Assembly (NCBI RefSeq): GCF_015326965.1
Contig: NZ_CP017659.1
Coordinates: forward strand, 3,513,501-3,577,500
DNA: 64,000 nucleotides
Origin: Paenibacillus sp. JZ16
Lineage (GTDB): Bacteria; Bacillota; Bacilli; Paenibacillales; Paenibacillaceae
Direction of reading: 5' to 3'
Shown here: piece after piece, positions 1 through 64,000 of the stretch
Position numbering within the stretch: position 1 is the first letter of the stretch
How the letters are laid out: every line of letters starts with the position of its first letter
Made by a program: the position numbers and the translations under genes
Notes under the pieces: generated by a model
What the model was told of the DNA's origin: nothing
Databases searched by the model: none
The model's input: only the letters and a program-made list of their open reading frames with translations

Positions 1-56
1 TTACTCTTTTTGTACAAAAACGACTTCGCGTTTTTTTGGGAGAGAGGGTGGAATGC

Positions 57-944
57 GTGCTATCGATGAACGCTGACTATGTGCCGAGAATCAAACTGAT
101 GGGATTTGTCTCCTACAAGAACCCCTGGATTCATTTTAAGCGGAACACACACGAGTATATTCTGTATTTCGTGAAGAGCGGCGAGCTTCATATGCGGGAG
201 AACGGCGTTTCCCATGTGCTCAAAAAAGGCGACTTACTGGTCCTTGAACCGCATTTGGACCACGAGGGAACCCAGAAGCATTCCTGCGACTACTACTATA
301 TTCATTTTGAACACCCCGATATTCGTCAAGCGCCCGAGCGTCCCTTACCCTTGCTGGCCAAGCAGTGGATCATGGGCGAGAACGAGACGGCAGGCAAGAA
401 CGACAGCAGGCAGCTATATTTCCCCAAGACCTGCACGCTAATCCAGAAAAAAAGCCTTCATCATATGTACCATGCCCTCGGCGAAATGCTGCAGCTATAT
501 AGGCGGAAGCACTTTAACCGCAGTTTGACCGCGCTCAAATTCATGGAAATGCTGATCGAGCTGTCCCGGGAGAGCCTGTTCGATGAGCTGGAGAAGAACA
601 GCCCGCATACCAAGTCCTATATGAAGGTGCATGCACTGCTCGACTACATTCATGAACATTACGCCGAGAAAATCATCAGCTCGGATATCGAACAGCGCTT
701 CGAATGCAATTATGATTACATCAATCGGGTATTCGCCAAGCTTACCGGTCATACGATCATGCGATATGTGAATCAGGTACGAATCAATCATGCAAAGGAA
801 TTAATCGAGGCCACGCACCTTAGCTTCGGTGAGATCGGGTATCTGACCGGCCTGGAGGATCCATTCTATTTCAGCAAGATCTTCAAAAAATACGTCGGCA
901 TGTCCCCGAATCAATACTATAAGCAGGTCCGCGAGAAGGAATAA
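57..944 (+). CDS. AraC-family transcriptional regulator with N-terminal cupin sensor
   Basis: A 295-aa cytoplasmic regulator. The N-terminal ~120 residues are a beta-rich cupin-like ligand pocket. The last ~105 residues form the paired helix-turn-helix AraC domain, ending in the family signature GLEDPFYFSKIFKKYVGMSP. Such proteins usually sense a sugar or small molecule and activate nearby catabolic or transport genes, but no target lies downstream, so the target may lie left of the window. The GTG at 57 is chosen because GAGAGG at 42-47 sits about 9 bases upstream; an ATG at 66 and a TTG at 36 are alternatives. The family call is firm; ligand and target are unknown. Confidence 0.88.
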   Translation: MLSMNADYVPRIKLMGFVSYKNPWIHFKRNTHEYILYFVKSGELHMRENGVSHVLKKGDLLVLEPHLDHEGTQKHSCDYYYIHFEHPDIRQAPERPLPLLAKQWIMGENETAGKNDSRQLYFPKTCTLIQKKSLHHMYHALGEMLQLYRRKHFNRSLTALKFMEMLIELSRESLFDELEKNSPHTKSYMKVHALLDYIHEHYAEKIISSDIEQRFECNYDYINRVFAKLTGHTIMRYVNQVRINHAKELIEATHLSFGEIGYLTGLEDPFYFSKIFKKYVGMSPNQYYKQVREKE

Positions 945-1310
945 GCTTGGCTTACCCGTTGCTGCTCCCTGCGTTATGGTCGTCGTATCGTCGTGGATAG
1001 AACAAGGAAGCGTTTAACGGTTGACCTTCGGCGTTGGGGATAACCCGCCACCCCTCCAAGTTAATAGGGAGTTATCCTTGCACTTCTCCACATTTGTTCA
1101 CAAACGCTGGATAACTTCCTTGAAATAAAAAATCGGAAGTTCAGTTTGTGTGGAACGAACGGGGATAATGTTCATAACTCTGTGTATAACGAACTTATTC
1201 AAGATGTTATGCACAGTTCTTCCGATGTGAGGTAAGTCTTTTGTGTTAATTATCCACATGCGTTGATTTGGATTTTTCCGCATGAACCCGGAATCATGGC
1301 ATATAAAAAA
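945..1310. other. Non-coding region with a cluster of DnaA boxes
   Basis: No convincing gene is present. Three sequences match the DnaA-box consensus TTATNCACA exactly: 1181-1189 (reverse, TTATACACA), 1207-1215 (TTATGCACA) and 1250-1258 (TTATCCACA). One-mismatch copies lie at 1035-1043 (reverse, TTATCCCCA) and 1169-1177 (reverse, TTATGAACA), and two-mismatch copies at 1106-1114 and 1160-1168. No dnaA, dnaN or other origin gene is nearby, so this is not oriC. It resembles the dispersed DnaA-box clusters of Bacillus subtilis that titrate DnaA. The 61-codon open frame across it on the minus strand is not gene-like. Confidence 0.7.
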
Positions 1311-1350
1311 AAGCGAGAACAGGGAAGCCTCCTCCCTGTCTTCGCTTTTT
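1311..1350. terminator. Bidirectional intrinsic terminator
   Basis: The GC-rich stem CAGGGA/TCCCTG is extended by AAGCGA/TCGCTT and flanked by A-rich and T-rich tracts on both sides. It can terminate the RNase H gene (minus strand) and any transcript reading rightwards. Confidence 0.8.
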
Positions 1351-1440
1351 AATAGTAAGGTGCCCGTCCGCTCATAAAGACGTCGATATCTAAAACCACC
1401 CTTTATATAGCTTCGAACGGCTCCCTTCTGCTCTCCCTCG

Positions 1441-2103
1441 TTACTTGCGCCCGTAATCGGCCTTAATCTCTCCCCAGCTCTTCGTTTGCCATTTCAGCAC
1501 CTTGTTCTCATATGTATTGGTTCGAAGCCAGTGCTCGGCCCGGTCCACCAGATCCCAGATCTCTTGGGTTGACTCATCGCGCGGAAGCGTGGAGACCACC
1601 TTCTTCTGCTTCAGCCATTTGAGCGCATTCATGGAATCGCTGTACACCGTCTTGGTGCTGCCGATTTTCTTCAAATAAGCCAGTGCGTGGACGATGGCCA
1701 GAAACTCGCCGAGATTGTTCGTTCCCTTCGAAATCGGTCCGCACGAGAACAGAATATCTCCCGTCTGCGTATCCACGCCTTTGTACTCGACGGGTCCCGG
1801 GTTTCCTCGCGTCCCCACATCTACGGAAATGCTGTCATAATCGATCTCACCCGGTTCTTCGGCAGCAGTTGCGCTGTTTCGCTTGTAGTTTTTGGAGCCT
1901 GAGCTGCCCGATTTACCTCCGGACTGCTGCCCCCAGTAATTTTTATAACCGGCCGCATAGGCCTGTTCCGCTTCGCTCCGGGATTCAAACGCCTTGAACT
2001 TCGCACCTGTAAACTGATTGACCTGCTGCTGGCAGTCGCCCCAGCTTGTATAAATTCCGGGCACTTTACCTACCCAGACTACATAATATTTTTGCTTCGC
2101 CAT
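1441..2103 (-). CDS. Ribonuclease H with N-terminal viroplasmin domain
   Basis: A 220-aa enzyme that cleaves the RNA strand of RNA-DNA hybrids. Residues ~5-48 are a viroplasmin / RNase H1 N-terminal hybrid-binding domain (KYYVVWVGKVPGIYTSWGDC). A Ser/Gly/Lys-rich linker follows, then an RNase HI domain from about residue 87. Visible acidic catalytic residues are the Asp of SVDVGTRGNPG, the Glu of NNLGEF and the Asp of YSDSMNAL. It is a monocistronic minus-strand gene with the terminator at 1311-1350 downstream. Domain order matches eukaryote-like RNase H1 proteins found in many Bacillota, so the family assignment is secure. Confidence 0.92.
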   Translation of the reverse strand: MAKQKYYVVWVGKVPGIYTSWGDCQQQVNQFTGAKFKAFESRSEAEQAYAAGYKNYWGQQSGGKSGSSGSKNYKRNSATAAEEPGEIDYDSISVDVGTRGNPGPVEYKGVDTQTGDILFSCGPISKGTNNLGEFLAIVHALAYLKKIGSTKTVYSDSMNALKWLKQKKVVSTLPRDESTQEIWDLVDRAEHWLRTNTYENKVLKWQTKSWGEIKADYGRK

Positions 2104-2131
2104 CCTAAACCTCCATCCTGAACTAACCTCT

Positions 2132-2356
2132 CTAGCGTACTATATCACATCCTCCGAAACCAACAAAAAAAGCGCCATCGTCTCCGATCCGCTTTCTGTG
2201 TTTGATCTTATTCAATTGTTCCTGTTTCGTCGGCTTTACTCTCACATGCTGTGACAGCGCACTGTAATCTTCGTTGGTCTTTCTCATTGAGACGGCTGAC
2301 CATGTTCCGGCACGTTCCGCTTTGCGGAGCGCTTTTTGCGTTTTGGTACGGGCCAT
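2132..2356 (-). CDS. Small basic hypothetical protein
   Basis: A 74-aa Lys/Arg-rich protein beginning MARTKTQKALRKAERAG. The start at 2356 is supported by AAGGAGTG about 10 bases upstream. The stop lies 28 bases upstream of the RNase H start, so the two may be co-transcribed. There is no signal peptide or membrane segment. The basic N-terminal half suggests nucleic-acid or ribosome contact, but this is only an inference; I do not recognise a named family. Confidence 0.65.
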   Translation of the reverse strand: MARTKTQKALRKAERAGTWSAVSMRKTNEDYSALSQHVRVKPTKQEQLNKIKHRKRIGDDGAFFVGFGGCDIVR

Positions 2357-2523
2357 AAGGCTCACACTCCTTGTATTATAGAATTCCCTTATATTGTACG
2401 GCAAAATGGATGGGAATGGAACAAAAGGCAGTCTGGGATTTCCTCTCCTTCTTCAGAAAACCTATGATATAATACGGAATCATTGGAGATTAGGCCAATT
2501 AAGATAAGAGGGGTTGAAGCGAT

Positions 2524-3483
2524 ATGAAACTAGAGCGGCTCATATCCATGATTTACATGCTGCTGAACAACGAGATCCTGTCCGCGTCTGCCCTGGCAGA
2601 GAAATATAACGTGTCCCAGCGAACCATATACCGCGACATTGATGCAATCTGCGCAGCCGGCATTCCCGTTGTATCGTATCAGGGAGTGAACGGCGGTTAT
2701 GGCATTATGGAGCAATACAAGATGGACAAAAGCTTGCTTGGCTCCTACGATGTCAGCGCCTTGATCACCATCCTGCACAGCATGTCCACGGTGTTTGAGG
2801 ATGAACGGGCCATGGATACCATTCAGCGTTTGCAGACCATTGATCGTTCCGCCAATTCGGCATCGCAGGGATTGTCCATGGATATCGGGAGCTGGCGCTC
2901 TTACAACGAAAGCCTCCGACTTCTTCGCCGCGCCATTACCGACAAGCATGTGATCTCCTTTCAATACATAAGCGCCAAGAATGAACGCATTCACCGTAAA
3001 GTCGAGCCCCTGCGACTCATGTATAAATTCGGCTCCTGGTATTTGTACGGTTTCTGCAGAACAAGGGCCGATTACCGCGAATTTCGAATTTCGAGAATAT
3101 CAGAGCTGTCTCCCTCCGCCGAGCCCTTTTTGCACCAGCATTCGGAGGAGCACACGCACGGTCCTCATCTTCAAGAGCAAAATCCGCACGACCGAGGGGA
3201 GCAGCATCCCTGGGAGCCTTCATCCGATGCGATGGAAGTCATCCTTCACGTATCCCCCCGGGCCTTGGCCAGAGCGATGGATCAATTCTATGATGTACAG
3301 CGGGAATTTTTTGAAGACGGCTCGCTCCGTCTCACGTTCAAGGTCCAAGATCCGGATTCCTGGTGGTTCTGGTCGACCCTGCTAAGCTTTGGTGAGGATA
3401 TCGAGATCATTGAGCCGGCTGGCTTAAGGACGCTCATGCAATCCAAATTAGAAAAAATGCTGCAGGTATACACAAAAGTATGA
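2524..3483 (+). CDS. YafY-type HTH/WYL-domain transcriptional regulator
   Basis: A 319-aa regulator. Residues 1-60 are an HTH_11 winged helix (LASALAEKYNVSQRTIYRDID type). A WYL ligand-sensing domain follows from about residue 140 (ISFQYISAKNERIHRKVEPLRLMYKFGSWYLYGFC), then a C-terminal WCX-like region to ~315. WYL regulators bind nucleotides or nucleic acid and often repress adjacent genes. The DinB-like gene starts 77 bases downstream beyond a strong terminator, so it is a neighbour rather than a clear operon partner. AGAGGGG precedes the ATG. A His/Glu-rich insert near residues 205-235 is unusual but in frame. Confidence 0.88.
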   Translation: MKLERLISMIYMLLNNEILSASALAEKYNVSQRTIYRDIDAICAAGIPVVSYQGVNGGYGIMEQYKMDKSLLGSYDVSALITILHSMSTVFEDERAMDTIQRLQTIDRSANSASQGLSMDIGSWRSYNESLRLLRRAITDKHVISFQYISAKNERIHRKVEPLRLMYKFGSWYLYGFCRTRADYREFRISRISELSPSAEPFLHQHSEEHTHGPHLQEQNPHDRGEQHPWEPSSDAMEVILHVSPRALARAMDQFYDVQREFFEDGSLRLTFKVQDPDSWWFWSTLLSFGEDIEIIEPAGLRTLMQSKLEKMLQVYTKV

Positions 3484-3506
3484 CAGTCCGCTGTCATACT
3501 TTTTTA
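3474..3506 (+). terminator. Intrinsic terminator overlapping the WYL regulator stop codon
   Basis: A 12-13 bp perfect stem (AAAGTATGACAG / CTGTCATACTTT) with a TCCG loop and a T-run. The TGA stop codon at 3481-3483 lies inside the left arm. Confidence 0.85.
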
Positions 3507-3559
3507 TTTACAATGTTCCCAAGAAAGCAAAAACGAAGAAGCCAAAGGGGACGATCACG

Positions 3560-4081
3560 ATGAATTATCCTGTAAAAATGTATGAGTACCATGTATGGGC
3601 CAACCAAGCGATATTCAACCGTCTGCTGGAGCTGCCGGGGGAATTGCACAATCAGAAAATAACGAGCATTTTCCCAACCGTATCCGAGGCGTTGATTCAC
3701 ATTTACACGGCGGATCTTGGATGGATCAACATTTTGTCCGGGATGGATATGCAGCAGGCTTTAACAGAGGCCTTCCAGCTTCGGGAAGAGCTTGAGTCCA
3801 TTTCACTGGAGGACCTAAACCTCCGGTTTATCGAACTATCCGAACGATTCACGGCCTTTCTGGGCCAAAATCCTGACCTGGAACGGATGATCCGATTGGA
3901 TAATCCTTATGCCGGGATCCGGGACACCCGCCTCTCCGAGATCATGCTTCATGTCGTGAACCACGGCACCTACCATCGTGGAAATATTGCTGCCATGATG
4001 CGCCAGCTCGGAAGCTCCTCCGCGATGACCGACTACGCTTTTTTTTGGTACCAGAGTGAACCGGAGTTGGTGCTTGCCTAA
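3560..4081 (+). CDS. DinB-family (DUF664-like) metal-binding protein
   Basis: A 173-aa four-helix-bundle protein of the DinB/YfiT superfamily. The fold typically binds a divalent metal through three histidines; visible candidates are the His of LIHIYTADLGW and the two of MLHVVNHGTYHRGNIAAMMRQLG. That C-terminal motif is the family hallmark. Many members are thiol-dependent transferases or hydrolases, but the substrate here cannot be told. AAAGGGG 9-10 bases upstream supports the ATG at 3560. It appears to be a single-gene unit. Confidence 0.85.
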   Translation: MNYPVKMYEYHVWANQAIFNRLLELPGELHNQKITSIFPTVSEALIHIYTADLGWINILSGMDMQQALTEAFQLREELESISLEDLNLRFIELSERFTAFLGQNPDLERMIRLDNPYAGIRDTRLSEIMLHVVNHGTYHRGNIAAMMRQLGSSSAMTDYAFFWYQSEPELVLA

Positions 4082-4153
4082 ATAACTCGCAGCAATATCG
4101 GCAATCCCCTGATCCGAATTCCATACCGGTTCAGGCCGGCAAAAGCCGCAGCC

Positions 4154-4190
4154 AAAAAGCCTGCTCCGAACGGGTCCGAAGCAGGCTTTC
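4154..4190. terminator. Bidirectional terminator ending the ectoine operon
   Basis: Stem AAAGCCTGCT(C/T)CGGA.. / GCAGGCTTT with A and T tracts on both flanks, placed between the converging DinB-like gene and the last gene of the ehu-ect operon. Confidence 0.85.
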
Positions 4191-4211
4191 CTGTTTCTAG
4201 TTAAAAGCGTG

Positions 4212-4742
4212 CTACAATTTGCGTCCCTCCGTCAATCGTACCCAGAAGCCGCCTTTAAAGCTCTTCGGTTCATGAGAGATAATGAACGCCTGCGGCGACA
4301 TTTTGGATAGTGACTCCATCAACCGCCGCTCATTCTTCCGTTTCACGAGAACTTGAAGCACGAGCCGTTTGCCATCCTTACCGTCCGCTTCCCAGGCAGT
4401 CACGCCATACCCCTTCTCCCGCAGGTTCATCGCCAGGTTCGTCTCAACGGAATTCACGATAACCTGTACCACGATGTACCCGAGTGCCAGATACTCTTCG
4501 ATCCGACTGCCGGCATATACGCCAAGGCCGAAGCCCAGGCAATAGGCCGCCATATTAAAGGGATTGTCCAGATTTTGCAGGACGAGATTAAGGCCGAGCA
4601 AGTAAACGAATACCTCCAGCATGGCCAGGAGAGAGGCGATCCCTCTCCTGCCTTTGATCATCAGAATCAGACGCAGCGAAAAGATCGAGACATAAACCAC
4701 GTTGATGCCGATGATGGAGCCGATAAGTGACAGCGAGATCAT
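4212..4742 (-). CDS. UPF0316 membrane protein with C-terminal DUF2179 domain
   Basis: A 176-aa protein. The first ~90 residues hold three hydrophobic helices (SLIGSIIGINVVYVSIFSLR..., GIASLLAMLEVFVYLLGLNLVL, AAYCLGFGLGVYAGSRIEEY). Residues ~95-170 are a soluble DUF2179 (YitT C-terminal-like) ferredoxin-fold domain. Its ATG overlaps the ectD stop in ATGA, so it is translationally coupled as the last gene of the ectoine operon. The family has no established function. Its position suggests a membrane sensor or accessory for osmolyte handling, which is inference only. Confidence 0.88.
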   Translation of the reverse strand: MISLSLIGSIIGINVVYVSIFSLRLILMIKGRRGIASLLAMLEVFVYLLGLNLVLQNLDNPFNMAAYCLGFGLGVYAGSRIEEYLALGYIVVQVIVNSVETNLAMNLREKGYGVTAWEADGKDGKRLVLQVLVKRKNERRLMESLSKMSPQAFIISHEPKSFKGGFWVRLTEGRKL

Positions 4743-5647
4743 AAAGAATCGCGGGTGGCGATGTACTCTGGTCTTGGCTTCTGGCCCGAATACGGCTGCT
4801 TGACCTTATTCTCCACGCTGTTGTAAACCATAAAGATATTGCTGCGCGGCATCGGCGTAATATTGCTGTTCGAACCATGCATAATATTGCAGTCAAAAAT
4901 CACGATTGAACCGGCTTTACCGACAGGTGTGTCGATACCGCTTTTCTGCACCATGCGTGTCAGGCTGTCATGATCCGGAACGCCGTATTCCTGTTTGCGC
5001 AGGGAATCCTTGAAGTGATTCTCCGGCGTTTGGCCGATGCAGGCCACGAATTCCTTATGCGATCCAGGCACAACCATAAGCGGTCCGTTATAAGAGTAGT
5101 TATCCTCCAGAGCAATGGAGCAGCTCAAAGCTCTCATACGAGGCATGCCATCCTCAACATGCCATGTTTCGAAATCAGAGTGCCAATAGAACTCTTTGCC
5201 CGTGAAGCCCGGCTTGTAATTAATCCGCGATTGATGGATATACGTCTCGCTTCCCAAGAGATACTCCATGATCGCCAAGAGTCTCGGATGCCGGGACAGC
5301 TTCTTGAACACTTCATGGCTCTCGTGCACCGCAAAGACCGATCGAACTTCGTTCCCACCCGGCTCCCGGATCACTTCATCCTTATCCAGCTCTCTTGCCG
5401 ATACCTGCAAACTGCGGGCTTCCGCCTGATATACCGACAGCTCCTCTCGACCAAAGAAGTCTTCCAGGAATAAATATCCGTTGCGCTCATAGAAGTCGGA
5501 TTGCTCCTGCGTTAACGCAGCATCCGGTGTCCATTCCGAATGAACGACAGGATCCTGTCTCTTTAGGATCCGGGGTTCCGAATGCACTCTTGAAGGATAA
5601 ACGTCCAGTTCTTTTTCCTGAAGGGCCGACACATGATTATTACTCAT
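4739..5647 (-). CDS. ectD: Ectoine 5-hydroxylase
   Basis: A 302-aa non-heme Fe(II)/2-oxoglutarate dioxygenase that converts ectoine to 5-hydroxyectoine with O2. The PhyH-type jelly roll shows the iron-binding HxD in YWHSDFETWHVEDGMPRMRA, the distal His in IMHGSNSN and the 2-oxoglutarate-binding Arg in MPRSNIFMVYN. Length and motifs match EctD. It lies 14 bases after ectC and overlaps the UPF0316 gene by four bases. AAGGAGATGAT precedes the ATG. Its presence predicts that the host makes hydroxyectoine as well as ectoine. Confidence 0.96.
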   Translation of the reverse strand: MSNNHVSALQEKELDVYPSRVHSEPRILKRQDPVVHSEWTPDAALTQEQSDFYERNGYLFLEDFFGREELSVYQAEARSLQVSARELDKDEVIREPGGNEVRSVFAVHESHEVFKKLSRHPRLLAIMEYLLGSETYIHQSRINYKPGFTGKEFYWHSDFETWHVEDGMPRMRALSCSIALEDNYSYNGPLMVVPGSHKEFVACIGQTPENHFKDSLRKQEYGVPDHDSLTRMVQKSGIDTPVGKAGSIVIFDCNIMHGSNSNITPMPRSNIFMVYNSVENKVKQPYSGQKPRPEYIATRDSL

Positions 5648-5661
5648 CGCATATCATCTCC

Positions 5662-6054
5662 TTAGTCCAAATTTGGGGCAAGCAGCGGGTAGGTTCCTTC
5701 CTCGTCATGAACTTCCGCGCCGGTAAGCGGCGGATTGAATACGCAAACCATCCGCATCTGCGAACGAGCTCTCAAATAATGCTTCTCGTGACCGTCCAGC
5801 GCATACATCATGCCTGGGGAAATAGGGTGCGTTTCACCCCCGACAATCTCGATTTCCCCCTCGCCTTCGATGCAGTACACGGCTTCGACGTGGTTTTTGT
5901 ACCAGATCAGCGTCTCCGTTCCCGCCTTGATGAGGGTATCATTGAGCGAGAAGCCCATGCCGTCTTTTGTAAGCAGAAGCCTTCTCGAGTTCCATGTCTG
6001 GGTATCGATATCGTCTTTGGTATCCACGATCTCTTCCAAATATTTAACAATCAT
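5662..6054 (-). CDS. ectC: L-ectoine synthase
   Basis: A 130-aa cupin-fold enzyme that cyclises N-gamma-acetyl-L-2,4-diaminobutyrate to ectoine with loss of water. The MIVKYLEEIVDTKDDIDTQTWNSRRLLL start, the cupin strand HVEAVYCIEGEGEIEI and DGHEKHYLRA (metal/substrate-side residues) are typical. Its ATG overlaps the ectB stop by four bases. It is the third step of the pathway encoded here. Confidence 0.97.
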   Translation of the reverse strand: MIVKYLEEIVDTKDDIDTQTWNSRRLLLTKDGMGFSLNDTLIKAGTETLIWYKNHVEAVYCIEGEGEIEIVGGETHPISPGMMYALDGHEKHYLRARSQMRMVCVFNPPLTGAEVHDEEGTYPLLAPNLD

Positions 6055-7343
6055 GACAACCTCTCCTCTGCTGCTAATTGTTTCATACTGTTCTCAAATA
6101 TCCCCAATCCCTCTGCCAATGTGTTCATTTCAATCGTAAGCGGCGGCATTAGCTTTGCCACTTCGCTATACGGACCGGACGTTTCCATAATCAGTCCATG
6201 CTCGAAGGCCATCTCGGACAGCCTGCCTGCGAGCTCCGGCTTATCGAAAGCAACCCCCTGAATCATGCCTCTGCCGCGGATTTCGCCGCCGAGCTGAGGA
6301 TAATCCTTCACAACGCCTTCCAATGATTGGCGAATCCGATTTTCCCTGATGCCGATATCAAGCTGAAAATCTTTCGTTTTCCAATAATTCAGCGCTTCGG
6401 CTGCGGCAACGAATCCGAGATTATTGCCCCGGAAGGTACCGTTATGCTCCCCCGGCTCCCAAATATCAATCTCCGGTTTGATCAGCGTAATCGCCATCGG
6501 CAAGCCAAAGCCGCCAATCGATTTCGAGAGGCATATGATATCCGGTTCAATACCGGCATCATCAAAACTAAAGAACGGACCGGTTCGGCCGCAGCCCATC
6601 TGGATATCATCCAAAATCAGCAGCATTCCCTTATCCTTGCAGATGCGCGCAAGCTTCTGCAGCCATTCCCGGCTGGCGGCGTTCAATCCGCCTTCCCCCT
6701 GCACCGCCTCGACGATCACTGCGGCCGGCAGCGGAATTCCGCTTCCCGGATCATCCAGAAGTTTCTCCATATATGCCATCGTATCCACGTCGTCACCAAA
6801 GTAACCGTCATACGGCATAAACACGGAGTGACTTAGATCCACGCCGGCACCCTGGCGCTTGAAGGAGTTGCCGGTTACCGCCAGCGATCCGAGCGACATG
6901 CCATGAAAGGCATTCGTGAAGCACAGAACGGTGCTGCGCCCTGTCACTTTACGGGCGATTTTGAGCGCGGCCTCTACGGCATTCGTTCCGGTCGGACCGG
7001 GAAACATCACTTTGTGATCCCACCCGCGCGGCTTCAGGATGATCTCCTGAAATCGGGTCAGAAACGTTTCCTTCGCACCCGTAGCCATATCCAGGCTATG
7101 CGTGACGCCATCCTTCAGGATGTAGTCGACTACCTTCTCGCGAATCTTCTCATTGTTATGTCCGTAATTCAAAGCCCCGGCTCCCGCAAAAAAATCAATG
7201 TATTCATTCCCCTGCGTATCCCACAGCTTCGCATTTCGGGCCTTGTCAAAAACCGTCTGAAAGCTCCGGCAATAACTTCTTACTTCCGATTCCAGCTTGT
7301 TAAACACAGTAAGCTTCGGTTTCTCCATGACTTGGTTGTCCAT
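6051..7343 (-). CDS. ectB: Diaminobutyrate-2-oxoglutarate transaminase
   Basis: A 430-aa PLP-dependent class-III aminotransferase. It makes L-2,4-diaminobutyrate from aspartate semialdehyde with glutamate as amino donor, the first dedicated step of ectoine synthesis. The Schiff-base Lys is in CLSKSIGGFGLPMA; PLP-contacting motifs include GPTGTNAVEAALK and LILDDIQMGCGRTG. The start at 7343 (MDNQVMEKPKL) is chosen because GGAGGG lies 4-8 bases upstream; longer frames to 7385 overlap ectA and lack a site. It lies 16 bases after ectA. Confidence 0.96.
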   Translation of the reverse strand: MDNQVMEKPKLTVFNKLESEVRSYCRSFQTVFDKARNAKLWDTQGNEYIDFFAGAGALNYGHNNEKIREKVVDYILKDGVTHSLDMATGAKETFLTRFQEIILKPRGWDHKVMFPGPTGTNAVEAALKIARKVTGRSTVLCFTNAFHGMSLGSLAVTGNSFKRQGAGVDLSHSVFMPYDGYFGDDVDTMAYMEKLLDDPGSGIPLPAAVIVEAVQGEGGLNAASREWLQKLARICKDKGMLLILDDIQMGCGRTGPFFSFDDAGIEPDIICLSKSIGGFGLPMAITLIKPEIDIWEPGEHNGTFRGNNLGFVAAAEALNYWKTKDFQLDIGIRENRIRQSLEGVVKDYPQLGGEIRGRGMIQGVAFDKPELAGRLSEMAFEHGLIMETSGPYSEVAKLMPPLTIEMNTLAEGLGIFENSMKQLAAEERLS

Positions 7344-7359
7344 AGTTCCCTCCATTTGT

Positions 7360-7872
7360 TTAAATGTCATTGAAAAAGGGGCCAATCACGAATAACGGCT
7401 CATCTTCATGGGATGTTCCATCGGGGAACATCTCTGCTCCATAACCTACGGTTACGGTGCTGGGAATGGATTTCTCCTCGGCATAACCGAGAAACAAACG
7501 ACGGGACGCCATGTTACTCGGCGATACCGTAGCTTCAATGTAACGGACGCCATGGCATGCCTTCTGATTCATCAGATTTGTCAGCATTGCCTTTGCAACG
7601 CCTTGCCTCCGATGCGAATTAGCAACGGCCACTTGCCATACGAACAGCGTCTCCGGATTGCGAGGAGAACGGAAGGCGGAAATAAAACCGATGATATCTC
7701 CTTCATGCTCGGCAATCATGCAGGTATCATGGAAGTAATCTCCAAGCAGCATGTAGCAATAGGGAGAGTTCAGATCAAGCGATCCGGTGTCGCGTATAAG
7801 CTCCCACACCCGGGTACCATCCCGGGCTTTCGGTCTTCGGTAAACAATTTCGATATCGGTATCCACAGCCAT
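7360..7872 (-). CDS. ectA: L-2,4-diaminobutyrate N-gamma-acetyltransferase
   Basis: A 170-aa GNAT acetyltransferase that acetylates diaminobutyrate with acetyl-CoA, the second pathway step. The acetyl-CoA loop is seen in VANSHRRQGVAKAMLTNLM, and the family signature SLDLNSPYCYMLLGDYFHDTC near the N-terminus binds the substrate. The ATG at 7872 is preferred because GAGGTG lies ten bases upstream, whereas the TTG at 7881 is too close. It follows ehuA by 25 bases. Confidence 0.95.
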   Translation of the reverse strand: MAVDTDIEIVYRRPKARDGTRVWELIRDTGSLDLNSPYCYMLLGDYFHDTCMIAEHEGDIIGFISAFRSPRNPETLFVWQVAVANSHRRQGVAKAMLTNLMNQKACHGVRYIEATVSPSNMASRRLFLGYAEEKSIPSTVTVGYGAEMFPDGTSHEDEPLFVIGPFFNDI

Positions 7873-7897
7873 TCTATACAATCACCTCTTTCCAGAA

Positions 7898-8755
7898 CTA
7901 ATTTCCGTTTGAACGGAATCGCTGCAGGAAGCTCTGCAGCCGCTCGCTCTGGGGATTATCGAATATCTCCTCCGGCGTGCCCTGCTCAACGATCCTTCCC
8001 TCGGCTCCGAAGATGACGCGGTCCGCGATTTCCTTCGCAAAATCCATCTCATGCGTAATCAGCATCATGGCCATTTCGCCTTCCTCCGCGATTTCCCGGA
8101 TGACCTCCAGCACTTCGCCGACCAGCTCGGGATCAAGCGCCGAGGTCACCTCGTCAAACACCATAACCTTTGGCCGCATGACCAGCGCTCTGGCGATGGC
8201 AACCCGCTGCTTCTGGCCCCCGGACAGATTGGACGGGTACATCTTCAATTTGTCGGCCAAACCGACCTTACTGAGCATGGAGACGGCCCGCTCCTCCGCC
8301 TCCTCCTTGGATAAACCCAGCACTTTGCGCGGGGCCTCCGTCACATTCCGAAGCACGTTCATGTGCGGGAACAGATTGAAATGCTGAAAGACCATGCCGA
8401 CATTGCAGCGCATCCGGTGCAAATGCTTTTCATTGGCCCGAACCAGCTTGCCCTTCTCTTCCATATGCCAGAGCAGCTCACCATCAACCTCGATGGTTCC
8501 CTCGGTGGGTTCTTCCAGCGTCATCAGCATCCGGCCCATCGTTGTTTTGCCTGATCCGCTCGGACCGATCACAGCCACCTTTTCTCCAGGTTGCATCTCC
8601 AGATCGATGCCTTTAAGCACCTGTAGATCACCAAACGACTTGGTCACGCCGGTATATTTCACAATCGGCTTTGTACCCGTAGCGGTAACGGGATTTCCCT
8701 CCTGCTGCGGCACCTTCGACGCTTCCGCCTGCTCATCGATCACAACGGCATTCAA
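7898..8755 (-). CDS. ehuA: Ectoine/hydroxyectoine ABC transporter ATP-binding protein
   Basis: A 285-aa polar amino-acid-type ABC ATPase. It has Walker A GPSGSGKTTMGR, signature LSGGQKQRVAIARAL, Walker B VMVFDEVTSALDPE and the switch His in LITHEMDFAKEIAD. The ~25-residue N-terminal extension is unusual for the family. A TTG at 8755 is used because AAAGGAGGG precedes it by six bases. It sits between two permease genes and ectA, so it is assigned as EhuA, the energy-coupling subunit of an ectoine importer; substrate assignment rests on context. Confidence 0.92.
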   Translation of the reverse strand: MNAVVIDEQAEASKVPQQEGNPVTATGTKPIVKYTGVTKSFGDLQVLKGIDLEMQPGEKVAVIGPSGSGKTTMGRMLMTLEEPTEGTIEVDGELLWHMEEKGKLVRANEKHLHRMRCNVGMVFQHFNLFPHMNVLRNVTEAPRKVLGLSKEEAEERAVSMLSKVGLADKLKMYPSNLSGGQKQRVAIARALVMRPKVMVFDEVTSALDPELVGEVLEVIREIAEEGEMAMMLITHEMDFAKEIADRVIFGAEGRIVEQGTPEEIFDNPQSERLQSFLQRFRSNGN

Positions 8756-8769
8756 TTGATTCCCTCCTT

Positions 8770-9432
8770 TTATTTTCCACGCTGTAGATTCATGCGTTTT
8801 TCCAGCCTTTGCACAAGCAATGAGGCGATATAACTGATGATCAGGAACAGAATCCCGACCATCGTATACGGTTCAAATGCACGGAACGACTGCGACACGA
8901 TATTTTTGGCCGTCAGCATCATCTCCACAAGCGTTATGGCGCATAGAATCGGCGTCTCTTTAAACATAACAATCAAATAATTACCGAGTACCGGAATGAT
9001 CGGCGGCACCGCTTGCGGCAGGATAATACTTCGCCAGGTTTGGGCTTTCGTGTAATTCAGTGCTGTGGCAGCCTCCCATTGTCCCTTCGGCACTCCCTCG
9101 ATTCCGGATCGGTACACCTCGGACAGATATGTGCTGTAATGCAGCCCGAGACCGATCACCCCGGCATAGAAGGCCGGAATGGAGATTCCGGTAAGAAGCG
9201 GCAGGCTGTAATACAGGAAGAAGACCTGCACCAGCAGCGGTGTATTGCGAATGAATTCGATCATTCCTTTGGTTATTAGTGACAGCACCTTAAACCGACT
9301 CCGCGCTGCAAAAGCAAGCAGCAATCCGATGATCAATGCCACCGCGAAAGCGCAGATCGTCACCCATACCGTCATTTTTAATGCACTCAAGAGCTGGGGC
9401 AGGATATCCCATACATAGTTCCAATCCCACAT
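8770..9432 (-). CDS. ehuD: Ectoine/hydroxyectoine ABC transporter permease EhuD
   Basis: A 220-aa HisM-type membrane permease with about five transmembrane helices. The EAA motif EAATALNYTKAQTWRSIILPQA contacts the ATPase. The start at 9432 (MWDWNYVWDILPQLL) is supported by GGGGAGG; the longer frame to 9456 runs into ehuC. It pairs with EhuC to form the heteromeric channel and is two bases from the ehuC stop. Substrate is inferred from the ect neighbours. Confidence 0.92.
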   Translation of the reverse strand: MWDWNYVWDILPQLLSALKMTVWVTICAFAVALIIGLLLAFAARSRFKVLSLITKGMIEFIRNTPLLVQVFFLYYSLPLLTGISIPAFYAGVIGLGLHYSTYLSEVYRSGIEGVPKGQWEAATALNYTKAQTWRSIILPQAVPPIIPVLGNYLIVMFKETPILCAITLVEMMLTAKNIVSQSFRAFEPYTMVGILFLIISYIASLLVQRLEKRMNLQRGK

Positions 9433-9434
9433 GA

Positions 9435-10088
9435 CTATAACCTCCCCGCTGTCCATTTACGCTCCAGCAGTCGAACTGCCAGCGAAACGAGCGTAGCAAT
9501 GACAAAATACATGAGGAGCAGCAGCACCAGAATCTCGGTCGTCCAGGAGATGTAATTATTGCGGAGCACCATCGCCTGATACGTTAAATCCGCCATCGTG
9601 ATGAAATAAACCAGTGAGGTGGATTTGATGAGCTCCACAAGCTGATTCCCGAAAGGGGGAAGCATTCGCAGGGACGCTTGAGGCAATATGACATTCCACA
9701 GTCTTTGCCAAGGCCTCAGATTAAGCGCTACAGCGGCTTCCCATTGTCCTTTCGGAACGGCCAACACGGCGCTGCGAACGATTTCCGAGCCGTATGCGCC
9801 GAAGTTCAACCCGATCGCGAGGATCGCAGCCAGCATTTTCGGAAGCTCGACGCCGATGAACGGAAGGGCGAAATACAACCAGAACAGCTGCACCAGCAAG
9901 GAGGTCCCCCGAAAGACTTCCACGTACACGGCTGTCAACGTGCGAATGATCCACAGCTTCGACAGTCGGCATAACCCGGCTGCAAAGGACATCACGACCG
10001 CAAGAATGGCTGAAAAGAAAGCAACTACAATCGTGATCTCCGCCCCTTTCAACAGCGTAGGGAGAAAATCAATCCACGAATTCGGCAT
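9435..10088 (-). CDS. ehuC: Ectoine/hydroxyectoine ABC transporter permease EhuC
   Basis: A 217-aa HisM/GlnP-type permease. It has hydrophobic helices at ~15-40, 50-80, 85-105, 150-170 and 185-205, and the EAA loop EAAVALNLRPWQRLWNVILPQA. It starts one base after the ehuB stop, so it is tightly co-transcribed. It forms the second half of the transmembrane channel of the ectoine importer. Confidence 0.92.
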   Translation of the reverse strand: MPNSWIDFLPTLLKGAEITIVVAFFSAILAVVMSFAAGLCRLSKLWIIRTLTAVYVEVFRGTSLLVQLFWLYFALPFIGVELPKMLAAILAIGLNFGAYGSEIVRSAVLAVPKGQWEAAVALNLRPWQRLWNVILPQASLRMLPPFGNQLVELIKSTSLVYFITMADLTYQAMVLRNNYISWTTEILVLLLLMYFVIATLVSLAVRLLERKWTAGRL

Positions 10089-10089
10089 G

Positions 10090-10956
10090 CTATTCCCCGC
10101 AAAGGGCAGCGGCCGTCATCTCGCCCGGGAGCTCTTCTTCTGTGAACCCGAACTTCTGCAAAATTTCCAGCAGCTCGCCCGACTCCTTCATTTTTTGAAG
10201 CTCCGCATTATAAGCCTCCTGGAACTCGGTATCCGCTTGGCGGAAAGCCGTAGCTCCATAACCGCGAACGCTTTCGCCGTCGATGACCGGCTGCTCGAAA
10301 TCAGCCACGCGTTCGATGCTGTCGTCGCTGGCCGAATCCAGCATCGCCTGCAGGGACGGCCCCGTCATGGTAATTGCATGCACCCGGTCTGCCTGAAGGG
10401 CGCTAATGGCCGAGGCTTGATCGGGGACCTGCACAATCCGGTCCGTAGGAATGCCGGACTTTTCCATATAGCCGATTTCGACCGCACCGGTCATAACGGC
10501 GACCTTAGCTTGGTCATGATTGGCAATATCCTCATAACTTCCGAGTCCCAGCGGATTCCCTTGCTTCACCGCAATGGCTTCCCCGATGCTGTACTCCGGA
10601 TTAGCAAACAATACGGCAGAGCAGCGATCCGGATTAATGAACATGCCTGCGGTAATTAGATCAAACCGCTCGGCCTGCAGTCCGGCAACCAGCGATCCGA
10701 ATTCCGTAAGCTCTCCCCTCATTTCCTTGATGCCAAGCCGCTCCAAAATAACCCTCGCAATCTCAACCGCTTCTCCTGTCAGCTCCCCGTTGGCCTCTTT
10801 ATAGGCATAAGGCTTCTCATTCGCAAATCCCACGGTGATATACCCCTGCTCAATGGCTTGCTCCAATGTACTCCCTTTGTCGCCGCAAGCCGCAAGCGAC
10901 ACCCCCATAATCAATGACAACATCAGTACAACCACTCTCTTCAAAACTTCCCACAA
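10090..10956 (-). CDS. ehuB: Ectoine/hydroxyectoine ABC transporter substrate-binding lipoprotein
   Basis: A 288-aa extracellular solute-binding protein (SBP_bac_3 family). A lipoprotein signal peptide ends in the lipobox SLAAC, so it should be anchored outside the membrane. The fold begins LEQAIEQGYITVGFANEKPYAYKE and ends EIGYMEKSG...EAYNAELQKMKESGELLEILQKFG. It is the first gene of the operon, about 290 bases after the riboswitch terminator. The start is uncertain: TTG at 10956 has AAGG immediately upstream, and downstream TTG/GTG codons near 10944-10935 are alternatives. Membership in EhuB rather than another polar amino-acid binder is from context. Confidence 0.9.
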   Translation of the reverse strand: MWEVLKRVVVLMLSLIMGVSLAACGDKGSTLEQAIEQGYITVGFANEKPYAYKEANGELTGEAVEIARVILERLGIKEMRGELTEFGSLVAGLQAERFDLITAGMFINPDRCSAVLFANPEYSIGEAIAVKQGNPLGLGSYEDIANHDQAKVAVMTGAVEIGYMEKSGIPTDRIVQVPDQASAISALQADRVHAITMTGPSLQAMLDSASDDSIERVADFEQPVIDGESVRGYGATAFRQADTEFQEAYNAELQKMKESGELLEILQKFGFTEEELPGEMTAAALCGE

Positions 10957-11245
10957 CCTTTCATTATGACTTTGGTATTCTTAAAAATGGCATGTTGAAA
11001 TTATCCATGTTAACCCATATGTTAACTGGGATTTAAGCGTATTCAGATACCTTGCATGGGTCGGACCTTCAGGGAAGATGATTCATCCATCTCCTTCCAC
11101 GCTTAAACCCAATGCCATCTGACCGATTTAATTGGTTTTGGTTAAACATTTGCAGGCCTTGCCCCTCCTCTTTAGCAGAATACAAAAAGACCACCAAACA
11201 GGGGATCTAGACATAGCTCCGCCAGCAGGGGGTCAAAAAATAGAG

Positions 11246-11276
11246 AAAAGGCCCCTAAAGAGAATTAAGGGCCTTT
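11246..11276 (-). terminator. Riboswitch-linked intrinsic terminator of the ehu-ect leader
   Basis: On the minus strand AAAGGCCC pairs with GGGCCTTT around a 13-base loop, followed within a few bases by a run of six T. It lies 35 bases after the c-di-AMP aptamer and before ehuB, as expected for the expression platform of an OFF switch. Confidence 0.85.
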
Positions 11277-11310
11277 GTTATGAACATCCATTATGTATGC
11301 AAGACCCATC

Positions 11311-11438
11311 CACTGCTGACGAGGTTAGCTGACGGACTCGGGTAAGATGGTACCCTACACTCGTGATTCCAAGTGACTCGCCCCTGATGAAACTGGTTCC
11401 CCCGCTTTCCGGAAAATGTATGCCGGAAACTAAGCGTG
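11311..11438 (-). ncRNA. c-di-AMP riboswitch (ydaO-yuaA class) upstream of ehu-ect
   Basis: The minus strand carries the conserved core of this aptamer in order: GGGGGAACCA, then GGGGCGAGTC, a variable hairpin, TAGGGTACC, ACCCGAGTCCG, and the diagnostic TCAGCTAACCTCGT. The closing P1 stem can be drawn from CACGCT (11438-11433) and AGCAGTG (11317-11311). A stem TTTCCGG/CCGGAAA follows P1. The class binds c-di-AMP and usually lowers expression of osmolyte and potassium uptake genes when the ligand is abundant. Here it should govern the whole ectoine uptake and synthesis operon. Confidence 0.93.
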
Positions 11439-11443
11439 TGTCC

Positions 11444-11472
11444 ATGATAAAGGGAACTTCAGGAAAAGTCAA
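11444..11472 (-). promoter_or_regulatory. Sigma-A-like promoter of the ehu-ect operon
   Basis: On the minus strand, TTGACT (11472-11467) and TATCAT (11449-11444) are separated by exactly 17 bases. The predicted transcript start near 11437 falls at the first base pairs of the riboswitch P1 stem. Confidence 0.8.
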
Positions 11473-11479
11473 ACCCCTT

Positions 11480-11944
11480 TAACCGCTTTTTCTGGAAATT
11501 CAGAGGCGGAAGTTCCGCTCTTCCAGGGCCTATGACAAGCATGAAAAATGCCTCATTCAAGCCTCTCCCCCAACGATGCAGTAATTTTATTCCAGTCTCA
11601 TTTTTCGCTATATAGCAGGCATTTGCCATGCCTCCCTTACTCATTCATGTGGTGGATCGTTTATGCCATGAATTACATTCGGATTGTGAAAGCTTTCCCC
11701 ACACATTTACGGCGTAAATACGGCGCAAATTTTTTTTTGAACCGCTGCGTACCGAGCCTATGAATATCGTAGGGAAATCCGAAATTCATCCTATAGTTTT
11801 GCTATTCGTCAATAGATGAATGCCTCCGGGGCTAGCGTACATTCTGGAAATTATAGGTGTTTATCTATCATTTATGCGCTATTAACCCATGCCGTACCGA
11901 GAGTATTTGCGTAGTATAGAACAAATCTAAAGGAGGTGCTTCAT
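11480..11944. other. Non-coding interval between ect leader and collagen-like gene
   Basis: No gene is supported. Short open frames here lack ribosome binding sites. The stretch must hold the promoter of the collagen-like gene; AAAGGAGGTG at 11930-11938 is its ribosome binding site. I see no clear sigma-K or sigma-A box. Confidence 0.5.
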
Positions 11945-12826
11945 TTGGAACGTTCTTCTAGAAAGAGAAAATTGTGTGCTCTTAAAAAAATAGAGAAAAA
12001 AGTCATTCATGCGAAGAAAAAGCATTGCCCGTCTCATGGTCATGGTGATCATAAAGGCCACGGCGGTGGCATTAAAAAGCGTCGATGCCCAAGAGCTATC
12101 CGTGGACCTGTAGGTCCTCAGGGTCCTATCGGACCGGTTGGACCGGTCGGACCTATCGGGCCTGTGGGACCTGCCGGACCGACAACTGGTATTGCAGGAC
12201 CTGCTGGACCTGCCGGACCTGCTGGACCTGTCGGGCCTGTCGGACCTGTCGGACCTGCGGGACCTACTGGAGCTACTGGGGCAACAGGGGCTACAGGAGC
12301 AGCCGCCGGAGGAGCCATCATCCCATTCGCATCCGGCATACCGCTTGCTCTGACCACCGTTTTAGGCGGATTAGTCGGATCCGTTGGTCTCGTAGGATTT
12401 GGTAACTCGGCCAATACGTTTACGCTGGCTGGCGGTACGATTGACCTCACTGGAGCCGCTGGAACTCTGCTTAACATGGCGTTTAACACGCCACGAGCCG
12501 GTACCATCACTGGCATCTCCGCTACCTTTAGCACTACTGTGGCGCTTTCCCTGCTGGGAACTACGGTTACAATTACAGCACAACTGTACAGTGCGCCGGC
12601 TACAAGCAACATTTTCGCACCGGTACCAGGCGCTCTTGTTACGCTGGCTCCGCCTCTTACGGGCGTTCTCGCTCTCGGTACGGTAAGCAACGGCTTCGTA
12701 GAAGGCCTGGCTATTCCGGTGCCGGCCAATACACGCCTGTTAATGGTATTCTCGGCAACCGCAGCTGGCGCAACACTTGTCACTGCAGTGGCAGGTTACG
12801 GCAGCGCTGGTGTCAGCATTATATAA
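11945..12826 (+). CDS. Collagen-like exosporium/surface protein
   Basis: A 293-aa protein with three parts. First is a very basic N-terminal ~50 residues with Cys and a His/Gly-rich stretch ([15 protein letters not shown]). Second is ~30 collagen Gly-X-Y triplets, mostly GPV, GPA and GAT, interrupted once by TTGIA. Third is a ~170-residue hydrophobic beta-rich C-terminal domain resembling BclA-like exosporium trimerisation domains. A TTG at 11945 is chosen: AAAGGAGGTG lies 7-8 bases upstream, while a GTG at 11936 is inside that site. There is no classical signal peptide, consistent with mother-cell synthesis of spore-surface proteins. Spore localisation is inference. Confidence 0.85.
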
Positions 12827-12848
12827 GTTTCGTTTTCCACCTGCAAAA

Positions 12849-12880
12849 AAAAGCCCCGATTTTATATCGGGGCTTTGCTT
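12849..12880. terminator. Bidirectional terminator
   Basis: Perfect stem AAGCCCCGAT / ATCGGGGCTT, A-tract upstream and T-rich tract downstream, between converging collagen-like and SDR genes. Confidence 0.88.
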
Positions 12881-12883
12881 TAT

Positions 12884-13627
12884 TTACACGGCTGTATATC
12901 CGCCATCCACCAGCAAGCTCGTGCCTGTAATGAAGGACGCATCTTCACTGGCGAGGAACAACACGGCTTTGGCTACTTCTTCCGGCTGTCCCAAGCGGCC
13001 CATCGGATGAAGGCCGACCAGGTGCTGGGTGATCGCTTCCGTTCTTCCCTGAATAAGAGGAGTATCGATATATCCCGGACATACGGCATTGACCCGGATC
13101 CCTTTAGGAGCATAATCTGCGCTCATCGACTGGGTTAACAGCTTAACGCCTCCCTTAGCGGAAGCATAGGCGGTAACGCCCGCTTTTCCGACATGGCTAT
13201 GGATTGAGCCGCAGTTTACGATCGCCCCTCCGGTTCCTTGGGATAACATTTGCTGGATTACATATTTATCGCACAGGAACACTCCTGTCAGATTAATATC
13301 AATCGTTCTTTGCCAGTTGTCCATCGACAACTGATCGGCAGGAGCATCATGAGCAATGCCTGCATTGGCGAACAATACATCGACACGGCCAAAATGCTCA
13401 ACCGTCTGCTTCACCATATTTGCAACTTCCTGTTCTTGGGTTACATCCGTTTTAACGAACAGCGTTTCAAAGCCTGCCCCTCTTAATTCATCGGAAACTG
13501 CTTGTCCCCGGTCCGAATAATCCGCGATAACAACCTTGGCTCCCTCTTCCACAAAAAGCCTTACCGCTGCTTCGCCGATCCCGCTGGCGCCTCCCGTTAC
13601 AATGACAACCTTGGATTCAAACTTCAT
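12884..13627 (-). CDS. Short-chain dehydrogenase/reductase
   Basis: A 247-aa classical SDR, a NAD(P)-dependent oxidoreductase of the FabG-like type. It has the cofactor motif TGGASGIGEAA, a structural NAG (LFANAGIA), catalytic Ser in NCGSIHSH, and the Tyr/Lys pair in YASAKGG. It ends in the family-typical FITGTSLLVDGGYTAV. AGGAGTGG eight bases upstream supports the ATG at 13627 rather than the longer frame to 13690. The substrate is unknown. It is a single gene with its own terminator. Confidence 0.93.
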   Translation of the reverse strand: MKFESKVVIVTGGASGIGEAAVRLFVEEGAKVVIADYSDRGQAVSDELRGAGFETLFVKTDVTQEQEVANMVKQTVEHFGRVDVLFANAGIAHDAPADQLSMDNWQRTIDINLTGVFLCDKYVIQQMLSQGTGGAIVNCGSIHSHVGKAGVTAYASAKGGVKLLTQSMSADYAPKGIRVNAVCPGYIDTPLIQGRTEAITQHLVGLHPMGRLGQPEEVAKAVLFLASEDASFITGTSLLVDGGYTAV

Positions 13628-13816
13628 TTGTCGACCACTCCTATTTTGTGAATTCATCATATCAGCCCCACATTCATGTAGAATTTGCATACTTCAGGCA
13701 GGATATTCCACAAGCCCCGTTTCTTTCATAGACCTACGTAGTATCGAATAACGGCTTATGAACGTTCACGACTTGATATTCGCTGCGTCCTAACCTTTTT
13801 ATCCGCCCGTCCGTTG

Positions 13817-14428
13817 TTATACCGGCCGCTCGATCGTAAACATCTCTCCCAGTGCAGAATAGATGTTTCCCGCCATACGGCTGACAGGCTTCAACTTGGC
13901 AGCGTCAATCCGGCCTTGCTCGTATAGCTCCTCCGAAACATGAAAGCGGACTACGCGGGCAATCAGCAGATCAGCAGCAGGCAGCTGATCCGCGCCATTC
14001 AACGTGACCACCTGCTCCAGCACGCATTCCATGCGAATCTTGGATTCCAGAACGCCGGGAACCTTAACAACCTCGCTTACGACAGGGGTTAGTTTGGTTC
14101 GGTCAAGCTCACTCTCGTCCGGAGGCAGGTTCGCCGCCGTTTCATTCACGGCCTCAACGTTGTCTTCGTCCACGATGTGGATGACAAGCTCGCCGCTTTG
14201 CATGGCATTTCTCGCTGTATCCTTCGCCGTGCCGTTCTTCCGCTGAACGGAAACGGACAGCATGGGGGGATTGCTCGTCAGAATGGAGAAATAACTGAAC
14301 GGCGCGGCATTCAGCACACCTTCCTCCGATAATGTCGTAACAAAAGCGATCGGCCGCGGAACAACGCTCCCGATCAGCAGCTTGTAGATGTCCCGTTCGC
14401 TTTGAGTATTCGGGTCTATGGATATCAC
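13817..14428 (-). CDS. Flavin reductase-like FMN-binding protein
   Basis: A 203-aa flavin reductase-like domain protein (FMN-binding split barrel): RDIYKLLIGSVVPRPIAFVTTL and NAAPFSYFSILTSNPPMLSVSV are the flavin-contact signatures. It probably supplies reduced flavin or acts as an NAD(P)H:FMN oxidoreductase. The GTG start overlaps the stop of the upstream dioxygenase gene (GTGA), so the two are translationally coupled. This pairing suggests a shared role in aromatic or quinone detoxification, which is inference. Confidence 0.88.
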   Translation of the reverse strand: MISIDPNTQSERDIYKLLIGSVVPRPIAFVTTLSEEGVLNAAPFSYFSILTSNPPMLSVSVQRKNGTAKDTARNAMQSGELVIHIVDEDNVEAVNETAANLPPDESELDRTKLTPVVSEVVKVPGVLESKIRMECVLEQVVTLNGADQLPAADLLIARVVRFHVSEELYEQGRIDAAKLKPVSRMAGNIYSALGEMFTIERPV

Positions 14429-15378
14429 TTGAGTTGCCCCTCTCCTGTATTTTTGACTTCTATAGGCTCCAGACCTTCCTCAATACGGGATCGCTCCGGT
14501 TCAAACAAGGCAGGAAGTTTCAATTGCTCCCCCAGCGAGTCCAGATCTTCATCCACCGTAAAGCCGGGCGGATCGGTTGCGATCTCAAACAAGATCCCCC
14601 CTCGTTCCCTGAAATATAACGATCTGAAATAGTTGCGATTCTTAATTTCTGTTGGCAAAAAGCCATGTTGTTTCACCCATTCAAGCCAATTGCCGTGCTC
14701 CTCATCATCTTGAGCACGCCATGCAATATGATGGGTCGTTCCAGCGCCTCCGGCTCCCAAAGGGATATCCCGCATCGGCAAATCAATCACGCTGCCGAAG
14801 GGCCCGGCTGACTGAAACCGTGCATAATTAACGTCCACTCCCATGAAGGTCAGTCCCATGACCTGCTCCAGCGCCTTCTTCGTTTCCTCCCATTTGCTGC
14901 TGAACAGGACCGCGCCACCAAACCCTTTGATCGCCGTATCCGGAGTAATACCGTCCACAGACCAGCCGTTATTCGGTCCTTCCTCCCGCTCAACCAGCTC
15001 AAGAGAAAGTCCATCGCGATCGGAGAACTGAAGATAATGCTCGTTAAACCGAAATGCTTTCATGACAGAAACGCCAAAGCTCCGCAGCCGCTGTTCCCAA
15101 TAAGGCAGAGCACCTTCAGGGACAACAAATGTTGTATACCCAACCTGCCCTCCTCCACGTATCCCTCTTCGTGAAGCAGAAGACGGAAAGAAGGTGATAA
15201 TGGTCCCCGGATGCCCCTCCTCATCCCCGAAATACAAATGGTAAACCTCAGGCGCATCGAAATTGACCGTCTTCTTGACCATTCTGAGTCCAAGCACACC
15301 CGTATAAAAATCAACATTTTTCTGCGGATCCTGCGCATAAGCGGTAATATGATGAATGCCTGCCGTTTGTAATGCCAT
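14425..15378 (-). CDS. MhqO/MhqA-like ring-cleaving dioxygenase (VOC superfamily)
   Basis: A 317-aa protein with two vicinal-oxygen-chelate modules. It begins GIHHITAYAQDPQKNVDFYTGVLGLRMVKKTVNFD, with a second module around residues 150-290 (THHIAWRAQDDEEHGNWLEWVKQHG ... GGILFEIATDPPGF). Metal ligands are likely HH near the N-terminus, THH in the middle and the Glu of ILFEIA. Homologues cleave hydroquinone-type rings under MarR-type MhqR control. ATG 15378 is preferred from its spacing to GAGGAG; ATG 15384 is possible. A perfect palindrome lies upstream at 15469-15484. Confidence 0.9.
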   Translation of the reverse strand: MALQTAGIHHITAYAQDPQKNVDFYTGVLGLRMVKKTVNFDAPEVYHLYFGDEEGHPGTIITFFPSSASRRGIRGGGQVGYTTFVVPEGALPYWEQRLRSFGVSVMKAFRFNEHYLQFSDRDGLSLELVEREEGPNNGWSVDGITPDTAIKGFGGAVLFSSKWEETKKALEQVMGLTFMGVDVNYARFQSAGPFGSVIDLPMRDIPLGAGGAGTTHHIAWRAQDDEEHGNWLEWVKQHGFLPTEIKNRNYFRSLYFRERGGILFEIATDPPGFTVDEDLDSLGEQLKLPALFEPERSRIEEGLEPIEVKNTGEGQLK

Positions 15379-15468
15379 ATCCATCAACTCCTCATCGTTT
15401 CGTGTCCATACCGAGGTTTCCCTACATGATTTTCGGTTCGTATGATATACACAATCTTTAATTTTAAT

Positions 15469-15484
15469 ATCTTTAATTAAAGAT
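15469..15484. promoter_or_regulatory. Perfect 16-bp palindrome upstream of the dioxygenase operon
   Basis: ATCTTTAATTAAAGAT is self-complementary over all 16 bases, about 90 bases upstream of the dioxygenase start, with a partial copy (AATCTTTAATTTTAA) at 15453-15467. MhqR-type MarR repressors bind short AT-rich palindromes beginning ATCT in this position, so it is a good operator candidate. Confidence 0.55.
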
Positions 15485-15534
15485 TATATTTTTTTCATAC
15501 CATTGTCAAGCGGCCCTTCACAGCCAGGACAGAC

Positions 15535-15573
15535 AAAAAGCCGCCAAGAACGATTCCACGCTCTTAGGCGGCT
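15535..15573 (-). terminator. Terminator of the AI-2E-family transporter gene
   Basis: On the minus strand AGCCGCC(T)AAGA pairs with TCTT(G)GGCGGCT, with a T5 tract following. Confidence 0.85.
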
Positions 15574-15609
15574 CCAGTATGCAGCTTCGGCCACATGTCT
15601 ATCCCGCGT

Positions 15610-16689
15610 TTATGCTTTTTGCCATTTTTCCTTAAAGAACAGCTGATACACTCTGGTTACGATAATCTTAATGATCATGTAAATCGGTACCACCAGCAGA
15701 ATCCCTATAATTCCGCCCAGATCCTGTCCCACCAGAACCAGGATAATGATTGTAATGGGGTGAATTGCCAGTTGTTTGCCGAAGATATACGGACCAATCA
15801 GGTTATCCTGAATCTGCTGGGCTGCCAGAATGACAACAAGCGACCAGATCGCCGTCCCCGGGGATTGGATGAACCCGATGATCACAATCGGGATCGAGGA
15901 AAGAATAGCTCCAATAAACGGTATGAAATTCGCAATGACAGCGACAACCGTCAGCAGCAGCGCATAAGGCAAACCAATAATCAGGAACCCGATATACATC
16001 AAGACGCCCAGCGCCAGATTGATGAGGACCCGGCCCACGATAAACCCTTTGAGCGCGTTATTGATTTCATCCAGCACCGATGCGCCCACTTCCTTGAACC
16101 GGTTAGGTAGAAAGCTGACAATCATCTCCCCGAACTTCCCGCCTTCCTTCAGCATGTAGTACAGCATGATCGGGAACGTAAATAAAACGATGGCAAAATT
16201 CGAAACAAACGAAAACAGGTTCATAATATAATTCGTGAGGAACGTGAAGCCTTGGTTCAAATAATCGGTTAGCTGTGTAAGCGGATTGGAGTTCTCCGGG
16301 AATATATCCTTGAAGAAGCCGTTATTCTCCCATTCCTGCAGCTGCTCGCCAAGCTTTGCAAACAAAGCGGGGGCATTCTGTACAAGGGCCACGATCTGAT
16401 CCCGCAGGGATGGCCATACTCCAATAATAAAACCTGTAAGGATACCTGCAAACACGACATATATGAGCAGAATGGCCAGCGAGCGATTTAGCTTGCGCTT
16501 TTCGAGATAATCAACCAGCGGCCTGAGCAGGTAATAGAAGAATCCGGACAGCATCAGCGGCACAAGGATGATCGAGAAGAACGAAAGTACCGGTCTGAAT
16601 ATAAAATCCACCAGCGACCCCAAATAAATAATAATGAGGACCAGGATCACGGCAAGACATAATTTGAAAAACTTGTTCATTTTCAGCAA
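15610..16689 (-). CDS. AI-2E family transporter (PerM/TqsA-like membrane protein)
   Basis: A 359-aa polytopic membrane protein. Two helices lie at ~10-45, a helix at ~70-90, a long amphipathic loop at 95-150, then helices at 155-185, 210-260 (the conserved glycine-rich GLPYALLLTVVAVIANFIPFIGAILSS region), 270-300 and 310-345. This is the AI-2E transporter (UPF0118) pattern. Family members export autoinducer-2 or act as Na+/H+ antiporters, and the substrate here is unknown. The TTG at 16689 is favoured: GGAGAAGGGG lies eight bases upstream, while the ATG at 16680 is 17 away. Confidence 0.9.
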   Translation of the reverse strand: MLKMNKFFKLCLAVILVLIIIYLGSLVDFIFRPVLSFFSIILVPLMLSGFFYYLLRPLVDYLEKRKLNRSLAILLIYVVFAGILTGFIIGVWPSLRDQIVALVQNAPALFAKLGEQLQEWENNGFFKDIFPENSNPLTQLTDYLNQGFTFLTNYIMNLFSFVSNFAIVLFTFPIMLYYMLKEGGKFGEMIVSFLPNRFKEVGASVLDEINNALKGFIVGRVLINLALGVLMYIGFLIIGLPYALLLTVVAVIANFIPFIGAILSSIPIVIIGFIQSPGTAIWSLVVILAAQQIQDNLIGPYIFGKQLAIHPITIIILVLVGQDLGGIIGILLVVPIYMIIKIIVTRVYQLFFKEKWQKA

Positions 16690-16913
16690 AAAGCATGCCC
16701 CTTCTCCTATTTTTTCACCATCGTATCATGACCATGTATCCATATACAAATCGCTCCCATCTGCACTGTTCAGAGTGTCGGATCCTAAGGTGCTATCGCT
16801 TTTATAACCATTCCGTTCACTTCATCCTGGAGATATATACTTCTCCTAACGCCTCACGTATAATATGTAGGATTGCAAGGGTAAGGCTATAGTGTAGGAG
16901 GATATTATAAAAC

Positions 16914-18362
16914 ATGCATGTTACATCCATCATTCTTGGTCTGATCATCGTACTGAATATCGTGTTCTCCATGTTCGTCGTGTTCAGGGAACGGCGGGAT
17001 GCCGGCTCCACCTGGGCATGGCTGCTGGTGCTGTCCTTTATCCCGATTCTGGGCTTTGCGCTGTACCTGTTGTTCGCCCAAAATTTAAGAAGAATCCGTC
17101 TCTTTCATTGGGATGATCTGCAGAAAACCGGAATCGAGAAGGTATTGCTGTCTCAAATGGAAGGAATGAATAAGGGAGAATACCCGTTCAGCAATCAAGC
17201 GGCTGCGGATAGCAGCGATTTGATCCATATGCATATCAACGAGAATCAAGCGATCCTTACGGACGACAACCACGTTGAAATTTTCACGGATGGACGCAAG
17301 AAATTTGAACGGTTGTTTCAGGATATTGAGGAAGCCAAAGTCTACATACATATTCAATACTACATCATCCGTCGCGACGAGCTGGGCAAGAAGCTGATAT
17401 CCCTGTTGACCAAAAAAGCAAAAGAAGGCGTGAAAGTCCGGGTTCTGTACGACGAGCTGGGCTCGCGTCAATTAACCAAGGGCTTCTTCAAAGCATTTCG
17501 CGAAGCCGGCGGAGAAGCCGAGGCCTTCTTCCCGTCCAAGCTGCGCTTCATTAATTTGCGTTTGAATTACCGGAATCACCGGAAGCTGGCTATCATTGAT
17601 GGCGATATCGGGTATGTCGGCGGTTTTAATGTAGGGGATGAGTACCTGGGTCTCAACTCCAGGTTCGGGTATTGGCGGGACACCCATCTGCGCATTCAAG
17701 GTGAAGCGGTCTATGCGATGCAGGTTCGCTTCATTCTCGATTGGAATCAGGCTTCGCACCATCACGATATTTATTATGAATCGAATCTGTTCCCCAAGAT
17801 CGATTCGCCTGGCAATGTCGGGATTCAGATTGTGACCAGCGGTCCGGATTCCAGGTATGAGCACATCAAGAATGGTTATATCAAGATGATTTCGTCCGCC
17901 AAGAAATCCATTCATATTCAGACGCCGTATTTTATCCCTGATGCCAGCCTTCTGGATGCGCTCCGCATTGCTGCGCTGTCCGGCGTCAAGGTTCACCTGA
18001 TGATTCCCGATAAACCGGATCATCCCTTTGTCTACTGGGCGACCTTATCCTATATCGGGGAAATGCTGAGAACCGGGGCTAACGTGTATCTCTACAATAA
18101 TGGCTTCATTCATGCCAAGACGATTATCATTGACGAGAAGATTTCTTCCGTCGGCACGGCGAATATCGATGTTCGAAGCTTCAAGCTGAATTTTGAAGTG
18201 AATGCGTTCCTGTACGATGAGCATTTATCACAACAGTTGACTCACATCTTCCACCAGGATCTGCAGGTATCCAGCCAGCTTACAATGAAGCAGTATCTGG
18301 AGCGATCAAAGTGGATCAAGTTCAAGGAATCCATCTCGCGCTTGCTGTCCCCTATTCTGTAA
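16914..18362 (+). CDS. cls: Cardiolipin synthase
   Basis: A 482-aa phospholipase-D-superfamily enzyme that joins two phosphatidylglycerols to cardiolipin and glycerol at the membrane. Two N-terminal helices (residues 3-25, 36-56) are followed by two PLD catalytic HKD motifs, NHRKLAIIDGDIGYVGG around residue 222 and HAKTIIIDEKISSVGTAN around residue 400. TAGGAGG lies upstream of the ATG. It is transcribed alone, divergently from the AI-2E transporter gene. Confidence 0.96.
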   Translation: MHVTSIILGLIIVLNIVFSMFVVFRERRDAGSTWAWLLVLSFIPILGFALYLLFAQNLRRIRLFHWDDLQKTGIEKVLLSQMEGMNKGEYPFSNQAAADSSDLIHMHINENQAILTDDNHVEIFTDGRKKFERLFQDIEEAKVYIHIQYYIIRRDELGKKLISLLTKKAKEGVKVRVLYDELGSRQLTKGFFKAFREAGGEAEAFFPSKLRFINLRLNYRNHRKLAIIDGDIGYVGGFNVGDEYLGLNSRFGYWRDTHLRIQGEAVYAMQVRFILDWNQASHHHDIYYESNLFPKIDSPGNVGIQIVTSGPDSRYEHIKNGYIKMISSAKKSIHIQTPYFIPDASLLDALRIAALSGVKVHLMIPDKPDHPFVYWATLSYIGEMLRTGANVYLYNNGFIHAKTIIIDEKISSVGTANIDVRSFKLNFEVNAFLYDEHLSQQLTHIFHQDLQVSSQLTMKQYLERSKWIKFKESISRLLSPIL

Positions 18363-18485
18363 AAACAAACCTTTAGCGCTGCCTCAACATTTAGCAATCC
18401 AGAAGAAATACGGGAGACTCGGACCGTTTATACTAAAGCCAAGGAAAACAAATCCATCATTTTAAAACTGGGAAGGATGTTGAAC

Positions 18486-18890
18486 GTGGCTAAACTGACA
18501 CCGTATATTTTCTCTGAGGATGCAAAAGCACAGGCTGAGTTTTATACCCAAGCACTAGGCGGGGAGATCCTGTCCGTACAAACGCATGGTGAGATTCCCG
18601 GAACCAAGGAAGAGCTTAAAGACAAGGTCATGCATCTTAGTCTGGTAGCCGGAGGCATTCCAATCTTTATGTCGGACTCCATATTCCAAACCCTGGAGCG
18701 CGGGAACGGGATTCACCTGAGCCTGTCGTTTGAGAGCGATGCTGAAGCGCATGAAGCTTTTGACCGCTTGGCCCAAGGTGGTAAGGTGCTTGATCCGCTG
18801 AAGACTCAATTCTGGGGAGCGCTGTTCGGGTTGCTGGAAGACAAGTTCGGCGTATTGTGGCAGGTAACGACCGAAGTCCAAGGCAATTAA
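18486..18890 (+). CDS. VOC family (PhnB-like) protein
   Basis: A 134-aa single VOC domain of the PhnB / 3-demethylubiquinone type: LTPYIFSEDAKAQAEFYTQALGGEI, then GNGIHLSLSFESDAEAHEAFDRLAQGGKVLDPLKTQFWGALFGLLEDKFGVLWQV. The substrate is unknown. GTG 18486 is chosen because GGAAGG at 18471-18476 abuts the ATG at 18477 and would leave it no spacing. A strong terminator follows directly. Confidence 0.88.
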   Translation: MAKLTPYIFSEDAKAQAEFYTQALGGEILSVQTHGEIPGTKEELKDKVMHLSLVAGGIPIFMSDSIFQTLERGNGIHLSLSFESDAEAHEAFDRLAQGGKVLDPLKTQFWGALFGLLEDKFGVLWQVTTEVQGN

Positions 18891-18896
18891 TGTTAG

Positions 18897-18932
18897 AAGG
18901 CCCTTCAAGTTTCACTTGGAGGGCCTTTTTTG
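18897..18932. terminator. Intrinsic terminator
   Basis: Stem AAGGCCCTTCAAG / CTTGGAGGGCCTT with a T6 tract, between converging VOC and azoreductase genes; A-rich on the other side, so it may work in both directions. Confidence 0.88.
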
Positions 18933-18938
18933 CGTTAT

Positions 18939-19577
18939 TTATTCGGAACTCCAACGATCCACGACTTCCGCAGCGGCCAATCGGCTTGTGTACAGAATAT
19001 TTTTAACATCCAGCGTGGCGCGGCCTTGTGCACGAATGATCTCATAATCCGTAATACCGAGGAATTCGAACATGGATTTCAAATACTTGTGCGAATATTC
19101 AATCTCACGGTACCCATCATTCTCTGTATATATGCCGTCGCTGCCCTGTATGACCACAACGCTTCTTCCGTCGGTAAGGAGTCCTTCGGACCCGCTTTCC
19201 GTATATCTGAACGTTTCCTTCGGGATGATGATATTGTCCATATAATCTTTCAACTTGGAAGGGATGTTAAAATTGTGAAGCGGCATGGCGATTACATACT
19301 TGGATGCCCCCTTGAACTGCTGCAGGATCTCAGCCATCCGCCCCATCATTTTCCCTTCATCCTCGGATAACGGCTCCCCGCTCTCAAGCTTTTCCCACCC
19401 GTTCAGCAGATTCGTGTCAATGGCGGGAATGAATTCCCGATATAGGTCGATCTGTTCGATAAGGCTGGCCGGATTCTGCGCTGCATACTTGCTTACGAAA
19501 AACTCAAGCACCTGCAAGCTCAAGGACTTCTCGCTTCTTACCCTCGGATGTGCATTAATTACGAGTAGGCGTTCCAT
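18939..19577 (-). CDS. azoR: FMN-dependent NADH:quinone / azoreductase
   Basis: A 212-aa flavodoxin-fold enzyme of the AzoR family that reduces quinones and azo compounds by two electrons. It shows LLVINAHPRVRSEKSLSL (FMN phosphate loop), PLHNFNIPSKLKDYMDNII and the late FLGITDYEIIRAQG motif. AAAGGAGTG precedes the ATG. A MarR gene lies 164 bases upstream in the same direction, and a sequence shared with the marR promoter lies between the two, suggesting MarR-controlled detoxification. The symbol reflects the family, not a proven orthologue. Confidence 0.9.
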   Translation of the reverse strand: MERLLVINAHPRVRSEKSLSLQVLEFFVSKYAAQNPASLIEQIDLYREFIPAIDTNLLNGWEKLESGEPLSEDEGKMMGRMAEILQQFKGASKYVIAMPLHNFNIPSKLKDYMDNIIIPKETFRYTESGSEGLLTDGRSVVVIQGSDGIYTENDGYREIEYSHKYLKSMFEFLGITDYEIIRAQGRATLDVKNILYTSRLAAAEVVDRWSSE

Positions 19578-19700
19578 ATAGGCAACACTCCTTTTATTTT
19601 GTGGTCAACCAAAATCACCAGCTAGCTTGCAGTCTGACTCACCTCCCGATTAGAATGAACGCTTAACACGCATCAACTCAAGTGATCTTCCTATATCAAT

Positions 19701-19716
19701 TTGTTTGTACATACAA
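19701..19716. promoter_or_regulatory. Putative MarR operator upstream of azoR
   Basis: TTGTTTGTACATACAA is a near-palindrome (TTGT.TGTACA.ACAA). A copy with one base difference lies upstream of the marR gene at 20217-20232. The repeated motif in front of both genes is the pattern of an autoregulated MarR repressor. Confidence 0.6.
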
Positions 19717-19741
19717 TTATAATTCCGCGAAGATAAAGACC

Positions 19742-20170
19742 TCAGTCCTTATTCTCCAATTGATCACTCACCTCGTATAGATGCAATGATAATTCATCAC
19801 CTTCGGCATGACCTAAAATAGCGCCATAACGACTGCGCAAATTCATCCAGCACTCGTGAATCACTTTCTCCAAAGCCTTTCCTTTATCGGTTGTATAGAT
19901 CAATGACATCCTTCCTTCTACCCGATTATAAACCAGCCCTTTAACGGCCAGTTTCTCAACCAGACGGGTTACGGTAGAAGGCTGAAGGTGAAGAATTTCG
20001 CCTAATTCCTTCTGCGAGATCCCTTCCTTCTCATATACAGCCATAAGCAAATAAGCATATGTGGGTGACAATCCGCTTGCTGCAAACTCGTCTTCGGCCA
20101 TCTTGGTAATGACCCGGCTAAGACGATTGGCTGTGAAGTAAAGGCATTCCTTAATATACGTATTTAGCAT
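19742..20170 (-). CDS. MarR-family transcriptional regulator
   Basis: A 142-aa winged-helix repressor. The HTH lies at about residues 45-95 (EGISQKELGEILHLQPSTVTRLVEKLAVKGLVYNRVEGRMSLIYTTDKG). The start at 20170 (MLNTYIKECLYFTANRLSRV) is supported by AAAGAGGTAACC; the longer frame to 20197 lacks a site. The Cys at residue 9 of this start could sense electrophiles, as in some MarR/DUF24 proteins, but that is speculation. It probably regulates itself and azoR. Confidence 0.9.
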   Translation of the reverse strand: MLNTYIKECLYFTANRLSRVITKMAEDEFAASGLSPTYAYLLMAVYEKEGISQKELGEILHLQPSTVTRLVEKLAVKGLVYNRVEGRMSLIYTTDKGKALEKVIHECWMNLRSRYGAILGHAEGDELSLHLYEVSDQLENKD

Positions 20171-20216
20171 AACGGTTACCTCTTTCGCTGAGTTCATCCT
20201 GTTGAATCACCTTTTA

Positions 20217-20232
20217 TTGTTTGCACATACAA
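20217..20232. promoter_or_regulatory. Putative MarR operator upstream of marR
   Basis: TTGTTTGCACATACAA, 15 of 16 bases identical to the site at 19701-19716, placed about 47 bases upstream of the marR start. Confidence 0.6.
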
Positions 20233-20359
20233 ATATAACGGATTTCCAAATAAAAGTAAAGAGGCAGATTTCCCCCATAACCTCGGAGACCTCTGCCGCT
20301 TCATTTTACGGGATGTATGCTGCTTCATGTTGAAGATACACCTGCTTGCTGCAATGCTT

Positions 20360-20770
20360 CTATTCGACCTGGCTCTGATCCATATACATGACTTCCCACA
20401 GGTGGCCGTCCGGATCCTGGAAGCTCCATCCGTACATAAAGCCATGATCCACCGGATCATTGGAAGGCGACCCTCCTGCGGAAAGTGCGGCATTAACGAT
20501 TTCGTCCACCTGCTCCCGGCTTTCGGCGGATAGTGCCAGAATTACTTCCGTTGTGTTCGCGGCATTCGACAGATCTTTCTTGGTGAACGTCTTGAAATAA
20601 TCCTCGGTGAGCAGCATGGCAAAGATGTTATCGCCGATGACCAGGCAAGCCGCGTTTTTGTCCGTAAATTGCGCGTTAAATTCAAAACCGATTTTCGAGA
20701 AAAAGTCCTTCGTTTTCTCCAAGTCCTTCACGGGTAGGTTTACAAAAATATTATCGCTTTTCAATGCCAT
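20360..20770 (-). CDS. VOC family (glyoxalase/bleomycin-resistance-like) protein
   Basis: A 136-aa protein of one VOC fold: IFVNLPVKDLEKTKDFFSKIGFEFNAQFTDKNAACLVIGDNIFAMLLTEDYFKTF, ending HGFMYGWSFQDPDGHLWEVMYMD. The C-terminal HxxxxxxxF-DPDGHLWE pattern is typical of extradiol-dioxygenase-like and lactoylglutathione-lyase-like members. No substrate can be assigned. GAGGTGATTCGAA precedes the ATG. Confidence 0.9.
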   Translation of the reverse strand: MALKSDNIFVNLPVKDLEKTKDFFSKIGFEFNAQFTDKNAACLVIGDNIFAMLLTEDYFKTFTKKDLSNAANTTEVILALSAESREQVDEIVNAALSAGGSPSNDPVDHGFMYGWSFQDPDGHLWEVMYMDQSQVE

Positions 20771-20897
20771 TTCGAATCACCTCGTCGATTTGATAGATTC
20801 ATCATAGCATGAGCAGCAGAGCGGCATTTCTCTTCAATTGCTATATTCAATAAACACAGCAGCGATTCAGCCAGGCTATAGCTTAATACTCCTTTCG

Positions 20898-20946
20898 AAA
20901 AAAAGGATGCCTCCAGGCAGCGTTAAAACTCGCCTGCGAGACATCC
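20898..20946 (-). terminator. Terminator of the chitinase gene
   Basis: On the minus strand GGATG and CATCC close a GC-rich stem-loop containing CGCAGGCG, followed by a T7 tract, 22 bases after the chitinase stop. Confidence 0.75.
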
Positions 20947-20967
20947 CATTTGTATTACGAATCCATG

Positions 20968-23940
20968 TTAGTTAGATAAACCCACTGCCCGCAGCAATCT
21001 CATGACGGTTACCACCGTCTGAGCTCTGGTTACATGGGATTGCGGATCCAGCTTGGAGCCGGATACGCCTTGCATAATCTTCTGCTCCACAACGAAGACG
21101 ACGGACGACTTCGCATAGGATGAAACCTTGGAGTGGTCTTTAAATTTGTTTAACAATCCTTGGTTCGCTTCGTTCTTCTTGCCGGCATAATTCAGCACAT
21201 TACTTAGCATAACGGCCAATTCCTCACGCGTAATCAAGCTGTTTGGATCAAAGATATCGCCTGAGCGTCCTTTCACTAACCCTGCCGCTTTCGCAGCTGC
21301 AATCTCTCTGGCATATCCGGATTTCGGATCTACATCCTTGAAGTTGGAGTAACTGTCGTCAGGCAGAATACCCAGCGCTTTCACCACAATGGATATAATT
21401 TCGGCACGGGTAATGGGTTGATTACCGCCAAAAGATCCGTTACTTTCACCAGATACGATCAGCTTGGCAGCAGCCTGCGCAACGTCTTCTCGTGCCCATG
21501 AAGGGATCGCGTCACTAAACCGGATATCTTGCTGAAGCAGGGCATAAACACCGCTGCCGGTTTTCTTGATTTCAACCGTTACCGTACGATCGGCGTTAAC
21601 TTTAAATAAAGTCGGAACGGATCGAAGCTCATGGGTACCTGGTATATAAACCACTCCGGCGGCACGTTTTATATTTATCTTTTTCGCATCTACAGCAACA
21701 AATTGGCTGACATGGGTTTTGCCGAAATGCTTCAGTTCGGTCGTTGTCTTATCCGCGTTGATTTGCTCAAGCTTGAACAACAGCGGGTCGGCTAGTACTT
21801 CTCTTCCCTTCATCAGTTTCTCAACGCCCGTTGCATCGGCAGCCTCAGGAGAAATAATCGAGACTTTCACAGGACCTGGAACCGTAATCAGCGAAGCCGG
21901 AATCCGGTATTCTGTCCCGTTCACGATAATGGAGAGACTGGCCTTGGCTCCTTTTTTCGCAACGGCAGCGATGACTTCTTGCGGAATCTCAACCTCAGCC
22001 TGCTTCGCACCTGCACCCGCATGGATCTGGAAGTTGGAGGAATCCGAAAGGTTAATGCTGTTAACAGCTGCAGCCGTAGGTAGGGTCACCATAGCCTTAT
22101 CGCCATGAAGCGTGACTTTTGCCTCTAGCTGATCTTTGGCTTTAGGAGGTTGTGGCGTCGAAGGCGTCGGTGAACCAGATCCTCCAGCGCCTCCTGATCC
22201 GCCGGAACCGTCAGATCCACCGGAACCGCTGCTTGAAGTTGTTACGCTAAGCAGATTCGAAGCGCTGGAGACGCGGTTAATCTCATTCCCCGTTCGATCT
22301 ACCGCAAGCACATGAATCTTGTAGTTTGTCAGAGAGCTAAGGCCATTCATGGTGTAACTATTTTCTGTAACCGAGCCTGACAAAGCATTATTCACATATA
22401 CTTCGTATCCCGTTGCACCTGCCACAGCATCCCATTTCACCTGAATGGAGCTTGCGCCGACACTTACCTTTGAGAGATTCGCCGGAGCCGGAAGTGCTGA
22501 AGCATTGACTTTGCCGTCGATCGGCAAGTCGGTAATGAGTTGAGTCGTCAGCGTCTTATTGCGGTCGCCACTGATATCCCAGCTCATGACGCCGGCAATA
22601 TCCAGCGACTTCACGATAGAAGCGGTGTACTTCATGGTGTTCTTATCGTTGTAGGTGATGAACACTTTATTTTGATCGTTGTACAGGTAAGGTACCTTGG
22701 CGGATTCGTTCCAATATCTTTTATAGCCGTTCTTATTGATGTAGTTATTCTCAAGGTCGCTGAAGTCGAAAATGGCAGGCTCCCACGATTTCAAATCAGT
22801 CCCGCCTTTATTGCAAGTCTGATACTGACCTAGCGGACCACAGCCATCCCAGCCCTTACCGTAGTAGGGAACGCCCGCAATCAACTTATGTGTCGGCACC
22901 CCGCCCTTCAAATGACCTAACAAACCGCCAAGCACATGATTTCTTGGAGCGGAGGACCTCAAAAGAGCTTTATCATAGAACAATGGTGAATTATGATGAC
23001 CGAACGGGTCATCTTTACCACTGTAGTCATAAGTCATAATATTAATGAAATCCAGATACTGGACAGAATTCGCAAAATCTGCGTTAACGGTAAAATTGTC
23101 TCCCTGCCCTGAAGCAATCGTCAGGAGATAATACTTCCCGTCCTCTGATCCGGCAGCATCCAACGCCTCGCGAACGGTTTTCATTAACAATGTGAAATTT
23201 TCTCTATCCTCCGGTGCCCTGGAGTTCGACTCTTCCCCTCCTTCAACAGGATATTCCCAGTCAACATCCAGACCATCAAACTTATAATCTCGTAGGAACT
23301 TCACAGCAGAATTTGCAAAAGTACGGCGTGTTTCTTCCGTCATGGCTACGTTAGAAAAATTATCAGACCATGACCAGCCACCTACTGAAACTATAAGTTT
23401 CAAATGAGGGTTCGATGCCTTGATGGATTCGAAAGCTGCGAAATTCTGAAAATCAAATGTCGGATCTCCAATTACAATTTCTCCGTCATGGACGTATCGA
23501 TCCTGTGCAGGAATATTAGGATCTTCGCAGGCTCTCGGCCCGCTCCCGTATTTTTTCCAACATATATCGGCGAAGGCATAGTTAATGTGGGTGATCTGTG
23601 ATACATCCACGTCACCAGGATGAAAATTACGCTCTTCGGTACTAGCTGACCAAGAAGTGTAGTACGTAATATTGTTATAATTGCTGCCAGGCACTACCGA
23701 AACGGATTCGCTTTCTGGCGAAGTCCATAGGCTGTTATGGCCCACGACCTTATACGAATAGGTCTTTCCTTCTTCCAGTCCAGCAGCTACATACCGACTC
23801 CCGCTACTCGAACCAACCATTACTCCATCCTGATAAATATCATAGCTTGTGGCACCGGGCACCGGTGCCCAGCCCAGTGAAACCGTAGATCGTGTAGCCG
23901 TGACTACTTGCAAACCTTGAGGTTGAGCCAGTTCCCCCAT
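20968..23940 (-). CDS. GH18 chitinase with FnIII and SLH domains (downstream part of a frameshifted gene)
   Basis: A 990-residue frame. A fibronectin-III domain occupies ~5-80. A glycosyl hydrolase family 18 catalytic domain spans ~90-465, with the DxxDxDxE motif FDGLDVDWEYP (Glu as acid). A second FnIII lies at ~485-570, then a Gly/Ser linker, a ~200-residue region of unknown fold, and three S-layer homology repeats at ~800-990. The protein should hydrolyse chitin while bound to secondary cell-wall polymer. It lacks its own signal peptide and its apparent start has no ribosome binding site. It continues the frame of the 23904-24680 gene after a one-base shift in the G5 tract at 23934-23938. 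Joined length would be 1237 aa. Confidence 0.9.
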   Translation of the reverse strand: MGELAQPQGLQVVTATRSTVSLGWAPVPGATSYDIYQDGVMVGSSSGSRYVAAGLEEGKTYSYKVVGHNSLWTSPESESVSVVPGSNYNNITYYTSWSASTEERNFHPGDVDVSQITHINYAFADICWKKYGSGPRACEDPNIPAQDRYVHDGEIVIGDPTFDFQNFAAFESIKASNPHLKLIVSVGGWSWSDNFSNVAMTEETRRTFANSAVKFLRDYKFDGLDVDWEYPVEGGEESNSRAPEDRENFTLLMKTVREALDAAGSEDGKYYLLTIASGQGDNFTVNADFANSVQYLDFINIMTYDYSGKDDPFGHHNSPLFYDKALLRSSAPRNHVLGGLLGHLKGGVPTHKLIAGVPYYGKGWDGCGPLGQYQTCNKGGTDLKSWEPAIFDFSDLENNYINKNGYKRYWNESAKVPYLYNDQNKVFITYNDKNTMKYTASIVKSLDIAGVMSWDISGDRNKTLTTQLITDLPIDGKVNASALPAPANLSKVSVGASSIQVKWDAVAGATGYEVYVNNALSGSVTENSYTMNGLSSLTNYKIHVLAVDRTGNEINRVSSASNLLSVTTSSSGSGGSDGSGGSGGAGGSGSPTPSTPQPPKAKDQLEAKVTLHGDKAMVTLPTAAAVNSINLSDSSNFQIHAGAGAKQAEVEIPQEVIAAVAKKGAKASLSIIVNGTEYRIPASLITVPGPVKVSIISPEAADATGVEKLMKGREVLADPLLFKLEQINADKTTTELKHFGKTHVSQFVAVDAKKINIKRAAGVVYIPGTHELRSVPTLFKVNADRTVTVEIKKTGSGVYALLQQDIRFSDAIPSWAREDVAQAAAKLIVSGESNGSFGGNQPITRAEIISIVVKALGILPDDSYSNFKDVDPKSGYAREIAAAKAAGLVKGRSGDIFDPNSLITREELAVMLSNVLNYAGKKNEANQGLLNKFKDHSKVSSYAKSSVVFVVEQKIMQGVSGSKLDPQSHVTRAQTVVTVMRLLRAVGLSN

Positions 23941-24680
23941 TTAAGGGTAACGGCATTACTATTGGCGGATGCTTCCAAAGCTCCATTTACGCTTCTCTGT
24001 GCACCTACTTTAAAAGTATAAGTTTCTCCTGCTTCCAAAGGTCCATAAGTAGCCGTGGTAACGGAGTTTTCCCAAGTGCCGCCTTTCCATGCTCCATTAA
24101 TATAAATGTCATAAGCTTCGGCTCCGGGACTCGAACCCCAACTCAGCGTAACCGTATCTTCCGTTACATCGTCAATTATAAGATGGCTTGGAGGGGTCAA
24201 CGGTGCATCTTTATACTCAGCTTCGTCTTTGGTCGTGGTGAATTCCAATACATTACTTTTGTGTTCTTTTTTCACGTCGCCATCCCAAGTAATATAGATC
24301 CTGTAGGTCGTTTCAGGTGTCAATCCGGTCACGGCACGGGTCCAATAATTGCCCCATGCCAGCCAATTGCCTGAATCCGCGTCCCACACCTGTATATTGT
24401 TTTCACCTTCGACGGGTTTGAAATCCCATTGAAATATCGCCATATTATGAGAGACACTTTCAATACGAAGATTCTGCGGCGCCAGCGGATCTTGAGCTCC
24501 ATAGGTCGAGCTTGTTACCGTTGCCGGGTCGATTTCGGAGCTAATGGTAGGAATCTCTGAGGAAGGAGTAACCTCTGCCGCATAGGATGCAGGCGCATTA
24601 AGCAGTGGCGTAAACATGAGAATAAGGGCCAAGAAACACATCACCCATTTCGGGTGTTTTTTTATCATAAATGGCGTCAA
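23904..24680 (-). CDS. Signal peptide and FnIII domains of the same chitinase (upstream part)
   Basis: A 258-residue frame. It has a Sec signal peptide (KKHPKWVMCFLALILMFTPL, cleaved near ASYAAE), then two FnIII domains at ~55-145 and ~150-250. It reads out of frame after VTLKWG and stops 11 residues later. Shifting by -1 at the G5 tract continues WGELAQPQGLQVV into the next FnIII and the GH18 domain. TTG 24680 is the likely start, with GAGGTG seven bases upstream. If the frameshift is real, only a secreted non-catalytic fragment is made. Confidence 0.85.
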   Translation of the reverse strand: MTPFMIKKHPKWVMCFLALILMFTPLLNAPASYAAEVTPSSEIPTISSEIDPATVTSSTYGAQDPLAPQNLRIESVSHNMAIFQWDFKPVEGENNIQVWDADSGNWLAWGNYWTRAVTGLTPETTYRIYITWDGDVKKEHKSNVLEFTTTKDEAEYKDAPLTPPSHLIIDDVTEDTVTLSWGSSPGAEAYDIYINGAWKGGTWENSVTTATYGPLEAGETYTFKVGAQRSVNGALEASANSNAVTLKWGNWLNLKVCK

Positions 24681-25148
24681 CCGTTTTCACCTCTGTTGAT
24701 TAAATTTCGATTGCAAATGATACAGCATTTCGATGGATGTCTGTCCCTCGGTGTCATCGGGTGGTTCTTTGATGACTTGCCTAATTTCGCAGATCGCTCA
24801 AATCAAACTCCTATTGAAAGCGGTTACTAATTTTTCCAGCTCAACTATGTAGAGTTCAGTCCCCCCCTTTCTACTCATAATGGAATCACGGTCCGAGCGC
24901 TCTACTACAGCCTCCTTTCATGAATTCATTCGAGTTCAATAAATATTCATATATTTGTATCATGGAACCTACACTATCGATTGAGAAGGGATACATTTCC
25001 ATAACCATGGGATAAATTCTTTTAATTTTATATTCTGTTAATAAATTCAACCTGGATTGGATCTGTCAGGGCCTGCAATCTTTACAAATGGAAAAAGAGC
25101 CCTCCAAGGACTCTTTTTCTTTTATTTATGCAATGATATCCAACCGAT
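24681..25148. other. Non-coding region upstream of the chitinase
   Basis: No gene is supported. It should contain the chitinase promoter, but I see no confident -35/-10 pair. A run of seven C occurs at 24861-24867. A stem AAAAAGAG/CTCTTTTT with central TCC/GGA pairing (25092-25118) is a likely bidirectional terminator for the SnoaL-like gene. Confidence 0.5.
25092..25118. terminator. Putative bidirectional terminator
   Basis: AAAAAGAGCCCTCC / GGACTCTTTTT hairpin with terminal T-rich tract, 30 bases after the SnoaL-like gene stop. Confidence 0.6.
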
Positions 25149-25517
25149 TCATCGAATCGAACTTAAATGCTCGTGCTTTAATTTCCATATACTATCGGCA
25201 TTACGAACGAACACATTCGTTGCTCTCCCGCTTCCGGACGTAAATGTCCCCTGATGATAACCCTCGAAGTGGTAGGTATAGACACATACCGCCGTATGAG
25301 CATCGATCGCGATCCACTCTACATCCTCCGCCCGGTACACCTCATCCTGAATAACATGCCAAGCATGTTCGAAATAGGCCCGAATCTCATCCAACGTATG
25401 ACAGCTCCGGTCCGAAAACCAATAGACCGCTTCTCCGTCGAGCAGCCGGGCTACATTGTCAAAATCATGCGTATTCGTGGCCGCTATGTATGCCTCAAGT
25501 GCCTTTTGATATGACAT
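25149..25517 (-). CDS. SnoaL/NTF2-like nuclear transport factor fold protein
   Basis: A 122-aa cone-shaped NTF2-fold protein: YQKALEAYIAATNTHDFDNVARLLDGEAVYWFSDRSCHTLDEIRAYFEHAW, then WIAIDAHTAVCVYTYHFEGYHQG and VFVRNADSIWKLKHEHLSS. This resembles YybH/SnoaL-like ketosteroid-isomerase relatives. Activity is unknown. The start at 25517 (MSYQKAL) has GGGAGGTG upstream. Confidence 0.88.
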   Translation of the reverse strand: MSYQKALEAYIAATNTHDFDNVARLLDGEAVYWFSDRSCHTLDEIRAYFEHAWHVIQDEVYRAEDVEWIAIDAHTAVCVYTYHFEGYHQGTFTSGSGRATNVFVRNADSIWKLKHEHLSSIR

Positions 25518-25821
25518 TGTTCCACACCTCCCATCTCTCAACTATTGCATGCCCAACAATCCAGTTCCATTGTTATCACAATTCCACTCATTCACATCCA
25601 GAATACCTTATTGTGAAGCCTGCATTCCATAAAAATTCTCCATTCTATGGTGTGACTCTACTTCTCACTTTATTTCAATTCTCATGTTGTATCTTCCTTA
25701 CAAAATTACATTAACACCGATTTCGCCTTTGTTTATGATATTATATGGAGCAGCAGAATCTGGTACATTCAATATGCCAGTGCTCTTTTGGAACTTATTT
25801 AAAAATAGTAGGTGAACGCCA
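25518..25821. other. Intergenic region between divergent SnoaL-like and MerR genes
   Basis: No gene is supported. It carries the two divergent promoters; AT-rich sequence near 25730-25800 lies ahead of the merR gene. I see no clear repeat or terminator. Confidence 0.4.
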
Positions 25822-26598
25822 ATGATGAGTATCGCGCAATTCGCTGCACGCACGGGCATGGTTCCCAGTGCGCTTCGCTTCTATGAGTCCAAAGGCATTC
25901 TAGTTCCGGCTGAACGGCACGATAACGGTTACCGGTTCTATGGATACCATCAAATTCAGACCGCCAAACTGGTAAACAGTCTCCGTCAATCGGGAATCAG
26001 TCTAGGGGATATTCACTGTTTCCTGGAGGCCGAGGAAAGTACGCGTTTCCAGCTTCTTGAACGCTGGCGGCGGGAGGCTGAAGCACGTCTACTTTCGGTT
26101 CAGATTGCGAGTCAATATCTAAATGGAATGGAATCGGATCATGGCAGTCTGCATCTCATCAATTGGGAAGAACCCTTAACCGTGATATGGCAGCCGTTTT
26201 TGGTAGACAAGCCAGTGAGCTCCTACTCTCGAGAAATGAAACAAGCGGCTGCCAAACTCCGTGACCTCAACATTCGCACCCAAGGCTCCAGCTTGATCAA
26301 GGTGATAGATTCCCTCCCGCACGCGGTCCAGATTGAAGTCGGATATCAAGTCATAACGGAGTCCTCCCGGAAGCCAACCCCTCTCCCGACTTCTTCGGAA
26401 GCCTATCTGGAGACCATCCCTCCTACCTTGTTCATATCGGTGGATAGTTCATGGGAGGATACCTTCATCTGCATGCGAACGATCCGCTTTCTCCAGAAGT
26501 TCGGTTTCGAACCTGCGGGCAAACGGCTGGAACGGCATTTTCCCGATTCTCCTCTATTCGAAATCATGATTCCTGTAATGCAAACTCGCTTCACTTGA
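25822..26598 (+). CDS. MerR-family regulator with GyrI-like effector domain
   Basis: A 258-aa regulator. The N-terminal MerR DNA-binding domain (SIAQFAARTGMVPSALRFYESKGILVPAERHDNGYRFYG) is followed by a dimerisation helix and a ~130-residue C-terminal region resembling GyrI/BmrR-type small-molecule binding domains. TAGGTGA precedes the ATG. The stop codon overlaps the -35 box of a MerR-type 19-bp-spacer promoter serving the next gene, so this protein very probably controls the downstream tandem-VOC gene. Confidence 0.88.
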   Translation: MMSIAQFAARTGMVPSALRFYESKGILVPAERHDNGYRFYGYHQIQTAKLVNSLRQSGISLGDIHCFLEAEESTRFQLLERWRREAEARLLSVQIASQYLNGMESDHGSLHLINWEEPLTVIWQPFLVDKPVSSYSREMKQAAAKLRDLNIRTQGSSLIKVIDSLPHAVQIEVGYQVITESSRKPTPLPTSSEAYLETIPPTLFISVDSSWEDTFICMRTIRFLQKFGFEPAGKRLERHFPDSPLFEIMIPVMQTRFT

Positions 26599-26625
26599 CC
26601 TTCAAGTTACTTGAAGGTTTATACT
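26595..26625 (+). promoter_or_regulatory. MerR-type promoter/operator with 19-bp spacer
   Basis: TTGACC (26595-26600) and TATACT (26620-26625) are separated by 19 bases, the over-long spacing used by MerR activators. The spacer is filled by a 21-base palindrome, ACCTTCAAGT-T-ACTTGAAGGT (26598-26618), with perfect arms. It lies 46 bases upstream of the tandem-VOC gene start. Confidence 0.85.
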
Positions 26626-26670
26626 AGGATTGTTCCGTTTCCAAAACTTTCTTGTAGGAGGATCAAACGA

Positions 26671-27483
26671 ATGGTTGGATTAAGGCTGGATGATTTTGAT
26701 GGAGGTTTTATCGTGGCCCCCTGGGATCGATTCAAGGAACTCATCGATTGGTATAGCACACATTTGGATCTGAAAGTGACATACGAAGAGGATTACCCGG
26801 TCGAAAAAATGGCCACCCTTACTTTCCCGGCACTGGGATGCATACATATCAAGTCGGTGGAACATGATCACCCGCATTTTGCAGTAGACTGGGGACAGAA
26901 CGGGAATGTTCGCTTCTGCTTCACCACAACGAATCTTGAAGCTGCACACGCCTATTTTCGCGAACAGAATATTCAAGTAACCGATGTGACCCAAGGCGCC
27001 TTTGACCGTTCCTTCGATTTCTTCGATCCGGTAGGCAACCGCTTAACGGCAATCGAACCGGAACCAGGTACGGAGGCATTGGTTGCTAAAGCACCGGACG
27101 CACGCTTTCCCTTCCAAGCGATCCCCCGCTTTGGCGTAGACCGACTGGATGAAGCCATCGCTTGGTATGAGACTAATCTGGGCGGCAGGGTCGAACGGAT
27201 CAGCGAGGACGGAACCTCCGCAACCGTTATCATCACTAACGAAGGTGCACCGGTCTATCTGGAAACCGTTCGGATGGACCGAACGAAGAGCGCGCTCACT
27301 GTAGCTGCAAGGCCTTATTGGGTAATCCGGAAGAAGGCCGACTTTTTCGAGACCCATAAACGTTTGCAGGAACAAGGATGGAAGGTAACCGATTTTGCCG
27401 GAAATCCCAAGTTTCTTGTCATGTTCCATACCTATGATCCATATGGCAACCAGATCAATGTCTGGTGTTACGAGGACTGTTAG
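26671..27483 (+). CDS. Tandem VOC-domain protein
   Basis: A 270-aa protein with two vicinal-oxygen-chelate modules, ~5-120 (WDRFKELIDWYSTHLDLKV ... FDFFDPVGNRLTAIEP) and ~135-268 (VDRLDEAIAWYETNLGGRV ... FHTYDPYGNQINVWCYED). The start at 26671 is fixed by TAGGAGG nine bases upstream; the longer frame to 26611 would run through the promoter. It is probably induced by the MerR protein encoded just upstream and may bind or modify the inducing compound. The substrate is unknown. Confidence 0.88.
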   Translation: MVGLRLDDFDGGFIVAPWDRFKELIDWYSTHLDLKVTYEEDYPVEKMATLTFPALGCIHIKSVEHDHPHFAVDWGQNGNVRFCFTTTNLEAAHAYFREQNIQVTDVTQGAFDRSFDFFDPVGNRLTAIEPEPGTEALVAKAPDARFPFQAIPRFGVDRLDEAIAWYETNLGGRVERISEDGTSATVIITNEGAPVYLETVRMDRTKSALTVAARPYWVIRKKADFFETHKRLQEQGWKVTDFAGNPKFLVMFHTYDPYGNQINVWCYEDC

Positions 27484-27587
27484 TCATAAAATTTGACATA
27501 TCCACGGGAATTCCTCATTAATGACCATGACAGTTGAATGATCCAACAAGTTCTGACCGATCTTCATAATCGGATCCATTCATGAAA

Positions 27588-27621
27588 GGGCTGCGAGCAT
27601 TCCAGCAGTTGATCGCAGCCC
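27588..27621 (+). terminator. Terminator of the tandem-VOC gene
   Basis: Perfect 9-bp stem GGGCTGCGA / TCGCAGCCC with 16-base loop, then TTATATT. Confidence 0.75.
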
Positions 27622-27660
27622 TTATATTGCAGTCGGGATTAATAGATCATTAGATTGTCC

Positions 27661-28020
27661 TTAACACTTGGTTTGAAAACTTGCCTTTCCTTCCAAAACG
27701 GCATTCAAGAACTTCTTCGATTTTTTCAATCGCTTCTGGATCTCTTCAATTTCTTTGATTTTTTGTTCAATCATTGCCGTCTTAGCCTCGTATGATAAGT
27801 TAAGTTCTTGATCTACCAACAAACTTAATTCTTCTATAGAAAAGTCTACGGATAAAAGTGCCTTCACATCATCTAGAAACTCCACAATCTCTTCAGAATA
27901 AACACGGTAATTATTTGCATCTCTTTTAACATAGCTGTCCGGAATCAGATTCTTACGTTCATAGAATCTTAATGTTGATATGGGCAGACCCGTTAATTTT
28001 GAAACATCGTTTATTTTCAT
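27661..28020 (-). CDS. MerR-family transcriptional regulator
   Basis: A 119-aa regulator. The N-terminal HTH (MKINDVSKLTGLPISTLRFYERKNLIPDSYVKRDANNYRVYSEE) is followed by an antiparallel coiled-coil helix rich in Glu/Lys and no large effector domain. A Cys at the last residue could be functional. AAAGAGGTCC precedes the ATG at 28020; the longer frame to 28095 would run across the operator. It is divergent from the nitroreductase gene, with a MerR-type operator between them. Confidence 0.9.
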   Translation of the reverse strand: MKINDVSKLTGLPISTLRFYERKNLIPDSYVKRDANNYRVYSEEIVEFLDDVKALLSVDFSIEELSLLVDQELNLSYEAKTAMIEQKIKEIEEIQKRLKKSKKFLNAVLEGKASFQTKC

Positions 28021-28040
28021 AATAGGACCTCTTTTATTTC

Positions 28041-28071
28041 TTGCTATGAACCTAGGTTCATAGTTCATAAT
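28041..28071 (+). promoter_or_regulatory. MerR-type promoter/operator with 19-bp spacer
   Basis: TTGCTA (28041-28046) and CATAAT (28066-28071) are exactly 19 bases apart. The spacer region contains the perfect 20-bp palindrome CTATGAACCTAGGTTCATAG (28044-28063). It points at the nitroreductase start at 28138 and lies just upstream of the divergent merR gene. Confidence 0.85.
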
Positions 28072-28137
28072 ACGAAATATGATAACGAATGACATCTACA
28101 AAGTCAAAAAATCTATGTTATCAAAAGGAGAGGTTCT

Positions 28138-28776
28138 ATGTTTAACCATATTCAAAACAACGATTTCGCCAATATCGTTATGGGCCGACGTTCTGTCCGT
28201 AATTATGATGAGAGCATTAAAATATCGAAAGAAGAGATAAGCGATATGATTTCGGAAGCCAGTTTGGCTCCATCCTCTGCAAATATGCAGCCTTGGCGTG
28301 TAATTGTGGTCGATACTCCAGAAGGAAAAGAAAAGCTACGACCTCTTGTGAGGTTCAATACGTTACAGAATGATACTTCATCAGCCATGTTATTAATTTT
28401 TGGTGATACCCAAAGCTATTTATATACTGAAGAAATTTACAATACAGCTGTGGAACAAGGAAAAATGCCAGCTGAAGTACGTGATCGTCAACTCGAAACC
28501 ATTCTATCCTACTTTCCGACTCTATCCAAAGAAATGAAAGTTGAAATTGCAAAAGTCGATAGCAGCCTCTTTGCCATGCAGTTCATGTTAGTAGCTCGTG
28601 CACATGGGTATGATACGAATCCAATGGCAGGCTTTGAAGCTGATCAGTTAGCAAAAGCATTCGATTTAGATGAAGAACGCTATGCTCCAGTCATGATCAT
28701 CTCTTTAGGAAAAGCCAAAGAAAACGGGCATGAGTCCGTTCGATTAAGCTCTGACAAGATTACATTTTGGAGGTAA
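28138..28776 (+). CDS. Nitroreductase family FMN protein
   Basis: A 212-aa FMN-dependent NAD(P)H oxidoreductase of the nitroreductase fold: IVMGRRSVRNYDESIKISKEEISDMISEASLAPSSANMQPWRVIVVD gives the N-terminal FMN-phosphate Arg/Ser residues, and ARAHGYDTNPMAGFEADQLAKAF the C-terminal half. The substrate is unknown; family members reduce nitroaromatics or quinones. GGAGAGG precedes the ATG. The divergent MerR regulator and its 19-bp-spacer operator predict inducible expression. Confidence 0.92.
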   Translation: MFNHIQNNDFANIVMGRRSVRNYDESIKISKEEISDMISEASLAPSSANMQPWRVIVVDTPEGKEKLRPLVRFNTLQNDTSSAMLLIFGDTQSYLYTEEIYNTAVEQGKMPAEVRDRQLETILSYFPTLSKEMKVEIAKVDSSLFAMQFMLVARAHGYDTNPMAGFEADQLAKAFDLDEERYAPVMIISLGKAKENGHESVRLSSDKITFWR

Positions 28777-28816
28777 CCATTATCCGTAATCGATTCACCA
28801 TCAATCAATAAGAAAA

Positions 28817-28846
28817 AAGCAGCCGATCATTGTGATCGGCTGCTTT
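28817..28846. terminator. Bidirectional terminator between two nitroreductase genes
   Basis: Perfect stem GCAGCCGATCA / TGATCGGCTGC, A6 upstream and TTT downstream. Confidence 0.88.
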
Positions 28847-28878
28847 GGCTTCACATAACTAATATTTCATTCCATGAA

Positions 28879-29502
28879 TTATATTTTATTTGTATAAATA
28901 ACTTTGTCCACATCGTGTCTAACGGTTTTATGACCTTGTTTAATTCCTTTCCCAATGGCTATAAGCATCACATCTTCATACCTGTCAGAAATCTGTAAGG
29001 CCGACTTTAATTGTTTGGAATCATACCCGGACATGGTAATCGTATGAAGACCCGCCTCGTTCGCCAGTAAGACTAACGACATGGACGCCAGGCTTGCGTC
29101 TCTTACTAATTCGAGCTTTAAATCTTCTTTTGATTTATTTAAATAATATTGGATAGCCGCGTTGGCTAAATAGTCTCTTAATGATGCGTCAAAATAACCC
29201 TTTTGGAATCCATCTTCATGGATATCTATAATGTTTTCTTTTTCAAATGCTTGATAATCGCCCAGTACAACGATTAGTACGGATGCTTCTACTACCTGTT
29301 GCTGATGAAAGGCAATGGGAAGTAACAAGTTTTTTAACTTCGGGTCGTCTATAACCAGGTACCGTGTCGCTTGAATATTGTTTCCGTTGGGCGATTGGCT
29401 GGCTCCTTCAATCAAAGCAGCCAACGTTTCCGATTCCACTGTATAATGGGGATCATAATGTCTGACAGAACGTCTTTGTTCCAATATCTCTCTCACACTC
29501 AT
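28879..29502 (-). CDS. Nitroreductase family FMN protein
   Basis: A 207-aa second nitroreductase, clearly diverged from the 28138 gene: SVREILEQRRSVRHYDPHYTVESETLAALIEGASQSPNGNNIQATRYLVID and LLANEAGLHTITMSGYDSKQLKSALQI. FMN-binding Arg/Ser/Asn residues are in place. ATG 29502 is chosen for its ten-base spacing to GGAGTG. It is divergent from an HxlR regulator gene, the common arrangement for DUF24/HxlR-controlled azoreductases and nitroreductases. Confidence 0.92.
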   Translation of the reverse strand: MSVREILEQRRSVRHYDPHYTVESETLAALIEGASQSPNGNNIQATRYLVIDDPKLKNLLLPIAFHQQQVVEASVLIVVLGDYQAFEKENIIDIHEDGFQKGYFDASLRDYLANAAIQYYLNKSKEDLKLELVRDASLASMSLVLLANEAGLHTITMSGYDSKQLKSALQISDRYEDVMLIAIGKGIKQGHKTVRHDVDKVIYTNKI

Positions 29503-29577
29503 TGTGCTCACTCACTCCAAAAGTTTTATTTGCTTCACATTCCGATTATAATGGACCGTACAGTGGCAGAAAATAAC

Positions 29578-29610
29578 GCACAATAAAGTGGGTTAGCCAC
29601 CTTTATGTGC
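29578..29610. promoter_or_regulatory. Imperfect inverted repeat between nitroreductase and hxlR
   Basis: GCACA(A)TAAAGTGG and CCACCTTTATGTGC face each other around GTTAG. It lies in the shared promoter region, 20 bases upstream of the HxlR gene. Candidate operator only. Confidence 0.4.
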
Positions 29611-29630
29611 CTATTTAGGGGGAATCCATC

Positions 29631-29981
29631 ATGAACGGTCTCAATACGGGAATCAATATTTTTATGAATACGGTAGGAGGAAAGTGGAAATGTTTAATCC
29701 TCTTTTTTCTGAGTCAAAAACCAAGGAGAACCAAGGATTTCTATCTGCTCATGCCAACCATAACGCAGAAAGTTTTAACCGAGCAATTAAAGCAGCTGGA
29801 ACGAGATGAGCTTGTCCGAAGAGAAGTATTTAAAGAAGTGCCGCCTAAGGTAGAATACAGTTTAACTGAGCTGGGCCAATCCTTCGTGCCCGTATTAAAT
29901 ACAATGTGTGAATGGGGCAACACCTATGCAACCGTACAAAACCTCGAAACAGAAGAACAAATCTGCTGCCAGCATAAATAG
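29631..29981 (+). CDS. HxlR (DUF24)-family transcriptional regulator
   Basis: A 116-aa winged-helix regulator: MNTVGGKWKCLILFFLSQKPRRTKDFYLLMPTITQKVLTEQLKQLERDELVRREVFKEVPPKVEYSLTELGQSF. A Cys follows the first helix (GKWKC), as in the redox-sensing members. It ends in a Cys pair (QICCQHK), which is less usual. GGGGG lies upstream of the ATG. It is divergent from the second nitroreductase gene, its likely target. Confidence 0.9.
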   Translation: MNGLNTGINIFMNTVGGKWKCLILFFLSQKPRRTKDFYLLMPTITQKVLTEQLKQLERDELVRREVFKEVPPKVEYSLTELGQSFVPVLNTMCEWGNTYATVQNLETEEQICCQHK

Positions 29982-30009
29982 GCGGTCGTGCATATAAAGA
30001 GGCGTCGAA

Positions 30010-30045
30010 AAAAACGAGCAGACGAATGATCGTCTGCTCGTTTTC
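30010..30045. terminator. Bidirectional terminator closing the GTPase-system operon
   Basis: Stem AACGAGCAGACGA / TCGTCTGCTCGTT with loop ATGA, A-rich and T-rich flanks, between the converging hxlR and 991-aa genes. Confidence 0.88.
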
Positions 30046-30049
30046 TATA

Positions 30050-33025
30050 TTAAACTCCTTCATCCGTCTCATTCTCCGGCGTCTGCTCGGGCTCTTCCGA
30101 AAGCGCGCTTTCGTCGGACAGCTCATACGAGACGCCATCCACAACAACCTTTTCGACTAGGGACACGTCAAGCGGCTTATCCAGCTTCACGGTAACCTGA
30201 CTTGAGTAAGTCTGGTTTTCCTGAGCGTCACCAACGCTTTCCGATGACTCCACAGCTTCACCTTCAGCAGGATCAGACGAGTCTTCCCCTTCTGCTATCC
30301 CAGTATTCGGGTCCGTTTGATTATCCGTTGATTCAATCTCTGTTCCTGATGGATCGGCTTTTGCTTCGCCTGTAGTTTCATCCGCGCATACCCGCGTTAA
30401 TTCAGGGCTGGCAGCTTCAAACAACATGCTTGCATCCTTGCCTACAATCTGTAGCTCGTCCACATTGAAATCCCGGCAAGCTGCCGGCTGTTTAAAATGG
30501 AAACTCAGCTCGGTCTTGCCCTCCTGCTCGCCTTCCTCCACTACCGTCGCCGTCAGTAATGGCTTTTCAGGGACGGTATCGGAAGAAGCCGGAGGTGCGG
30601 TAACTGGAGGGGTAGTGACCGGATTCGGATCGGCACTGCCATCCGCAGGTCCCTTGCCGTTTTGAATCATCATGAAGACAGCGCCAGCAATAACGATCAC
30701 CGCAAGCAAAGACGACGTGATTTTTACGAACCGCGAATGCTGTCGAATCCATCGCACCAACGGCGAAGCTAATTCAGCCCTAACCTTCGTATACACCGGT
30801 TTAAGGATTGGAGCGGGAGAATTGAAATACGTTTTCGCATATTCCTTATTCTTGAAGGCTTCACGATCATAGGTTTTGAAATAATCGACGATGGCGGTGG
30901 CATAAGCCGGAACAAGTCCCCGCGGTCTAACGAATACAGGTTGCTCGGCAGACCACATAATATACTGGTATACCACTTCTGCACTGTTGCCGTATCTGTG
31001 CAAATAATCAAGCAGGCCCCGATAGTCTACGGCACTGGAACGAATCTCCGTGCAAAAGGCTAGGGTAATGCTATCAAATCGGGATGGCACCACATGGTTC
31101 TGCAGCCATTTCCGCATGATTTGCTGGGTTCGTTCCCGCTCCTCGGCTGACAGATCCTCCAGCACCTCCACTCTTGCTTCTTCTCGGCTGGACCATTGGT
31201 GAAGGGCCAGCATGACCGCGGCTTTGGACCGAATCCGGGAATCAAACCGCTCTACCCAGCCCTTGAACTCCTTCGGCATTTGCAGAAAGCCGATATCCAG
31301 CAGCTGTTTCTGGCTTAATTGCTCGGGCTCCACCTCACGCAAGAGAAAAAGGTTTGCCGCATATATCAACCGGTCTGCAAATGATGTTCCGCCTTGGTAA
31401 CGACCGATTCCCTTCTGAGGATGGTGCTCCAGCGAATCCAATTGGTCCAGTACGGCGTTGACCGCTCTCACCGGATCCGAATCCTGCTTAAGCTTATCGA
31501 CAAGCTGGGCTTCGGCTAACCTGATGTAATTCTCCTGTTCCAGCAGGAGTGGGTGGTTCCGAACCCACAAGCCGATCAGGTCTACCAAGTCTGTAGGCGA
31601 CGCCGCTTGCTGCATGCGTTTTTTCATGTACGGATCAAACATCAACGCCGGCAGTCCCGGACTGGTCAGCACCCTGGCGTAGAAGGCTCGGCTTAAGGCC
31701 GGGCTGCCCTCCAGCAGGTCGTAAATCGCCTCGGTCACATCCTGACGCCGCTTCGATAAGGCGTTATTTAATGAGCGGATAAAATATTCCACAATCAGAT
31801 CATGATGCTGCCGGGGATTGATGCCGTGATAATCCCTAACAAAACCGGCAATGGCTGCATCCGGAACATGTCCGCCTTTGACAAGTTCGAATTCCTGGGC
31901 AAACAGGGTGTGGAACAGCTGATCCAGCCGTCCCTTAGAAGCAAGGGCACCTGCCGGCTTCAAATAAAGCAGCATTGCACGCAGAACGGCATGTTTATGC
32001 TCATGGTACAAGCCCTCTTGGCCTTCTTCAATCTGGAACAGCACACATAAATCATCGTAGCTGTCCAGCAAGATCCCCAGACCCGGCTCCATATCGGCAA
32101 GCATCTGCTCGGCGAAGGCAAAAAAGCGCTCGGAGCGATCCGGGTCCAATAGCGTTTCCCATGCAAAATCAAGATAAGGCTGCTCGGACCATTTCAGATC
32201 GGCATTGATAACCCTGCCGGCAGCGAGCTCAAACAAATAATCCTTCTCGATGCTGCGGTCGCTTAGACGCAGGCTGCCCTTCTCCACGAACATAAGGTGA
32301 AGTCCCTTCTTGCTCTGCGGCTCCTTGGCATAGGTTACGAATCCAAGCACCTGGCGCAGCGCATAGGGCAATCGGCCAAACAACACAAAGAGCAGCTGCT
32401 CCGCCTTCGCGGACAACTGTTCCACCGGCACATCCAGAACGATATATACTTTTTTCTTCCCGGCAGCCGCGGATATGCATGCATAGAGCAGCTGCTTGAA
32501 TACCTTCTCGTCGATCCCAAGCTCCTGCAATAAGGCTGGCGCCCTCTTATAGGAAATGGCGGCTTGAGAATCGGCCTGAACCGGAATGGCAGGAAGCTGC
32601 GGCAGATCAACGCCTTCTTCAATATCGTAGTGATCGGCAAAGGAAGCCTGCAGCCAGGACTGGTAAGCCGAATGCTCATCTTCAAGGAAACCGTCGGGAA
32701 TGACATAGTGATGCGTAAAAAAGGCACTGCGAAGTCCCGTAAAATCCGCAGGCTGAAACACGCTTCGCCCCAGCACCGTTTCTCCGGTTTCCGTATGGAA
32801 CAGATGAAGGGCGGCCGGATAAGCCGCCGCTTCCCTCTCGCTTCGTGCCGTCAGCTCGGCAGGAGCCTCGTATTGGCAAAAGGGATGCAGCACCTTTTTG
32901 ATAAAGGAGGCCTCCAAGCCGGACGAACGGGCCACCGTATCAAAGCCTTCAGCTGAACGGAATATGCCCCGCCGCTCCCGCGTGTACATTTGCTGCTGTA
33001 TGGTTCGGGATGGGAAATCCGGCAC
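30050..33025 (-). CDS. GAP1-like (GTPase-associated protein 1) membrane protein
   Basis: A 991-aa protein. Residues ~1-740 are a soluble alpha/beta and helical region. Its N-terminus (FPSRTIQQQMYTRERRGIF, FHTETGETVLGRSVF, YVIPDGFL) resembles the GAP1 N-terminal domain found next to double-GTPase genes. One transmembrane helix (SSLLAVIVIAGAVFMMI) lies at ~768-788. It is followed by a ~200-residue external tail that is Pro/Thr- then Asp/Glu-rich and ends in a beta segment. The GTG start overlaps the GTPase stop (TAGTG), so the two are coupled. Last gene of the operon; the GAP1 assignment is by remembered sequence pattern. Confidence 0.7.
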   Translation of the reverse strand: MPDFPSRTIQQQMYTRERRGIFRSAEGFDTVARSSGLEASFIKKVLHPFCQYEAPAELTARSEREAAAYPAALHLFHTETGETVLGRSVFQPADFTGLRSAFFTHHYVIPDGFLEDEHSAYQSWLQASFADHYDIEEGVDLPQLPAIPVQADSQAAISYKRAPALLQELGIDEKVFKQLLYACISAAAGKKKVYIVLDVPVEQLSAKAEQLLFVLFGRLPYALRQVLGFVTYAKEPQSKKGLHLMFVEKGSLRLSDRSIEKDYLFELAAGRVINADLKWSEQPYLDFAWETLLDPDRSERFFAFAEQMLADMEPGLGILLDSYDDLCVLFQIEEGQEGLYHEHKHAVLRAMLLYLKPAGALASKGRLDQLFHTLFAQEFELVKGGHVPDAAIAGFVRDYHGINPRQHHDLIVEYFIRSLNNALSKRRQDVTEAIYDLLEGSPALSRAFYARVLTSPGLPALMFDPYMKKRMQQAASPTDLVDLIGLWVRNHPLLLEQENYIRLAEAQLVDKLKQDSDPVRAVNAVLDQLDSLEHHPQKGIGRYQGGTSFADRLIYAANLFLLREVEPEQLSQKQLLDIGFLQMPKEFKGWVERFDSRIRSKAAVMLALHQWSSREEARVEVLEDLSAEERERTQQIMRKWLQNHVVPSRFDSITLAFCTEIRSSAVDYRGLLDYLHRYGNSAEVVYQYIMWSAEQPVFVRPRGLVPAYATAIVDYFKTYDREAFKNKEYAKTYFNSPAPILKPVYTKVRAELASPLVRWIRQHSRFVKITSSLLAVIVIAGAVFMMIQNGKGPADGSADPNPVTTPPVTAPPASSDTVPEKPLLTATVVEEGEQEGKTELSFHFKQPAACRDFNVDELQIVGKDASMLFEAASPELTRVCADETTGEAKADPSGTEIESTDNQTDPNTGIAEGEDSSDPAEGEAVESSESVGDAQENQTYSSQVTVKLDKPLDVSLVEKVVVDGVSYELSDESALSEEPEQTPENETDEGV

Positions 33026-34284
33026 TAGTCTTCCCTCCCCTGAATATACTTCAGCTTGTACAGAAGCCAGATGAACGGTTCATCCACCCGAATCGGGCTA
33101 ACGACGCTTTGCAGCTTCTGGTCGACAGGGTTGCTGCCGAGAGCCGACACGGCAAAGTATGCAGTATTCGAAAAGTATACATCCATCGTTCCCTTGAACG
33201 GACGGTCAACCTTCTCGATAAAACGGCGGATCTCGCCGTCAATATTTTCAAACTCGGTCAAATTCAAAAACTTGCGGTGTACCACATTGTTAAAAATGTT
33301 GCTGTTCAGCTTCACATATTCGCCATCCTCATCTTTAAGGGCATGAAGCATATCGCTCTTGGTCAAGACAACCGCTGTCGGAATATCCGTCTTGCCCTTG
33401 TCCTCATAAGCGATGAAATCGCCGAACATCGTCAGTACGACGTCACGCGGCTCATCATACTGGGATACCCATTCACCGGGCTGGTCACCGAATTTCAGAC
33501 GGATTTTCTCTCGAATGGAGCGGATTTGGAGCGGATCCACCATAAACAGAATACCCGCGGAATTCTTGATATGCTGTCCGTGAAGGCCCAAATAATCCTC
33601 GTCCACCATGCCCTCGCCCGCCACGTCAAAAAATACGAGCGTTAACGGCGGCTTGGACTCGTCCTTGAACACGAATTGGAAAATGAAAGGCTCCTGCATC
33701 TTCTCCTTCTGCGTAGACGCCAGCAAATCTCCCCGCTCAAACAACGGCTCCTCATAGCCGGTACGGAACTTGCGGCTGATCTCGGCATTCAGCGGCATGC
33801 AGGCCGCATCGAAATGATCCGCCGTCGTATGCTGCAGCGTATGAATGAGCGAAGTCATATAGACCGACTTGCCCACTTGCGAAGCACCGATGATCGAGAT
33901 GATGTTGCTTGGCACCTTCCCGGCGGTTACCGGAAGCTCATTGTGGCATTTCGGGCACAACCGTCTGCGCGTGACGACGCCGTAACGGTCATTCAATCCA
34001 ACCAGTACGTGATCCGAATAAATGTGCTGCTCCTCCGGTATGTCGCTCGGACGGATAATCGCTTCGATATCATACACTGAATCCAGCCCAAAGCGTTCAC
34101 GGTACCGATTCAGCTCATCATCTTCCCCAAGCGCATAGTCCTCGTCATCCTCTCGGTCGTGGGCAGCCCGGAAGACAACCTCTTTCGGAGCAAACTTACT
34201 GAAACAGTAAGGGCACACAATGTCATAGAACAGCGGCCTTGGCTCCGGCTCCGGTTTTTTCTTGAATATATCAAAAATGCCCAT
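33025..34284 (-). CDS. Zinc-ribbon TRAFAC-type (double-GTPase-like) GTPase
   Basis: A 419-aa P-loop protein. A treble-clef/zinc-ribbon pair, CPYC near residue 26 and CPKC near residue 112, brackets an acidic insert. The GTPase domain follows, with Walker A IIGASQVGKSVYMTSL (~134), DVAGEG (switch II/Walker B-like, ~219) and VLTKSD (~312, the base-specificity motif). This matches the DO-GTPase type that accompanies GAP1 proteins. It is soluble and presumably docks on the operon's membrane proteins. Nucleotide binding is well supported; the role is not. Confidence 0.82.
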   Translation of the reverse strand: MGIFDIFKKKPEPEPRPLFYDIVCPYCFSKFAPKEVVFRAAHDREDDEDYALGEDDELNRYRERFGLDSVYDIEAIIRPSDIPEEQHIYSDHVLVGLNDRYGVVTRRRLCPKCHNELPVTAGKVPSNIISIIGASQVGKSVYMTSLIHTLQHTTADHFDAACMPLNAEISRKFRTGYEEPLFERGDLLASTQKEKMQEPFIFQFVFKDESKPPLTLVFFDVAGEGMVDEDYLGLHGQHIKNSAGILFMVDPLQIRSIREKIRLKFGDQPGEWVSQYDEPRDVVLTMFGDFIAYEDKGKTDIPTAVVLTKSDMLHALKDEDGEYVKLNSNIFNNVVHRKFLNLTEFENIDGEIRRFIEKVDRPFKGTMDVYFSNTAYFAVSALGSNPVDQKLQSVVSPIRVDEPFIWLLYKLKYIQGRED

Positions 34285-34358
34285 CTTTCGTACCTCCCTC
34301 TGAACCCTATGAATTACACACTGACGCGTTCAACGTGGTTGCTGTGTGTTCGATTTCT

Positions 34359-35000
34359 CTATCTATAAACGAGCTCATACCGTTGTCCATACTTCTTGCC
34401 ATCCGTAAAAAACAAGCGAATATAATCGTTCTTGCCCACCTCGATCGCAGGCAATTCATTGCGCCCTGCCGCAAAATCCGTAACGAAAGGGTACAAGATG
34501 CCGTCTTCCTTGTTAACCGGATAAGCCCCCTGCTTCTTTACGTAACATAAAACGTCCTTGGGTACCGGCACTTCCGCCGTCACCTGAATTTCAATCGTCT
34601 TATAGGGTTGCAGCCAGCGGCTCTTTTCGCGGATGGAGTATGTCAGCATGGCTTTGCCGGTGCTGAACTGAATGCTGTTCGCTTCATCCGGCTGCCTGAT
34701 TAAGGCCATCTCTCCGTCTTCGGAAGACATGGCATACACCGTGTACATAATCTGACCAATTCCGTCCACCCGATCCCGATACCCATTGTTCGCCTTGTAC
34801 TCGTCTCGGGTATACAGACGCAGGCTGCCAGGCTCCAAAGCTCCAGCGGTCGGACCAAATCCATCATCCATCTCGCGGTGAATGTATACCGCCTGAAGAT
34901 CTGGCGGCCAGTTCCAGCGGAGCGTACAGAAACCATCTTCCAACTGATAGCTTAATCCCTGAATGACCCATTCTCCGGGCTCCGCATTTTTAAAACGCAT
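34359..35000 (-). CDS. Beta-sandwich hypothetical protein of the GTPase/tubulin operon
   Basis: A 213-aa soluble protein predicted to be mostly beta. It looks like two immunoglobulin/FnIII-like repeats: EWVIQGLSYQLEDGFCTLRW...VYIHREMDD at the N-terminus and TYSIREKSRWLQPYKTIEIQVTAE after it. There are no catalytic motifs, signal peptide or helix. It lies between the vWA and GTPase genes with short gaps, so it is co-transcribed. I do not recognise a family; an adaptor role is a guess. Confidence 0.65.
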   Translation of the reverse strand: MRFKNAEPGEWVIQGLSYQLEDGFCTLRWNWPPDLQAVYIHREMDDGFGPTAGALEPGSLRLYTRDEYKANNGYRDRVDGIGQIMYTVYAMSSEDGEMALIRQPDEANSIQFSTGKAMLTYSIREKSRWLQPYKTIEIQVTAEVPVPKDVLCYVKKQGAYPVNKEDGILYPFVTDFAAGRNELPAIEVGKNDYIRLFFTDGKKYGQRYELVYR

Positions 35001-35017
35001 ATCGAACGCCCCCTGCT

Positions 35018-36283
35018 TTAAAATCCTCGGCTTGTTGAATCATTCGGCCGTTGTCCTCGTCCCGTTCGGCCCGGCCGCTGCTCATTACGAATGATCCTGC
35101 TGTTCTCCTTAACCGGGATCACCAACGTAAACAAGGCGATGACTCCTGCGAGAATGAAGCAGGCCAGCATACGAATGGAGGCATCCCCCACTTCTACCCC
35201 GGATAGGCCATATTCCAGAACAACGCCTGCGAGCACGCCGGATACCGCTCCGCCGATGCTGAAGCTGAGCGCGAGATGGCGGTTATCAAACACAATCCCG
35301 AGGGCAAGGCCCATGGCAGCGCCAATAAGCAGCATCGCAGCGATTCTTACAATCTGATAATAAACGCTATCTTCCATAACGCCCGTACGTTTCGTCAACA
35401 GGGAACGATCCCCGACATCGTCATAGATTTTCTGGAAAACAAAAGACAAATCTGCCGCGTTCTGCACGTCGTAATATTGCCCGCCCGTTTCGGCGGCAAT
35501 CGTCTGAAGCAGTTGGGCACCGTCCGGGTTAACAAGGCTGAGGCCAATCGTATTCACCGCGATTTGCTGCTGCTTGTAGTCCGCAAGCACACGCGCATGA
35601 TCCGTTTCGCTAAAGCCGTCCGACAGCATAATGACCATGGCGCTTCGAGCGGCATCATGGCTCTCTTGGATATGCGTCATGGTATCCTCCAGCGCGAGAC
35701 TGATGTCCGTGCCACCGTCGGTCGTTGCCAAACCGTCGATTTCCGCGATGATCTCATCCTTGGCTTCTTGGTTCTTCACACGCGTAAACGGCTGCAGTAA
35801 CGTTGTCGCATGATCAAACACCATCACCGATACACGGTTATCCTCGTCCATGCGTTTGATCAGATTTTTGGCCGCCGTATATCGGTCCTGATTCGGGTCC
35901 GTATCTTTCATGCTGCCTGAATTATCAATGATCAGCACGATGTCCTTCACGGGCTTGGCGCTGCCCGGGTTCAACTGATACACCCACTCAAACAGCATAC
36001 CTAGCAGGAACAGCGCCACCAAAGTGGATGGAATCAGCAGCTTCCATGATGTGCCTGTATATCGCTGTCTCCATGAGCTCCCATTCAAACGAGGGGAGAT
36101 CAGTTCTGCGATTAAGCAGGCCAATCCGATGCACAAGGCCAAAATTCCGAAATAGATCCCTGTAACCACGATGACGGGAAGCCCTGTCCCCCACTGGCGA
36201 AGCCAAAATTCCCCAATGGCAAATCCGATTCCCCCACCGACTAGACTAAACAGCAGCAGGAGAGGGTTTATTTTTCGTTGCAC
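35018..36283 (-). CDS. Membrane-anchored von Willebrand factor A protein
   Basis: A 421-aa protein. Three N-terminal transmembrane helices (~8-28, 35-62, 80-102) precede a vWA domain (~113-295) with an intact MIDAS, DNSGSMKDTD plus downstream Thr (TDGGTDIS) and Asp (LSDGFSETD). Three C-terminal helices follow (~310-330, 335-358, 363-385). Basic, Arg-rich ends face the cytoplasm. vWA domains mediate metal-dependent protein contacts. It starts at GTG 36283. The TGG-GGG-A at 36186-36193 is read normally in frame here, a useful contrast to the three frameshifted genes. Confidence 0.85.
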   Translation of the reverse strand: MQRKINPLLLLFSLVGGGIGFAIGEFWLRQWGTGLPVIVVTGIYFGILALCIGLACLIAELISPRLNGSSWRQRYTGTSWKLLIPSTLVALFLLGMLFEWVYQLNPGSAKPVKDIVLIIDNSGSMKDTDPNQDRYTAAKNLIKRMDEDNRVSVMVFDHATTLLQPFTRVKNQEAKDEIIAEIDGLATTDGGTDISLALEDTMTHIQESHDAARSAMVIMLSDGFSETDHARVLADYKQQQIAVNTIGLSLVNPDGAQLLQTIAAETGGQYYDVQNAADLSFVFQKIYDDVGDRSLLTKRTGVMEDSVYYQIVRIAAMLLIGAAMGLALGIVFDNRHLALSFSIGGAVSGVLAGVVLEYGLSGVEVGDASIRMLACFILAGVIALFTLVIPVKENSRIIRNEQRPGRTGRGQRPNDSTSRGF

Positions 36284-36320
36284 AATACACGCCTACTCTC
36301 TGTATCAGAATCTAAGAACG

Positions 36321-38705
36321 CTAGCGCAGCTCGGGAAGTTGCGCCGGTTCCATTCCATGAAATTCATAACCGTTTGCCGTATAGGTCTCGTAGTAGGTTC
36401 TGCCATTCCGGTAGTACATCAGATCCTCCAAGTGGAAACCTCCCATCAGGTTCAGCTTCTCAACCCCGCTTGAGCGCTTCTCATGCACGATGCCAAGCTT
36501 GTACACCCGTAAAGCTTCATCGGCGTGAATCGCGTAACGGACGAATTCGCTGTCGGCATCGCCGAAGAAATATTTCTCCTCGTATCGATGCTCCTGCGTA
36601 TAGTCAAGCAGTCTGACCAACGTAACGGAGTTCTCCTCCAGCATCCGGTATAGCACCTTAAACAGATCTTCCTTGGCAAGCACCTGCTTGTTATTGTAGT
36701 CGATGGTTACGTTCGCCCGCCGCAGCAGTTCTTCCTCGAAGGTCTGCACGAACGGCTCTGCCGTCAATAGATCCCTCAAACAGACCCGGATCATGTTCGA
36801 CAGGATCGGTTCGATCCCTTCATGCGTAACGATGGAGAGATTGCCGACATACCGTTCCTCGAAGAATACGCCCTGGCCGCGCTTGCTCTCCAATTCCAGC
36901 ATCAGCTCTTCCGTGACCAGGCCATAATACTCCATCAGGTTCTGGCCGATATAATCATCTGCGGTACGGATGCTCGACTTGGCCGCTTCCAGCAATTCCG
37001 CTTCGAGCTGGTCCAGCATGTTCGCCTGCTGCTTGTACTGACGGTAAATCCGTTCGAGCTCCGTCTCATACAATCTGTAAAGCTCTAGCTCCGTTTCCAG
37101 CTGCAAAAGCTCATATTTGCGTCGATAAACCTCGCCCACGAAATATCGAATGAAATGGCGCACATTCTGTTTATCCCGAAAAGGAAGCTTCTTGAATGGC
37201 TGACTTTCCACGCTTTCCTCATAATAGCGGTTGAGTCCGTCCTGCTCGCTCTTCAGGAGGCTGCCGAGATCCCGGATTCGGGAACGAACCGCTTCAAGCA
37301 GTATCCCCTCTCCCGCCTTGTCGCTCGTCCACTTCACGATTTGATAACAACCGATTTGCGGGTGATCCGCCAAGGTTCGACGAAGCGCACGATGAAGCTC
37401 CTCAGAAGTACTCATATCTCTAAGTCTCTTTTGGACCTCCAGCTCATAATTGCTGTGAAAAAATTGCCGGCAGCCATCCCCGAACAATGCCTCTTCTGCT
37501 TCACGAATGTTCATCCGCTTCAGCCCGGCATAACTGACGGGGTGTGACATCATACCCTTTAGCCCGTCCAGATGCTCCGGGTTTGGCAGCATCCGGTCCG
37601 CTCTTGCCGATACGGCCTCCGGATTTAGACCAAAGTAGGTCAGGCATTCATGAACCTCCGGTTCGGGCCCGCCCTTCATGCGAAGGAGAAGTCCGCGGCA
37701 TAGATGATAGAGCACCGTTAGCGCAATCGGCTCGTTCGGCCTCTTTACTCGGGCAAAGCCTGCGGAGACAAAGCCTTGGCGGCCGGATTCGGTCATGATA
37801 TTGCTTTTGAACGACGTATTGTTGTATATGCCCCGGACTCCGTCATAGGTTTCATCCTTCTGCTTCCGGTTCTTAAGCAAACCCAGATGGCAGATGATAT
37901 CGTAGATATCCTGCATCCCGGCGTAACCCGATATGCCGCGTTCATTCTTGTCGGATAGTACATAAACGAGATCAAACAACGGCGAGGCCGGGTGGACGAC
38001 CGGAATGGTCAGCCCATCCTCCGTGACCTGCAGCGGCGCGGAGAAGTTGTATTCCCGGCTCTGCATCAGCTCCAGCTCCCGCAGGAAGGCAACGCCCACA
38101 GAGCTCGCATAACCATAGGAATCAATCTGATCCCTTTCATTAATGAGCGCATACATATCCATTTGCACCGACTTGAATGACTGCTGGAAGATGGATGCGG
38201 CCAGTAATGAAATTTCCGGTATAAACACATTGAACGGGTCATCGACCCGTGTAATGACAGACAGATGAATCCGGTCAAAGGATGAATAGCTGCGTCCATA
38301 ATCTGAAATATGGTGGCTCAGCTTCCGAATCGCTTTATTCAACCCGGCCAGGTGATGCGGGTCCCGATAGAAGTCTTGGTACAGCTCCTTGCGTGCGGAC
38401 TTGGATGAGCCGTCTGACGCTGGCAATTGCAGATGATACCGATGAAGGCGACCGGAGGATTCGGAGCCTTTCGGCTCCCGATTCCCGCTCCGGTCCGTTC
38501 CCACATGAAAATAAACGACGCTTGCGCTGTTATCCCATTTGCGGTCATGGATTTCCATGATCGGTTCGATGGCGGACGCTGTCTTGTCGCCAATGAACAA
38601 GTATACCTCCGGGTAGTGGATGCTGCTCTGATCATCCTCCATCAAGGTAAGCTGCTCTTCCGACTTGGCATAGCCGGCAGCATACTGGCGAAGAATCTCC
38701 CTCAT
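36321..38705 (-). CDS. Large hypothetical protein of the tubulin/GTPase operon
   Basis: A 794-aa soluble protein. The first ~330 residues are alpha/beta with patterns reminiscent of the neighbouring tubulin-like protein (YLFIGDKTASAI..., IHLSVITRVDDPFNVFIPEISLLAASIFQQ, FARVKRPNEPIALTVLYHLCRGLL), but no GGxTGxG nucleotide loop is visible. The rest is helical with heptad-rich stretches (~540-620). It starts three bases after the upstream gene and is co-transcribed. I do not recognise a family. A degenerate tubulin-like partner is a possibility, not a conclusion. Confidence 0.7.
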   Translation of the reverse strand: MREILRQYAAGYAKSEEQLTLMEDDQSSIHYPEVYLFIGDKTASAIEPIMEIHDRKWDNSASVVYFHVGTDRSGNREPKGSESSGRLHRYHLQLPASDGSSKSARKELYQDFYRDPHHLAGLNKAIRKLSHHISDYGRSYSSFDRIHLSVITRVDDPFNVFIPEISLLAASIFQQSFKSVQMDMYALINERDQIDSYGYASSVGVAFLRELELMQSREYNFSAPLQVTEDGLTIPVVHPASPLFDLVYVLSDKNERGISGYAGMQDIYDIICHLGLLKNRKQKDETYDGVRGIYNNTSFKSNIMTESGRQGFVSAGFARVKRPNEPIALTVLYHLCRGLLLRMKGGPEPEVHECLTYFGLNPEAVSARADRMLPNPEHLDGLKGMMSHPVSYAGLKRMNIREAEEALFGDGCRQFFHSNYELEVQKRLRDMSTSEELHRALRRTLADHPQIGCYQIVKWTSDKAGEGILLEAVRSRIRDLGSLLKSEQDGLNRYYEESVESQPFKKLPFRDKQNVRHFIRYFVGEVYRRKYELLQLETELELYRLYETELERIYRQYKQQANMLDQLEAELLEAAKSSIRTADDYIGQNLMEYYGLVTEELMLELESKRGQGVFFEERYVGNLSIVTHEGIEPILSNMIRVCLRDLLTAEPFVQTFEEELLRRANVTIDYNNKQVLAKEDLFKVLYRMLEENSVTLVRLLDYTQEHRYEEKYFFGDADSEFVRYAIHADEALRVYKLGIVHEKRSSGVEKLNLMGGFHLEDLMYYRNGRTYYETYTANGYEFHGMEPAQLPELR

Positions 38706-38708
38706 CGT

Positions 38709-39596
38709 CTATTTCAACCTTCTTCGGATGTCGTTTAATTTCGAAGATACCTGTCTGTAGAACTGGTATCGCTCCTCACCGTCCGCAAGCTCCACCTTCT
38801 CGTATTCGAGCCGGTCGCGCGTTTCCAGGAACCGCTCGGCCAATTCCTCCAGCTTCGTGAGCAGCGGCGTAATGTCCTCGGAAGCGGTCAGCTCCTGATC
38901 GCGGCGGGAGGATTTGCGAAGCAGCGTGCTTCGGCTTTTCTCATCCAGCTGACGGAAGTGCTTGTAAACTTCATACTCCACGTCGTTCACGCTTTTCAGC
39001 AGGTTGGCAAACGGCTCCCAGGAATCTTCCTCCGGATCGCGATCATAAACGAAGAGCGCACCCTTCTTGGTGATCGTCCCGGTGTACAACGCCTCGATGA
39101 ATTGATCAAGCCATTTCTCTTCATTCTGATTGTCGCTGATCAAGAGCTCGAATTCCGTGATTTTGGCCGCGATGGCAGCATATTTCTTCAGCTCTTCCCG
39201 CACGATGCGGATCATTTCCGGCGAACGGATCAGATTCTCCTTGGCCATATCCTCGTTGATGCTGTTGAAAATATCCTTAGAGCCAACCCGTTCCAGCCCC
39301 TCGTTCAAGAGCCGCTTCAGCTCGGTCCATGCCCGCTTCACTTCCCCAAGATTAGGCTTGGGACTATCCAACTGCAAATCATAAGCGCGAAGCAGCTCGT
39401 TCAGATCAAATGGCTTCGTAAACACGACCGCATAGCGGCTGCTCGTATTCTGGTCAACGTCCTTCTGGATGATGACTTTAAACTCTAGCGCCTGGTTAAA
39501 TTCAGCGCGTACCCGGGCGTTATAATCCTGAACCCGCGGGTTGACGTAGGTATCCCCCAGGATTTCTCGGGAATCGGTGATGGCAGGTACGTCCAA
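38709..39596 (-). CDS. C-terminal part of the tubulin-like protein, out of frame
   Basis: A 295-residue helical frame rich in Glu/Lys/Leu with coiled-coil character (FNQALEFKVIIQKDVDQNTSS, ELKRLLNEGLERVG, LTKLEELAERFLETRDRLEYEKVEL). Its formal start, TTG 39596, lacks a ribosome binding site and lies inside the upstream gene, overlapping by 112 bases. A -1 shift at the G5 tract 39554-39558 joins PEKSWG directly to DTYVNPRVQDYNARVR. The natural product is thus probably one 1129-aa tubulin-like protein with a helical tail. Confidence 0.7.
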   Translation of the reverse strand: MDVPAITDSREILGDTYVNPRVQDYNARVRAEFNQALEFKVIIQKDVDQNTSSRYAVVFTKPFDLNELLRAYDLQLDSPKPNLGEVKRAWTELKRLLNEGLERVGSKDIFNSINEDMAKENLIRSPEMIRIVREELKKYAAIAAKITEFELLISDNQNEEKWLDQFIEALYTGTITKKGALFVYDRDPEEDSWEPFANLLKSVNDVEYEVYKHFRQLDEKSRSTLLRKSSRRDQELTASEDITPLLTKLEELAERFLETRDRLEYEKVELADGEERYQFYRQVSSKLNDIRRRLK

Positions 39597-42097
39597 TTGT
39601 TGCGGTCCGTCTGAACCAAGTGACGCCCGACGCCTTCCTTGTCCATGATCGTGCGTTCGTAGCTTTCCTCATAAACCTTTAGCGGCGTATAGACGAACAG
39701 CGGCACGCCGTTCTTCGTATTCAACCAGAAAATCCGGTTCTTCACTTCGCTCTCCTTCACGGTGAAGTGAGACTTCCCGACCGAATTGTTCTGATAATTG
39801 CGAATCCCCTTCAGAATGCTTGGTGCCTGTACCGGCACGGACACGAAGCCCCAGGAAGGGAAGTACAGATTGCCTGCGCTGTTGCTCAGATGGAAGACCG
39901 GCACGGCTTCGTCATCCAGCTTGCTGGCGATGTTGCGCTCGACGAATTTTTCGATGGAATCCTCCTGCCCGAATTTCATGACGAGGAAATCCTCCATCGA
40001 GCGGGTGATGAGATCGCCGAATTTATCGGTAAGAAACTCCGAAATGGATCTGACGATATCGATCTCCTGCTCCCGCGTCCAACGATTGGCATGGCTCAGC
40101 AGCTCCTGCGCGAAATCGCGGATGAGATCGTCCACATCCTTCTGATCCATGATTTTGTTGATCACGTCGGAAATGTCGGGCACGCTGACCAGGTTCCAGT
40201 AATACGTTTTATTCCCTTTATGGTCCTGCTGCTCTTCCCCGTTGACGAGAATGTCGCCGTTCTTGGCGAAAATCGAATTCAATGCATTCAGAATTTCCGT
40301 ATACACGCTGTAAATCCGGTTATTCTCCTGATTCAGCAGATCGTATAAATCCTCATAGAATTCAATCATCTGCTCGGTGCGTTCCACATCGGCTTCCAGC
40401 CAATATTCGTTGATTTTGGCTTCAATATAGATATTCTTCTTCTTATCCTTGGAGACAAAAGCGCTCTTCGCATCGCCCAGGCGTTCGATGGCCTGTTCCC
40501 TGGCCGACTCGATGTCACGGGGAATGCGGGTCAGATTCTCGCGCAGCGCCTCGATGTAGGACAGCAGCATCTTCAGCAGGCTGAAGCCCTTCTCCGTATA
40601 GATCAACCGGGACACATAGAACGGTCCTTGCTGCGGATGCAGGAACATGCGGCGGATTTGATCGCTGAACTGAGCCACGATCTCGCCCGGCAGCTGCTTC
40701 TTCGCTTTGATATACTCCTCGCGGGCTCTTGCCAGGAAATTCTGCTCCAGCTCCGTGTCCATATTGATGACCTGGTTCTTCACCACGTTCGCGTAGCTGA
40801 GCCGTTCGCTATTCTGGTACCCGGGGAGCGGCTCCGGCACGCGGGACTCGAAGTTCTTCGTCATCGAGTCCAGGTCGATGCCCAGCTTGCTTGCGAATTT
40901 CTCGACGTCCTCCTGGCTTGGCGCCTTCTCGAACATGGTTTGCATTTTGCCGAAAACGCGGTACGCGAGATAAGTGGTCATCTCTTCAATCGGTAGAACA
41001 GCTGAAGATGCGCCGATAATGTTGTAGTCGTAATTGGCAGGGTACGCCTTGTTCATCTGCGCGATATTGGTGCGGATGTTGCTAATGTAGTCATGGATCG
41101 CAAACTCTTCGCCGGACTGTTTTTCCTCGCTGGCCATGAAGTTTGTGATGTTCTCAGCGGTAACGTTCATGCAATAATCATAGGCGTTCTCCAGCAGCTT
41201 GCCTTCCGTATTCGTAGCGGAAATCAGATGGCACAGATTAAACGGAGGCAATGGAGAGTTCACGTTCAGGATATTGCCGTACTGCTGTTTGAAACGCTCG
41301 CCTCTGGCATCCACGTTCATCCAGTAATCGAGCTCTTTGAGTGCGGCGTAACCGTTCTTCTTGATGTATTCGCGCGTATGCTCGCTCAAGCTTTTGTTCG
41401 CCAGATTAATATCCGGCGTAAACAGATAGCCAAGGGTGTTCACGCGGTCAATGCCGGCAGAGCCGTGGTCGCGTTCGATAATGCCGCGGACGATATAGGC
41501 GATGTCCAAGAAGCAGCCGCTGCCCGTACCGCCGGACAGCCCCGTCAGCAGGAAAACCATCAGCTTTTTGTTCGTGCCGACCGACAGCGTCTTGATCTTC
41601 TTGTCGATCGCCTGCACCACTTGCGTAATCTTCGTGAACAGGAGCAAACGGCCCGCTTGGCGTACGCCTGCTGCCCCGTTCATGCCATCGGTAATGCTCA
41701 GTTCTGGCGACAGCCAATCTGTAATGTACGGCTCCAGGATGCTGCGGTTTTGGAGGAGGCCTCCAATCTCGGCATTGGAGAGAAGCACGAATTCATTGAT
41801 CGGATCAAGCCCGATGCCTTTATAACGTTTATTCTTATCCTGCTCGTTGGTCTCAAAAGCCAGAAACTCCACATTATCCGGCTTGTCCATTCTCTTCTTG
41901 GACAACGGATCCTCCGGCAGCTTGAACCGGCGGTTAATCTGATATTTCAAGCGCAGCAGCGCATCGATCCCCGTCCCTCCAAGTCCAATGATAAGGATCG
42001 GATTGTCGATGGTATCGACCCGTATTTTCTCGCTGACAATCCCGCCTCCAAGTGAAACGTCAAGCTGTTGTATATGTTCTCTTACTACCGGTTTCAT
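39485..42097 (-). CDS. Tubulin/FtsZ-superfamily GTPase-like protein
   Basis: An 870-residue frame. The N-terminal ~450 residues carry tubulin-superfamily signatures: a first glycine loop, PILIIGLGGTGIDALLRLKYQI, and the tubulin/FtsZ motif in LLTGLSGGTGSGCFLDIAYIV (GG.TGSG). This is the 'tubulin-like' (Tubulin_2) type, not FtsZ. Long helical regions follow (~450-700). The final ~15 residues after PEKSW are a frameshifted readthrough. AGGAGGGG precedes the ATG. GTP binding and polymerisation are family expectations, untested here. Confidence 0.85.
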   Translation of the reverse strand: MKPVVREHIQQLDVSLGGGIVSEKIRVDTIDNPILIIGLGGTGIDALLRLKYQINRRFKLPEDPLSKKRMDKPDNVEFLAFETNEQDKNKRYKGIGLDPINEFVLLSNAEIGGLLQNRSILEPYITDWLSPELSITDGMNGAAGVRQAGRLLLFTKITQVVQAIDKKIKTLSVGTNKKLMVFLLTGLSGGTGSGCFLDIAYIVRGIIERDHGSAGIDRVNTLGYLFTPDINLANKSLSEHTREYIKKNGYAALKELDYWMNVDARGERFKQQYGNILNVNSPLPPFNLCHLISATNTEGKLLENAYDYCMNVTAENITNFMASEEKQSGEEFAIHDYISNIRTNIAQMNKAYPANYDYNIIGASSAVLPIEEMTTYLAYRVFGKMQTMFEKAPSQEDVEKFASKLGIDLDSMTKNFESRVPEPLPGYQNSERLSYANVVKNQVINMDTELEQNFLARAREEYIKAKKQLPGEIVAQFSDQIRRMFLHPQQGPFYVSRLIYTEKGFSLLKMLLSYIEALRENLTRIPRDIESAREQAIERLGDAKSAFVSKDKKKNIYIEAKINEYWLEADVERTEQMIEFYEDLYDLLNQENNRIYSVYTEILNALNSIFAKNGDILVNGEEQQDHKGNKTYYWNLVSVPDISDVINKIMDQKDVDDLIRDFAQELLSHANRWTREQEIDIVRSISEFLTDKFGDLITRSMEDFLVMKFGQEDSIEKFVERNIASKLDDEAVPVFHLSNSAGNLYFPSWGFVSVPVQAPSILKGIRNYQNNSVGKSHFTVKESEVKNRIFWLNTKNGVPLFVYTPLKVYEESYERTIMDKEGVGRHLVQTDRNNWTYLPSPIPEKSWGIPTSTRGFRIITPGYALNLTRR

Positions 42098-42130
42098 AAC
42101 TTCCCCTCCTGATAGATCATGGCTTTAAGA

Positions 42131-42193
42131 GGTTGTTCAAAAAGTCCGCTTTTGATAAGAAGTGAGTCAGGAAGCAGCCCTTTTTGAACACGC
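42131..42193. repeat. Inverted repeat between vWA and tubulin-like genes
   Basis: GTTGTTCAAAAAG(T)CC and GC(C)CTTTTTGAACAC face each other across ~35 bases, immediately after the vWA stop. It could attenuate or process the operon transcript, or be a remnant of a dispersed repeat. Confidence 0.5.
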
Positions 42194-42196
42194 GCT

Positions 42197-43984
42197 TTAA
42201 GCCAAATATTCAAATAGTATCGTTTTGTCCGCCTGCTGCAGGGAAACTCTCAGCCGGTCTCCGTTCTTAAGCTCCGTGCCATTCGATGCATCCAGCGCGC
42301 GGCCGGATTTCTCAACCACGGCTGAAGAATTGTTTTTAAGTATAATGCGGTCGTTCTTGCCCGGCATGAATAAGATCTTCTCGGTCTCCTTCAGCTCGGG
42401 AGCAAGCTGCAGAAGCTGATGCAGATTGAACTTCCCTTTGAACGAAGTCAGCTTCTTGTATTGCGGAAACGTCTTCTCGCCCGTGTTCTCGTCTCTGATC
42501 TCGATCACGATCTGGCCGACAAAGCCTTTATTCGCTTTCTTAATCGCGCCGAGTATGAAATATGCAGCCGCTCCAACAAGGAGCAGCGCCGCGATGCCAA
42601 TGATTACGGGCCATAATGGAAAAGGTTTCGCATCCTCGCCCGCAGTCATCTCCTTCCCGTCGCTTCCGGAGCCCGTGGCTGCTGCCTTTGCGCTTATCTT
42701 CACCGGCGCACTTTCGCGGTAGAAGCTCTGCTCCTCCGCCCGTACCTTCAGCTCGTAGTCGTGCTTTTGCGGAATCTTGTAACTCCCTTCAAAGCTGCCG
42801 CCTTTATTCTCAAGCTCGACCTCTGACTCGTCCCCGGTGTCCAGATCCTTAACCAACAGCTTGGCCGTCATATTGCCATACTGCTCCTGGTCCTGCAGCT
42901 TCTGTCCATTGCTGACGAGATATGCCTTAATATCGATCGTATCTCCTGCCTTTACCTTTGAAGGTGGCGGAGGATCCATGGTCAGCTCCAGGTCGTAGTT
43001 GAATACGAGGTTAATGTCGATTTTGTCTTTCGATACGCCTTTCACCTGCAGCTTCCAATCGCCTTGCTGCGGCTTCAGCAGCTTGAGCAGCGAGTAGGAA
43101 TTGGAAGTAGATCGCAGGACATTGCCCGAAGGAATAGTCTGCTCAGCGCCGGCAGGATCGACCAGCTTCACGTCGACCGGGCTTGAGGACATAATGGAAA
43201 TGTTCGCCTCCAGCACGTTCGCATTCGGCACACGAACCGTAACTTCCTGATAGCTTCCGTTGCCGGTAATGGATTGTACCGGAACGATCTTAAGCTGCTG
43301 GTGGCTGGCAAAAATCTCGCTTAATATTTGCGGAAGGTCATCCGCCGAACTGGTAGTAAAGGACTTGCCCCCCGTTTGGTTTGCCAATTCATCCAACGTT
43401 TCTTTATTCAGCTTCCCGTCGGCATTCAGCCCGATCGTATAAATCGGGATGCCGCTCCCCTTGGCCTCCTTGACGGCTTGCTCTAACTGATCTGACGCTT
43501 CTTGGCTCGTCTTGCCTGTGTTTGGATCCAGATCATTGTTACCGTCGGCCAAAACAACGATCATCGGCGCATGCGCCGGGTCCATTCCCTGCTTCAGCAC
43601 TTTCACGGCTTCATCAAGGCCTACGGACATATCCGTGTACGGACCGCGATCCAGCTGATCGATAAACTCCTTCAGCGCGGTCTTGTCCGCCTCCGACTGA
43701 ATTTCAAGCAGTGCTTTCTCCCGCTGAATCCGGTCAGTATAGGATACGACGCCGACCTTGTCGCCGGTGGTGGCCAGCATGTCGATAAACATCTTCATCG
43801 CTTCGCTGCTGATCCTCTCCGGATCACTGTTTTTCATGGAGTTGCTGGCATCCATCACCAGTACGGCATCAATCTTGGAGCCTTGCGAGGCAGCCATTGC
43901 CTGAGGCATGGTTCCTCCGCTCCAGGTCAGGGTCAGCAGCACCGCTGCCATCAAAGAGAGAAGCCATTTATTTTTACGTAACAT
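42197..43984 (-). CDS. Secreted/membrane vWA protein with cytoplasmic beta-rich (FHA-like) tail
   Basis: A 595-aa protein, first gene of the minus operon. A Sec signal peptide (LLSLMAAVLLTLTWSGG, cleaved near QAMAAS) is followed by a vWA domain (~37-225) with MIDAS DASNSM. An extracellular beta region spans ~230-460. One transmembrane helix (PVIIGIAALLLVGAAAYFILG) lies at ~478-500. A cytoplasmic ~95-residue beta domain follows (GKNDRIILKNNSSAVVEKSG..., resembling FHA). The topology would let it pass an outside signal to the cytosolic GTPase/tubulin proteins; that is inference. Confidence 0.83.
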   Translation of the reverse strand: MLRKNKWLLSLMAAVLLTLTWSGGTMPQAMAASQGSKIDAVLVMDASNSMKNSDPERISSEAMKMFIDMLATTGDKVGVVSYTDRIQREKALLEIQSEADKTALKEFIDQLDRGPYTDMSVGLDEAVKVLKQGMDPAHAPMIVVLADGNNDLDPNTGKTSQEASDQLEQAVKEAKGSGIPIYTIGLNADGKLNKETLDELANQTGGKSFTTSSADDLPQILSEIFASHQQLKIVPVQSITGNGSYQEVTVRVPNANVLEANISIMSSSPVDVKLVDPAGAEQTIPSGNVLRSTSNSYSLLKLLKPQQGDWKLQVKGVSKDKIDINLVFNYDLELTMDPPPPSKVKAGDTIDIKAYLVSNGQKLQDQEQYGNMTAKLLVKDLDTGDESEVELENKGGSFEGSYKIPQKHDYELKVRAEEQSFYRESAPVKISAKAAATGSGSDGKEMTAGEDAKPFPLWPVIIGIAALLLVGAAAYFILGAIKKANKGFVGQIVIEIRDENTGEKTFPQYKKLTSFKGKFNLHQLLQLAPELKETEKILFMPGKNDRIILKNNSSAVVEKSGRALDASNGTELKNGDRLRVSLQQADKTILFEYLA

Positions 43985-44298
43985 CGAATTACTCCTTCAT
44001 CCATTTAGTCTAGCATCAGGTGGATGCCTCGGTTCGTTTGTCAGACCGTTAGTCTAACTGTAGGCAATAAGTCTTAAAATTACATGAAAGAAAGCTTAAA
44101 AACATACCGGGAACATCCATTTCTCTGGTGTATTTATATAGAAAATACCATGCTAATCACTAAAATATACCAGCACTATGTCCATATGATATAATTATAC
44201 CTGCCAAAGTTCAACATAATCAGTCGTACCACCCGAACTTAGGACACAAGCCTCACCCGCCATTTTCGAACAAATACGATGCCGAAAGGAATAGATAT
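43985..44298. other. Divergent promoter region of the tubulin/vWA system
   Basis: No gene. It holds the promoters for the two divergent operons. An inverted repeat, CTGGTGTATTT (44125-44135) and AAATATACCAG (44164-44174-ish), encloses a third half-site AAAATACCA (44142-44150). TATAAT at 44190-44195 is a plausible -10 for the plus-strand operon, with no good -35, so an activator may be needed. Confidence 0.5.
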
Positions 44299-44451
44299 AT
44301 GATTACATACGGATGTCTCGGGATTTTGTTTCTTTTTGTCATCATCAAGATCACGGCCTACTTCAAGCGTAAGAAGAACGCCCCGACACCGGAGCAGCTG
44401 CATCAGACTCTGCTTGAAGTTGCCAACTCACAGAGGGAACAGCATGGATAA
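44299..44451 (+). CDS. 50-aa single-span membrane protein
   Basis: A small frame, MITYGCLGILFLFVIIKITA then YFKRKKNAPTPEQL and a polar tail ending REQHG. One transmembrane helix of ~18 residues is followed by a basic stop-transfer (KRKK), so the C-terminus faces the cytosol. GAAAGGAA lies nine bases upstream of the ATG. The stop overlaps the start of the next gene by eight bases, so translation is coupled. It resembles no family I know. It is easily missed because of its size. Confidence 0.65.
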   Translation: MITYGCLGILFLFVIIKITAYFKRKKNAPTPEQLHQTLLEVANSQREQHG

Positions 44452-45379
44452 GAAAAAACCCGTACAACTTCGCCCCTATAGTAAAACGAGATATGTCTAC
44501 CAAAAGTTAAGGGTTTGCAAACATTGCCACCATTTCACGATTCTTTGGGAAGACAGCTGCGCTCACTGTAAACGCAACGCCCTTGTTCCCGTTATGGAAC
44601 TTGCAGAGAAAATGGCCAAGCGTTCCATGCAGAGTGACCGACTTCTCTTCTATATAATAGGGCTCTCTGCCGTGCTTCTTAGTCAGACCTTCTTGCAGAT
44701 CGCGATCTCCTTTGCTTGTATGGTGGTCCTGCTTGTATGGTTATGGCTGATCCAGCGGCGAGTGCTGCATTCCGAGACCCTGCACGCTCTGGACAAGCTT
44801 ATAAGAAGTCAGCGAAAACAGATTCTTGAAGGCCTTGACCTGAACAAAGCGACGGCTTCTGCCGCCATCAAGGAAGATGCCCAGCTAGGGTATGAAATCG
44901 TCAGGGAAATTGCCTTTTTGGTCCGAAATGACCGCATCCGTCTGCAGCAGATCGTTCTCCTTCAAAGCTTCAGCCTGCGCAAGGATATGGAGCTTGAGCT
45001 TGAGCCGCTGCTGCTGGATGAGTTTGATCCGGACTTAGCCGCCTATATCGGTGAAATCGCCAAAATTAAACGCGAGTTGATTAACAGCAAAGCCATCCAA
45101 TACCTGCTCGACCATGAATCCAACATTTTGCGGATGGAGCAAGGCAGGCAGATTATGATCGACGCCGCCGGGGCAGCGGTACGGAAGAAAAAATACATCG
45201 ATACCTTCCCTGATTTCATTAGCCGCTATGCGGATGGATTGCCGAGATATCGCTTCCTCCGCTTGTATCAGATCGTACGCCGCAATCCCGGCTTGTCGTG
45301 GAACGGCCTGCGGGACCGGGTGTCGGCCATTTATAATGAACACTACCGCTCGGACCCTGATTTTCAAAAATGGGATTAG
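44444..45379 (+). CDS. Zinc-ribbon, two-span membrane protein of the divergent operon
   Basis: A 311-aa protein. A four-cysteine ribbon (CKHC near residue 22 and CAHC near residue 39) is followed by two hydrophobic helices at ~66-105 (LLFYIIGLSAVLLSQTFLQI, SFACMVVLLVWLWLIQRR). The remaining ~200 residues are a helical cytosolic domain. The zinc ribbon echoes that of the GTPase encoded on the other strand. ATG 44444 has AGAGGG upstream. Not a family I recognise. Confidence 0.75.
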   Translation: MDKKKPVQLRPYSKTRYVYQKLRVCKHCHHFTILWEDSCAHCKRNALVPVMELAEKMAKRSMQSDRLLFYIIGLSAVLLSQTFLQIAISFACMVVLLVWLWLIQRRVLHSETLHALDKLIRSQRKQILEGLDLNKATASAAIKEDAQLGYEIVREIAFLVRNDRIRLQQIVLLQSFSLRKDMELELEPLLLDEFDPDLAAYIGEIAKIKRELINSKAIQYLLDHESNILRMEQGRQIMIDAAGAAVRKKKYIDTFPDFISRYADGLPRYRFLRLYQIVRRNPGLSWNGLRDRVSAIYNEHYRSDPDFQKWD

Positions 45380-45394
45380 AGGGGCTATACCGTT

Positions 45395-47317
45395 ATGACG
45401 ATGAAAAACACGCTAACCCTGCGTAATTTGTATCTTTTTTTATGTATAGTCCTTCTGCTGCTGATCGGATATAAGGGAATTCATATCTATCAGAAAATCG
45501 AATCGATGGCGCAAGCAGAGCTATTGTATGCTCAGAAGAAGCTCGTTCAGGCAGAAGAATGGTATCAAAAAGCGCGAAATAATCGCTCCCTTCTATATAA
45601 AGAAGAGCTGCTTGCCTCAAGACTGCAAGAGCTTGAACCCGTTACTTCCATGAAGCAGAGCCTTTCCTCGCTTGATCATCGATTGAGCCGGGTCGGGGAA
45701 GCAGGCGATTTTTCCGGCTTTATGAACGTGTATGCCGAATTGCTTGACGCGGAGCTGAAACTTGCCGGGCAACAAGGGGCTTATGCTTCCTACTACGATG
45801 AAATTGCTGCGTTCTACGGAATCCCCGACGATGTGAAACGGATATTCCTGCAGTTCATTGGTTTGTTTAACCGTCAGGCCGATGAACTGGTTGAAGAGCA
45901 AAAGTATGACGACAACAGCTTCAAATGGAATTTGCTCCGTATTCCCGATTCATTCTACGGCGGGGAGAAGCAGAAGAATGACAAGCTGCTCCGTCTGTTC
46001 CAGCGTTATGACGAAATGATTCTAACCCGTCTGGCAGGAGCCGGACAGTATACCGACATGTTGAATTGGTCGCAGTCTATGAGCTCCGAATATGCCAGCC
46101 GATCACTGCCGGCTGCCTGGTTGAACGGCAAGACCGATGAACTTGTGTATACCATGCTGCAAAGGGATGTCCAGCGAGAGCGGCCCTCCGATTTTGCTTC
46201 GCACGCCATGGGGTACAGTGAGTACCTGGAACGAAACGAGCGGAAGAACGCGGAAATCATGGACTATATTCAGAATCAGATCAATCGGTGGATTGCAGCT
46301 GCTGATGGAATGGTGCAAGATCAGAACTACGAGGAAGCGATAGCTCTTTATGATGCGTTGTCGGGATACCAGGATATGAGCGGTAAACAACAAGCTGCCG
46401 AATTGGCCTGGACGATCCACGATCCGATTCGTTTGTTTCAAGCGGCGGGTCTCAAAGGCAGCTTCAGCTACGTAAGCGGAGGCGGGAATCTCTTTGGAGG
46501 ATTGGCCTATGCCATTGGAGTCGATGAGGGAAATATCATCTATTTAGCGGTCTTGAAAGCCGATGAAACGGTGCAATTATTCCAAAACCATGATTACCCG
46601 TCCGACATCGCCATCCAACAGGTTTCAGTTGAGGAATCGCTTAGCACCGCTAAGAATCCGGTCATCCTTGTGGAGGGCGACGCAGGGACCGGACTGGTAT
46701 TGTATTCAGGGTATGAAGCCAGAGATGCCAATCTGACGCTGCTGTTCCAGTTCACGGCCGAAGGCTACCATGCCCAGCCGGATAAGTCTTTGCTGGTCAC
46801 CAATCTGGAAGGAGCAAGCCCCGACGAGATCGCCATCTTCGAGCGTCAGGGAGACCAATACGGATTCACAGGATATCAGGTTCATTATACCGACATCGAT
46901 ATCGCTAATATCGAGAAGTATCCGAATGAGAAGGTTCGCTTCTCTGTCCATATCCTGGAGGGTGGCTATGGCGAAGTCGTTGCAGAACGCGATGGATACC
47001 ATGTCATTTTAAGAGGAGACCTGGATTTCCCTGCGGGAAGCGCGACGCTAATCGGTACGTTCAATGGCGAGTATCAGCAGCTGGAGATCCCGGGAAGCCA
47101 GAGTTCCATTATTCCGGACCCTGCTGATCAGGAGACCGAGCAGGTTGATGGACACAATGGAGACGTTATAGATGAAACCGAGAATCCAAGCGACGCCGTC
47201 ACTACAGAGGATATCAATCCAGATGATGTTCAACAAGAACATAACGGAAGTAGTGACAGCACCGTATCCGGTCAGATCACGCAGGTACCTGTCATTCAGG
47301 TAGAATCGATTGAGTAA
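45395..47317 (+). CDS. Large membrane-anchored hypothetical protein
   Basis: A 640-aa protein. An N-terminal signal anchor (LYLFLCIVLLLLIGYKGIHI, ~10-30) is followed by a helical, TPR-like region to ~320 (AQAELLYAQKKLVQAEEWYQKARN; YEEAIALYDALSGYQDMSGKQQAAELAW). A beta region at ~350-560 resembles FG-GAP/WD-like repeats (GGLAYAIGVDEGNIIYLAVLKADETVQLF), and an acidic disordered tail ends the protein. Most of it should be extracellular. It lies 15 bases after the zinc-ribbon gene and is the last gene of the plus operon. Function unknown. Confidence 0.75.
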   Translation: MTMKNTLTLRNLYLFLCIVLLLLIGYKGIHIYQKIESMAQAELLYAQKKLVQAEEWYQKARNNRSLLYKEELLASRLQELEPVTSMKQSLSSLDHRLSRVGEAGDFSGFMNVYAELLDAELKLAGQQGAYASYYDEIAAFYGIPDDVKRIFLQFIGLFNRQADELVEEQKYDDNSFKWNLLRIPDSFYGGEKQKNDKLLRLFQRYDEMILTRLAGAGQYTDMLNWSQSMSSEYASRSLPAAWLNGKTDELVYTMLQRDVQRERPSDFASHAMGYSEYLERNERKNAEIMDYIQNQINRWIAAADGMVQDQNYEEAIALYDALSGYQDMSGKQQAAELAWTIHDPIRLFQAAGLKGSFSYVSGGGNLFGGLAYAIGVDEGNIIYLAVLKADETVQLFQNHDYPSDIAIQQVSVEESLSTAKNPVILVEGDAGTGLVLYSGYEARDANLTLLFQFTAEGYHAQPDKSLLVTNLEGASPDEIAIFERQGDQYGFTGYQVHYTDIDIANIEKYPNEKVRFSVHILEGGYGEVVAERDGYHVILRGDLDFPAGSATLIGTFNGEYQQLEIPGSQSSIIPDPADQETEQVDGHNGDVIDETENPSDAVTTEDINPDDVQQEHNGSSDSTVSGQITQVPVIQVESIE

Positions 47318-47318
47318 G

Positions 47319-47372
47319 TATAGCAAAGAGGCTGTGTCCCTTAATCTTCAGGGGCGCAGCCTCTTTGCTATA
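47319..47372. terminator. Strong hairpin terminator
   Basis: Perfect 16-bp stem TATAGCAAAGAGGCTG / CAGCCTCTTTGCTATA with a second inner pairing CCCT/AGGG. It follows the plus-strand operon; the T-run is short. Confidence 0.75.
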
Positions 47373-47434
47373 CTTATAGATATCAATCGTTATAGGATAA
47401 TCCTTCCTTAAATTTTGAATGAATCCAAATGAGA

Positions 47435-47468
47435 GAAACCCTGTGCCTTTGAACAAGTACAGGGTTTC
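47435..47468. terminator. Putative terminator of the lipoprotein operon
   Basis: Perfect 10-bp stem GAAACCCTGT / ACAGGGTTTC, 50 bases after the minus-strand lipoprotein stop, with weak flanking T/A tracts. Confidence 0.6.
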
Positions 47469-47517
47469 TGATTATCGGACGGCGTAACTCTATAGTTCAA
47501 TGTTAATTACATACATG

Positions 47518-48648
47518 TTACTCAGGTCTCGTGTCTGTCAGTAGTTCTGCCCATTCAAGAAGTTGATCCAGCTTATTTTGGGTACCCTGTTGCGCAGCCA
47601 TCAGGGTGTATCTCAGACCTTCCTCATCCCAGCTGATGACTTCGATTTCTTTTAAATAGTCCCCCTTGTGACCTCTGACCATCACCGGTTCTCCAAACTC
47701 TTCTTCCTGATCCTCGTTCTCGGGAGATTTGAACACGGACAGACTTAAAGCCGTCTTCCCTTCCTCCAGGTAATTTATCATCACTTCGGTTCGATCCAAC
47801 TCTCCGCTACCTTCAAACATTTCCACAGATATTTGATTGAAACTTTCGGCAGGGAACTGCAAGAACGAGTGGCCTAGAGCTGCCTCTGCCTCTTCAAGCG
47901 TCACGGATTTCGGACCGAAGTCCTCCATTGAGATCATTTCAACATTCTCCGGGAGCTCCAGTTTAAATGTATCAGTAGTAAATTCCGGAGATTCATCCAA
48001 CAGCTTATATGCGAACTCAGATGTGATATCTCCTGTTGTGACTTTGGATTTAACAACCATCCAGTTTTTGGCATTGACCCAGTACTCCTGAGAACCAATC
48101 AACGTGCTTTTACCCTCTTCAAGCGGAGTCGCCTTGATATGATATACGTCATTCCCAAGCCATTTCTCTTTCGCCACTGTTTCAATGGAATGGGTACTCC
48201 GCATGCGCTCAAGCTGGCTCAGCATTTTCTCTTTTGGAGAGCTTTTAAGGGGTCCAACCACCTCGGCATCCATAATATAAGCTGTATTTCTGGCTTTCTC
48301 ATAGACAATGATCTGTTTACCATCATTCACGGACACGCTTTGATCGTTTCCCTGTGTAGCGATCTCGTTACGCATATTGCCGTTCTCTGCGTTATACCAT
48401 TCTTTAATCGACATAGATTCCGTTCTCTTATCTCCTTCGATAAGGTTCATCTCAGCTTCGGCATAGTAAGAGAAGGGCTTGTTATTCTCTTCAATGGCTT
48501 TTTCCACCATTTCTTCACCCGTATAAGCCAATGCTTCTCCTGTCTGACAGCCTGTCATCAGTGCACCTGACAGTAGAGATGTCCCTAGAAGGAAAATCAA
48601 TTGTTTTCTTTTTAATATGTTTCTAACCCTTTTCTTTGTCTGTATCAT
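47518..48648 (-). CDS. LolA-like lipoprotein of a two-component operon
   Basis: A 376-aa lipoprotein with lipobox LMTGC after a basic, hydrophobic signal. The body is beta-rich in the LolA/LppX style: PFSYYAEAEMNLIEGDKRTESMSIKEWYNAENGNMRNEI and WVNAKNWMVVKSKV. The C-terminal ~120 residues resemble DUF4367-type domains. It starts three bases after the histidine kinase stop, with AAGGAGAG inside the kinase end, so it is co-transcribed. It may monitor envelope or lipid state for the kinase (inference). Confidence 0.8.
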   Translation of the reverse strand: MIQTKKRVRNILKRKQLIFLLGTSLLSGALMTGCQTGEALAYTGEEMVEKAIEENNKPFSYYAEAEMNLIEGDKRTESMSIKEWYNAENGNMRNEIATQGNDQSVSVNDGKQIIVYEKARNTAYIMDAEVVGPLKSSPKEKMLSQLERMRSTHSIETVAKEKWLGNDVYHIKATPLEEGKSTLIGSQEYWVNAKNWMVVKSKVTTGDITSEFAYKLLDESPEFTTDTFKLELPENVEMISMEDFGPKSVTLEEAEAALGHSFLQFPAESFNQISVEMFEGSGELDRTEVMINYLEEGKTALSLSVFKSPENEDQEEEFGEPVMVRGHKGDYLKEIEVISWDEEGLRYTLMAAQQGTQNKLDQLLEWAELLTDTRPE

Positions 48649-48651
48649 ATC

Positions 48652-50130
48652 TCAACTCTCCTTATCTGAAATAGGCAATCCGCATATGACGAGCGTTCCG
48701 TACGGCGCCTCTGATAAAAGCATAATCGTTCCTTGGTGTTGTTCAATCGCCATTTTAGCAATGGTTAAACCAAGCCCGAAGCTGCCTGAACCCGCTTGAT
48801 TTCTAGAAGTTTCCCCTTGATAGAAAGGTTCGTACAGCATCGCCTGAATTTCCATGGGGATGTGCTCTCCATCGTTCTGAATCAACAACAGAATTTTCGC
48901 TTTTTCTTGATTGAAGTGCTGATGCACAACAGATTTAAAAGGTGGGAATACCCACTCCGGAATCTCAAAACAAGTGGATACTGCGCCAAGGTAAAGCTTT
49001 CCTCCCTCTGGCGTATACCGGATAGCATTGGAGATCAGGTTATCCATCATCCGCATCATCAGTTGAGGATTTAATTCCAATTCGCCGCTAACTGTAAGAG
49101 TTGATTCCAAATGTATGTTTTTAACCGATGCGAGAGGTTCATACCCCTCCAGCAGCATTTCCATGAATTCCGCACTGTCCACCTTAACGTGCATTTCCTT
49201 TGTTATTTTGGATTCCAAGGAAGCATATAAATTCAAATCATCCAGCATATGCCTCATCCTGTCGGCCTGTCCGATCATGAGTGCAAGGTATTCCTGACTT
49301 TCCTCTCTTGTTAACTTTAAATTACCGAGCTCTTCAGCATAGGCCCGAATGGAAGTGAGCGGTGTTTTTAAATCATGGGACAGAGCAGCTGTCATGAAAG
49401 CTTTCTCTTCCTGCTGCTTTGATAGCTTTTCACGCGAAGCTTCGATTGTCTTTCTCATTTCCACAAAGTGATTCATAAGCTCTTCCATCTCACCACCGCC
49501 TCGGTATACAGACTCAGGCACCGGTTCCCCTAAGGCAAAAGCTCCCATTTGTTTTGTCAGCATACGCATCGGTAAGATCAACTTACGCCGGGTGAGCAAC
49601 AGAACGATGATAAACAAAGCCGTTATAAACAGGCACAGTAAACCAGCTACCCATAGACTCCGATGTCTTACTCCTTCTTTCCACTCATTCCTGGCCAGCG
49701 TGATCCGGTATATTCCTGCGATTTCACCATCTACGAACACGGGTTTTTTCATCACATAACTTCGCGGATTGATTTGCGTCTGGTACAATTTTGCGTACAG
49801 ACTCTCAGTGGTTTGAACAAATTCCGTATACTGACTGTCAATCATCGATGAGTAAATAAGCACGCCGTTTGGGCTAAATAATTCAATCTTTAAAGCATCA
49901 CTCGTCAATGCGTTCAATTCGCGCTCGTCCCGGGTAGAATTGAAATGATAGAGTTCAGGTTTTTGCAAATATGTCTCTGCTGCAGATATCTCCTTCGAGG
50001 CTGACATATAATCGGCGAACGAGCGTTGCTCATCCAGTTTCCCAATAAGCTGGTACAGCATGATTCCGGCTGCGAGAGGGAGCAGCATGAGCACTAGAAA
50101 AGCAATAAGCAACCATGTCCTAAGCTTCAT
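48652..50130 (-). CDS. Membrane sensor histidine kinase
   Basis: A 492-aa kinase. Transmembrane helices at ~7-29 and ~160-185 flank an extracytoplasmic domain. HAMP (~185-235) and HisKA follow, with the phospho-acceptor His in ALSHDLKTPLTSIRAYAEEL. The HATPase_c domain shows N-box NLISNAIRYTPEGG and G-box GSFGLGLTIAKMAIEQHQG. Its ATG overlaps the stop of the response-regulator gene (TAATG). It phosphorylates the OmpR-type regulator encoded upstream, but that regulator is frameshifted in this sequence. Confidence 0.93.
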   Translation of the reverse strand: MKLRTWLLIAFLVLMLLPLAAGIMLYQLIGKLDEQRSFADYMSASKEISAAETYLQKPELYHFNSTRDERELNALTSDALKIELFSPNGVLIYSSMIDSQYTEFVQTTESLYAKLYQTQINPRSYVMKKPVFVDGEIAGIYRITLARNEWKEGVRHRSLWVAGLLCLFITALFIIVLLLTRRKLILPMRMLTKQMGAFALGEPVPESVYRGGGEMEELMNHFVEMRKTIEASREKLSKQQEEKAFMTAALSHDLKTPLTSIRAYAEELGNLKLTREESQEYLALMIGQADRMRHMLDDLNLYASLESKITKEMHVKVDSAEFMEMLLEGYEPLASVKNIHLESTLTVSGELELNPQLMMRMMDNLISNAIRYTPEGGKLYLGAVSTCFEIPEWVFPPFKSVVHQHFNQEKAKILLLIQNDGEHIPMEIQAMLYEPFYQGETSRNQAGSGSFGLGLTIAKMAIEQHQGTIMLLSEAPYGTLVICGLPISDKES

Positions 50131-50866
50131 TATAAGAACTCACCGATAAAACGATAACCGCTGCCCCACACCGTTTGAATATATCGGGGTGTTCGAATAT
50201 TTTCTTTAAGCTTCGCCCGCAGGCTCTTAATATGCACAGTGACCGTATTCCCGCCGTCCACTACTTTTTGCTGCCAAACATGTTCATATAGCTCGCTTTT
50301 ACTAAAATGACGCCCTGGATGGGTGGAAAGCAACAGCAGCAGTGACCACTCCTTACTTGTAAGTGCCAGCAATTCATTTCCATACATAGCCTGTTTCAAA
50401 ACCGGATCAACGGTAAGTCCACCCCGATAGCATAACAGGAGAGATTTCCCTTCCTCGCTCCCTTGGTATTTCCGGAATTTCTTCAGGTGGGCCTCCACCC
50501 TTAAAGTAAGCTCAGTCAGGCTAAAGGGCTTGGTGATATAATCATCCGCTCCGAGTCCAAATGCTTGGATTTTGCTCTCGTCTTCACTCCTCGCACTCAT
50601 GATCAGCAAGGGAACTTCGCTTTTCAACCGAATGTTTTTGCTCAGTGTAAAGCCGTCCATTTCCGGCAGCATCAGATCTACCAAGACGAGATCATATTCT
50701 CCATTGCAGAAATCCCCCAGCATTCCAGCCCTGTTGTTGCCCACGTTACCGCATAATTCTCACGGCGCAAATGATCTCTCACGACCCTACCAATTCCGGA
50801 ATCATCCTCAACGATTAACAGATTGCCCTTATGTTCTTGATATTCATGGCTGTTCTTCTGCTCCAT
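50130..50866 (-). pseudogene. OmpR-family response regulator, interrupted by a one-base frameshift
   Basis: Two overlapping frames together encode one 245-aa response regulator. The first frame (50866-50678) gives LLIVEDDSGIGRVVRDHLRRENYAVTWATTGLECWG with the acidic pocket. The second (to 50130) gives DFCNGEYDLVLVDLMLPEMDG with the phospho-acceptor Asp, the KPF motif, and a C-terminal OmpR winged helix (HVWQQKVVDGGNTVTVHIKSLRAKLKEN). They meet at the G5 tract 50714-50718, where a sixth G restores the frame. If real, the receiver lacks its first beta strand and should not respond to the kinase. Alternatively this is an assembly error. Confidence 0.85.
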
Positions 50867-50977
50867 GCTTTATCCTCCCCTTGCTATCCATTCTAGTTCG
50901 ATTTACTGATGGGTTTGAAAAGTTAATAAATTCTTTATAAATCGAACAATTGATTTATAAATAACTTGATCAAATCA

Positions 50978-51000
50978 AAAAACCGCTTTTTCGCGGCTTT
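50978..51000 (-). terminator. Small terminator-like hairpin
   Basis: On the minus strand AAAGCCGC / GCGGTTTTTT with an A-rich loop. No gene ends close by, so its role is unclear. Confidence 0.4.
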
Positions 51001-51254
51001 GGAAGACAGTATTGTTATTTAAGTATACTGGGCCAACCTGCAGTTTCGCCAGCGAAGCTGCAGGTTGGAGTTAGAAAGGAACAAAATCTACTATACATCC
51101 TTGATATCACTATATTCGTATCGGATGGCCCATTTTGTAGGAATTTCAACGAATACATAGATTTACAAGGCAATGTTTTTCCGGTATCTTCCCTTCTCCA
51201 TTTTGGTTTCCATAAGACGCCTATAGCGAGCCGTCCGCTAAATCCCTAAAAACG

Positions 51255-51297
51255 ACTAATGGCTTCGCTCTCTAAAATAAAGGGCGAAGCCATTAGT
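51255..51297. repeat. Perfect 14-bp inverted repeat
   Basis: ACTAATGGCTTCGC and GCGAAGCCATTAGT are exact complements separated by 15 bases. No T-tract follows, so it is not a standard terminator. Confidence 0.6.
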
Positions 51298-51381
51298 TAT
51301 TAATGTTTTGATGTAATTCTAGGTGATCCTAATTTCATTTTAAAACAAAGTAGCCGTTTGACATTTATATCTTCTGATACC

Positions 51382-51561
51382 AGGACAGAGGATCCGTAAT
51401 TTAGATGGAATCGGCCCATTATGGAGTTCACGCGGACACAGGATCTGCTATTGGACCATAATCACGGGTTAATCCACCAAATAACTCGTAATAGCGGATC
51501 TCTTGTCCGCATGTTGCTGCGAAATGCTAAGAACAAGGAAATATAGCGGAACTAGTGTCCT
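51382..51561. repeat. Nested inverted repeats (four related ~21-bp units)
   Basis: Units of the form GGACAnnGGATCCGCTATT occur at 51382-51403 and 51432-51452 (forward) and at 51490-51510 and 51541-51561 (reverse). The inner pair, GCGGACACAGGATCTGCTATT and AATAGCGGATCTCTTGTCCGC, is nearly complementary; the outer pair is weaker. The whole can fold as a nested cruciform. It looks like a dispersed intergenic repeat family. Confidence 0.65.
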
Positions 51562-51642
51562 CAAATATCTTATCTCGATAGACAATAACAATGCCGGGGC
51601 GGTATCAAACTTAGGGATTCTGTACACTCCCCTCTATAAGAA

Positions 51643-51684
51643 AAGCCGAGCAAATGTCAGGAAATAACCTGCATCTGCTCGACT
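51643..51684 (-). terminator. Terminator of glmS
   Basis: On the minus strand CGAGCAGATGCAGG / CCTGACATTTGCTCG form a long imperfect stem, followed by GCTTTTC, about 95 bases after the glmS stop. Confidence 0.65.
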
Positions 51685-51776
51685 CTGATATGACTTTCCA
51701 TTGCTCAATACAACTTTAATTTGCTATAACTTTATTTGCATTCTACAAGGGTCGTCGTGTGTCGTCCGCTCATACC

Positions 51777-53609
51777 TTACTCCACCGTCACGCTCTTCGC
51801 CAGGTTCCGCGGCTTATCCACGTCGTTGCCACGGGCAAGCGATGCGTAGTAGGCAAGCAGCTGCAACGGTACGACAGACAAGGCAGCCGTCAAGATCGGC
51901 AAGGTCTTCGGAATGGCGAAGGCTTGATCCACGGATTTCAGCAGGCCGGCCACATGCTCTTCATGCGTAATCGCCATCACTTCTGCACCGCGGGCCTTCA
52001 CTTCTTTGATATTACTCACCGTTTTCTCCATAACCGCTTCCTGGGTTGCCAAGGCAATAACCGGAATGCCCTCTTCAATCAAGGCCAGCGTACCATGCTT
52101 CAGTTCGCCGGCAGCATAAGCCTCGGAATGAATGTAAGAGATCTCCTTCAGCTTCAGGGACCCTTCTTGTGCTACGGCGTAGTCTTGACCACGACCGATG
52201 AAGAACAGGTTCTCATGCTCCGCAATTTGCTCGGCATATCCCTTGATTGATTCTGCGTTGGTCAGCATGGACTCTACCTGTTCAGGCAGTGCTTCCATCG
52301 CTGCAATGACTTCAGCCACAGCGTCTTCGGTCATCGTACCGCGTACTTGAGCCAGGTACAGACCCAACAGATAGAACGCAATTAACTGAGAAGTATAGGC
52401 TTTCGTGGAAGCTACGGCGATCTCCGGTCCAGCCAGGGTGCCGAGCACATCGTTGGCTTCACGGGCAATCGAACTGCCTACTACGTTCGTGATGGCCAGG
52501 ACATGAGCGCCATGGCTCTGCGCTTCACGAAGCGCAGCCAAGGTATCTGCCGTTTCACCGGATTGGCTTACAACGATAACAAGGGTCTCTGGCGTAACGA
52601 TTGGCGAACGGTAACGATACTCGGACGCCACGTCATTCTCAACCGGAATGCGTACCATCTCTTCAATCACGCTGCGTCCCACAAGTCCTGCATGGTAAGC
52701 CGTACCACAGGCGACGATCTGAACATTGCGAATGTTCTTAATCTGTTCCTGTGTCAGCTTCAGCTCAGGCAGAACGACTTTACGTCCGCTCTCATCTACA
52801 CGGCCCAGCATGGTATCCCGGTATGCTTTTGGCTGCTCGTGGATCTCCTTCAGCATGAAGTGATCGAATCCGCCTTTTTCCGCTGTAACGGCATCCCAAT
52901 CGACACGAATCATTTCCCGAGAAATAAAGTTCCCCTCAATGGTCATTAATTCGACAGCATCTGCGGTCAGCAGAGCCATCTCTCCATCGTTGAGAATATA
53001 TACGTTCCGCGTATATTTCAAAATAGCCGGAATATCAGAACCGATGAAGTTCTCCCCTTCTCCAAGACCAATAATAAGCGGGCTTGCTTGACGCACAGCC
53101 ACTAATCGATCCGGCTCATACTCGGTCAAAACGCCAAGGGCAAATGCGCCTCTCATGTAAGAGATCGCCTTCTGCACGGCCTTTACGATATCCCCGTCAT
53201 ATTCACGGGCAATGAGATGGGAGATAACTTCGGTATCGGTCTCCGAAACAAAGTGGTGTCCTTGGCTGATCAGCCCTTCCTTCAGCTCCAGATAGTTCTC
53301 AACGATCCCGTTATGAACCACAGAGAACTTCTGGCTTTCGTCTGTATGCGGATGCGAATTCACGTCCGATGGCCGGCCATGTGTTGCCCAACGAGTGTGA
53401 CCGATACCTGCGGTTCCCACGAGTGGAGCAGATTCGAGTCTCTCCTCCAAATTGGCAAGACGCCCTTGTGCCTTGGCCACACGCAGACCTTCATTCGTAA
53501 ACACGGCAATCCCTGCTGAATCGTATCCGCGATACTCCAGCTTTCTCAATCCCTCGATCAACACCGCTTGCGTTTTCTGATTTCCAATATATCCGACAAT
53601 ACCACACAT
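51777..53609 (-). CDS. glmS: Glutamine-fructose-6-phosphate aminotransferase (isomerising)
   Basis: A 610-aa enzyme that makes glucosamine-6-phosphate from fructose-6-phosphate and glutamine, the entry to peptidoglycan amino sugars. The start is set at MCGIVGYIG, because Cys2 is the glutaminase nucleophile; the longer frame to 53705 is spurious. The N-terminal Ntn glutaminase (~1-235: RWATHGRPSDVNSHPH, HNGIVENY) is followed by two SIS sugar-isomerase domains (SQSGETADTLAAL; STKAYTSQL). It ends in the conserved KSVTVE. Feedback control by the upstream glmS ribozyme is expected. Confidence 0.98.
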   Translation of the reverse strand: MCGIVGYIGNQKTQAVLIEGLRKLEYRGYDSAGIAVFTNEGLRVAKAQGRLANLEERLESAPLVGTAGIGHTRWATHGRPSDVNSHPHTDESQKFSVVHNGIVENYLELKEGLISQGHHFVSETDTEVISHLIAREYDGDIVKAVQKAISYMRGAFALGVLTEYEPDRLVAVRQASPLIIGLGEGENFIGSDIPAILKYTRNVYILNDGEMALLTADAVELMTIEGNFISREMIRVDWDAVTAEKGGFDHFMLKEIHEQPKAYRDTMLGRVDESGRKVVLPELKLTQEQIKNIRNVQIVACGTAYHAGLVGRSVIEEMVRIPVENDVASEYRYRSPIVTPETLVIVVSQSGETADTLAALREAQSHGAHVLAITNVVGSSIAREANDVLGTLAGPEIAVASTKAYTSQLIAFYLLGLYLAQVRGTMTEDAVAEVIAAMEALPEQVESMLTNAESIKGYAEQIAEHENLFFIGRGQDYAVAQEGSLKLKEISYIHSEAYAAGELKHGTLALIEEGIPVIALATQEAVMEKTVSNIKEVKARGAEVMAITHEEHVAGLLKSVDQAFAIPKTLPILTAALSVVPLQLLAYYASLARGNDVDKPRNLAKSVTVE

Positions 53610-53834
53610 AGTATGATTCCTCCGTTCGATTTCCCTATAATAGTAGGCGGAAATAGAACACGGCAGCATCTGTGCGGTATCAGGAAAGAAGAATGATTTA
53701 TTCAATTATCAACGTTCAAAAATCCAGCATGATATAGGCTGCTAAGCTGAACAGACATGAATGCACTCTTCTTCCACCGCGCTGCCCTGTTCTAAATCGC
53801 ACATTCATGTTTTGTATTAGTTAAGAAGAAGCAC

Positions 53835-54017
53835 CTGCGGATCCGTTGTAAGAACGGTCGCCCATTCCTTTTCCGTGATTCGCTTACGGTTGGTGCATAA
53901 CCGAGAGGTCCCCGCCGAATAATCCGAACACCTCTACCTCGTCAACTTGCGTTCTGCCGTTTGGTTATCCCTATCGTAGCAATAACCAATCCCCGCGCAG
54001 GTACAAGCTCTGGCGCT
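53835..54017 (-). ncRNA. glmS ribozyme (GlcN6P-responsive self-cleaving riboswitch)
   Basis: On the minus strand the ribozyme begins at AGCGCCAGAGCTTGTACC and contains the conserved core GTTGACGAGGTAGAGG, then TTCGGCGGGGACCTC. It ends in a P4-like stem, ACCGTT...AACGGAT. Self-cleavage is expected just before GCGCC, between 54017 and 54016. Glucosamine-6-phosphate acts as cofactor, and cleavage destabilises the glmS message. It lies ~230 bases ahead of the glmS start. Confidence 0.93.
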
Positions 54018-54260
54018 TATGAAGCTTGAAGTAACCTCACAATCCTCGCTTTCTATTCTTGAATGACATCCTTTATTATATTCATGCTATATCACTTTGG
54101 CAACTCGGCTGTTTCCTAGGTGCTCCAAGCCCTGCGTATAATTAACCCCATGAATGACATCGAATGGCCTACCCTCTCAAGCGATGCCGTAATTCACACT
54201 CTTTGCTGACAGGACAGGAGGTGTTGCGCTTTCATTGACTGGCTTCATTGAAAAGCAGCA

Positions 54261-54294
54261 GGCCAGTGAACCGGATCCGCATAGTTCACTGGCC
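54261..54294. terminator. Terminator of glmM
   Basis: Perfect 11-bp stem GGCCAGTGAAC / GTTCACTGGCC; on the minus strand it is followed by TGCTGCTTTTC. Confidence 0.75.
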
Positions 54295-54339
54295 CTGACA
54301 AAAATTAGTCTGCTTTCCTTGAAAAATACACCCTTAGTC

Positions 54340-55680
54340 TTACGCCAATTCCCGCTTCACCACGTCTGCAATCTGCGTTACATAACGGTCGAGCTCTTCT
54401 TTGTCCGGGCCTTCGGCCATGACGCGAATGAGGGATTCCGTTCCCGATGGGCGAACCAGGACACGTCCATTATCCCCCAGAATGCCTTCGACTTCAGCAA
54501 TCGCAGACTCAATAACGGTATTGCCTTGGTACTTGCTCTTATCGCCAACACGAACATTAACCAGCACTTGCGGGTACTTGCGCATGCTGCTCTTCAGCTC
54601 ATGCAGAGGCTTGCCGGAGGCTACCAACGTATCCACCAATTGAATTCCCGTCAGAATGCCATCCCCTGTAGTATTGTGATCCAGGAAAATCACGTGTCCT
54701 GACTGCTCTCCACCCAGGTTATATCCGCCACGGCGCATTTCTTCCATCACGTAGCGGTCACCGACTGCCGTTTTAGCAGTTTTCAGCTTCAAGCTGTCAC
54801 ATGCCTTATAGAAACCGATGTTACTCATAACGGTCGAAACGATGGTGCCTGCCTTCAGCTTGCCGGCACGGTTCATGGCATCACCGCAAATGCACAGAAT
54901 GAAATCGCCGTCTACTTCCTCGCCTTTTGCGTCAATGGCAATCAAGCGATCCGCATCTCCGTCAAAAGCCAGACCGAGGTCAGCGCCATGCTGGAGCACA
55001 GCCTCGACGAGTTTCTCCGGGTGAGTCGATCCGCAGTGATCGTTGATATTCAAGCCATTCGGCTCAGCACCGATGGTGATCACATCCGCGCCCAATTCAC
55101 GGAAAAGCTTTGGAGCCAGCTCATAAGCTGCGCCATTAGCACAGTCCAGTACGATTTTCAGACCGTCAAACCGGTTATTGACCGTCGTTTTCAAATATTC
55201 CAGGTATTTATATTTCGATTCGTTATCAACCAGCAATTCACCTAAATCAGCCCCGATTGGCCGCGGCAGATTATCCGTTTCCGCATCCATCAGCTCTTCA
55301 ATCTTAAGCTCTGTCTCATCCGACAGCTTGAAGCCGTCTCCACCGAAGAACTTGATGCCGTTATCTTGTACCGGGTTATGTGAAGCCGAGATCATAACAC
55401 CCGCATCAGCCTTCAAAAGTCTTGTGATATACGCCACCGCTGGTGTACTTACGACACCCAGACGAATGACATGTGCACCGATTGACAGCAGGCCTGCAAC
55501 CAAAGCCGACTCCAGCATAGCCCCCGATACGCGAGTATCCATGCCGATGATGACGGTTGGCTTCTCTTTATCGCCAGTGAGCACATAGCCGCCGCAGCGA
55601 CCGATGCTGTAAGCCATTTCCGCTGTCAGCTCTTGATTGGCAACTCCTCTTACTCCATCTGTACCAAAATATTTCCCCAT
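54340..55680 (-). CDS. glmM: Phosphoglucosamine mutase
   Basis: A 446-aa alpha-D-phosphohexomutase that converts glucosamine-6-phosphate to glucosamine-1-phosphate. The active-site Ser is in the phosphoserine loop [19 protein letters not shown], the metal loop is AFDGDADR, the sugar loop [10 protein letters not shown] and the phosphate loop [12 protein letters not shown]. It follows ybbR by 32 bases, in the conserved cdaA-ybbR-glmM order. In related bacteria GlmM also binds and inhibits CdaA. Confidence 0.98.
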
Positions 55681-55712
55681 GTTTTATATACTCCTTTATC
55701 TACTCTTCGTTA

Positions 55713-57191
55713 TTATCCATCATTGGACGTTTCTGATCCCGTTGTCCCATCATTCGATCCGTCTCCCGGCGGATGTGATGGGGTTTCTCCTGATCCGGAG
55801 TTATCCGTGTCTTCATGAGTAGGAGGCGTCTCCGGATCCTCCTCCTGATCATTGCCTGTTCCTGTTCCCGCTCCTGATCCCGTTCCTGGTGGAACAGGCG
55901 GCTTGTCTTCCGTTCCCTCATTCTTCGAGGTGTCCGGCTCCGTTGTCACGGGCTTGGAGTTATCCTTGAGTTCTACCTTAACAACAGGACGTTCCGAATC
56001 CGTACGGTTAATAAAGTTAGGAAGCGTGATCTGCAGCGGAATTTCGTGAACGCCGGCTTTCAAACCGGTTGCATTCGCTTCAGCCCCGATATCCGTCGGC
56101 TCCAGGCTATTGAGCAAGTCCGGCGCTCCGGTGAGCGTTAAAGATATGGTCTTCGTCTTTGGATCCGTAATGACAGCATCCAAGCCGGAGGCAACCCCTT
56201 TTAACGTTATCGGAATCCCCGTAATCACCCGTTCACCATGCGATACCGCCGTAACATCCACCGTTACAGAGCTCGGCTCGATTTTCTCAAAACCTTCAGG
56301 CGGCGTCAAGTCGGCCGTAAGCACTGTTGTTCCCGAATTTCTAACTTCTCCCAGATTGATCGTAGCTTCGATATAGGTCTCAGCTCCTGCCAGCGCCTCT
56401 TTACTGCCAAACAGCTTCACTTCTTTTACCTTCTGTTCCACCTTGGATAGGACAAACCCTTCCGGCAGCCGTCCGGTATATTGAAGCTCCAGCGGCAGGG
56501 TGACAAAAGCAGGCTCAATCGGCACTTCAGCTGCTACTGTAGCAGGCTCAATGACCGCATCTTCCATTGCGTTGCCTTCTTTATCATATGCTGTAAGCTT
56601 GACTCGTTTCTCCGTAATCTTCTCTTTGGCACCATCAAGCTCCACATTACCTTTGACCTGCCCCAGATTCGCCATTGACGATTCAGGCAGGGTAACCGTA
56701 ACTTGCCTTGGGTCAATCAGCACGGGTGTTCCGGCCCGATAATCTTTAGCAGGCTCGCCTTTGGTTCCAATACTTACCGTCACGGATTTCGACACTCTCG
56801 CCTCTACCGTCACCGTAACAACCGAAGGCTCCATCGATACCATCTCCACGCCACTCGGGATGGAGGGCGTTAGCGGAAGTGTGTGCGTACCCGGTTCTTT
56901 GACGTTGCTCAAATCAAGCTTCACCTTATAATCGTCGGTCAAAAGCGAAATATTGGATTTCTTTCCCCGAACTTCGAGATTTACACGGTCTTTATCAATC
57001 CCTGTTAACGCATATTCGCTGTCATCAAATCCATAAGTCTGTATCTCAACGCCTTCAATGACTTTGGTATCATAAAAAGTCGTTGGCGGTGCAGGCGTTC
57101 CGCTGTCCATATGAACCATCGCCCACAATAAAATACTGACAGCGAGTGCAATGAGCTTGCTTGCCGTGTTGTTCTTGATCCATTTATCCAT
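55713..57191 (-). CDS. cdaR: YbbR/CdaR-domain regulator of diadenylate cyclase
   Basis: A 492-aa extracytoplasmic protein. An N-terminal signal anchor (NNTASKLIALAVSILLWAMV) is followed by four YbbR repeats (~45-400) and an acidic, Pro/Ser/Gly-rich disordered tail of ~90 residues (PGTGSGAGTGTGNDQEEDPE). It modulates CdaA activity in other Firmicutes. The start at 57191 (MDKWIKNN) has GGAAGGGGG upstream and overlaps the cdaA end by eight bases; the frame to 57317 would lie inside cdaA. Its long tail is unusual in composition. Confidence 0.93.
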   Translation of the reverse strand: MDKWIKNNTASKLIALAVSILLWAMVHMDSGTPAPPTTFYDTKVIEGVEIQTYGFDDSEYALTGIDKDRVNLEVRGKKSNISLLTDDYKVKLDLSNVKEPGTHTLPLTPSIPSGVEMVSMEPSVVTVTVEARVSKSVTVSIGTKGEPAKDYRAGTPVLIDPRQVTVTLPESSMANLGQVKGNVELDGAKEKITEKRVKLTAYDKEGNAMEDAVIEPATVAAEVPIEPAFVTLPLELQYTGRLPEGFVLSKVEQKVKEVKLFGSKEALAGAETYIEATINLGEVRNSGTTVLTADLTPPEGFEKIEPSSVTVDVTAVSHGERVITGIPITLKGVASGLDAVITDPKTKTISLTLTGAPDLLNSLEPTDIGAEANATGLKAGVHEIPLQITLPNFINRTDSERPVVKVELKDNSKPVTTEPDTSKNEGTEDKPPVPPGTGSGAGTGTGNDQEEDPETPPTHEDTDNSGSGETPSHPPGDGSNDGTTGSETSNDG

Positions 57192-58014
57192 TGCTGCCGT
57201 CCCCCTTCCGTTTCCAGAAGAACGTGCGTTTCTCCTTAATGGACGCGGCAGGCCTGAGCTCCTCATACAATTTGGAGATGAGGGACTCTTCCTTAATATC
57301 TCGAACCACCTGTCCATTCAAGGCCAGCGATACTTGCCCAGTCTCCTCGGATACGACAACCGAAATCGCATCCCCCACCTCGCTGATTCCGATAGCGGCA
57401 CGGTGTCTTGTTCCCAGTTCCTTACTGATAAAAGGATTCTCTGATAGCGGTAAATAGCAGCCAGCCGCCGCAATTTGACCGTTCTGAATAATGACAGCTC
57501 CGTCATGGAGCGGCGTGTTCGGTATAAAAATGTTAATAAACAATTCCGAGCTGATCACCGATCTCATCGGAATTCCTGATTCTACATATTCATTCAGGCC
57601 CGTCGTCCGCTCAAAGACGATCAAAGCCCCTATTTTGCGCCGAGACAAATAATTAACCGCCTTAATGGTTTCGCTGATTAACTTATTGGTTTCCTCGTCA
57701 ATATCCGCCGTCCGCCCAAACAGCTTGCCTCGTCCGAGCTGCTCCAGACCACGTCTGAGCTCCGGTTGGAAGATAATAAAGATCGCCAACACCCCAAATG
57801 TAAAGATCTGATTCATCAGCCACTTCAGCGTATACAGATCAAACCAGGTGCTGAGAGCCCAGATGACCACCAGCACCAAAATCCCTTTGAGCAGCTGGAC
57901 CGCCCGCGTGCCGCGGACGAGCAGTATCATCTGGTATATTATATAAGTAACGATAAGGATATCGATGATATCTTTAATGGTTTCACCCCAGGTCATATCT
58001 GTGAAATACTCCAT
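57184..58014 (-). CDS. cdaA: Diadenylate cyclase CdaA
   Basis: A 276-aa membrane enzyme that makes c-di-AMP from two ATP. Three N-terminal helices (~10-80: DIIDILIVTYIIYQMILLV, GILVLVVIWALSTWF, IFTFGVLAIFIIFQPEL) precede the DAC domain, with the catalytic DGA (LHDGAVIIQNGQI) and RHR (LGTRHRAAIGISE) motifs. c-di-AMP controls potassium and osmolyte homeostasis; its riboswitch receptor occurs in this window ahead of the ehu-ect operon. It heads the cdaA-ybbR-glmM cluster. Confidence 0.97.
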   Translation of the reverse strand: MEYFTDMTWGETIKDIIDILIVTYIIYQMILLVRGTRAVQLLKGILVLVVIWALSTWFDLYTLKWLMNQIFTFGVLAIFIIFQPELRRGLEQLGRGKLFGRTADIDEETNKLISETIKAVNYLSRRKIGALIVFERTTGLNEYVESGIPMRSVISSELFINIFIPNTPLHDGAVIIQNGQIAAAGCYLPLSENPFISKELGTRHRAAIGISEVGDAISVVVSEETGQVSLALNGQVVRDIKEESLISKLYEELRPAASIKEKRTFFWKRKGDGSNG

Positions 58015-58333
58015 ACAGCAACCCCCGTCATTTCCTTTAAGTGCGGGCCCAAAAAATCCGGTTCCTCGAAAATGAACGCGAAAGATTCGATTTCACCGAA
58101 CCAGCTCTCCATTTTCCTTCGGATCACACGGGGACTTTTTGAACTTCCTTTTTAATAACGCATGAGACTTATATATGTAGTATGTACTCTACACTCTCTA
58201 GGTTATAACGTTAATCTTTCCGATGCAAGCGGACGCCCACTGCTTTCCATGAAAAAGATCATAAAGTCAACAAAAGAAGCGCCGTCTTTTCACAGAAAAG
58301 AGGCGCTTTTATTCAGTAGGCATCAGGTTTCAC
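58015..58333. other. Intergenic region between rsiW and cdaA
   Basis: No gene. It contains the rsiW terminator (58272-58310) and should carry the cdaA promoter; I see no confident promoter boxes. Confidence 0.5.
58272..58310 (-). terminator. Terminator of sigW-rsiW
   Basis: On the minus strand AAAAGCGCC-TC-TTTTC / GAAAAGACGGCGCTT stem with TTTTG after it, 22 bases beyond the rsiW stop. Confidence 0.75.
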
Positions 58334-58948
58334 CTAGCGGTAAGCGGCATCTGTAAACAGAGTGGAGATCTTGTACCAGATCCAGTCCATCGCCCGATCT
58401 ATGTCCTTCACTTGACCTGCTATATGTGAGGTGGAAGCCTGAAATAATTCTCCGTCAATGACGGTCACGTTGCCATTCACTTGACCGTAGACCTTCGTCT
58501 TTCCATTCTCGACTGTAATATCTCCCGTGATGATTTGATCCGGAGGAATAATGACGGTATCTCCTTCAATCACCAGCTTTTCGAATTCGTCACTCTTTAC
58601 AACCAGCTGGGTATCCTGACTCCAAAAACTGATTGTGCTGAAGAGCATGACAACCAAAAACAAAGCTGCAGCCGTGAGCGCAGGATGATTCCTAACCCAT
58701 TTGACCCAAGCTTTTTGTCTCTTGGGCTGCGGCAGCATGCCCATTATACGTTCCGTTAAATCATCGGATGGCTTGGTCGCATGATGAGTTAAGGAATAAA
58801 GAAGCATATCGGTATGCTCCAGCTTCTCGAAGTAATTCCGACAGTCAGCACAATCCCGCAAATGCTTCTGCAATTCCAGCTGCTGTGGGTCGGACAAGTC
58901 ATTATCCAGATAATCATGCATCAAAGAGACGGCTAATTTGCAATCCAT
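58334..58948 (-). CDS. rsiW: Anti-sigma-W factor RsiW
   Basis: A 204-aa single-span membrane protein. An N-terminal zinc-binding anti-sigma domain (zf-HC2: MHDYLDNDLSDPQQLELQKHLRDCADCRNY) holds SigW. One transmembrane helix (LTAAALFLVVMLFSTISFW) lies at ~88-106. The extracellular part is beta-rich (VENGKTKVYGQVNGNVTVIDG). Regulated proteolysis of RsiW releases SigW under envelope stress. ATG 58948 is preceded by AAAGGATTGG; longer frames lack a site. It follows sigW in the same direction. Confidence 0.93.
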   Translation of the reverse strand: MDCKLAVSLMHDYLDNDLSDPQQLELQKHLRDCADCRNYFEKLEHTDMLLYSLTHHATKPSDDLTERIMGMLPQPKRQKAWVKWVRNHPALTAAALFLVVMLFSTISFWSQDTQLVVKSDEFEKLVIEGDTVIIPPDQIITGDITVENGKTKVYGQVNGNVTVIDGELFQASTSHIAGQVKDIDRAMDWIWYKISTLFTDAAYR

Positions 58949-59169
58949 TTGTGAGCCAATCCTTTCATTCAATCTCTTTGCTGGGTCCCTTCCCCATAGG
59001 GGCATAAGACTTGCTTATTGTTCATACGTGCCGGAATCAGGGATGTTTCAATTTTTTTAAAAGAAAGTCAGAAAAAAATTTGCAGGGACTAACTTTCTGG
59101 CTCCGCAAGAAAAAAGCGCCCTTAAACGCGATCTCTCTTCCACAAAGAACGGCGATAGGCGTTTTCCCC

Positions 59170-59736
59170 TCACAATTTGTACTCTAATTTTTTGCGTAAA
59201 AATTCGCGTCCACGATGTACACGCGTTTTGATCGTTGTTACAGGCAAGTCCAAAATCTCGCTGATCTCCTGCAGAGATAAATCCTGAATGTACCTTAGAA
59301 TCATGATTGTCTTATACTTGGCAGGAAGTCCGTCAATCGCCGTATGAATAATACGCTGTGTCTCGGATAGCAGCATTTCACTCTCCGGTGTACGATTATC
59401 GCTCGGGATCAAGGAGTAGCCGTCCATACCTTCGCTTTCATTCAGTTCGGCGTCCAGCGAGAAAGACGGCTTGCGCTTGCGCAGCCGATCAATGCTAAGA
59501 TTTGTACCGATTCGGTATATCCAAGTTGAGAACTTCTGATTCTCGTCGTATCGATCAAGGTTTTTATATACACGCAAAAAAGTCTCTTGTACGACATCCT
59601 CAGCCTCATGGCGGTTACTCAGCATCCGGTAAGCCAAATGAAAAATCTTGTCTTTATAAAGCTCTACGATTTCGGCAAAAGCTCTCTGGTCCCCTTTTCG
59701 GGCCAGCTTCGCCAGTCTTACATCCAAATTGTCCAC
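59170..59736 (-). CDS. sigW: ECF RNA polymerase sigma factor SigW
   Basis: A 188-aa ECF sigma factor. Region 2 (GDQRAFAEIVELYKDKIFHLAYRMLSNRHEAEDVVQETFLRVYKNLDRYDENQKFSTWIYRI) and region 4 (YIQDLSLQEISEILDLPVTTIKTRVHRGREFLRKKL) are intact. GTG 59736 (VDNLDVRLAKLA) is preferred since GGGGG lies seven bases upstream; GTG 59739 is possible. It controls envelope-stress genes and is held by RsiW. I could not find the expected autoregulatory TGAAAC/CGTA promoter upstream. Confidence 0.94.
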   Translation of the reverse strand: MDNLDVRLAKLARKGDQRAFAEIVELYKDKIFHLAYRMLSNRHEAEDVVQETFLRVYKNLDRYDENQKFSTWIYRIGTNLSIDRLRKRKPSFSLDAELNESEGMDGYSLIPSDNRTPESEMLLSETQRIIHTAIDGLPAKYKTIMILRYIQDLSLQEISEILDLPVTTIKTRVHRGREFLRKKLEYKL

Positions 59737-59904
59737 CACAATTCCCCCAGAATGGTCTGATGGGTAACGTCTAAAAAGCATCATTCAAATCGTAATTCAA
59801 CTGTTTCTAAAAATCAACAATAATTCAAAAAGAATCCCTATTCTCTATCAATGACAGCCATGCTGCAGCCGATACTTTATTCATCAGAGTAGACTGCTAT
59901 AGAT

Positions 59905-59935
59905 GAAAAAACGAGGTTCCTTTAGGGAACCTCGC
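59905..59935 (-). terminator. Terminator of ppc
   Basis: On the minus strand CGAGGTTCC / GGAACCTCG stem with TAAA loop region and T6 tract. Confidence 0.9.
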
Positions 59936-59977
59936 CTTAAACTATCCCTTTCAAACAGCGTTGGCATCCTGTACGGA

Positions 59978-62764
59978 TCAACCTGTATTACGAAGCCCCG
60001 CCGCAATGCCGTTGATGGTCAGCAGTACTTCCCGAAGCAGATCCGGATCATCCTGCTCCTGCTCTCTCAGCTCGCGCAGCTCGTTAAGCAATTGAACCTG
60101 CAAATAGCTAAGCGGATCCACGTAAGGGTTACGGAGTCGAATCGATTCCTGCAAGACCGGCTGGTTATCCAGAATATCCTGTTGTCCCGTAATCTTAAGA
60201 ACAAGCTCTTTCGTCAAGTTGAACTCATCCTGAATCAGACCGAAGATACGCTCGCGGACTTGATCATCTTTCGTCATCAAAGAATACTCCTTGGCGATGA
60301 TCAGATCAGCCTTGGCAAGAGCCATCTGAAGGGTATCGATCAGTGACGTAAAGAACGGATAGCTCTTGTACATCTTCTGAAGCACCTTCATATTCTCTTC
60401 CTTGCCCTGGTAGAAGCTCTGTAAGCCCGTACCAGCCGCGTACCATGCAGGAAGCAGGTAACGACTCTGGGTCCACGCAAACACCCAAGGGATGGCTCTG
60501 AGGTCCTCAAAACGGTCACTGTTCTTACGCTTGGATGGTCGGGAACCGATATTCAGCTCTCCCACTTCAGGAAGCGGCGTGGATTCCTTGAAGAAGCTCA
60601 GGAAATCCGGATCACGGAAGATCAGATCCTGATATTTCTTCTGTGAAGCGGCCGATATGCTAGAGGAAATCTCTTCCCACTCTTTTTCGGTCGATTCTTT
60701 TTCAGGGTAACGGGCATTAAGAGAAGCCGTAATAAGTGCTGAAGTCGCCTGGTCCAAACTGCGGTAGGCAATTCCCTTCAAGGAATAACGTGAAGAAATA
60801 ACCTCGCCTTGCTCCGTGATTTTGATGCCACCCGCAATCGTTGATGCCGGTTGAGCCAAAATGCTGCGATTCAGAGGCATACCACCGCGCCCAAGCGATC
60901 CGCCGCGTCCATGGAAGTATTTTACCTTGATGCCATACTCATTGGCAGCAGCCGTAATCTCTTTAAGTGCTACCTGGAGCTCCCAGTTCGCGGTAATGGC
61001 TCCGCCGTCCTTGTTGCTGTCGGAGTAACCCAGCATGATTTCCTGAAGCTCATTCATCGCGCTAACCGCTTCCCGATAGATCGGCAGGTTGAAGAGCTTA
61101 CGCATAATATCAGGTGCGGCATGAAGGTCTTCAATCGTCTCAAACAATGGTGCAGCCTGCAAAGTAGCTATTACAGAACCGTCATTGTCCTTACGGAAAA
61201 GTCCGACTTCTTTGGCAAATACCATCACTTCCAGAATGTCGCTTGCACCCTCGGACATACTGATCAAATAACTTGAAATACATTTGACGCCGAACTCCTG
61301 CTGCGCACGGAATACGGTACGGTATACTTCAAGGCATTCTTCGGTACTGTCGCTGTACTCTTGATAAGGCGTCGTCAATGGACGAGGATCATTAAGCAGG
61401 TTATTAAGCAGCTCGATCTTCTCATCTTCACTTAACTGGGCATAATCCTGAGTCACATTCATTTTACGAAGAATCTCGGCCATGGCATTTTCATGCTCTT
61501 GGCTATGCTGTCTGATGTCCAACGTTGCTGTATGGAAACCAAACAACTCCGCCTGACGAATCAGTTTTTGAATATACGTGTCTGCAACATAGTCAGCAAA
61601 ATGGAAACGCAAGCTTCGATCAATGATATTCAAGTCCTCGATAAATTCCTCAGGGGACTGATAACGCTCGCTGCCCGTCATGTTCTCATCAAGAATATGA
61701 CTCATTTTAGCCAGCATATATACCAGTTTTACACGATAAGGCTCTTTCTCATTGTGCCAAATTTCCATCTTCTTCAGTGTTACATGCTCGCGGTCTTTTT
61801 CAATGGATTGAAGCAATTCATCCGAAACGCTCACGATGGATGAGCTGAAGCTGAGGTATTTCATGAATTCACGCAAAATCCGTTGGTATTCACGAATTGC
61901 TAGCTTCCGCTGCATTTCAAGCGTTTTCCATGTTACGTCCGCCGTCACTGAAGGATTTCCGTCCCGATCGCCACCGATCCACGAACCGAAACGCAAATAG
62001 GTTGGAACGTGCCAATGGTGACCCGGATAATATTTACTTAGGCAGCGCTCCAGTTCTTGATAAACCTCTGGCAGAATGTGAAACAGAGTCTCGTGAAAAT
62101 AATACATACCGTTTCTGACCTCATCAAGAACCGTCGGCTTACGGTCACGAAGCTCGTCGGTTTGCCATAGCGTAATCACTTCATTCAGTAGTTTCTCCCG
62201 AAGCTGCTCTCGTTCGCGGAATGTCAGTGTCGGGTTGTCGAGTTGCATAACATCGTCCGCTATCCGTTTATGAATATCCAGAATAGCCCGACGCATCGCT
62301 TCTGTTGGATGAGCTGTCATTACCAGCTCAAGGGATAGACTTTCGAGAATTTCTTGAACTTCTTCAAACGTAATATTGCGCTCTTTCAAATCCTGGACCG
62401 CACTTTCAATGGAACCTGGTTGAACACTCTCCCCGGCGGAACGCTCGTAATCGCGTTTGCGGCGAATGCGATGATTCTGCTCTGCGATATTAACCAATTG
62501 AAAATAAATGGCAAACGCGCGAATCACCTGATGGCGAATGTCGGGCTCCAAGGTGCTGATGATCCTTTTGAAATCTGCAAACAATTCTGGCAGGAATACG
62601 GATCGCAACGATTTACTCGTTTCACGAATTTTCTCAACTATATCTAAAAGCTCATTGCCACCTTGGTGGACAAGAACTTCTCCAAGAATATTGCCAAGGA
62701 ACCGTACATCTCGCCGCAGCAGATTGTTGGAATTGCTCTTTGCGGTTACTGTAAGTTCAGTCAT
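59978..62764 (-). CDS. ppc: Phosphoenolpyruvate carboxylase
   Basis: A 928-aa enzyme that adds bicarbonate to PEP to form oxaloacetate, feeding the TCA cycle and aspartate (the ectoine precursor family). Catalytic motifs are complete: LVMTAHPTEAMRRAI (His), YFHGRGGSLGRGG (substrate loop), VFAWTQSRYLLPAWY and the C-terminal RNPYVDPLSYLQVQLL...INGIAAGLRNTG. Length is normal for bacterial Ppc. It is a single-gene unit with its own terminator. Confidence 0.98.
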   Translation of the reverse strand: MTELTVTAKSNSNNLLRRDVRFLGNILGEVLVHQGGNELLDIVEKIRETSKSLRSVFLPELFADFKRIISTLEPDIRHQVIRAFAIYFQLVNIAEQNHRIRRKRDYERSAGESVQPGSIESAVQDLKERNITFEEVQEILESLSLELVMTAHPTEAMRRAILDIHKRIADDVMQLDNPTLTFREREQLREKLLNEVITLWQTDELRDRKPTVLDEVRNGMYYFHETLFHILPEVYQELERCLSKYYPGHHWHVPTYLRFGSWIGGDRDGNPSVTADVTWKTLEMQRKLAIREYQRILREFMKYLSFSSSIVSVSDELLQSIEKDREHVTLKKMEIWHNEKEPYRVKLVYMLAKMSHILDENMTGSERYQSPEEFIEDLNIIDRSLRFHFADYVADTYIQKLIRQAELFGFHTATLDIRQHSQEHENAMAEILRKMNVTQDYAQLSEDEKIELLNNLLNDPRPLTTPYQEYSDSTEECLEVYRTVFRAQQEFGVKCISSYLISMSEGASDILEVMVFAKEVGLFRKDNDGSVIATLQAAPLFETIEDLHAAPDIMRKLFNLPIYREAVSAMNELQEIMLGYSDSNKDGGAITANWELQVALKEITAAANEYGIKVKYFHGRGGSLGRGGMPLNRSILAQPASTIAGGIKITEQGEVISSRYSLKGIAYRSLDQATSALITASLNARYPEKESTEKEWEEISSSISAASQKKYQDLIFRDPDFLSFFKESTPLPEVGELNIGSRPSKRKNSDRFEDLRAIPWVFAWTQSRYLLPAWYAAGTGLQSFYQGKEENMKVLQKMYKSYPFFTSLIDTLQMALAKADLIIAKEYSLMTKDDQVRERIFGLIQDEFNLTKELVLKITGQQDILDNQPVLQESIRLRNPYVDPLSYLQVQLLNELRELREQEQDDPDLLREVLLTINGIAAGLRNTG

Positions 62765-63000
62765 GCTACTCCTCCCATCTCAACCCGTTTCAGCAGTTTG
62801 TCTATAGGACGTAACGCCTTCCTAACATCATACAATAAAAGCGCATGAAAATCTGCATTTTCCAGGCGAAAAAATTAGCCAAATCGACAAAACTCATGAT
62901 ATTGATATACCCATATACCATGGACATTAGTCCTATAAACCTTGACCTGCCTATATTCTTTAGCACATTAACACTTCGCAGGATAGTCGTGTGAATATGT

Positions 63001-63026
63001 AAAAAAACATCACACACGGTGATGTC
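63001..63026 (-). terminator. Terminator of the tRNA operon
   Basis: On the minus strand ACATCAC / GTGATGT stem followed by seven T, 12 bases after the last tRNA. Confidence 0.85.
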
Positions 63027-63037
63027 CTGCTTATGTA

Positions 63038-63111
63038 TGGAGCGGGTGATGGGAATCGAACCCACGCTACCAGCTTGGAAGGCTGGAGTTCTACCATTGA
63101 ACTACACCCGC
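63038..63111 (-). tRNA. tRNA-Gly (anticodon TCC)
   Basis: Cloverleaf on the minus strand starting GCGGGTGTAGTTCAATGG, anticodon loop CTTCCAA, T-arm GGGTTCGATTCCC, CCA encoded. Confidence 0.95.
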
Positions 63112-63187
63112 ATATCAACCCACAAAAGAGATGCTACACATCGGAGTATAATCCGATTACTTTTGCGGGGCATAAATCTTAAACAAA

Positions 63188-63261
63188 TCGGGATGACACG
63201 ATTTGAACATGCGACCCCCTGGTCCCAAACCAGGTGCTCTACCAAGCTGAGCTACATCCCG
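63188..63261 (-). tRNA. tRNA-Pro (anticodon TGG)
   Basis: Starts CGGGATGTAGCTCAGCTTGG; anticodon loop TTTGGGA; acceptor CGGGATG/CATCCCG. CCA is not encoded. The T-loop reads TTCAAAT. Confidence 0.94.
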
Positions 63262-63281
63262 ATATTAATTTTTTTGAAAAA

Positions 63282-63358
63282 TGGCACGCCCTGAGAGATT
63301 CGAACTCCCGACCTTTTGATTCGTAGTCAAACGCTCTATCCAGCTGAGCTAAGGGCGC
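63282..63358 (-). tRNA. tRNA-Arg (anticodon ACG)
   Basis: Starts GCGCCCTTAGCTCAGCTGG; anticodon loop CTACGAA; CCA encoded. The A34 should be edited to inosine. Confidence 0.95.
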
Positions 63359-63361
63359 AAA

Positions 63362-63436
63362 TGGAGCGGACGACGGGAATCGAACCCGCGACCCTCGCCT
63401 TGGCAAGGCGATGCTCTACCGCTGAGCCACGTCCGC
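63362..63436 (-). tRNA. tRNA-Gly (anticodon GCC)
   Basis: Starts GCGGACGTGGCTCAGCGG; anticodon loop TTGCCAA; CCA encoded. Second glycine isoacceptor of the operon. Confidence 0.95.
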
Positions 63437-63441
63437 ATAAA

Positions 63442-63525
63442 TGGTGCGCGTGGAGGGACTTGAACCCCCACGTCAAAGACGCTAGATCCTAAGTCTAGTG
63501 CGTCTGCCAATTCCGCCACACGCGC
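63442..63525 (-). tRNA. tRNA-Leu (anticodon TAG)
   Basis: Starts GCGCGTGTGGCGGAATTGG; anticodon loop CTTAGGA; long class-II variable arm; CCA encoded. Confidence 0.95.
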
Positions 63526-63539
63526 ACAAGATGAAACAA

Positions 63540-63615
63540 TGGTGAGCCATGAAGGACTCGAACCTTCGACACCCTGATTAAAAGTCAGGTGCTCTACCAA
63601 CTGAGCTAATGGCTC
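63540..63615 (-). tRNA. tRNA-Lys (anticodon TTT)
   Basis: Starts GAGCCATTAGCTCAGTTGG; anticodon loop CTTTTAA; CCA encoded. Confidence 0.95.
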
Positions 63616-63621
63616 ATACAA

Positions 63622-63696
63622 TGGCTGGGGATATAGGATTCGAACCTATGCATGACGGAGTCAAAGTCCGTTGCCTTACCGCTTGGCTAATCCCCA
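63622..63696 (-). tRNA. tRNA-Gln (anticodon TTG)
   Basis: Starts TGGGGATTAGCCAAGCGG; anticodon loop TTTGACT; CCA encoded. Confidence 0.95.
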
Positions 63697-63749
63697 AAAT
63701 CGATGAGATACTTCTATTGTGCTGATTCTCGTTAGAATCATGCATGAAA

Positions 63750-63825
63750 TGGTGGAGGCTGAGGGGATCGAACCCCCGACCCTCTGCTTGTAAGGCAGAT
63801 GCTCTCCCAGCTGAGCTAAGCCTCC
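63750..63825 (-). tRNA. tRNA-Val (anticodon TAC)
   Basis: Starts GGAGGCTTAGCTCAGCTGG; anticodon loop CTTACAA; CCA encoded. Confidence 0.95.
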
Positions 63826-63847
63826 ATACAATATGGATTAAATATAG

Positions 63848-63946
63848 TGGTGACCCGTAGGGGATACTCTCACTTCGTTCGAGACTGCGAAGCCTCTGCT
63901 TACGAAGTTATCCTCCGACGAACCGACGGGATTCTCATCCCCTGTT
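63848..63946 (-). repeat. Structured remnant carrying a duplicated tRNA-Glu 3' end
   Basis: The 18 bases 63848-63865 repeat exactly the 3' end of the tRNA-Glu gene at 63961-63978, CCA included. At the other end AACAGGGG...ATCCCGTCGG is a degenerate T-arm copy. Between them is a ~52-base hairpin with successive stems GGATA/TATCC, ACTTCGT/ACGAAGT and an inner GAGGCT/AGTCTC. No anticodon or D arm is present, so it is not a tRNA. Confidence 0.7.
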
Positions 63947-63960
63947 GCAATTAAGAATAA

Positions 63961-64000
63961 TGGTGACCCGTAGGGGATTCGAACCCCTGTTACCTCCGTG
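63961..64000 (-). tRNA. tRNA-Glu, 3' part (cut by the window end)
   Basis: The visible 40 bases give CACGGAGGTAACAGGGG, a T-arm GGGGTTCGAATCCCC, the acceptor strand ACGGGTCA and CCA, as in Bacillus-type tRNA-Glu. The anticodon lies beyond the window, so the TTC identity is inferred. Confidence 0.8.

Follow-up and report, generated by a model that had tools for sequence, protein, structure and literature searches.

The ten-gene locus at positions 30050-47317 of the analyzed DNA (a 64,000-nucleotide stretch from Paenibacillus sp. JZ16, hereafter the window) almost certainly belongs to a firmicute family of systems built from a GAP1-N2 protein, a DO-GTPase, and tubulin-like proteins. The fuller reading, in which such a locus would encode a membrane-attached, GTP-driven tubulin-like assembly under surface control, is a tentative one. 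The ten genes are tightly packed in two divergent groups, A to H on the minus strand and I to K on the plus strand, confirming the two divergent operons claimed in an earlier reading of the sequence alone.

The gene order was compared in the window and 52 loci of other genomes, which had been selected because they carry D, Tubulin_2, or GAP1-N2. The A-H order is conserved in 51 of these 53 sequences, and is identical in all 32 loci of a first set, all selected as D carriers (32 of the 34 D-carrying relatives; G024 and G029, on short contigs, were left out). In four genomes of the same genus (estimated to be 100% complete), D, a strong Tubulin_2 match, and GAP1-N2, the three features searched, were all absent. 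The conserved order is more than chance; the genes travel together beyond this genome, and the sequence-only reading was right to treat them as one unit. Its list of parts was also largely right, but the novelty that it attached to their combination did not hold. Counts out of 50 below leave out L053 (a low-quality genome) and L079 and L080 (not the system), and per-gene detection counts refer to 51 system loci.

The tubulin-like proteins B and D

B (38709-42097, minus strand) had been assigned to the tubulin superfamily and credited with a GTP-binding loop. Both points were borne out: Pfam gave a Tubulin_2 match with an E value of 1.7e-77 (261.5 bits; cut-off 27), and the motifs GGTGSG and GLGGTG are kept in 48 of the 50 sequences, the exceptions, L048 and L063, being shortened frames. 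Judged by its sequence, B belongs to the FtsZl1/Tubulin_2 family. The end of the gene had been placed at 39485, which is wrong: B is a single ORF in most relatives (exactly 1129 residues in 25 of the 32 loci) and continues there through the region of C (38709-39596), which was rejected as a separate gene because relatives have it as the final part of their tubulin gene. The window has two pieces instead: a frame of 870 residues at 39485-42097 and, out of frame with it, the last ~280 codons (38709 to about 39556). A programmed frameshift is unlikely because the relatives' ORFs read without a break; the loss of frame may be an assembly error or a recent real loss. With its last quarter out of frame, this copy of B may therefore fail to yield the full-length protein.

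D (36321-38705, minus strand, 794 residues), previously listed as an unknown, was modeled as a second tubulin-like protein, without GTP-loop motifs. The model displays a tubulin fold containing a long helical stretch (about residues 345-700), followed by a tubulin C-terminal domain. GTP-loop motifs were found in none of the 50 D sequences, two of which are fragments (D is fragmentary in L044 and L063); looser variants, counted anywhere in the protein, were found in 18 (GxTG) and 3 (a relaxed T1 pattern) of the 50. The model and the counts suggest that D is a tubulin-shaped partner that seems to have no GTP-binding loops. The window D gave no Tubulin_2 match in Pfam. Ten relatives of D, hand-picked and some of them chosen for tubulin-like names or precomputed Tubulin_2 matches, included two exceeding the Tubulin_2 cut-off and two without any match to it. 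Comparison of D with B by hhalign gave a weak match (probability 14%, E value 0.0019; other alignments, 1.7% and 0.03). When the proteins were compared in parts, the match between the N-terminal parts (0.0082) was no better than a meaningless one between the C-terminal part of D and the N-terminal part of B (0.0079), and the C-terminal parts gave no colinear alignment.

Predicted surface proteins, the GTPase, and the divergent arm

A (42197-43984, minus strand, 595 residues) and E (35018-36283, minus strand) carry Pfam VWA domains with E values of 7.4e-17 and 3e-20, respectively. The intact MIDAS ascribed to both was confirmed: the DxSxS pattern is present in 50 of 50 sequences for each protein, and the metal-site residues D, S, S, T, and D are invariant in the alignments of A (n = 22) and E (n = 21). 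In A, the vWA domain spans residues 39-221, and hydropathy indicates a single span at residues 460-478; the FHA-like tail foreseen for this protein was not supported, no FHA match being listed by Pfam. After the vWA domain, GBD_Hemicentin (galactose-binding-like) was matched in 22 of 22 members and MG2 in 15 of 22 (E values up to 0.1), and both matches in the window A are weak and under the curated cut-offs. E has the six helices expected of it, according to hydropathy, and the vWA domain separates helix 3 from helix 4. The vWA domain of A is predicted to lie outside and its tail in the cytosol; that of E is also predicted outside, from the number of helices and the charges.

G (33025-34284, minus strand, 419 residues) is a zinc-ribbon DO-GTPase, in agreement with its earlier description. 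The Pfam match to DO-GTPase2 is barely above the threshold (29.5 bits against a cut-off of 27), and the Walker A motif GxxxxGKS, DxAGE, and xKSD are present in 50 of 50 sequences and two CxxC motifs in 49 of 50. H (30050-33025, minus strand, 991 residues) had been described as a GAP1-like single-span protein, and it indeed consists of GAP1-N2 (residues 9-146; 1.7e-48, 164.6 bits), GAP1-M (165-268; 1.8e-25, 89.5 bits; cut-offs 24), one span (769-787), and an acidic polar tail. The start of the H gene and the end of the G gene overlap in 39 of 45 loci, a count that also leaves out L048, L063, L043, L044, and the window. F (34359-35000, minus strand, 213 residues) is a soluble protein detected in all 51 system loci. 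It looks FNIII-like by eye only; Pfam gave no credible match in 27 members and none to FNIII (best E value 0.031). In a search of PDB sequences, B, D, G, and K gave only matches with E values of at least 0.029, A matched vWA chains only, and F had no match.

On the plus strand, I (44299-44451, 50 residues) was verified as a small membrane protein with a single span by hydropathy, and was detected in 50 of the 51 system loci, several at weak scores. J (44444-45379, 311 residues) most likely starts at 44444 instead of 44336, its ATG overlapping the stop codon of I. In this frame it was detected in 51 of 51 loci, and its two spans and two CxxC motifs (48 of 50) fit the zinc-ribbon membrane protein that had been proposed. 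K (45395-47317, 640 residues) is anchored at its N-terminus, was detected in 45 of 51 loci, and has the lowest median identity of the set (30%, 41 rows). It had been called TPR/FG-GAP-like: a weak TPR signal was found, but no FG-GAP match was listed by Pfam.

A shared promoter lies at 44186-44214 on both strands (coordinates read by hand). Toward A, on the minus strand, it reads TTGAAC-17-TATCAT, and toward I, on the plus strand, there is an extended -10 element, TGATATAAT, at 44187-44195; the divergent -10 elements share two bases. Of the 50 regions, 31 contain the pattern TTGANN-16..18-TATCAT (mean 0.14 and maximum 2 after shuffling), and the core ATTATATCATA is likewise present in 31 (0 after shuffling); the pattern was picked after viewing the alignments, and the regions are related by descent. 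The regions possessing it are all 29 of the same genus, including the window, and those of L074 and L075. By its elements, the promoter between the main operon and I-J-K is sigma-A-type. Sites for SigW, SigB, SigD, and sporulation sigma factors were rejected as conserved features of the 50 regions. Strict SigW-like sites were found in 0 of 50 and a looser ECF pattern in 2 and 1 of 50 (shuffled 1.0); SigE and SigH sites numbered 0 and SigF/G 1 of 50, and SigK-like sites 3 toward A and 7 toward I, compared to 4.3 in shuffled regions.

Inheritance and possible functions

The system is chromosomal and appears to be mostly vertically inherited. The layout is the same across two families, and the tubulin tree, from which L053 was left out, is close to the taxonomy (11 changes, the least possible being 10); two genomes of one genus (g33) are separated in it with support. 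By their public names, the proteins close to B come from Paenibacillus, Brevibacillus, and Aneurinibacillus. Flanks are common to groups of 12, 7, 4, and fewer loci and differ for many others.

We propose that GTP-bound B and D would co-assemble, D acting as the non-hydrolyzing partner. The assembly would be held under the membrane by the helical arms of B and D together with the membrane spans of six proteins (A, E, H, I, J, and K). The two vWA domains predicted outside would respond to a ligand or to strain, and the signal would travel by way of A, E, and H until it reached the DO-GTPase, which would gate assembly or disassembly. The proposal builds on the kept GTP loops of B, the modeled tubulin fold of D without such loops, the intact motifs of G, the kept metal sites of the vWA domains, and the shared promoter region. 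The possibility, raised by Makarova and Koonin (PMC2875224, in the available part), that FtsZl1 proteins do not form filaments speaks against the proposal, as do the weak match between D and B, the missing Tubulin_2 match in the window D and in two of the ten relatives, the looser loop variants in some D sequences, the out-of-frame B of the window, and the split of g33 in the tree. Co-assembly, tethering, and gating taken together are possible rather than probable. Envelope remodeling or monitoring as the outcome is a more doubtful suggestion. Equally doubtful is the most specific form of the proposal, a two-subunit tubulin of the loop-less D and the near-invariant B, forming a membrane-tethered polymer that is switched by the GTPase and GAP1 proteins, controlled by the vWA proteins, and inherited in Paenibacillus and Brevibacillus rather than serving as a mobile defense.

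From wider neighborhoods, Kaur et al. (PMC7159879, available part) proposed a conflict system. In such an anti-phage role, the GTPase-GAP1 pair would set a threshold, the FNIII and vWA parts would sense the invader, and the tubulins would be assembly-forming effectors trapping it or closing down the cell. The surface parts do vary: the tail of GAP1 has a Ka of 0.27 against 0.04 for GAP1-N2 and GAP1-M (one pair), and this tail or K, with its low identity, could be the variable component. The system is also missing from some close relatives and stands between differing flanks in many loci. However, Ka/Ks is at most 0.30 for all genes of more than 200 residues (four pairs), and the operon gaps of at least 350 bases contain no recurrent separate effector gene. 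No B homolog turned up in collections of plasmids, phages, and viruses; the viral ones were scanned with two peptide patterns, and the collections may lack records close to the genome of the window. PADLOC 2.0.0 gave a best E value of 0.011 among ten proteins of the system (I left out), an absence compatible with defense; among ten neighboring proteins one matched (DrmC models, best 1.1e-15), and this is a phospholipase D protein according to Pfam. For this lineage, the constant order of the genes and a tubulin tree close to the taxonomy point away from defense, and we consider a conflict role unlikely, though still a rival. ORFs in the gaps were named by eye as GNAT-like in L062 and L064 and oxidoreductase-like in L076.

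A relay for envelope stress or mechanosensing, in which the tubulin-like proteins would be static scaffolds or GTP-binding switches instead of filaments, would suit the two MIDAS-bearing vWA proteins, the many spans, the possible inability of FtsZl1 to polymerize, and the prediction of DO-GTPases in membrane stress (PMC11237479, available part). The cytosolic tubulin and GTPase, moreover, are better conserved than the surface parts. The retention of a whole tubulin fold in the D model does not favor it, nor do the sigma-A-type promoter and the lack of strict SigW-like sites in the 50 regions, though a vegetative promoter is still compatible with a stress role; we hold this relay to be rather unlikely. 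A part in development (sporulation, swarming, or pattern-forming colonies) is quite improbable. The family favors organisms of multicellular habit in the available text of Kaur et al., and the genera named for the near proteins of B agree with such a part, but sporulation-sigma patterns are not conserved in the 50 regions and some genomes of the same genus do without the system.

If the pseudo-tubulin reading of D is true, bacteria would possess a tubulin pair with one active and one dead member, comparable in principle to alpha/beta-tubulin and connected to surface sensors and a GTPase switch. Its hosts Paenibacillus and Brevibacillus are cultivable, and the system could be testable soon. It also bears on whether the predicted GAP1-N2/tubulin systems truly are defense systems.

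Comparison with known systems

The sequence-only reading had regarded the combination of parts as undescribed. This was rejected because the gene set is already reported, as a prediction, in the available parts of two papers: Kaur et al. (2020), among GAP1-N2/DO-GTPase systems, as their tubulin theme in firmicutes, and Makarova and Koonin (2010), in operons of FtsZl1, vWA, and GTPase genes. Its statement that the system is not described functionally stands because no experiment on it appears among the literature matches listed. A haloarchaeal paper (PMC10067837), in its available part, concerns MoxR-vWA modules only.

D resembles in its modeled fold BtubAB, the alpha/beta-tubulin heterodimers, and CetZ (2btq, 3zid, and others). 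It differs from them in its identity of ~10% or less, ~350 extra helical residues, and the lack of GTP-loop motifs. The FtsZl1 operons, for which membrane remodeling was predicted, agree with the window in the family of B and in its vWA and GTPase neighbors. For the C-terminal part of FtsZl1, Makarova and Koonin found no similarity to other tubulins, whereas the model of the partner D has a tubulin C-terminal domain. The locus L079 shares a Pfam GAP1-N2 domain, a GTPase, and an F-like protein with the window, but no tubulin, vWA, D, or I-J-K was detected in it.

The closest likeness is to the firmicute theme of Kaur et al., as far as the available text goes. The window shares with it GAP1-N2 (here with GAP1-M), a zinc-ribbon DO-GTPase (with the Walker B glutamate), two vWA genes, and the polar tail of the GAP1 protein H. 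The theme also has two tubulin genes with coiled coils; the tubulin domains correspond to B, from Pfam, and to D, from its model with long helices. For the FNIII component of the theme, F is a candidate by eye. One vWA protein has several helices in both, and the vWA domain faces outward, an orientation that is predicted for the window. The other vWA protein of the theme is fused to YtkA; for A no YtkA match was listed, and weak MG2-like and GBD_Hemicentin-like matches were found instead. Kaur et al. described mobile neighborhoods, variable components, and fast-evolving FNIII domains, whereas here the order is the same in 51 of 53 sequences, inheritance seems mostly vertical, and a recurrent separate effector gene was not found in the operon gaps. 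The loss of the GTP loops in one tubulin, the I-J-K arm, and the shared promoter are not mentioned in that text. What the present analysis adds to the predicted gene set is the partner D, which seems to lack the loops, the promoter common to both arms, and the constant layout.

Gene content and the tubulin pair

The system at 30050-47317 is real, conserved and of a kind already predicted. ORF and Pfam analyses bore out the parts that the sequence-only reading had listed for it. The minus strand carries, in sequence, A, a vWA protein; B, the Tubulin_2 protein; D, of 794 aa; E, a vWA protein with six helices; F; G, with DO-GTPase2; and H, with GAP1-N2 and GAP1-M. The plus strand holds I, of 50 aa; J, which is zinc-ribbon-like and has two spans; and K, which is anchored and shows a weak TPR signal. 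The motifs of the DO-GTPase G and the metal-site residues of the vWA domains are intact. NCBIfam searches with the system proteins gave generic vWA models, all below the cut-offs, and chance-level matches, but nothing else, and the best PADLOC match had an E-value of 0.011.

B possesses the GTP loops, and D displays a modelled tubulin fold lacking them. The putative role of D as a loop-less tubulin partner is new within the literature searched. The closest named relative of D is a Paenibacillus lautus protein (93%). Relatives of D (the public record P0002 and others) are called "transcription initiation factor TFIID" at NCBI, a name contradicted by the modelled fold.

In relatives, B and the frame at 38709-39596, initially taken as a separate gene, form a single ORF; among 32 loci, 25 have it at exactly 1129 aa, five at 1134-1152 aa, and two in shortened form. 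In the window, the frame of B is lost beside a short G run near 39556, past which coding continues in a different frame down to 38709. The break lies at the junction of the highly conserved residues 1-850 with a more variable tail. Intact, near-identical copies are on public record; one of them (P0121, 1129 aa) is 100% identical to the 870-aa query across 97% of its length. The Yersinia pestis label of P0121 likely stems from a mislabelled or contaminated Paenibacillus contig. The B frame is also shortened in three loci of relatives (L048, L053, and L063), and thus sequencing error is a fair suspicion for the break.

Occurrence and gene order

D was present in 35 of 60 relatives (the window's genome counted in) and in 32 of 37 same-genus genomes. 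Among the five same-genus genomes lacking D, G002, G006, G021, and G030 (completeness estimated at 100%) displayed neither GAP1-N2 nor Tubulin_2 above the cut-off, G021 having a weak Tubulin_2 match below it; G025, 71% complete, had Tubulin_2 but no GAP1-N2. A neighbourhood survey showed that the genes co-occur beyond the window's genome. The order A-B-D-E-F-G-H was found in 51 of 53 loci (52 from relatives and the window), a count among carriers, as the 52 were picked for carrying D, Tubulin_2, or GAP1-N2. J accompanied all 51 ordered loci, I 50, and K 45. No recurring extra gene was found within the operon gaps. Groups of 12, 7, 4, and fewer loci had flanks in common, whereas many loci, including the window, shared theirs with none.

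In the order sample, GAP1-N2 was found in 77 of 149 genomes and Tubulin_2 in 78. By-eye comparison placed GAP1-N2 and strong Tubulin_2 together in 76; in 75 of these a single contig carried the two at a spacing of about 8-12 kb, and in G119 they were on two contigs. GAP1-N2 stood alone in G172, as did a weaker Tubulin_2 in G067 and G168. Across the phylum sample, 6 of 249 genomes had GAP1-N2, five of them within the window's genus or family, and 10 had Tubulin_2, eight above the cut-off; G412 displayed two such matches close together. The G172 locus (L079) combines GAP1-N2, a GTPase, and a protein of 803 aa resembling F, with neither tubulin nor vWA detected, and probably represents another GAP1-N2 theme. 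In G067, adjacent tubulin-family genes (L080:6616-10217; 549 and 501 aa, both above the Pfam Tubulin cut-off) adjoin cobW and DsbH-like genes, with no vWA or GAP1 in the eight proteins scanned; this pair differs from B and D.

The divergent arm and its promoter

The intergenic stretch between A and I, 314 bases long in the window, contains TTGAAC-17-TATCAT in the direction of A and TGATATAAT in the direction of I, the two sharing positions 44190-44191. From the sequence, the overlapping -10 elements may constitute a bidirectional promoter. The pattern TTGANN-16..18-TATCAT, chosen after the alignments were viewed, occurred in 31 of 50 A-I regions, compared to a mean of 0.14 (most 2) in 200 shuffles of two-base blocks. 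The carriers were all 29 same-genus regions (window included) and two loci of the same family (L074 and L075). Among the 50 regions, the pattern was absent from 16 loci of another family and from L076-L078, of which L078 keeps the core and nothing more. The conservation is owed partly to descent. Generic SigA patterns matched 0 to 1 of the 50 regions because the -35 and -10 deviate from the strict consensus. The I-J-K arm as a constant part, together with its overlapping promoter, is new within the literature searched.

Elsewhere, the window contains a c-di-AMP (ydaO/yuaA) riboswitch at 11301-11446 (70.2 bits). At 51777-57317 lie SIS/GATase (glmS-like), phosphoglucomutase-family, and YbbR genes, the SIS/GATase gene being preceded by a glmS ribozyme at 53828-54028. 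The ORFs at 58334-59784 are putatively sigW/rsiW.

Tempo, possible function, and known systems

Median identity to the window (41 to 49 rows per gene) and Ka/Ks (range in four pairs) were 84% and 0.006-0.027 for G, 83% and 0.021-0.045 for B, 60% and 0.059-0.101 for A, 53% and 0.065-0.146 for E, 53% and 0.055-0.157 for F, 49% and 0.077-0.145 for D, 43% and 0.066-0.214 for J, 38% and 0.093-0.230 for H, and 30% and 0.147-0.300 for K; I had a median identity of 36%, and its Ka/Ks (0.025 to 0.728) carries no weight, the protein being too short at 50 aa. The B tree required 11 genus-label changes (least 10; shuffled mean 20.5), with two rows of one genus (g33) separate with support, and no B homologs were found in plasmid, phage, or viral collections. 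The evidence that the system is, in this order, closer in its behaviour to inherited cell machinery is new within the literature searched.

B and D may co-assemble, with membrane spans and helical arms keeping the assembly at the membrane; the GTPase and GAP1 would gate it, and the vWA proteins, their domains presumably facing outward, would provide outward control. B and G are strongly constrained and the surface parts more loosely; this fits an unchanging engine whose contacts at the surface adapt, but would also fit a sensor-driven defence system. Defence is favoured by the neighbourhoods of the wider family in the excerpts of Kaur et al. 2020 (PMC7159879) and by the variability of the GAP1 tail and K, but the gene order is constant throughout, the B tree is near-taxonomic, no separate effector gene recurs in operon gaps of 350 bases or more, and the one PADLOC match among ten neighbouring proteins scanned is a phospholipase D protein.

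The sequence-only reading considered the combination not functionally described. No experiments on these systems were found among the literature matches listed, but the combination itself is already in print. In the excerpts of Kaur et al., firmicute GAP1-N2 neighbourhoods carry two tubulin genes with coiled coils and a pair of vWA genes, of which one encodes several helices and has its vWA domain facing out, and the GAP1 bears a polar tail; those of Makarova and Koonin 2010 (PMC2875224) describe FtsZl1-vWA-GTPase operons, with membrane remodelling predicted. Tubulin_2 proteins form a divergent side group in the part consulted of a 2023 FtsZ/tubulin family survey (PMC9871819). As far as these excerpts go, the window shares GAP1-N2, two tubulins (D by its modelled fold), and two vWA genes (one multi-helix with a predicted outward vWA) with the firmicute theme, and an FtsZl1/Tubulin_2 tubulin with vWA and GTPase genes with the FtsZl1 operons.
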